DNA from: a virus
Virus record (IMG/VR): IMGVR_UViG_3300020421_000160
Location: 1 to 21,881 of that record
Strand: one strand, 5' to 3'
Length of the DNA stretch: 21,881 nucleotides
In this document: piece after piece, positions 1-21,881 of the stretch
Layout of the letters: each line of letters starts with the position of its first letter
Position numbering within the stretch: position 1 is the first letter of the stretch
Translations under genes and position numbers: made by a program
The notes under the pieces: generated by a model
What the model was told of the DNA's origin: nothing
The model's input: the letters and a program-made list of their open reading frames with translations, nothing else
The model's database searches: none

Positions 1-1852
1 CGTTAGAACTTTCACAGTAAAATCTTATGTATGATTGAACACCACCATTCTTGATAGAAATTGCACCTTGCGATACATCAACACCAGTTGTACCACCTAT
101 CTGTGCAGTTGTAGCTAAAACTGCTCCTGTTACTGTAGCACCTGTTGATGTTGTTTCTAATTTCTTATTGTTATTATGATAAAGTTCTACAGCGCCATCT
201 TTTACTGCTGAAATCATTAATTCAGTGTTGTTGTTATCTCTGAATTTTAAATTATCACCTAAGATTTTAAATTCACCAGTTCTGTTTCTTATCTCAGAAT
301 TTCCACCAAAGTGTGCGATAGTCAAATCATCACTGGTACCAAATCTTGCTTCGTAGTTATCAGAAAATGATAGATTACCAAGATGAGCAGTACCAGTAGA
401 TGTAATTGTTTGTACGGCAACCCCACCAGCAGTTAATGTAATTGTATTAGTAGTAAATCCTACTTTAGTATCTGGATCACCTATATGTCGTATTTCGTTT
501 GGAATGAATACGTTTGTACCATCGAACTGAAAGTCTGACTCAGCATTTATTCCATTTCCACCAGTTGATGTAAGTATTCTATCGTTACTACCATTTGATA
601 CACTAGCTCCAGCATTTGCATCAACATAAGCTTTAATAGATTGTTGTGTAGCAAGTGCTGTAGCTGAGTTTGAACCCATAGCATCTTCGTCTAAAATATC
701 TGTAACTGTTACTGAACCAGTACCACTTAAACCATCAAACTCTACTGTACCTGTTACATTAATACCACCAGTTGTTGTTTCAAATTTTTGAGAACCATTA
801 TGCTGAAGAGTAACAGCACCTGCTGTTTCAAAAAATGCACTAGTTTTAGATTGATCAACGCTATTAACTCGTATATCAGTACCTGAAATTCGTAAGATAC
901 CTGTGTCGTTTTCTATTCTTGATTCACTACCAGTATGATAGATACTTAAATCTTGAGAAGCACCAAAGTTTAATCTATCATCTGTTGTACCACTACTGTC
1001 ACCAAAATTAATTAGTTGTGCATTTACATCTAGTGTTCCACCAAGTTGAGGTGTCGTGTCATTTACAAGTTCACTTTCACCTAAGTTCTGATATGAAGAA
1101 CCATCATTGGTAATCTGCCACTTGTCTGAAGTTTCGTTCCATCTCAACTCTACATTTGTACCTGTACCTCTTTCGACTTCGATACCAGCATTTTGTGAAG
1201 GTGTACCTGTCTCATCACTGTTCAGTGTGATAATATTGTCACCAATATTTAAAGTATTACTATTGACTACAGTTTGTGTACCTGATACTGTTAAGTTACC
1301 ACTAATGACTACATTTTTTCCTACGTTTAGATTTGATGCTAACGTAACATTGTCTGGTAAACCTATTGTGACTGTACCACCACTTTCTGCGACTGTAGTT
1401 TCGTTTGCAGTACCAGCAAAAGTTATTGTACCACCTAGTGCTGTTGCAGTATTGTTAGAACCATCTGAAACTGTAATAGTTGAATTAGTTAGTTTAGAGT
1501 TGGCGATAGAGCCTGCTAACATAGCATTATCAACTGCACCCGATGCAATTGTTAAAGCACCAGTATCACTTACTGTTGCATCACCTGATACGGCTGAGTA
1601 TATGTATTTTTTAACTCTTGTTAGTGTTGTTTTTCTATTTGTACCTCCAGCACCGTCATCAACAAGAAGTAAATCAGCGTCAACTAAATCGGCTCCTATA
1701 TCTGTACCACCATCAATGTCAACGCTTGTAATAGATATCGTTGCACCTGATAATGCTGAAGCTTGTAAAACTCCACTTGAATTAAAAACAATTGTGCTTG
1801 GTGTTCCTATAGCTAAACCATGTTTAGCTAAAAATTCTTTAGCTGAAGCCAT
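1..1852 (-). CDS. Tail fibre protein, 3' end beyond window (617 codons visible)
   Basis: The frame is open without a stop from ATG at 1852 to base 2; I checked every codon. An in-frame TAG at 1864-1862 just upstream fixes the start, preceded by an AGGGA ribosome site about six bases away. The protein begins MASAKEFLAKHG. Residues about 39-73 hold an Asp-rich block (DIGADLVDADLLLVDDG then NRKTT) that recurs in the 902-aa fibre. Residues about 177-204 hold the NLTVSGTQTVVNS block, related to blocks in the 902-aa and S74 fibres. Later segments contain DRLNFGASQDLSIYH and ARFGTSDDLTIAHFG, which look like two copies of one repeat. The visible end, SYIRFYCESSN, resembles a motif of marine phage fibres that usually lies near the C-terminus, so probably little is missing. 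Role: virion surface fibre, presumably host recognition. It has its own late promoter at 1893-1900. Confidence 0.85.
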   Translation of the reverse strand, partial: MASAKEFLAKHGLAIGTPSTIVFNSSGVLQASALSGATISITSVDIDGGTDIGADLVDADLLLVDDGAGGTNRKTTLTRVKKYIYSAVSGDATVSDTGALTIASGAVDNAMLAGSIANSKLTNSTITVSDGSNNTATALGGTITFAGTANETTVAESGGTVTIGLPDNVTLASNLNVGKNVVISGNLTVSGTQTVVNSNTLNIGDNIITLNSDETGTPSQNAGIEVERGTGTNVELRWNETSDKWQITNDGSSYQNLGESELVNDTTPQLGGTLDVNAQLINFGDSSGTTDDRLNFGASQDLSIYHTGSESRIENDTGILRISGTDIRVNSVDQSKTSAFFETAGAVTLQHNGSQKFETTTGGINVTGTVEFDGLSGTGSVTVTDILDEDAMGSNSATALATQQSIKAYVDANAGASVSNGSNDRILTSTGGNGINAESDFQFDGTNVFIPNEIRHIGDPDTKVGFTTNTITLTAGGVAVQTITSTGTAHLGNLSFSDNYEARFGTSDDLTIAHFGGNSEIRNRTGEFKILGDNLKFRDNNNTELMISAVKDGAVELYHNNNKKLETTSTGATVTGAVLATTAQIGGTTGVDVSQGAISIKNGGVQSYIRFYCESSN

Positions 1853-1877
1853 TAGAGTTCCCTATCCCGTCTAATAG

Positions 1878-1901
1878 TTATAAATGTCTTCTTATTTATA
1901 A
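1878..1901. repeat. 8-bp perfect inverted repeat overlapping the late promoter
   Basis: TTATAAAT at 1878-1885 is the exact reverse complement of ATTTATAA at 1894-1901, separated by 8 bases. The right arm overlaps the TATAAATA element almost completely. It is AT-only and not followed by a U-tract, so it is a poor intrinsic terminator. It could be chance in AT-rich spacer. Confidence 0.4.
1893..1900 (-). promoter_or_regulatory. T4-type late promoter TATAAATA
   Basis: An exact TATAAATA on the minus strand starts one base after the TAA (1904-1902) of the 1324-aa gene and lies about 40 bases before the ATG of the left-edge fibre gene. This is the consensus read by the T4 late sigma factor gp55 with the sliding clamp. 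Three other exact copies occupy gene junctions in this window. Confidence 0.85.
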
Positions 1902-4900
1902 TTATTTGAAACGTACTGGGGGAGTAAAATCTCTAGTATATAGTGCTGTATTTTTGATAATTCTTAGATTTGAAATATATCCGTCCATCCAAGATGAAGT
2001 GCCATCGTCACCTATTCTAAATGTAGTACCACTTATATTACCACTATATGAATAGTGATCAATTTCTCCACCGTCTTGAAATACTGTTAATTTGCCTTCT
2101 GAGTCATCATGAACGTAAGCCATGTGATACCATCTATTTGCTTCTGGTGTTATATTTGTATTATAGTAAGGACTTGCAATACCACCATTATGATATACTG
2201 TAAAAGCATTAGAGCCGTTTCTATAGTAAAAAGCTGGAGCATATCCATTAAAAGCACAATGTATTTGATTACCAGATGTGTTATTATGATATACCCAATA
2301 CTCTATAGTCCAATCATTAGTACCGATAGTATCTGCCAATGTACACTGTAAGAAATCACCACTACCATCAAACTTAACAGATTTCATACCAGGAGCAGGA
2401 GCAAAGTTTGAAACAACTGCATTACCGCTTACAGAAATTGAAGTACCATTAGAACTTCCGTCTGTTACTGTGGCAGAGCCTGCTGTACCAGCATGACAAG
2501 TTAAAAGTGTCACATTACTTGCAGTTGGGGTAGGTGTTGTACCATCAGGTTTTGTCATACCTGAATTAGTAGGTGTGAGAGTTACTGGATCTGCATAATA
2601 AGGATACACTGATTTTCCTTTTAATACTCTAAGATTTTCTAGATAACCATGAAAATGTCCAGAGTATCCTGGATATTTACCAATAAGAAATGCACCGGCG
2701 GCTTGAGTTTTACTATTAGCGTCTGTAATTGCCGATCCTTCTTGAACACCATCTACATACAATCTAACTTGTCCACTAACTCTACGAACAACAAAGTGTT
2801 TCCAAACATCTTGTATATTGCTTGTGCCTGATATTTTTAAACTACTACCATCATCTGCCGTGTAAACAAGTTTACCACCAGAAGAATGAATATACACTTG
2901 AATTGAATCTGTTCCGTTATCTCCGTAAGCAAATATTCTTCTATACTGACTGTCTGTGGATACTGATAATGCGTATACATAACCTTCAACAGTAAAGTCT
3001 TCTGTTCCTATTTTTAAAGTATCAGTGTCACCTGAAGGTTGAATATTTTGCGATAAGTAATCACCATTACCATCAAAGTAGATTGAAGGTTGATCAGCAA
3101 ATTTAGATTTTCCTAGTGAAGATGTTACATTTCCTTCCATCTCTAAACTTTGTTGTTGAGATGCATCTCCTACTAATACATCTCCCAGATTTAATAATAA
3201 TTTTGTATGAGAAGCATCAAAACTTGTATTGACATTAGTTGTTGATGGATATGTTCCACCTGTTTTTGTAAGTGGACGAGTTGGTGGAGTAAAAGCACCA
3301 GTATAGACAGCAGTACCTACAACTATTCTTAAATCTGAAAGAAATCCTTCAGCAGGCAGTTCACTTGTAACTGATCCTCCTCCAAATTCTATTTCACCGG
3401 CTGTTGTAGTTGTATAATCATATGTATCGGAAGCACTTCCTTTTTCAACACCATCACAATATATTTTCATAGTGCCACTATTTCGGACAATTGCAATATG
3501 TGTCCAAACTTTATCTCTAAGCACAGAAGTACTGGTTGTAAGTGAATTTGTAGATGATCGATACCACTTTAGATATCCGTTACTAGTATCTTTATACAAT
3601 CTCCAACCACCAGTAGTAGCATAGCGTTTACTTAGAATTGCTTCCCAAAAACTTGTAGCACCTTCAGGACGATACCAAAGTTCTATTGTAAAATTACCTG
3701 TTCCTAGTTGTATTTCATTTGTTGCTTTATCGGTTGTCTCTATATTTCCGGCGGCGTTGTTGTTTATATAAAATGATCCACCATGTTTATCTGGAGCATA
3801 AACTTCTCTATCATAAGGAATATATGGTACAGGGAACGGTGTTCCTCCAATAGTAAATCTAGGATCTAGAAAAGGATTATGAAATCCGTGAAAAATATTA
3901 AGTGATGCATGTGCTGTGCTTCTTGATCCAGGTACACTAATTGTTTCATTAGTAGAGGTATATAACTTAGCTTTAGTAAACTTTACATCATGTAAATAAC
4001 CTTCAAAATAATTTCCTAGAGAACCAAAATTTGAGCCATCAGCTTCTGTACCAAAAGCAAACGAATTATTATCAAAAGATATTCTATCTAATCCAGTTAC
4101 TCTAAATACTCTGTGTCCGTCTATCCAAAGAGTTACGATATCAGCATCAGAACTTCCATCTGTTTCATGCATAAAAACATAATGATGCCATTGATTTTGT
4201 TTTGTATAAATTCCACCATAATCAGATCCTATCTGAGTATTATCCCAGTTTGCTCTTCGAATACCGACAACAAAATCATTTAGCCCACCTGATAGATTGT
4301 TACAACCTATTATATGATCTGTATTAGAAGCTGGATCTGAAAATGAATATGCCCAAAACTCTAATGTAAAGTTATCACATTTTCCACCAGAATCATTAAT
4401 GTCAGCTAAAGTATCATCTCTTAGATAATCACCAGAGCCGTCAAAATACGTACTATAACCTCCTGAAGCATACGGACTAAATTGTGAAGTATGACTTTGG
4501 GCGGCAGTACCAAACATCTCTACAGTATGTGCTGAGTTTGAAGTATCTCTCACAAACTTGTTAGTATATAATGTACCAGCTGGTGCAAAAGGACTATCAG
4601 CGTCATAAGTTGGGCTACCAGAAGTTGTGAAACTACGATTATCTGCTGAATTATCTGTATCTGAACCTTGTGCGATTAAAAGGTTAGTGTTTGTAATTGC
4701 AGTGAGAGGTGCAGTCGGTGGTGTAAAAGCACTTGTATATACAGCAGTTCCTTTTACCATACGTAAATTACTAAGTCTACCATTCAAAGGACTTGTGCCA
4801 CCAGATGCCCGATCTCTTCCTATTGTTAACGAACCACGACTAAAATTATATGTAGTACTATAACTACCAACTTCTGTTCCATCAAGATACATTTTCAGAG

Positions 4901-5876
4901 TGCCACTATTTCTAACCCATGCAAGATGATACCATGTTCCTGCGGATAAAGAACCACTAGATGCTGTAGTGATACCTACTCCTGGTTGATAGACTGCCAT
5001 CTTATTTGGATTTCCATTTAAGAATAATGCAATTCTACCAGCCACAGATCCACTAGCTCCAGCTTGTGCAGTATCATAAATTAATTGATTAGCAGTAACG
5101 GCGGTTGGTTTAAACCAACATTCTACAGTAAAATCTCCTGATCCTGGAGCAAGATCATCATGAGTAGCGGATAGAGTATCGTAACTAGTAGTGTGTAATA
5201 AACTTTGTTGTTTTATAGTTGTGATTCCTGGTGGATTATTTGCTAACAAAGTAAGGGCTTCATATTTAGAATTTTTTAGTGAATATGCGGTGCTTATTGT
5301 TATGGTACCTGTTCCAGTATTGACACCATCAGTTACAGTTAATGTTACTGTAGCTCCTGCTAGTGGTGTTGTTCCATCAAATACCATTCTTAAATGATTG
5401 TTACTTGTAGTATGTGTTATGGCAACATTACCTGTGGTAGCAATACCTGAGTTAGCAAAAGTTACAGTAGTTGGTGTTCCTTCTGGCTCATTCACAGTAT
5501 AAGTGAAATCTAATGTAAGATTTTCGGTTGTAGGATCAGCCGATGTTGATGATAGAGTAATTGATGGTGAAGTATTCAGAGTAGAAATTTTATACCAACC
5601 AGAACCGTTCGATATATACAATGAGTTAGTCAATGTAGCATAAGCTAAAGTGCCTGAGGCAGATATAGGATTAATTGGAAATATTGAAGAGTTTGCATAC
5701 GTTGTTATTGCTGACGCTCCAACTATACCTGCTCCAGCTTCAATGATACTCGTATTTGATTGTGAATCTTGTATCTTTAGATTACCACTATCTGCACCCA
5801 TAACAACTCTAGAGGTGCCTGTGCCTAATGTCATCGTGTTTCCAGATGTCGATGTAAATGGAACTTTTTGTACCAT
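1902..5876 (-). CDS. Five-LamG-domain virion adhesin (concanavalin A-like lectin repeats)
   Basis: 1324 aa. Residues 1-200 form an N-terminal module starting MVQKVPF, with the segments SRVVMGADSGNLKIQDSQSN and SGWYKI and an Ig-like stretch (TLDFTYTVNEPEGTP) at about 105-198. The 417-aa neighbour carries a paralogous module. Five LamG/concanavalin-like domains follow at about 225-395, 475-650, 698-870, 930-1095 and 1165-1320. Each shows a strand of the type FTVECWFKP, FTLEFWAYS, FTIELWYRP, FTVEGYVYA or WTIEYWVYH, then W-H-aromatic and a YLDG/YVDG-like turn; three end in an NLR/DLR...VYT...FTPP signature. LamG folds commonly bind glycans, so a role in attachment to surface polysaccharide is inferred. 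The ATG at 5876 has an AAGGAA ribosome site eight bases upstream and its own late promoter. No signal peptide or membrane segment was seen. Confidence 0.88.
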   Translation of the reverse strand: MVQKVPFTSTSGNTMTLGTGTSRVVMGADSGNLKIQDSQSNTSIIEAGAGIVGASAITTYANSSIFPINPISASGTLAYATLTNSLYISNGSGWYKISTLNTSPSITLSSTSADPTTENLTLDFTYTVNEPEGTPTTVTFANSGIATTGNVAITHTTSNNHLRMVFDGTTPLAGATVTLTVTDGVNTGTGTITISTAYSLKNSKYEALTLLANNPPGITTIKQQSLLHTTSYDTLSATHDDLAPGSGDFTVECWFKPTAVTANQLIYDTAQAGASGSVAGRIALFLNGNPNKMAVYQPGVGITTASSGSLSAGTWYHLAWVRNSGTLKMYLDGTEVGSYSTTYNFSRGSLTIGRDRASGGTSPLNGRLSNLRMVKGTAVYTSAFTPPTAPLTAITNTNLLIAQGSDTDNSADNRSFTTSGSPTYDADSPFAPAGTLYTNKFVRDTSNSAHTVEMFGTAAQSHTSQFSPYASGGYSTYFDGSGDYLRDDTLADINDSGGKCDNFTLEFWAYSFSDPASNTDHIIGCNNLSGGLNDFVVGIRRANWDNTQIGSDYGGIYTKQNQWHHYVFMHETDGSSDADIVTLWIDGHRVFRVTGLDRISFDNNSFAFGTEADGSNFGSLGNYFEGYLHDVKFTKAKLYTSTNETISVPGSRSTAHASLNIFHGFHNPFLDPRFTIGGTPFPVPYIPYDREVYAPDKHGGSFYINNNAAGNIETTDKATNEIQLGTGNFTIELWYRPEGATSFWEAILSKRYATTGGWRLYKDTSNGYLKWYRSSTNSLTTSTSVLRDKVWTHIAIVRNSGTMKIYCDGVEKGSASDTYDYTTTTAGEIEFGGGSVTSELPAEGFLSDLRIVVGTAVYTGAFTPPTRPLTKTGGTYPSTTNVNTSFDASHTKLLLNLGDVLVGDASQQQSLEMEGNVTSSLGKSKFADQPSIYFDGNGDYLSQNIQPSGDTDTLKIGTEDFTVEGYVYALSVSTDSQYRRIFAYGDNGTDSIQVYIHSSGGKLVYTADDGSSLKISGTSNIQDVWKHFVVRRVSGQVRLYVDGVQEGSAITDANSKTQAAGAFLIGKYPGYSGHFHGYLENLRVLKGKSVYPYYADPVTLTPTNSGMTKPDGTTPTPTASNVTLLTCHAGTAGSATVTDGSSNGTSISVSGNAVVSNFAPAPGMKSVKFDGSGDFLQCTLADTIGTNDWTIEYWVYHNNTSGNQIHCAFNGYAPAFYYRNGSNAFTVYHNGGIASPYYNTNITPEANRWYHMAYVHDDSEGKLTVFQDGGEIDHYSYSGNISGTTFRIGDDGTSSWMDGYISNLRIIKNTALYTRDFTPPVRFK
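5755..5813 (-). repeat. Direct repeat copy 1 (N-terminal anchor of 1324-aa gene)
   Basis: These 59 bases match 7037-7095 at 57 of 59 positions by direct comparison. They encode the segment around VMGADSGNLKIQDSQSN at about residues 22-41 of the adhesin. A second conserved patch of the same two genes covers the Ig-like segment (about 5385-5520 against 6665-6802), including a run of about 25 near-identical bases. Confidence 0.9.
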
Positions 5877-5896
5877 ACTCTATATTCCTTTTTCTC

Positions 5897-5904
5897 TATT
5901 TATA
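5897..5904 (-). promoter_or_regulatory. T4-type late promoter TATAAATA
   Basis: An exact TATAAATA begins on the base right after the TAG (5907-5905) of the 417-aa gene and ends 20 bases before the ATG of the 1324-aa gene. An AAGGAA ribosome site lies between. Same family as the elements at 1893, 11920 and 17071. Confidence 0.88.
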
Positions 5905-7158
5905 CTACGTTGTGCCCTTATCATAGATATCTTGAAGTTGGGATTGTGTTAGTATACCTTCATATATTTGTATTGCATCAAGAGCAGTTGGATAATTCAT
6001 ACCGCCATAAGGATAACCTGTTCCTATATGATCTACTTTATTATATGATGTAGCAATATTTTTATTAGATATTTCTTTTGTCATTGTACCACTAGAGTCT
6101 ACGTATGCTTCAGCAATGTCATTTGTTGTGCATGTAAAAGCTAACATTCTCCAATTACCATCTATCATAGATGTAGTGCCTTTTGTTGCAGAACTTCCTC
6201 CACAGATACATACCACACCATCTTCTAATCCAAATCCTAAATGAACAGATCCTGAATCATCACCAAATATAGGAACACCTGGAGAATATGCACTATTTGT
6301 ACCATTATTCTGCGTTCCTTTGTACCATGCTATAAATGTTTTATTTCTATTGCTTTGTGTACCAGACAGTTCTGATGGAGATAAGTAAACACCTGAACTC
6401 CAACCAGATCCATAACCACTATTGAGAGTACCACCTGTGTTATTGTAAGTAGGGTTTCCTGTTGTAGAAGGAGTATTCCAAGAACCTGATTTACCCATAC
6501 TACCACCATTGAAACTTAAAGCTAACAGTCGAGTTGTACCTGATGGTTGATGTAGTTCTTCAGTGTAGCTTGCATTAATTGTCATTGTGCCTACACCAGT
6601 GTTAACACCATCTGTTGCAGATACTGTAATCGTTGCTCCTGTATATGGTGTAGTACCGTCAAATACTGCACGTATATGATTATTAGATGTAGTGTGTGTA
6701 ATAGCAACATTACCTACAGTAGCAAAACCTGAATTAGCTACTGAAACAATTACAGGTGTACCTTCTGGCTCTGTCACAGTGTAAGTGAAATCTAATGTAA
6801 GATGTGAACTTATTGTAGCCGATGTTGCAGATAAAGTGACAGTGGGATCAGTATTTACTGTAGTTACTTTATACCAACCACCTCCTGATTTCATGAAGAG
6901 TGTGTTATTTGCAGTACTCCAAAATAAACTTCCGTTGTTTATACCTGAAGGAGGAAGTGCCAAAGAGGCATTGTTAGCTACTGTACGTGAACCTAAAAAA
7001 CCTGTGTCTCCAAAACCTGGTTCTATAATAGTTGTGTTTGATTGTGAATCTTGTATCTTTAGATTGCCACTATCAGCACCCATAACAACTCTAGAAGTTC
7101 CAGCTCCTATAGTTACAGTATTCCCTGAAAACTGATGATATGGTACTCTTTGAACCAT
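5905..7158 (-). CDS. Lectin-type virion adhesin, paralogue of the five-LamG protein
   Basis: 417 aa. Residues 1-200 align collinearly with the 1324-aa neighbour: MVQRVPY, then SRVVMGADSGNLKIQDSQSN, GGGWYKVTT, and the Ig-like DFTYTVTEPEGTP to DGVNTGVGTMTI. Residues about 207-417 form one LamG/concanavalin-like domain: TRLLALSFNGG, KTFIAWYKG, GNWRMLAFTC, EAYVDSSG, and a closing ALDAIQIYEGILTQSQL helix typical of that fold. The N-terminus is probably the virion anchor and the C-terminus the binding head (inference). ATG at 7158 lies four bases after the TAG (7165-7163) of the 120-aa gene. No strong Shine-Dalgarno is visible, so translation may be coupled to the gene before. It ends exactly where the late promoter of the next gene starts. 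Confidence 0.87.
   Translation of the reverse strand: MVQRVPYHQFSGNTVTIGAGTSRVVMGADSGNLKIQDSQSNTTIIEPGFGDTGFLGSRTVANNASLALPPSGINNGSLFWSTANNTLFMKSGGGWYKVTTVNTDPTVTLSATSATISSHLTLDFTYTVTEPEGTPVIVSVANSGFATVGNVAITHTTSNNHIRAVFDGTTPYTGATITVSATDGVNTGVGTMTINASYTEELHQPSGTTRLLALSFNGGSMGKSGSWNTPSTTGNPTYNNTGGTLNSGYGSGWSSGVYLSPSELSGTQSNRNKTFIAWYKGTQNNGTNSAYSPGVPIFGDDSGSVHLGFGLEDGVVCICGGSSATKGTTSMIDGNWRMLAFTCTTNDIAEAYVDSSGTMTKEISNKNIATSYNKVDHIGTGYPYGGMNYPTALDAIQIYEGILTQSQLQDIYDKGTT
7037..7095 (-). repeat. Direct repeat copy 2 (N-terminal anchor of 417-aa gene)
   Basis: Partner of 5755-5813 (57 of 59 bases identical, same strand, about 1.28 kb apart). Long near-identity between paralogues with diverged C-termini makes this a plausible site for homologous recombination that swaps or deletes the intervening adhesin. 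Confidence 0.9.
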
Positions 7159-7162
7159 GTCA

Positions 7163-7525
7163 CTATCTCGCTACGCCGATACGTGTTATCTTTAAGTTTA
7201 ATGTTCCAGTTGATGCCGGTGTTGCTCTGAGTCTCAGAGTTCTTGGCGGACCTATGTCTGAATCTGCCGTAAATGATACAAGATTAGTTGATTGTATATC
7301 ACCAAACTGTGTGAAGTCACAATCTGTAGCTGAAGTCATAGCAACCACAACTGTACAATAATGAAAGTCAGTGCCTTTTGTTGCCATAATATTAAACACT
7401 ACAGAACTTGTATCTACAGCTTGTACAGAGTCAACTGTTTGTATTGACGTACCTGTCGCTGTTGTTGATATCTGCGAATACTTGTCTGCTAAGTCTGCAA
7501 ATATTCTCGCTTTACTTTTTGCCAT
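7163..7525 (-). CDS. Small virion protein homologous to the C-terminal domain of the 519-aa fibre
   Basis: 120 aa, starting MAKSKARIFADLADKY. Residues about 30-120 read as the same beta-rich domain that ends the 519-aa protein. Both have a VVF-/SAQYLIQAT-type strand, a V(I/V)...F strand, then FG(D/R)(I/L)...N, a run with SD, and R(I/L)(K/R)V/A..QTTSTK- or ASTGTL-like strands closing LKIQATRL or LKITRIGV. Domains of this kind are common at the C-termini of marine phage fibres. The ATG at 7525 overlaps the TAA of the 519-aa gene by one base (TAATG), with an AAGGAAGAG ribosome site inside that gene, so the two are translationally coupled. It may be a head subunit or cap for the fibre, or a minor structural protein; the function is inferred. 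Confidence 0.75.
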   Translation of the reverse strand: MAKSKARIFADLADKYSQISTTATGTSIQTVDSVQAVDTSSVVFNIMATKGTDFHYCTVVVAMTSATDCDFTQFGDIQSTNLVSFTADSDIGPPRTLRLRATPASTGTLNLKITRIGVAR

Positions 7526-9084
7526 TAGTTGCTCTTCCTTAGTCTTGTAGCTTGAATTTTAAGTTTAGTACTAGTCGTTTGTGGTTGAACTTTAATTCTA
7601 ACTAAATTGTCAGCTACATCTGATGTAACTGTCATGATACTTCCGTTACTATTTAGTCTTCCAAATTCTGATATGAATGATGAACCTCTATCATGAATTA
7701 CGTTAAATGTTCCGAACGATACACCATTTGGATTTGTTGCTTGTATGAGATATTGTGCAGAGATAAAATCTGCGGTAGGAAATTGATCTACAACTGTTGC
7801 TGACGTATCATCAAAGGATAATATCTCTTTTGTTTTTAGAACTGTTGTATTTGCATAGTGAACTTCGTTTTGTGCAGATAGAACTGCTGGTTCTGGTCCA
7901 TGTGAGTCAATCGTAATAACATCGTTATTTGCTAATGGTTCTTGCAGAACAACTGTTGAACCACTTACGGCAGTCCAGTCAGTGCTTTCTTTTAGTTTGA
8001 TACCATTTAGATATACCGTAGTTTTGTTTACTTCATAATCTAGTCTTTTACCAAATCTATCTTGTCCAGAAAAAACAGTTGCTCCTTTTGATGCAACATA
8101 TTCGAATGATTTGTAAGGGTAAGGTCCTAAAGACTCTATCATCACAACATCATTATTACCAGCACCATCTTGAAGAACAACTTCTGTTCCGTTTGTTGCT
8201 ACAACATCTGTATTTGCTCGTAATCTAACACCATTTAAATATACTTTTACACCACCACCTAGAGGATTATTTGCTGTGTATGCTAGTGTTTCACCAAGGG
8301 CATCTGCTCCAGAGAATGTAGTTTGTCCTCGAGTCGCTACATATGTAAAATGTTTAAATTCTTCAGAACCATATTGTTCGATAGTTATGATGTTGTTGTT
8401 AGATGTTCCGTCTTGAAGTGTTAGTGTACCTGAATCTGTTTCTGCAAAGTCAACAGTAGGACGTAATTTAACACCATCTTTATATACAGAGACTGAGCCA
8501 GGAGTATAGCTTAAAAGTCCTTGACTATCTGAAGAACCTTTAAATAATGTTTGTCCTGTATTAGATGTAAATTCAAATTGCTGAACTGCTAAAGAAGCAC
8601 GAACTGAAACATTAGCAGTATGTCTTGAAGTACCTTGATAGGCGGCGTCACCAGTAAACGTAACAGGTCCAGTAAAGTTAAATGCAGAAGTAGATGTAAC
8701 TGGTTGATTAAAAGTAACTGCTTGTTGAAATACTGCATTACTTGAGAATACTGTATTACCAGTAAAAGTTGAGTTGTTAAAACTACCAGTTGCTGAGGCG
8801 GCGGCGAATGATAATGTACCACTACCATCTGTTTGTAGAAAATGTCCGGCTGAGCCGTCAGTACTTGGAAATGTAATATTACCATTGGCTATCTGAAAGC
8901 CACCGGTACCTACTGTGACATTATGTGGATTTGAACCTATTTCTAGAATTGCTGAAGAGGAAGGATTTTTTGTATAGAGTCTTTTGTCGGCTGTATTGAC
9001 AGCAAGTTCGCCTGCATCTAGTTCAGATGTTGTTGGTTTCTTACCAGCAACATTACTACGTTTAATACGTATTACGTTAGCCAT
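7525..9084 (-). CDS. Tail fibre protein with three internal 75-residue repeats
   Basis: 519 aa. The N-terminus MANVIRIKRS..AG..P..SELDAGELAVN..D.RLYTK matches that of the 902-aa fibre and is probably a shared attachment domain. Residues about 60-160 are a low-complexity beta shaft (SFNNSTFTGNTVFSSN, then TSAFNFTGPVTFTGD). Three repeats follow at about 168-240, 245-320 and 325-397, each with F.(Y/S)..(T/S).GQT.F.G.D, an L.Y sequence, a VY.(N/D)G(V/I)(K/R)L turn, T.L.LQ and NN(D/I)(V/I)(I/M).I. Residues about 415-519 form a beta-rich C-terminal domain shared with the 120-aa gene. There is no late promoter in front; the sigma70-type promoter at 9139-9167 is the only one I see. The ribosome site is weak (AGG about 12 bases upstream), and an 8-codon out-of-frame ORF (ATG at 9103) overlaps the start codon. 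Confidence 0.86.
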   Translation of the reverse strand: MANVIRIKRSNVAGKKPTTSELDAGELAVNTADKRLYTKNPSSSAILEIGSNPHNVTVGTGGFQIANGNITFPSTDGSAGHFLQTDGSGTLSFAAASATGSFNNSTFTGNTVFSSNAVFQQAVTFNQPVTSTSAFNFTGPVTFTGDAAYQGTSRHTANVSVRASLAVQQFEFTSNTGQTLFKGSSDSQGLLSYTPGSVSVYKDGVKLRPTVDFAETDSGTLTLQDGTSNNNIITIEQYGSEEFKHFTYVATRGQTTFSGADALGETLAYTANNPLGGGVKVYLNGVRLRANTDVVATNGTEVVLQDGAGNNDVVMIESLGPYPYKSFEYVASKGATVFSGQDRFGKRLDYEVNKTTVYLNGIKLKESTDWTAVSGSTVVLQEPLANNDVITIDSHGPEPAVLSAQNEVHYANTTVLKTKEILSFDDTSATVVDQFPTADFISAQYLIQATNPNGVSFGTFNVIHDRGSSFISEFGRLNSNGSIMTVTSDVADNLVRIKVQPQTTSTKLKIQATRLRKSN

Positions 9085-9105
9085 ATCTATGGTACCTATT
9101 CATTA

Positions 9106-9119
9106 ACCCTATGTAGGGT
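9106..9119. other. Leader hairpin before the 519-aa gene
   Basis: ACCCTA and TAGGGT flank two bases; realistically this is a 5-bp stem with a 4-base loop. It sits in the transcribed leader between the sigma70-type promoter and the start codon, about 20 bases before the ATG. It could affect translation. With no T-tract after it on the minus strand it is not a convincing terminator in that direction. Confidence 0.45.
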
Positions 9120-9133
9120 AGATATATTTTTAC

Positions 9134-9153
9134 AATCTATTATATAATAGATT
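9134..9153. repeat. 20-bp perfect palindrome over the -10 box
   Basis: AATCTATTAT followed by its exact reverse complement ATAATAGATT, with no spacer. It covers the TATAAT box completely. The position is what one would expect of an operator for a dimeric repressor, though no regulator gene is in the window and an AT-only palindrome can occur by chance. Confidence 0.6.
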
Positions 9154-9167
9154 TAGCCGTCTGTCAA
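9139..9167 (-). promoter_or_regulatory. Perfect-consensus sigma70-type promoter
   Basis: On the minus strand TTGACA (9167-9162) is followed, after exactly 17 bases, by TATAAT (9144-9139): all 12 consensus bases and the ideal spacing. It lies in the 86-bp gap between the TAA of the 902-aa gene (9173-9171) and the ATG of the 519-aa gene (9084). The predicted start of transcription is near 9132, giving a leader of about 48 bases. This is the class of promoter read by the host housekeeping sigma factor, usually early in T4-like infection, and it is unexpected in front of a tail fibre gene. Confidence 0.75.
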
Positions 9168-9170
9168 CTA

Positions 9171-11879
9171 TTATTCTCCAGTAAATGTTCCGCAATCTAT
9201 AGACATATTGTTTATAGATGAAAGTCCAGAAGAACTATCAGGACGACTTATAAATGGAGCAGACGAGGCTGTTCCAAATGCTAAATGTCCTACTAACATT
9301 GGTGCTAGTCTAAAGCTAGAGTGACTTGAGTTCATTAACTGATCGGAACCACCTGAAGGTTCTACTTCTAAACTGTCGAATAGCATCCAAGGCTTATCTT
9401 CAGTTGCGATACCATTAACATTTACTGTCGCAACATCACGAACAAAACCTGTGAATTTATCTTGGCTACCAGTGTCATCATACTCACCATAGATACCTAT
9501 ATCTTTTACGTCACTTGATGTGTTACCATCAGCAAGTTTAAGCATCGCATCTGTAACTTCAACTGTTGTTGATGCTACAGTTGTTGTAGTTCCTGATACT
9601 GTTAAGTTACCAGCAACAACCAATGCACCAGATACGTTTGTTGTATCACTTGTCGCATTACCTAGTTGAGTGTCACCATTAACTGTTAAGTCTGTTGAAA
9701 CTGTGACTGTACCTGGAGCAACTAGAGTATGTGAAAGTCCTAGTGTGTGTTGTACTTGCTCACCAGATGAACCACCAGTAGTAACAAGTTCGTTTGCATC
9801 AACTGCGATACTTCGTACATGATCAAAGTTAACCATGGTTGCATCAATTGTATCATTTCCTATTGTTGAAACGCCACCAGTGCTTACTGTTATATCACCA
9901 GTGATTAGAGATAAAGCAGTACCTATTGTTGTCTTATGTACACCATCATCAGTTTCATCGTTAAAAATTAAAGCATCGCCGACAACAGGAGTTTCAGTAT
10001 CACCACCCTCAATATTTAAACGTGAGATATCTATACCGCCAGTACCACCATCGATGTATGTCTTTATTCTTGCCGCCGTTGTCTTTCTATTTGTTCCGGC
10101 TCCTCCGTCATCAATAATAAACAAGTCTGCATCTACAATGTCGGCTCCAATGTCAGTTGCTCCATCTACGTCTATAGCACTGACGTTTATTTTGTTTGCT
10201 GTAGAAATAGTGTTTAGCTTAGTATCAGCAATACTACCATTTAACATTGCGTTTGTTACTGTACCACTATCACCAGTTGTTACTAATGTACCAGTTGTAT
10301 TGATTGGTACTGTTAGTGTAGAGTCTGCATAAGAGGCGCCCGCCGGTGCTATTGTGATTTTGTTAGTGCCTGCTCCAGTACCTTCGAAAAGATTTATTGA
10401 AGGCGCCGCCGCCGATCCTTTAGTAAGATTTAAATCACCAGCTGTTGTAGATATATCTCCTGCTGTTGATGTTATTGCACCACTAAATGTTGCTTTACCA
10501 GCATCACTAGCATCTAACTTTAGCATGTCTATATCGGAGCTATCGTCAGTACCTCTGAATATAATATCTTTATCTGCTTGAGCATGTTGTATTATAGCAT
10601 CATCATCAGCATCTGGTTTAAAAAGAAGATAGTTTGTTCCTGCGTCTGCTAAAGCAACAGTGCCTGGAGTTCCGCTACCGGCGGCATCAAGTGTTACAGA
10701 GCCAGCAGAGTCTACTGTAAAATTACCTGAGGCATTCGTTAGAGTTGAACCATCTATTGTTACATTATCAGCTACAAGAGAACCACCAGTTACAGCACCT
10801 GTTGTAGTAATTGTTGATGAGCCTGTGTCTATTGAACCAAAGCCACTTGTTATAGAACCACTGTTCAATGCACCTGTTGATACGAGGTTAGGCATTGCTG
10901 TGATTTCGTCATCTAGATAGGCAGCCAAAGTTTCGACACTGGTTTGTGCCATAGTGCCACCATGGTTCATTACAATACCATGTCCGTCAGCAACTGCTGT
11001 TGTTCCTACACTTGTACTACCATCTACAATGTTAAGTTCGGTTGCCGATGCATCGACTGCCGCCAGTTTTGTAAAGTCTGCTTTTACAAGTCCTGATACA
11101 CCGTCTAGTAAGTTTAGTTCTGTAGCTGTAGCTGTCAGTGCTACGTTTTCATTTATCTTTGGTGAGGTTAGTGTCTTATTTGTAAGGGTATCTGTTGTTG
11201 CTCTACCTACAAGTGTATCTGTAGCATCAGGTATCGTTACTGTTCTATCAGCAGTTGGATCTGCGACAGTTAGTGTTGTTTCAAAATCATCAGCAGTAGC
11301 ACCTTCAAATATTATTGATGCGTCTGATAATGTTAGTCCTGAAGCAATAGGTGAAGTTAATGTCTTGTTTGTAAGTGTTTGTGAGCCTGTTAGTGTTGCT
11401 ACTGTAGAGTCAATAGCTAACGTAATAGTATTAGTGCCTGTTGTTGAAGTAAGTCCGGTACCACCTAATATATCTATGTTACCACTTCCATCTGGAGAAG
11501 TATCTGAACTACCATCACCTAGGCTGTTAACGGCGGCACCACCAGCAACTGCTAGTGTTACTTGATTTGATGCATGTGTGACTGTAATACTACTAGAACC
11601 TAGAATACTAAATTCACCATCTGCTACTTGAGTACCACCTCCAGAACCTGTAGTGGATCTATTAAGTGTTATTTTGGCACCACCACTTACTGATGCGTTA
11701 TCTAGTGCGTAGTTATCACCACCAAGTCTGATGATGTCACCAGAGTCACCATCACTAGTTGCTTTAGTGAAAAGTATACCATCGACTAAGTTAACCGCTA
11801 GTTCCGCAATCTCCAACTCATTATGTAGAGGCACTCTACCTGCCGTGGTTGATCTTTTGATCTGTATGACGTTTGCCAT
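9171..11879 (-). CDS. Long tail fibre protein
   Basis: 902 aa. The N-terminus (MANVIQIKRSTTAGRVP..NELEIAELAVN..DG.LFTK) is the probable attachment domain, shared with the 519-aa fibre. The body is a Ser/Thr/Gly/Asp-rich beta shaft with recurring units: TLTGSQTLTNKTLTSP and TDTLTNKTLTSPK (two copies of one repeat), and ATATELNLLDG and ASATELNIVDG (two of another). Blocks shared with other fibres here are DKDIIFRGTDD...LKLDASDAGKATF at about 435-463 (cf. the S74 fibre), DVDGATDIGADIVDADLF...TNRKTT at about 566-605 (cf. the left-edge fibre) and NLTVSGTTTTVASTT at about 757-775. The C-terminus (SIDCGTFTGE) has no domain I recognise and no S74 motif. ATG at 11879 has a strong AAGGAG eight bases upstream and its own late promoter 40 bases away. 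Confidence 0.87.
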   Translation of the reverse strand: MANVIQIKRSTTAGRVPLHNELEIAELAVNLVDGILFTKATSDGDSGDIIRLGGDNYALDNASVSGGAKITLNRSTTGSGGGTQVADGEFSILGSSSITVTHASNQVTLAVAGGAAVNSLGDGSSDTSPDGSGNIDILGGTGLTSTTGTNTITLAIDSTVATLTGSQTLTNKTLTSPIASGLTLSDASIIFEGATADDFETTLTVADPTADRTVTIPDATDTLVGRATTDTLTNKTLTSPKINENVALTATATELNLLDGVSGLVKADFTKLAAVDASATELNIVDGSTSVGTTAVADGHGIVMNHGGTMAQTSVETLAAYLDDEITAMPNLVSTGALNSGSITSGFGSIDTGSSTITTTGAVTGGSLVADNVTIDGSTLTNASGNFTVDSAGSVTLDAAGSGTPGTVALADAGTNYLLFKPDADDDAIIQHAQADKDIIFRGTDDSSDIDMLKLDASDAGKATFSGAITSTAGDISTTAGDLNLTKGSAAAPSINLFEGTGAGTNKITIAPAGASYADSTLTVPINTTGTLVTTGDSGTVTNAMLNGSIADTKLNTISTANKINVSAIDVDGATDIGADIVDADLFIIDDGGAGTNRKTTAARIKTYIDGGTGGIDISRLNIEGGDTETPVVGDALIFNDETDDGVHKTTIGTALSLITGDITVSTGGVSTIGNDTIDATMVNFDHVRSIAVDANELVTTGGSSGEQVQHTLGLSHTLVAPGTVTVSTDLTVNGDTQLGNATSDTTNVSGALVVAGNLTVSGTTTTVASTTVEVTDAMLKLADGNTSSDVKDIGIYGEYDDTGSQDKFTGFVRDVATVNVNGIATEDKPWMLFDSLEVEPSGGSDQLMNSSHSSFRLAPMLVGHLAFGTASSAPFISRPDSSSGLSSINNMSIDCGTFTGE

Positions 11880-11919
11880 GCTTCAAACTCCTTACTTATG
11901 TAATGTTTATCTGTTTGAT

Positions 11920-11927
11920 TATTTATA
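11920..11927 (-). promoter_or_regulatory. T4-type late promoter TATAAATA
   Basis: An exact TATAAATA seven bases after the TAA (11937-11935) of the coiled-coil gene, about 40 bases before the ATG of the 902-aa fibre. An AAGGAG ribosome site lies between. Confidence 0.87.
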
Positions 11928-11934
11928 ATAATTA

Positions 11935-12567
11935 TTATCTAGCACTTAATGGTACTCTTCTACCAGTGCTTTTATTTCTTTCTATAATTTCATCTTTATT
12001 GACAAATTGTTTGTAATATTCTACATCTTGTTTAGCTTCTTCTAACTCTTGTGTCAATTTATTGAACTTTTCCTCTATAGCACTTTCCATTTCCTCTGAC
12101 ATACCAATATTATCATTCAGTTCCTTTAGCTTTCTATATTTATTTGTAAGTGCTTTTAAATTTTCTTTATCTTCTTCATAATGTTTTTTTATTTCTGCGA
12201 ATTGAGAAACAAAAGTATTTTGTTTTCCTCTACGAAAAGCAACATATGAATTTTTAGCTTCTTTTTTATTTTCTATTACAGCTTCAGGACGTATTCTTCT
12301 TTTCCATACAAGCTCTAAGTGTTCTTCATAGTATTCAATTACTTGTCGTAAATGTAAAAGTTCTTCATCATAATTAATTATTCTTTTCATACCAGATTCA
12401 AAAGCCTTTTTGACTTTACTAAATCGTACCAAATCAGTTTTTTGCATTTCTAACTTTTTTTCTAAAGTTAGTATTCTTGCTCTTAGTGTGATAATGGTTT
12501 CGTGTAGCTCTGTTATAACTGCGTTACTAGAACTTTCAAATGTGCTTGCATCAATATAATCACTCAT
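11935..12567 (-). CDS. Coiled-coil protein of unknown function
   Basis: 210 aa; I do not recognise the family. It is highly charged, Lys/Glu-rich and lacks the Thr/Ser/Gly bias of all its neighbours. Heptad-like segments run about 17-90 (VITELHETIITLRARILTLE, HLRQVIEYYEEHLELV) and about 120-190 (LKALTNKYRKLKELN, KFNKLTQELEEAKQDVEYY), joined by a basic stretch (WKRRIRP, FRRGKQ); the tail is basic (STGRRVPLSAR). No signal peptide or membrane span. ATG at 12567 follows the TAA of the 283-aa gene after two bases, so it shares that transcript. Its place among virion genes suggests an elongated structural protein or a fibre-assembly chaperone, but that is inference from context only. The DNA looks more AT-rich than its neighbours. 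Confidence 0.75.
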   Translation of the reverse strand: MSDYIDASTFESSSNAVITELHETIITLRARILTLEKKLEMQKTDLVRFSKVKKAFESGMKRIINYDEELLHLRQVIEYYEEHLELVWKRRIRPEAVIENKKEAKNSYVAFRRGKQNTFVSQFAEIKKHYEEDKENLKALTNKYRKLKELNDNIGMSEEMESAIEEKFNKLTQELEEAKQDVEYYKQFVNKDEIIERNKSTGRRVPLSAR

Positions 12568-12569
12568 AA

Positions 12570-13421
12570 TTAACTACCTGTATAACTACTCCCATCTAGA
12601 GTTGTAAATGTAGGTGTACCATTGGCGGCTATTTGAAATACTGTGCCTGATGCACCTGGGGCTACAAAATCAATTCTCTTGTTAAATGATCTACCTATGA
12701 GTACACCATTATTAACATGATTACCTAATCGCAATTCATTTATAGTAGCTGTTTTATTTATGATGACATTGGCAGACTGAACTGTACTGTTAGCACCACT
12801 CATTTCGACTGAAACTGTTGATGATGTATTTGCCATAGAAATGGTGTTTGCTTGTACTGTCTTAGCACCTACTGTTGTAAAACTATTAGCAGACGCAATA
12901 CCTTTTGCTCCGATATATCTAGCACCTTCAATGAATATAACTTTACCACTTACAGAAGATGGTACATTTGATCCTATAAAATGTAAAGTTCCAGCTTCAT
13001 AGTCAAAGAACCATTCATCATCGTCACCAGAACCAGTAGGAAATAATTGAGTACCACTTGATGGTGCGTTTGCTGTGCCTGATGCCGCCGTATAAACTTT
13101 AACAAGATATGTAGAACCAAACTGTGTAGGTATCCAATCTGTTTCGCCTGTCTTCCAAGTTCTGTTTGCTGACGCAGTATTATCATTTGTAGTTTCTATA
13201 GCACCTGTACCAGTATAAACTCTTACATGTGTAGATGTTGATGCCGGTATTGTAGAAGGTATCAAGTCTGCTTGAGCCCATATGATATCACCTCTCATCA
13301 ACAAAGGTGAGTCTATCGCCTCGTTAGGCGCTTTCTTTAAAGAGTTTGTGTCAGTCTTAGCTTTACCATAACCAAGCTTTTTCCACAAATAATCTACTTT
13401 CTGAGAATCAGATATTGCCAT
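12570..13421 (-). CDS. T4-like marine phage virion structural protein (283 aa)
   Basis: The N-terminus MAISDSQKVDYLWKKLGYG.AKTDTN..KKAPNEAI.SPLL.RGD.IWAQ is a form I recognise from virion structural proteins conserved in T4-like cyanophages. Further signatures are TWKTGETDWIPTQFGSTYLV (about 88-107), DDEWFFDYEAGTLHFIG (about 134-150) and VIFIEGARYIGAKG (about 161-174). Residues about 180-283 switch to fibre-like, Asn/Ser/Thr-rich sequence ending in FTTLDGSSYTGS. The exact virion location is not known to me. ATG at 13421 overlaps the TAA of the 1091-aa gene by one base (TAATG), with a strong AGGAG inside that gene, which indicates coupled translation. Confidence 0.85.
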   Translation of the reverse strand: MAISDSQKVDYLWKKLGYGKAKTDTNSLKKAPNEAIDSPLLMRGDIIWAQADLIPSTIPASTSTHVRVYTGTGAIETTNDNTASANRTWKTGETDWIPTQFGSTYLVKVYTAASGTANAPSSGTQLFPTGSGDDDEWFFDYEAGTLHFIGSNVPSSVSGKVIFIEGARYIGAKGIASANSFTTVGAKTVQANTISMANTSSTVSVEMSGANSTVQSANVIINKTATINELRLGNHVNNGVLIGRSFNKRIDFVAPGASGTVFQIAANGTPTFTTLDGSSYTGS

Positions 13422-16400
13422 TAACTCGGTACTCCTATTGATAGTGCTGTCAGACTATCATCACTATTTAGAACGATAGAAATTAATATCTGATTGTTAA
13501 ATGAGTTAGATGAAGATACTGTACCAAGAGTCATTGTAAAAGTTTGATTACTATAGTTTGTACCATCTACAATTCTGTCTGAGCCTGTTTCTGCAATACC
13601 ATTACTTCCGTTACCACCACTACCTGTATTTCCTCCAGGAACACCAGAACCTGCATATTGTATCGATGCATCACCCCAACCATTTATACTTGATGCTGTA
13701 TCCATTGCTGTGTTCGGAACAGCTACAAAAAGTCCTGATACTTTACCAGTAAGAGTGATTGTGAAACGTGAAACAGTAGTTCTCTTAAATGCAAAAACAA
13801 AATGTTGGGCACCAGATCGTCCTGTATTTAAATCAGGTCCAGCTGGTAAAAAACCACTTGACAAATCAGTTGTAAAGTGCTTTAGTGTGTCATATCGCAC
13901 TATCGCTTCAGATGTGCCTGCTACTGTTTGGGCACCTGTAAAAGCGTTATCTGCAAAGTAATCAGTAGAATTACTAAATGTTACTGCACCACCAGTCAAA
14001 CTATGAATACGTTTGGCATCTGTGTTGAAACCAGCACCTAATGAGTCTGATACAGGTATTGCTGTTTCATCAAATGATTTACTACCATTATATGCTTGTA
14101 TTGCAGGTGATGCTAATATGGCGGCACTACCAGTTCCGTTTGAGTTCTTTGCTCTTACTTGTAATCTCTCTACACGTTTACCACCACCATTTACATTTAC
14201 TGTAAGATTGCCTAGAGCATAAGGTGATCCTGTTCCTATATTGACTTTTGGTGTACCACTATCTAACATAGTTGTGCTACCATCTATGTTTGCATATGTA
14301 AAGTTATTTGTTCCTATTGCATTACCTGATGTACCCTCTAAGTCAGTAGAGTTTTCTACTACTACAGGTGATGTTGTGTTCTGAAAAGTTTGTCCTGTAA
14401 AACTTTGTACAGTTACACCTGCTAGTGTAAGTGTTGCATTATTTGTATAGTAAGGTATACCTGATATATGAGTTAACGTACCAGCTGACGCTTGTGTAAG
14501 TGTTGCAGAGCCTACACTTGTTGTAGGTGTTATCGTTACATCATCTCTAATAAACTTCAATGTGTTAGTATTACCAGCAGTTGATTGTAATTGTAGAGAA
14601 TGTAAGCCTGTTGAGAAGTTACTCTTTGATACTCTAGCTTTGTAACCTTCAAATAATCCTGGTGCATATATTCTATTATTCACTGCAACAGTATTACCAT
14701 TTGCATCAAAGCTATTATAATCTTGCTCATCATCAATGATGAGACTTGTAAATGTTCCTTCATCATTTGCATTGGTAATAGCTTTCTGTCCGTCTGCACT
14801 ACCATCTACAAATGCAGTAACTGTACCACCATCTGCTTGAAAGAAGAATGAGCCCATGGCGGCTGTTGCGATTGCACCCGATGTAGTATAGCGAGTTACG
14901 TTATCACCAGCGTTTGTACCTGAAATACCATTCGTTGTAAAACCTGAAGCAACTCTAGGATTCGTACCTGTAGAAGATGTATTCAGTGATATTGTTTTTG
15001 TGCCTAGATTATTAGGTGAGGCAATCGATGCATCAAAGACTTTTATCAGTGCTGTAGCAGTCAGAGGTAGAACCGCAGGATTACCACCACTATACGTATT
15101 GGCGGCTAACGTAATTGTATGTCTTCCTGTACCTGATGCATTTGTGTATGTGTGTGCTAATCTACCACCTTGAGGTCCACCATTTGCTGTCTTACCAGCT
15201 ATACCTTCTATAGAAGTACCATCTCCCCAATTGACAGAGAAAGTTGCTGTGATAGCAGTGTTTGGTATATTTGTTGTTGTATTATTTAAATGTACTGGTG
15301 TACCAGTTACGGCAGTTGTGACTACACTACCACCTGATGATGCGTCATGAATTGTAAATGAGGGAACTGGATCAGCTAAGAATATTGTTATAAAATTAGA
15401 ACGTGTTAGTGATGCAGAAGAACCTGAACCTGTACCTCCAGTATTCTTTGCAGTTACTACAACTGTAAAAGGTGAACCAGAGTTTGTTGCATATGTATGA
15501 CTTGGTGTTGTATCTGTCACATTATTATCTGTAGAGCCGTCACCCCAATTAATATCAAATGCATTTGCATTTCCTGTTACAGTCAATGTAAGAGTAACAA
15601 CTGTGCCAGCACCACCTGCTGTAGTATCAGCAGAAAAAGTCACATCTCGCACGTATGTGTTTTTAAATATATTGAGAGTTGTTTCATTTAGATTATCTAA
15701 TGCTTCAACCACATTATCATCTGAAGCGAAACCAACGGCGGCACCATCATTTAAATTATTAAATTGAGAACCCAATGTTTGTCCATCTGCTGTTGTACTA
15801 AAACCTGCTATCTGAGTATCTACATACGCTTTACTGGCGGCATCTGTATTCTCCGTTGGTAATGCTAAACCTTTTACACTTGTTGTAAACACATTTGCAT
15901 ATTTCTGTGCAGGCGCACCTATATTAAATACATTTGTAGTTGTCGGTATAATACTATTATTAACTGATGCACCTAGATTTACAACATCACCACCATCACC
16001 AAGATTGATTGTGCTACCTCTAAGTATGATAGCACCATTCACAGTAAGATTATTTCTTATTGATATATTGTTTGCATGAAGATGTGTATTACTTGCTTGA
16101 ATAACACCAGACTTTACAGTCATACCTTGATTGAAAAAGGCTCTTGGTGTTTCTACAGTAAATGTAGTATTTGCTACAAGATTTGCTGATTCAAAATTAT
16201 CTGTGTTTAGAGTTTGTGTACTAAGAGTACCAATGACAACATTCTGAATAACACCATCAATGACAGTATCTTTAGTGATAGTAATTGTATCACCTGCATC
16301 AGACAGGTTTAAATTACCTAGCTTGATTGTTTCACCAGATAAGAATAGAGTTCTAAATCTTCTACCAGGAGAACCTAAGTCATAAGCATTGTTTGTGTCA

Positions 16401-16696
16401 GGTATAAAAGCACCTTCGGCTGTATACTTTAATCCTGAATAATGTGCTGGATTTTCTCTAAGTCTTATATTACCTGAGCGTAACTGAAAGAGTTTTGTGT
16501 TGGCATTATAGACAAGTATAGACTCACCATTCGCCGCCGGTGCACCTTGAAAAGTGTTACTATCAACATCGTTGAAGTCTCTTATATTTGTCTTAGTAGC
16601 CGCCTGATTCTTTAAAGTTAAATCTTGTGTAGGTTTATCAAACTCTACATTTAAGTTACCTTTTTGAGAACCTAGCGTAACGTCAAAGTCCGCCAT
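13421..16696 (-). CDS. Large virion structural protein with two PKD-type domains
   Basis: 1091 aa. Residues 1-130 are an N-terminal domain (MADFDVTLGSQKGNLNVEFD...) leading into a fibre motif, DTNNAYDLGSPGRRFRTLFL; residues about 250-300 repeat the theme (NVFNIGAPAQKYANVF) and include AASKAYVD. Two PKD-like Ig domains follow at about 352-440 and 446-553, each with the hallmark WGDGS/WGDGT (384-388, 490-494) and a later HTY. The middle is beta-rich and not assigned. Residues about 963-1091 form a C-terminal domain (QHFVFAFKRTTVSRFTITLTG, GWGDAS, YAGSGVPG, a Gly/Asn loop, then FTMTLGT) of a type seen in cyanophage structural proteins. PKD folds in phages and surface proteins are associated with protein or carbohydrate contact. 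ATG at 16696 starts two bases after the preceding TAG, with an AAGGT ribosome site inside the 116-aa gene. Confidence 0.83.
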   Translation of the reverse strand: MADFDVTLGSQKGNLNVEFDKPTQDLTLKNQAATKTNIRDFNDVDSNTFQGAPAANGESILVYNANTKLFQLRSGNIRLRENPAHYSGLKYTAEGAFIPDTNNAYDLGSPGRRFRTLFLSGETIKLGNLNLSDAGDTITITKDTVIDGVIQNVVIGTLSTQTLNTDNFESANLVANTTFTVETPRAFFNQGMTVKSGVIQASNTHLHANNISIRNNLTVNGAIILRGSTINLGDGGDVVNLGASVNNSIIPTTTNVFNIGAPAQKYANVFTTSVKGLALPTENTDAASKAYVDTQIAGFSTTADGQTLGSQFNNLNDGAAVGFASDDNVVEALDNLNETTLNIFKNTYVRDVTFSADTTAGGAGTVVTLTLTVTGNANAFDINWGDGSTDNNVTDTTPSHTYATNSGSPFTVVVTAKNTGGTGSGSSASLTRSNFITIFLADPVPSFTIHDASSGGSVVTTAVTGTPVHLNNTTTNIPNTAITATFSVNWGDGTSIEGIAGKTANGGPQGGRLAHTYTNASGTGRHTITLAANTYSGGNPAVLPLTATALIKVFDASIASPNNLGTKTISLNTSSTGTNPRVASGFTTNGISGTNAGDNVTRYTTSGAIATAAMGSFFFQADGGTVTAFVDGSADGQKAITNANDEGTFTSLIIDDEQDYNSFDANGNTVAVNNRIYAPGLFEGYKARVSKSNFSTGLHSLQLQSTAGNTNTLKFIRDDVTITPTTSVGSATLTQASAGTLTHISGIPYYTNNATLTLAGVTVQSFTGQTFQNTTSPVVVENSTDLEGTSGNAIGTNNFTYANIDGSTTMLDSGTPKVNIGTGSPYALGNLTVNVNGGGKRVERLQVRAKNSNGTGSAAILASPAIQAYNGSKSFDETAIPVSDSLGAGFNTDAKRIHSLTGGAVTFSNSTDYFADNAFTGAQTVAGTSEAIVRYDTLKHFTTDLSSGFLPAGPDLNTGRSGAQHFVFAFKRTTVSRFTITLTGKVSGLFVAVPNTAMDTASSINGWGDASIQYAGSGVPGGNTGSGGNGSNGIAETGSDRIVDGTNYSNQTFTMTLGTVSSSNSFNNQILISIVLNSDDSLTALSIGVPS

Positions 16697-16698
16697 TT

Positions 16699-17049
16699 CT
16701 ATGTACCTTCGTTACTACGTGTTACCTGCGGTGTTACTGTGACTATGCCTTCTACTAATCTTGAGCGTGTGTTTGCACTATCTGTTACCTCTACATCATA
16801 TACATATCTTCCTGAAGCTAAGTTAGCTGTCTGTATTCTAGACAACTTCATTGTTAATTGTCCACTTTCTCTAGGCGACTCAAATACTATCTGCATATTA
16901 TGAGCAGTAGTTGAAGTAAAATGTTTTCTTATTTGTCCGTGTCCGGTGTAGTTTGTAAGATTTACAGCAACACCACTATTGTCTCTAACAGTTATTGTTG
17001 TTGCGAAATCTGTACCTTGATCCACGACTATGTTAGCTTTAGCACCCAT
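16699..17049 (-). CDS. Small virion structural protein, Ig-like fold (116 aa)
   Basis: The sequence IVVDQGTDFATTITVRDNSG, then NLTNYTGHGQIRKHF, a QLTMKLS strand, ASGRYVYDVEVTD and RLVEGIVTVTPQVTR matches a small family I know from T4-like marine phage structural clusters. The order of strands and the (G/D)RYVYD(V/I)E motif suggest an Ig-like, baseplate-upper-protein-like fold. ATG at 17049 has AAAGGTG at good spacing and is the first gene after the late promoter at 17071-17078. It leads the four-gene block 116-1091-283-210 aa, whose members overlap or lie within two bases of each other. Confidence 0.85.
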   Translation of the reverse strand: MGAKANIVVDQGTDFATTITVRDNSGVAVNLTNYTGHGQIRKHFTSTTAHNMQIVFESPRESGQLTMKLSRIQTANLASGRYVYDVEVTDSANTRSRLVEGIVTVTPQVTRSNEGT

Positions 17050-17070
17050 CTTAACACCTTTGTTTTGTAC

Positions 17071-17078
17071 TATTTATA
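17071..17078 (-). promoter_or_regulatory. T4-type late promoter TATAAATA
   Basis: An exact TATAAATA nine bases after the TAG (17090-17088) of the 300-aa gene and 21 bases before the ATG of the 116-aa gene. It is the presumed driver of the four-gene structural block down to 11935. Confidence 0.88.
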
Positions 17079-17087
17079 ATATGAGTA

Positions 17088-17990
17088 CTATAAGTAATCT
17101 GCTATATTCTCTTCTCTCCAAGCAAAATAACCATCTGGTTCAGTTATTTTTCTGTATACAAAATATGATAATTCAAATCCTGCTCTTTCTTTTCTAAATT
17201 GTGTAGCAGTTTCTTTCGCTTTATCTATACCATCTACTGCAAAAGAATCACCATTATAATTCGTAACCATAAAAGTATCTTCATCATCAGCGTCTTTCAT
17301 ACTTTTATTCATTATAACACCACCATATTGATCAAAGTCAACAGGTTCTACGTCTTGAGAAATTAATGGATCTCCTAGCCATTCTTCAATCAATTCTGCA
17401 ATTCTAGCTTTTACTTCTTCTACAGTTTTATTTTCTAAATCTTCTCTTTTACCTAGTTCTCCATAACCACCTACAGTTATGTACCAATCATTTGTTTCAG
17501 TATAATTGTTCCAAAATGTCACAGCTTTTAGAGGTGCTGGTTTTGTTTTATCAAGAATCCATTCAAGATAATCATAAGGCTTTACATATTTACCATCAAC
17601 AAATCCATCACCTTCTGTGATAACAGTTTCCATACCTTGTTTAACTTGTGTTACAAAAGAACTTGGTAAGTTTTTAACTTTATCTATTTCTTCTTCAGTC
17701 CAACCTTCATTTTTCATACGTTCATAGATACTATCAAAATCAGGATAAACTTTATCAAATTCAGGTATGATATCTGTGCCTATACATCTCCATGCCCACA
17801 AATACAAAGACATTTCTACAGTCTCTTTGTAAGCATCTCCATACTTATTGTATAATCTATTTACACCAAGAGCAGTACCTGCTTCAATTAATTCTTTTGT
17901 ATTTTGATTTGCTGTTCTTTGTCCTTCTTCTTTGTCGGGATCACAACCTTGCATATTTAATAAATTTGAAATATCATTATTCATATACAT
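17088..17990 (-). CDS. Acidic hypothetical protein, 300 aa
   Basis: I do not recognise a family. It is soluble-looking, acidic and mixed alpha/beta, rich in Trp and Tyr, with no signal peptide, clear membrane span or metal-binding Cys/His cluster. Visible segments: MSLYLWAWRCIGTDIIPEFD, GWTEEEIDKVKNLP, YVKPYDYLEWILDK, NDWYITVGGYGELGKREDLE, AELIEEWLGDP and YFVYRKITEPDGYFAWREE. Its composition is unlike the Thr/Ser/Gly fibres around it. The first ATG (17990) is chosen because TAGGAG lies seven bases upstream; the TAG there is also the stop codon of the glycine-rich gene, so the two are coupled. A second ATG two codons later fits the ribosome site less well. The position right after a fibre/adhesin pair suggests a late role such as fibre assembly or a host-interaction protein, but this is speculation. 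Confidence 0.75.
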   Translation of the reverse strand: MYMNNDISNLLNMQGCDPDKEEGQRTANQNTKELIEAGTALGVNRLYNKYGDAYKETVEMSLYLWAWRCIGTDIIPEFDKVYPDFDSIYERMKNEGWTEEEIDKVKNLPSSFVTQVKQGMETVITEGDGFVDGKYVKPYDYLEWILDKTKPAPLKAVTFWNNYTETNDWYITVGGYGELGKREDLENKTVEEVKARIAELIEEWLGDPLISQDVEPVDFDQYGGVIMNKSMKDADDEDTFMVTNYNGDSFAVDGIDKAKETATQFRKERAGFELSYFVYRKITEPDGYFAWREENIADYL

Positions 17991-18000
17991 TACGAAACTC

Positions 18001-19098
18001 CTATCCTGCTATCGATCCATGAAATCTTCTATTATTATGTGAGATACTTCTTCCGTTTCGATGTACGGCTCTACCACCGCCACCACCATTACCTCCTCCG
18101 GCACCTCCACCAGAAGCACCCCAACCACCGCCTCCTCCACCTTCGGCAGTTCCAGCTCCACCACCTCCACCAGTAGCACGTCCTCCAGAGCCTCCAGGAT
18201 TTGCAAAACCAGGATTACTACCGCCAGAGCCTCCATTACCAGGATATTGTCTACCACCTCCACCACCGGAGCCTGCTGTTGAAGTACTAGTATTACCACC
18301 TTTGTTTACATCTCGGCCCCAGCCGCCTCCTCCTCCACCAGCTGTACCACCACGTCCTCTAACAGCACTACCTTCAGCACTTCCTGCTTGTGAGTTTCTT
18401 ATACCACCATCGGCACCTTTACCTCCTGCACTGTTACTACCAGCTCCACCATTAGTGTTAGCGTGATTAGCGGCGGCACGTCCTCCGTTACCACCTCCAG
18501 CACCTCCACCTCCACCAGCGGCGGCTCTGCCTCCAGTATCATCTCTGTATCTACCTGAACCTCCTCCACCTCCACCGGCAGAACAAGTTCCATTACTAAG
18601 ATTATTCCATCGTGTTATATTTGTTTGAAGAAGAAGAGCATGTCCTCCACCTGCACCATTTCCACCAGAAGCGTGTCCTCCTCTTCCACCTTTACCCATA
18701 ATGAAAGCGTAATTATCTACTTTTACTTCACTAGGAAAAGAACCTGTTCTCATTCCATAATTATTTGTTGCAGTTCCTATATGATATCCAGAATTGAGTG
18801 TTATACGAACTGGATTAGTTCCATCATAACCGTGAGAGTCTGCTAAGGATCTAAGATTTGAATTTGTACGATTACCACCACTAATAGTTACTTCTCTGTA
18901 ATCTAAGGCACCATGAAAGTCGCTTAGTGATATTTGTCCTGAATTAGGAATACTTCCTCCTACAAGATCTTCATTAATGATAGATCCGTTTCTGTAGTAT
19001 TCACTAAATTTTATTCCTGCACCTCCTGTTCCACCTGTAGGTGAAAACTCATCTTGTACATTTTTGATTGATATTGTGCCTGAACCTGGAAGTGCCAT
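18001..19098 (-). CDS. Glycine-rich adhesin-like tail fibre tip protein
   Basis: 365 aa. Residues 1-65 carry a pair of SG.IS motifs (MALPGSGTISIKNVQDEF, then NSGQISLSDFHGA), an N-terminal pattern common in marine phage virion proteins. Residues about 66-135 are beta-rich. Residues about 136-342 are dominated by glycine runs (G4-G6) broken by W, R, A and N, such as GGGGGGSGRYR, GGGGGGWGRD and GGGGGAGGGNGG. The end is RSISHNNRRFHGSIAG. Known parallel: gp38 adhesins of T-even-like phages place glycine-rich motifs that form a polyglycine-II core, with variable receptor loops between them. Here the ATG follows the TAA of a long fibre gene with no gap, with an AAAGG site inside it, as genes 37 and 38 are arranged. 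The gp38-like role is inferred; sequence homology is not shown. Confidence 0.75.
   Translation of the reverse strand: MALPGSGTISIKNVQDEFSPTGGTGGAGIKFSEYYRNGSIINEDLVGGSIPNSGQISLSDFHGALDYREVTISGGNRTNSNLRSLADSHGYDGTNPVRITLNSGYHIGTATNNYGMRTGSFPSEVKVDNYAFIMGKGGRGGHASGGNGAGGGHALLLQTNITRWNNLSNGTCSAGGGGGGSGRYRDDTGGRAAAGGGGGAGGGNGGRAAANHANTNGGAGSNSAGGKGADGGIRNSQAGSAEGSAVRGRGGTAGGGGGGWGRDVNKGGNTSTSTAGSGGGGGRQYPGNGGSGGSNPGFANPGGSGGRATGGGGGAGTAEGGGGGGWGASGGGAGGGNGGGGGRAVHRNGRSISHNNRRFHGSIAG
18073..18693 (-). repeat. Low-complexity poly-glycine coding tract
   Basis: This tract encodes about 207 residues (136-342) of the adhesin, built of GGT/GGA-rich runs seen on the plus strand as repeated CCTCCACC-like units. 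The local base skew (C-rich top strand) and GC content stand out from the AT-rich surroundings. Shadow open frames in this tract on both strands are by-products of the repeats. Confidence 0.8.
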
Positions 19099-21881
19099 TT
19101 ATTTACCTTTCAGTTCTTCTACCTCTTTCTTCAGTTCTTTTACAGCTTCAATGAGAACTGCACAAAGCTTACCATAATCTACAGACTTTGTTTGCATTTC
19201 ATCATTTGCTGTAAGAACTATTTGAGGTAGTATTTCTTCTACTTCTTGTGCGATAACACCTATTTTTTCTTTACCAGTCTCTTTGTGTGTATAATTTACA
19301 CCACGTAGATTGTCTACTTTATCTAATGCATTTTCTATAGTTGATACATTTTCTTTTAATCTAGCATCTGAGAAAGCTGTGACATCATTATTAAATGTGG
19401 CGGCACCAGCTTCCGACATATCAAGAGTAAGAGCGTTGAAGAAAGTTCCTCCGTCATTACCTTGAAAGAATATGTCTTCATCTTGTACTATTGATCTTAT
19501 TACTAAATCACTATCTGTTACGTTACGGAAAAATCTAGCATATTCAGTACCACCATCTGATAGTTTCACAATACCACTATCACTATCTAAATCTATATCT
19601 CCAACAACATCTACTGTAAGATTACCAGAACCAACTGCTAAAACATTACCATCTAGTGCTATGTTATCTATTGTCAAAGCACCCATAGTGTAAGACGCAG
19701 TGTTATCTATGGCGGCGTTACCCACAGCGTTTGCAGTTATCTTGTTTGTTGTTACAGCACCAGTAGCTAGTTTATCAGAAGTTACAGCACCATCTACTAT
19801 TTTTATAGTACTTACTGAATCTGTTTTTAATTTATTGACTGAGATTTGAGCGTTACCAATATCACCTTCAGCTACTAAGATACCTCCTGAAGGAAATCTT
19901 AGTTCACCAAAAACACTTGCATCAGCTCCAGTTAAACTTGCGATTGAACCTGCATTAGGATCTCCACTTGATGGAGAACCATCAGTACTCCATCTCAAGT
20001 CTATGTTTACTCCACTATGCCATTGTGTAGCAGTACTTGCTTTACCATGAAATGTATTTTCGCCAGCACCTGAGCCTGTCTTTGTTATGATATTTTGGTT
20101 ATCTGTATTCTTAAATACATCACCAAGAAAGTTTGTTCCTGCGGATACTACTTGTGAAGTCAAAGTTCCTGTAGAAGGTTTATATTTTAAATTAGAATCT
20201 TCTTTTATATCTTGTACATTTGGTGTTGAAGTACTAGAAACAAATGTTAAGAATTGATCGGCAGTAGATGTGCCATCAGAAACTGTTTTTACTTTTACAT
20301 CGATATTACCTGTACCATCAAATGATGCACCACCTATATTTCTTGCTGTTGCTAAAGCTGTTGCAGTGGCGGCGTTACCTGATGTGTCTTGATTACCTGT
20401 TGCGTTAACACCAGGAAGATTGATGTTTGCACTACCATTGAAACTTACACCACCTATAGTTCTTGCAGTCTCAAGTGTAGTAGCAGTATCTGCATTACCC
20501 GTTACATCACCAGTTAAACCAGCGTTAAAGTTTTGAATAGTCGCACCATTAAAGTTAACAGTGCCTGTAAATGCACTTGTACCAGATGATGAAATATTTC
20601 CTGTTACATTACCAGCAACATCACCAGTTAAATTACCAGTAACATTACCTTCTACACTTGCTACAAGAGTACCAGCAGTTCCTGATATTACTGATGAAGT
20701 ATCTGTAGCATCTGGTATCATTAAGAATTTACCTGTACTATCATCATAACCCATGAAGGCTTTCTTTGCACCTGAGTTATTGTACTTCATGATGATACCA
20801 CGATCTAGATTATCATCTGAACTAGATTCACCAAGTTCAAATATTGGATCTGCTATCGACACTGTTGTTGAATTGACTGTGGTTGTTGTACCAGAGACTG
20901 TTAAATCGCCTGTGATAGCTACATCTCTTGTAACTGTTAAGTCTCTACCAATTGTCACATCTTGTGGTAATCCTACTGTTACTGTACCGTTGTTACGAGC
21001 TACATCTACTTCATTTGAAGTACCAGCTACTGATAGTACAGCACCTGTTGAAGCATTTTTAAGTGTTACAGCACCTGAACTTACAGCAAAATCTCCAGCA
21101 TCGAATGATGCGACACCTCGTACACTATCTGTTGCTGGTGCAACTACTAAATCATGTGTTTTACCATCACCTGTGCTAACTCTTACATTATTGTTCGCAC
21201 TTGTGTAAGCAACGCTTGAGATACCAGCTACAGCTACTTGAGAGGCGGCTGTTACACGTCCTTTAGCATTTACTGTCAAGACTGGAACTTGTGTTGCAGA
21301 ACCATAAGTTGTTGCAGTAAGTCCTGAGATTGTAGCCATCTCATTTGTTCCGATAGAACCAGCACCTACTGTAGCGGCAAATGTAGAACCATCTGCTGTC
21401 GTAATTGTAAATGTTTTTCCACTAGTACCGTTACCAACTGCGAAACCTGTAACACCAGCGACTGTGGCTGTCGTGGCGGCAGTTATTTGTCCTTTATTAT
21501 TAAATGTAATAACTGGTACGGCTGATGCTGAACCTACACTAGCACCCGAAACAGTTGAGACTAACATATCAGATGTTATAACACCATTACCAATTGTTCC
21601 TGATGCATTCAATTCACCATTTGTATCGAATAAAACCGTACCACCATCTCTTGTTATAGCACCATCAAAGTCAACATTACCAGCAAAGTTTGATGTACCA
21701 GATATTGCTAGAGAACCACCAGATATTTCTCCTGTTACGCCTGCATCTCCACCTACACTTAAAGCATCAGTTACAGCTAAATCATCTTTTATGTCTATGT
21801 CATTTACATGTAGTTTTTCCCATGGCGCACTTGAACTTCCTAATTCTCTTGTACCTTGTGGAATAATATTTGACTTTACAA
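19099..21881 (-). CDS. Long tail fibre with C-terminal S74 self-cleaving chaperone domain, 5' end beyond window
   Basis: 926 residues visible. The frame is open to the right edge, so the TTG at 21612 is internal, not the start. Fibre signatures: IIPQGTRELGSSSAPWEKLHV near the visible start; two copies of a (S/Y)GSA..VPV(I/L)T.N.KG(Q/R)(I/V)TAA repeat at about 114-136 and 191-213; GDLTVSGTTTTVNSTT at about 325-339; two copies of GNA.TAT.L.TAR.IGG.SF.G..NI at about 461-526. The last 90 residues are a peptidase S74 / intramolecular chaperone domain: SDARLKENV (Ser837, Lys842), IGVIAQEVEEILPQ, VDYGKLCAVLIEAVKELKKEVEELKGK. In characterised members such as endosialidase and T5 fibre tails, a Ser-Lys pair five residues apart drives autocleavage after trimer folding; that spacing is kept here. 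The TAA abuts the ATG of the glycine-rich adhesin. Confidence 0.9.
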   Translation of the reverse strand, partial: VKSNIIPQGTRELGSSSAPWEKLHVNDIDIKDDLAVTDALSVGGDAGVTGEISGGSLAISGTSNFAGNVDFDGAITRDGGTVLFDTNGELNASGTIGNGVITSDMLVSTVSGASVGSASAVPVITFNNKGQITAATTATVAGVTGFAVGNGTSGKTFTITTADGSTFAATVGAGSIGTNEMATISGLTATTYGSATQVPVLTVNAKGRVTAASQVAVAGISSVAYTSANNNVRVSTGDGKTHDLVVAPATDSVRGVASFDAGDFAVSSGAVTLKNASTGAVLSVAGTSNEVDVARNNGTVTVGLPQDVTIGRDLTVTRDVAITGDLTVSGTTTTVNSTTVSIADPIFELGESSSDDNLDRGIIMKYNNSGAKKAFMGYDDSTGKFLMIPDATDTSSVISGTAGTLVASVEGNVTGNLTGDVAGNVTGNISSSGTSAFTGTVNFNGATIQNFNAGLTGDVTGNADTATTLETARTIGGVSFNGSANINLPGVNATGNQDTSGNAATATALATARNIGGASFDGTGNIDVKVKTVSDGTSTADQFLTFVSSTSTPNVQDIKEDSNLKYKPSTGTLTSQVVSAGTNFLGDVFKNTDNQNIITKTGSGAGENTFHGKASTATQWHSGVNIDLRWSTDGSPSSGDPNAGSIASLTGADASVFGELRFPSGGILVAEGDIGNAQISVNKLKTDSVSTIKIVDGAVTSDKLATGAVTTNKITANAVGNAAIDNTASYTMGALTIDNIALDGNVLAVGSGNLTVDVVGDIDLDSDSGIVKLSDGGTEYARFFRNVTDSDLVIRSIVQDEDIFFQGNDGGTFFNALTLDMSEAGAATFNNDVTAFSDARLKENVSTIENALDKVDNLRGVNYTHKETGKEKIGVIAQEVEEILPQIVLTANDEMQTKSVDYGKLCAVLIEAVKELKKEVEELKGK

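Follow-up and report, generated by a model that had tools for sequence, protein, structure and literature searches.

Avoidance of GCWGC and about a dozen other sites in a T4-like marine phage clade, with surviving copies largely in one flanking context

The pentamer GCWGC, nearly missing from the viral DNA described here, is one of about a dozen sites that are avoided together, most of them classic type II restriction sites. Where an avoided site has an outer G:C pair, its surviving copies are found almost only with a G before and a C after the site (G-site-C); this regularity is new here, lay beyond the reach of an earlier note on this DNA, and is the most informative part of the pattern. The best explanation of the whole, which we hold to be probable, is that type II restriction purged GCWGC and the other sites, protective modification of the site boundary being its more weakly inferred part.

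The window analyzed, 21,881 bases long, spans all of an IMG/VR virus fragment (IMGVR_UViG_3300020421_000160), of which 13 accepted genes, all on the minus strand, cover 98.7%. Judged by its predicted products, which match tail-fibre, fibre-assembly, and lectin-like families, it comes from the tail-fibre block in the genome of a tailed, T4-like marine phage. These products include a protein with repeated Laminin-G/concanavalin-like lectin domains (1902..5876), a tail-fibre-like protein (phrog_38058; 9171..11879) whose gene contains the window's sole GCWGC, a member of the phrog_9417 family (12570..13421) that served as the query for relatives and the basis of the tree, an L-shaped tail-fibre assembly family protein (phrog_3304; 16699..17049), and a long tail-fibre/baseplate-wedge family protein (19099..21879; many PHROGs tail families) whose gene starts beyond the record. 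A 300-residue protein without a family match (17088..17990) has relatives in only three other contigs. The short, tail-fibre-like product of 18001..19098 is Gly-rich, very much so in its C-terminal half, and is similar to tail-fibre/host-specificity families (phrog_11439, phrog_2056; a weak match to the PHROGs category 'tail fiber protein; host specificity'); it is possibly the receptor-binding tip. The closest relatives of the window are short contigs and one contig of 146,609 bases (IMGVR_UViG_3300020420_000008, here G002), whose major capsid protein has 67% identity with its counterpart in Pelagibacter phage Mosig and 63% with the one in HTVC008M, two T4-like phages. A nucleotide search of the window against phage records gave a single 75-base match. 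Genes on the contigs were called as mechanical open reading frames.

An exact count in the window yields one GCAGC (10921..10925), no GCTGC, 8 GCCGC, and 24 GCGGC, hence one GCWGC against 32 GCSGC, which bears out the single GCWGC and roughly 30 GCCGC/GCGGC that the earlier note had counted by eye. This one copy lies far under both composition- and codon-preserving expectations: 30 for a maximal Markov model, 26.5 (z −11) for a synonymous-codon shuffle, and 24.3 ± 3.0 for a stricter shuffle that keeps the protein, the codon usage, and the base after each codon, the Markov and codon nulls differing by up to ∼20% in what they expect. The Ala codons of the window are GCA (274), GCT (228), GCC (85), and GCG (35), and 21 of the 32 Ala-Ala pairs are GCC-GCC, where 0.6 would be expected; the rest are GCG-GCA, GCG-GCG, and GCC-GCT (3 each), GCG-GCT (1), and GCT-GCC (1). 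The last is the window's only GCWGC (coding strand TTG GCT GCC TAT, Leu-Ala-Ala-Tyr; context GGCAGCC, the exempt form described below). That Ala-Ala pairs are written around the pentamer with GCT-GCC as sole exception was thus read correctly, as were the positions given as examples: plus-strand GCGGC at 12625..12629 (coding-strand GCCGC, an Ala-Ala pair), 14121..14125, 19400..19404, and 21476..21480, and a minus-strand GCG-GCG-GC run of Ala codons without GCWGC at 10405..10412 (plus-strand GCCGC at 10405 and 10408).

Two other elements of that reading did not hold. GCSGC is not free of constraint, for in the window and G002 152 of 157 GCCGC have C as the next base and GCCGCD is avoided (5 vs ∼38 expected). 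Because GCCGCA and GCCGCT are avoided as well, Ala-Ala is written GCC-GCC and not GCC-GCA or GCC-GCT; where the preceding codon ends in G, GCC-GCC would give rise to GGCC, so the exempt form GCW-GCC is used there, and residual GCWGC is an in-frame Ala-Ala following a codon that ends in G in 10 of 11 instances in G002 and in the one instance in the window. Nor is GCWGC the lone avoided word, as GACC/GGTC (6 vs 48) and GGATG/CATCC (2 vs 15) are also scarce in the window.

The avoidance of GCWGC is genome-wide. G002 contains 11 copies against 109.7 expected (protein, codon usage, and junction base kept), and a more distant 132-kb relative from a separate lineage, G008, contains none against 127.4 expected, with zero in each of the three frames; IMG/VR contigs may carry assembly errors, but genome-wide zeros could not come from these. 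Within the window, in-frame Ala-Ala pairs account for 23.3 of the 24.3 GCWGC expected, as they would if the translation machinery disfavored Ala-Ala written GCW-GCN. The pentamer is nevertheless lost out of frame too (0 vs 23.3 in frames 1 and 2 of G008; 1 vs 12.2 in G002), GGTCD is lost on both strands and in every frame, and GCW-GCN is used without restraint in related phages that carry the same genes, so a translational or codon-pair effect is highly improbable. Avoidance thus operates at the level of DNA, and the three nulls and the frame counts together rule out composition, Markov, and codon-pair explanations. Loss by mutation, with the methylated C of GCWGC deaminating to T, can hardly be credited: m5C-forming methylases of GCWGC are known (PMC8936443), but in the window and G002 GTAGC/GCTAC stand at expectation (299/309) and GTTGC/GCAAC are merely slightly raised (396/325), G008 behaves alike, the replacements are synonymous GCC or GCG, and the loss is complete.

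The trait is also lineage-specific. Among ∼80 related loci, which were picked by protein relatedness and not randomly, roughly 20 avoid GCWGC and the remainder are near expectation, and a tree of 79 homologues requires at least four changes of avoidance state, well-supported branches forcing at least two of these. Since avoidance varies among relatives that have the same genes, a protein-lineage effect is ruled out. Mosig (EXVC030M) and HTVC008M, both from Pelagibacter, and Melnitz (Methylophilales; Kyanoviridae) have a related T4-like backbone and a purged GATC, yet, unlike the window and G002, do not avoid GCWGC. Mosig and HTVC008M carry it at a normal level while other sites are purged, namely GATC, ACGT, and CGCG in Mosig and GATC and TCGA in HTVC008M. 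A pattern that is genome-wide and lineage-specific, with other sites purged in cultured relatives, would not be expected if the cause lay in the proteins or in their translation.

The sites purged in the window and G002 are, besides GCWGC, GGTCD, GCCGCD, WGCGCW, GGCC, CGCG, GAATTC, CTGCAG, AGATCT, AACGTT, and CTTAAG, and likewise GCATGC, GTGCAC (mostly), and GGATG. GGTCD occurs once against 346 expected and GGCC outside GGNCC not at all against 70; CGCG, GAATTC, CTGCAG, AACGTT, and CTTAAG are all absent, and AGATCT occurs once. Many of the residual GGATG are preceded by T, TGG-ATG encoding Trp-Met, for which there are no synonymous codons. GGCC, CGCG, GAATTC, CTGCAG, AGATCT, AACGTT, CTTAAG, and GTGCAC are known type II sites. 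The exceptions, GGTCD and GCCGCD, are to our knowledge not textbook type II sites and count against a restriction reading.

Target-specific restriction remains the best explanation, on support that is good yet circumstantial, since the depletion extends through the genome of a relative, holds in every frame, is confined to certain lineages, does not come from mutation, and belongs to a group of sites that are mostly type II. Bacteria encountered by this T4-like marine phage would select against GCWGC through type II restriction, with synonymous codons (GCC-GCC, GCG-GCN) substituted where the pentamer was lost. Most of the purged words are known type II sites, some palindromic and some asymmetric, and for this reason the agents are probably host-encoded type II restriction-modification systems, that for GCWGC presumably being an enzyme of BbvI/TseI-type specificity. 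The earlier proposal of restriction acting on GCWGC therefore stands as the best explanation, while a single pentamer and a single enzyme are too narrow a frame for about a dozen sites purged together. The breadth of the purge indicates that the clade has encountered a wide restriction repertoire among ocean bacteria.

BbvI, TseI, and ApeKI have GCAGC or GCWGC specificity, and their recognition site is exactly the avoided pentamer, although this nominal specificity would not predict the tolerated GGCWGCC and no such enzyme was found among the related phages and host candidates. TseI recognizes GCWGC (PMC6329791), and methylation of GCWGC occurs both in an aquatic and in a phage-linked setting, exemplified by the m4C methyltransferase M.AbaBS3I (GCWGC) from a lake Chloroflexi (PMC6329791) and the m5C methyltransferase M.BatI (GCDGC) from Bacillus prophage-like regions (PMC8936443), albeit in hosts different from those of the phages here. 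Non-temperate phages habitually avoid orthodox type II sites (Rusinov et al., 2018; PMC6286503), and the present case is similar in its strong depletion of such sites below composition and codon nulls in a virulent-type phage. It differs in that about a dozen sites, the non-textbook GGTCD and GCCGCD included, are avoided in one clade, and in the strict context rule for survivors, flanks or overlap being unmentioned in the text of that paper.

A search for GCWGC-specific methyltransferases or nucleases in the related phages and host candidates found none. PF00145 is present in 0 of 33 related phage records and PF01555 in 4 of 33, none of which is a strong GCWGC avoider; by these two families, the strongly avoiding phages show no C5 or N4/N6 methylase of a known Pfam type that could serve in self-protection. 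G002 does encode a 176-residue DNA-methyltransferase-like protein (P0001; G002:125368-125898, equivalent to L098:5368-5898; phrog_799) with FYPTP and NPPW motifs, along with a SegE-like GIY-YIG nuclease, and Melnitz has an annotated HhaI-type methylase; these would be in keeping with an agent encoded by the phage, either its own GCWGC-specific nuclease for destroying host DNA or a methylase, to which the genome has adapted. We regard this as very unlikely, as Mosig, HTVC008M, Melnitz, G008, and another phage contig (G010) showed no P0001 gene, PF00145 is missing from all 33 records, and a dozen purged sites would demand a dozen enzymes. P0001 is closest to proteins of alphaproteobacterial phages such as Roseobacter phage CRP-6, and the NPPW motif is commoner in adenine methylases; as a shield enzyme it is unsupported, being not common to Mosig or HTVC008M. 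Restriction of modified DNA is a further alternative, in which C not followed by C would be methylated in the phage and the methylated GCNGC and GCGC then cut by enzymes of the BisI/GlaI type. GCNGC and GCGC sites whose next base is not C would fit, and BisI-family enzymes target modified GCNGC (PMC4926085, PMC11347163), but GGTCD, GAATTC, CTGCAG, and other purged sites are left unexplained and the phage records show no m5C methylase of the PF00145 family, which makes this very unlikely.

On the host side, a pstS gene on G002 has 64% identity with genes from low-GC (∼37%) Alphaproteobacteria single cells, which hints at the host without establishing it. GCWGC depletion is absent from DNA of the candidate host lineage (314/345). 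PF00145 occurs in 2 of 15 genomes with a pstS relative. In one single cell of the pstS-donor lineage (locus L242, G045:C8:32911-36400), two adjacent m5C methylases are followed by a 266-residue open reading frame that is GIY-YIG-like by eye and matches no Pfam family; the three may form a type II restriction-modification locus.

The copies of avoided sites that survive follow a strict context. All 12 residual GCWGC in the window (1) and G002 (11) are GGCWGCC, a form expected for ∼1.5%, and one further copy in each of two related loci (L081 and L135) fits the same rule. In coding DNA of the window and G002, 56 of 57 GGTC are GGTCC, which is itself at chance level (62 expected), while the one copy with A, G, or T next stands against ∼347 expected. 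The six GGTC/GACC in the window are all GGTCC (7249..7252 on the minus strand; 7895..7898, 8123..8126, 8666..8669, 13836..13839, and 15174..15177 on the plus strand), with GGTCD/HGACC at 0 vs 42 expected. The window's sole GGCC (18315..18318) lies in GGCCC, and every residual GGCC in the window and G002 is GGCCC or GGGCC. GCGC in G002 has at least one such flank in 54 of 54 cases, and GTGCAC is flanked on both sides in 6 of 6. Other GCWGC-avoiding lineages have at least one flank at 99 of 103 residual sites, against 21% in non-avoiding phages. A G-site-C exemption also shows at GATC in the cultured pelagiphages, where 19 of 19 copies in Mosig are GGATCC and 83 of 83 in HTVC008M are GGATC or GATCC, so that the predicted flank is found at every surviving GATC. 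P-values for the flank rule assume independent sites and are indicative only. Nearly every marine phage tested, including some without clear avoidance, shows the GCGC bias, and GCGC is therefore weaker support than GCWGC, GGTC, and GATC; it may have a separate cause. GAATTC and GAGCTC are very rare in the G-site-C context.

Two readings of the flank rule are about equally probable. Several pelagic T4-like phages could carry, or obtain from their hosts, a modification at CC/GG steps that hides sites, only the unhidden copies having been purged; we offer this tentatively. The boundary G:C pair, that is, the first C of CC or the second G of GG, would bear the mark, G-site-C copies would escape cutting through their modified outermost pair, and whether one flank or both are needed would depend on each enzyme's response to a half-modified site. 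Within one phage, the survivors of unrelated sites do cluster in G-site-C, one mark would cover six of these, and sites without a terminal C are predicted to be non-exempt, as observed. A single universal mark is at odds with the absence of GGTCC from clade B (G003, L005; 0 vs 12 expected), perhaps due to an additional GGWCC enzyme, with GGCC in HTVC008M, which departs from the rule, and with the lack of a common methylase gene.

The rule could instead be intrinsic to the enzymes, G or C outside the site making for poor cutting without any modification, and the avoidance would still be due to restriction; this, too, may be so, though we hesitate to favor it. It would accommodate a flank number that varies by site and lineage (both flanks for GATC in Mosig, one in HTVC008M), the little exemption shown by the purged GATC of Melnitz, the different flank pattern of GGCC in HTVC008M, and the near-universal GCGC bias. 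It is less readily squared with the same exempt base at six or more unrelated sites in one phage (GCWGC, GCCGC, GGTC, GCGC, GGCC, GTGCAC), with the failure of the reversed flank (C before, G after) to exempt, and with the lack of exempt copies in phage K, A511, and DLP6, which have other hosts and served as controls. Methylation of GGNCC alone was considered and set aside; it covers GGTCC and GGCCC/GGGCC and fails for GGCWGCC, GCCGCC, GCGCC, GGTGCACC, and GGATCC.

Should the flank rule stem from modification, the copies of purged sites that are tolerated would tell how the DNA of uncultured phages is modified. A genome sequence alone would then record an epigenetic shield combined with site avoidance, and it would show where the mark lies: on a boundary C with another C after it, on one strand or on both according to the enzyme. 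Should the enzymes themselves produce the rule, restriction in the ocean would still select on more than the nominal site.

Site repertoires also differ within the clade. GGCC is avoided and GGWCC tolerated in sub-clade A (the window, G002, L081), GGCC is tolerated and GGWCC absent in sub-clade B (L005, L007, G003 = L100, L101), and GGTCD is absent and GGCC free in L135, which suggests a recent shift in the host restriction repertoire. In Mosig (L129, L236, L237), ACGT (0 vs 188 expected) and CGCG (0 vs 45) have no exempt context. A further contig, L152 (IMGVR_UViG_3300035670_000286), tolerates ACGT mainly with an outward A/T flank (2/22 without a flank, 39/28 with one) and GTAC with an outward G/C flank (0/42 without, 26/20 with one); the former is an outward-form exemption at a site that does not end in C, for which a CC mark would not account. 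AGCT and AGCC are depleted jointly, as if RGCY were avoided, in G010 (L109-L116; AGCT 44/389 and AGCC 73/325, observed/expected), S-SM2 (L132), and AG-345-F15 (L133), and CTAG is absent from 50 kb of S-SM2, where 75 copies would be expected.

Follow-up and report, generated by a model that had tools for sequence, protein, structure and literature searches.

A consensus sigma70-type promoter sequence overlapped by a conserved palindrome in a phage tail-fibre block

In the standard account of T4-like phages, the virion genes are late genes. According to the parts of PMC2984593 and PMC9004378 cited here, the early genes of T4-like marine phages such as S-PM2, Syn9 and Melnitz have sigma70-type promoters and are served by the host sigma70 polymerase, and in RB49 and S-PM2 there are genes, homologues of T4 middle genes, that carry both an early and a late promoter (PMC2984593, same part). 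The first position of the late box is described as A or T in most T4-like phages studied (PMC1524935, passage cited). In the portion of PMC7029224 used here, prediction of middle and late promoters was unsuccessful in pelagimyophages, and their fibres were placed in a hypervariable host-recognition cluster. Symmetric -10 boxes can, by the section of PMC12825309 cited, support divergent starts, with 23 bp among the common start distances. In a non-exhaustive set of titles and abstract openings, no conserved sigma70 promoter was reported in the fibre block of a T4-like marine phage.

Here we describe such a sequence in a 21,881-nucleotide stretch of viral DNA (IMG/VR record IMGVR_UViG_3300020421_000160, hereafter the window). 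As a sequence feature the promoter is real. What is new beyond the first-pass annotation, which overlooked it, is a palindrome around the -10 that, judged by alignment, is conserved.

The promoter sequence and the genes around it

The first-pass annotation had proposed a perfect-consensus sigma70-type promoter inside a late fibre block, and this was borne out. TTGACA and TATAAT, separated by exactly 17 bases, occupy positions 9167-9139 of the minus strand; a 902-aa and a 519-aa fibre gene flank the 86-nt gap, and the site is in its upstream part. The gap thus has the sigma70-class arrangement (TTGACA, TATAAT, about 17 bp between) and matches the consensus at 12 of 12 positions. A motif scan for TTGACA-N15..19-TATAAT returned this single match in the whole window, and 100 dinucleotide shuffles of the whole window gave a mean of 0.07 perfect sites, with at least one in 7 of them. 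Between positions 1 and 20000 it is the sole 12/12 sigma70-like site; promoter-like sites there number 74, against 75.7 (sd 9.5) in shuffles, so only the perfect site at 9139-9167 stands out. The features of the region are as follows.

11920-11927, minus strand: late box TATAAATA of the 902-aa gene, a possible source of late read-through into the 519-aa operon
9171-11879, minus strand: open reading frame of the 902-aa fibre gene, upstream of the gap
9162-9167, minus strand: -35 hexamer TTGACA, invariant in three of four distinct gap sequences
9139-9144, minus strand: -10 hexamer TATAAT, 17 bp from the -35 and invariant in the same three gap sequences
9134-9153, no strand: perfect 20-bp palindrome AATCTATTATATAATAGATT containing the -10, its 18-bp core conserved in relatives L005 and L006
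9132, minus strand: predicted transcription start, seven bases downstream of the -10 (the usual distance) and placed from the -10 position only
9106-9119, minus strand: hairpin ACCCU-ACAU-AGGGU of the 5' untranslated leader, 21-34 nt ahead of the start codon
7525-9084, minus strand: 519-aa fibre gene, first gene of a putative operon, with PHROG long tail fibre and tail fibre matches
7163-7525, minus strand: 120-aa gene, overlapping the 519-aa stop by one base and next to the 519-aa gene in the window and in relatives L002-L006
5905-7158, minus strand: 417-aa adhesin-like gene with a sub-threshold Ig-like match, without TATAAATA in front
17071-17078, 5897-5904 and 1893-1900, minus strand: further TATAAATA late boxes, which like that at 11920-11927 each lie in the gap upstream of a gene

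The tail-fibre PHROG matches of the 519-aa protein fall mostly over its N-terminal part. The promoter had been proposed to serve the 519-aa, 120-aa and 417-aa genes together, and their tight packing agrees with this, the 120-aa and 417-aa genes being 4 nt apart. The 417-aa gene is nevertheless not a fixed member: among the relatives, a gene similar to it in its start directly follows the 120-aa gene in L006 only, and a different gene does so in L005 and L002-L004. Near the end of the putative operon, the minus strand showed no terminator-like site. The next gene after the 417-aa gene, encoding a 1324-aa protein, has its own TATAAATA.

Elsewhere in the window, five stretches of this 1324-aa protein (1902-5876, minus strand) match a concanavalin A-like lectin domain (Laminin_G_3), and it is likely a receptor-binding adhesin. 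A 365-aa protein (18001-19098, minus strand) has a long glycine-rich region, which we take to be reminiscent of glycine-rich phage adhesins, and the protein at 19099-21879 (minus strand) ends in FSDARLKENV..., presumably a fibre chaperone domain from its appearance. The window holds no tRNA genes. An Rfam scan of it at gathering thresholds gave no match, and a small RNA or riboswitch in the gap was rejected on this ground. A moron insertion with its own promoter and terminator was also rejected, the 519-120 pair being present in all five relatives L002-L006, which were themselves found via the 519-aa gene.

The claim that the other promoter-bearing junctions carry late promoters held as well. 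TATAAATA occurs four times in the window (shuffle mean 2.36), always on the minus strand and always in other gaps; neither TATAAATA nor NATAAATA is present in the 86-nt gap. With a late-promoter matrix built from 18 sites of the 146.6-kb record G001, in which L005 lies (training scores 8.8-17.9), the best score in the gap was 3.5 for the window and at most 2.3 for L006. In L005, a late-like AATAAATA ends one base before TTGACA and scores 9.5, a value reached at 28 places in G001 (both strands), and the late-like box of L002 scores 7.9, with 68 places as high. The late-like box shares bases with the stop codon of the upstream gene and may therefore be a chance match. If it is accepted nonetheless, the gaps would be of three kinds: sigma70 only in the window and L006, both in L005, and late-like only in L002-L004. 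The minus strand of the gap showed no terminator-like site, so late transcripts starting at the promoter of the 902-aa gene could still read through into the operon.

An extended late box, ATTATAAATA, holds TATAAT on its opposite strand (17051-17080, plus strand; G001 at 84019, 102069 and 136640), and late promoters of this phage group therefore often score as antisense sigma70 sites.

Diverged relatives and the conserved footprint

A protein search blind to the promoter retrieved five relatives (L002-L006) from 12 candidate stretches; L011, with a gap identical to that of L006, was added by a palindrome search and a profile search (where it appears as L178). Including the window, seven contigs carry the 519-aa gene with its gap, and they fall into four distinct gap sequences: the window; L005; L006 and L011; and L002, L003 and L004. 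With 72-78% identity of their 519-aa proteins between gap types, these contigs have clearly diverged. The 12/12 promoter, with its 17-bp spacing and the palindrome, is found in three of the four gap sequences (4/7 contigs), and both L005 and L006 came from the promoter-blind search. The first-pass annotation had suggested aligning this gap in related phages to see whether the boxes are conserved, and the alignment gives a divided answer: both are kept in three of four gap types and both are absent from L002-L004, where the flanking genes are kept and no sense-strand site exceeds 9/12. For this one gap type the outcome is the one that the annotation had named as refuting its reading, and it counts against the promoter. 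In these three contigs a GC-rich 11-pair hairpin with one G-T pair and a UUAU loop replaces the AT palindrome (L002:5906-6000, L004:4601-4695), and the whole gap folds at -21.2 kcal/mol.

In an alignment of the window, L005 and L006, counting ungapped columns, invariance extends to 6/6 columns of the -35 and 19/19 of the palindrome, but to 0/8 of the spacer columns between them. Farther out, 19/39 ungapped columns upstream and 30/62 downstream are invariant, and over all those outside both motifs the figure is 49/109. A crude column hypergeometric test, whose figures are guides and not proper probabilities because they come from three sequences and adjacent columns, put the chance of invariance at 5e-4 for the 12 hexamer columns, about 4e-8 for all 25 motif columns, about 8e-5 for the 13 palindrome columns outside TATAAT and about 0.0035 for the eight outer-arm columns (ATCT, AGAT). 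The footprint is carried by only three promoter-bearing gap sequences, which counts against the promoter reading.

The leader hairpin recurs in the same slot in all four gap types (window, L006, L002, L005). In L005 the second (inner) pair is T-A for C-G, a fully compensatory change, and the fifth pair is broken in L002 and variable elsewhere. Minimum-energy folds of the leader contain the hairpin in the window, L006 and L002, and the longer L005 leader pairs differently; in folds of the gap, a shorter stretch, that of L005 shows it and that of L002 does not.

In G001, open reading frames were called from ATG with at least 60 aa, longest first, leaving 7184 intergenic bases. The 56.8-119 kb block of G001 carries genes for tail, baseplate, terminase, sheath, portal and major head. 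Its one intergenic sense-strand site with a sigma70-like score of 10/12 or better is that at 92422, the promoter in the L005 gap. Two sense-strand sites of 11/12 lie inside genes (63394, 74329), and there are also antisense intergenic sigma70-like sites, several of them overlapping TATAAATA boxes. Other sigma70-like sites of G001 precede genes including those for a DNA-binding protein and a single-strand-binding protein; of ten genes scanned downstream of such sites, a named function could be given to two. A homologue of gp55 is encoded in G001 (47% to HTVC008M, E 2e-48; against cyanophage gp55, up to 69% over 68% of the query). Models for MotA (the MotCF domain), the protein taken as the mark of T4 middle promoters, and for AsiA matched the T4 control and had no match in G001, G002 or HTVC008M; the window is a 21.9-kb fragment of its genome. 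From these results for G001 and G002, the sigma70 polymerase is not obviously switched off. The absence of MotA and AsiA agrees with what the cited part of PMC2984593 says of cyanomyoviruses.

A longer form, TTGACTTTT ... TGTGATATAAT, is common to early-type promoters of HTVC008M and occurs in several copies (L198, L199, L200). A promoter-like site of the same phage (L035:36442-36470), just before an endonuclease V gene, has a palindrome, TGCCAAATTGGCA, in its -35 region.

Beyond the close relatives, the profile search reached at least 14 loci, five of them, among the matches listed, from the 519-aa fibre family; a search on the conserved leader returned L009 and L011 again and nothing more. 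Upstream regions were examined for 8 of the 14 listed loci, namely L178 and seven distant N-terminal matches, leaving aside L174-L177 (on contigs seen before) and L181 and L183 (matching elsewhere than the N-terminus). Among the matches listed, the 150 nt upstream of the seven distant fibre genes with a matching N-terminus contain no site that reaches 10/12. A scan of HTVC008M in four pieces gave no sense-strand site of 11/12 or better in its fibre block (44-56 kb), and the fibre block of Mosig (a 49-kb piece) has one such site on the fibre strand, straddling the end of VrlC. These results count against the promoter reading. L184 and L185 have hairpins no more than about 60 nt upstream of the fibre start, with differing stems and a shared ATATATAT centre, followed by TTTTA and lying behind AATAAATA; by eye, the stems seem to covary.

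The palindrome and competing readings of the gap

The 18-bp core of the palindrome spans the region from -20 to -3, and the -10 is itself symmetric (ATTATATAAT), so that TATAAT can be read on both strands. No other place in G001 or the window resembles the palindrome at up to three mismatches. As RNA it folds at -5.1 kcal/mol (z -3.24). Matches in L008, L010, L012, L013 and L014 (four contigs) have unrelated contexts and lack TTGACA.

In the viral collection, TTGACA-N7..11-CTATTATATAATAG was found in 21 stretches, all with 17-bp spacing, representing 10 distinct sequences of which 8 are outside this fibre family. A permuted control, with an expected frequency similar to that of the palindromic motif by hand estimate, gave 10 stretches (7 distinct), and the idea of a widespread phage promoter element was dropped for want of a clear enrichment of the palindromic form. 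TTGACA-17-TATAATAG occurs at no fewer than 87 sites in at least 80 loci and, among the matches listed, none has a palindrome arm above 5. By eye, some genes behind L036-L053 resemble those for DNA polymerase and RNase H. A 22-bp palindrome of another virus (L044, L045), with the same core, covers the -10 of a promoter, and in L045 it is followed by a small protein that resembles, by eye, a ribbon-helix-helix DNA-binding protein.

The sequence, its conservation, its uniqueness and the gene layout are read directly from the DNA; whether and when the promoter is transcribed, and what reads the palindrome, can only be inferred from them. The promoter is probably functional, serving the host polymerase for the 519-120(-417) operon in addition to late read-through, with the palindrome as a separate, co-selected element. 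Unmodified host RNA polymerase would transcribe the 519-aa gene, the 120-aa gene and, in the window phage, the 417-aa adhesin gene from the sigma70-class promoter, which would act beside gp55-dependent late read-through from the TATAAATA of the 902-aa gene. The conservation of promoter and palindrome in diverged relatives suggests one fibre operon that unmodified host polymerase can switch on. The palindrome would be a sequence-specific DNA element selected together with the promoter, most likely either a binding site for a dimeric regulator, which would block or shape initiation, or a symmetric -10 that polymerase enters from both sides.

Regarding what the palindrome does, an operator at which a dimeric repressor or activator, of phage or host, controls this one promoter is a tentative possibility. 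As in operators, the inverted repeat overlaps a promoter, covering its -10, and is conserved in sequence. Its outer arms ATCT and AGAT, free to vary with respect to the -10 hexamer, are invariant in the three diverged gaps, which suits protein-DNA recognition better than RNA pairing. However, the right-arm AGAT could be a discriminator preference, and operators would be expected at further genomic sites: at up to three mismatches there is a single copy in G001 and the window, hence no regulon, and no site in G002 (52.9 kb).

Alternatively, the symmetric -10 could make the promoter bidirectional, with starts on both strands and an antisense RNA that enters the 902-aa gene from its 3' end. TATAAT on both strands would put the predicted starts 23 bp apart, and in L005 the antisense partner reaches 11/12 with 17-bp spacing. 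This is nonetheless unlikely, as the antisense -35 is not conserved (10/12 in the window and at most 9/12 in L006) and symmetry of the -10 alone leaves the conserved outer arms unexplained.

We also think it improbable that the palindrome is kept as an intercistronic hairpin in late read-through RNA, for protection or processing of 3' ends, with the promoter match secondary. Its RNA does fold, L002-L004 have a much stronger hairpin of unrelated sequence in the same slot, and by eye there are palindromes in the corresponding slot of the fibre leaders of L179, L184 and L185. A hairpin would leave unexplained, however, a 6/6 -35 at an exact 17-bp spacing, and the arms are conserved in sequence and not just in pairing, the four outer pairs ATCT/AGAT being without compensatory change.

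Least probable, and very doubtful, is a consensus match arising by chance in AT-rich DNA or carried in by recombination, with late read-through serving the operon: the promoter is absent from L002-L004 and 7 in 100 shuffled windows hold such a match, but the late block of G001 has a single intergenic sense site of at least 10/12, and the recombination remnant allowed for in the first-pass annotation is disfavoured because the motif is kept in diverged relatives while the spacer inside it has completely changed.

Relation to known promoters

The find departs only modestly from known phage promoter use. Should the host-polymerase promoter operate as proposed, some receptor-binding proteins could be made without the phage late sigma factor. 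There is a stronger version, in which the fibre operon of a lytic T4-like phage stands outside the late programme: host polymerase would transcribe it early in infection from the outset, or all through it, under a once-per-genome palindromic operator, and the amount or timing of this fibre set would be controlled apart from the rest of the virion. This seems quite unlikely from the sequence evidence. The four gap types amount to a natural experiment in promoter turnover, set in a region whose rapid evolution goes with host range. At 86 bp the gap is a short, self-contained piece that can be cloned, which makes the promoter directly testable. The late matrix and the sites given here also provide late promoter candidates for pelagimyophages (compare the portion of PMC7029224 cited above).

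Late promoters of the T4 type (TATAAATA) serve the other fibre junctions of the window, and G001 has a gp55 homologue; unlike those junctions, the 86-nt gap is missing TATAAATA. The gap resembles the bidirectional bacterial promoters in the cited section of PMC12825309 in having TATAAT on both strands and a predicted 23-bp distance between starts, and differs in that its perfect -35 is on one side only and the antisense -35 is not conserved. Like the overlapping promoters of RB49 and S-PM2 (PMC2984593, part cited), L005 pairs a late-like AATAAATA with TTGACA; unlike them, the genes here encode fibres, the window and L006 gaps are without a late-like box, and L002-L004 have the late-like box only. 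Compared with the early promoters of S-PM2, Syn9 and Melnitz, as given in the parts of PMC2984593 and PMC9004378 cited, the hexamer class and the type of polymerase, host sigma70, are the same, but here the promoter is without TG before the -10, lies in a late fibre block and is set in a conserved palindrome.
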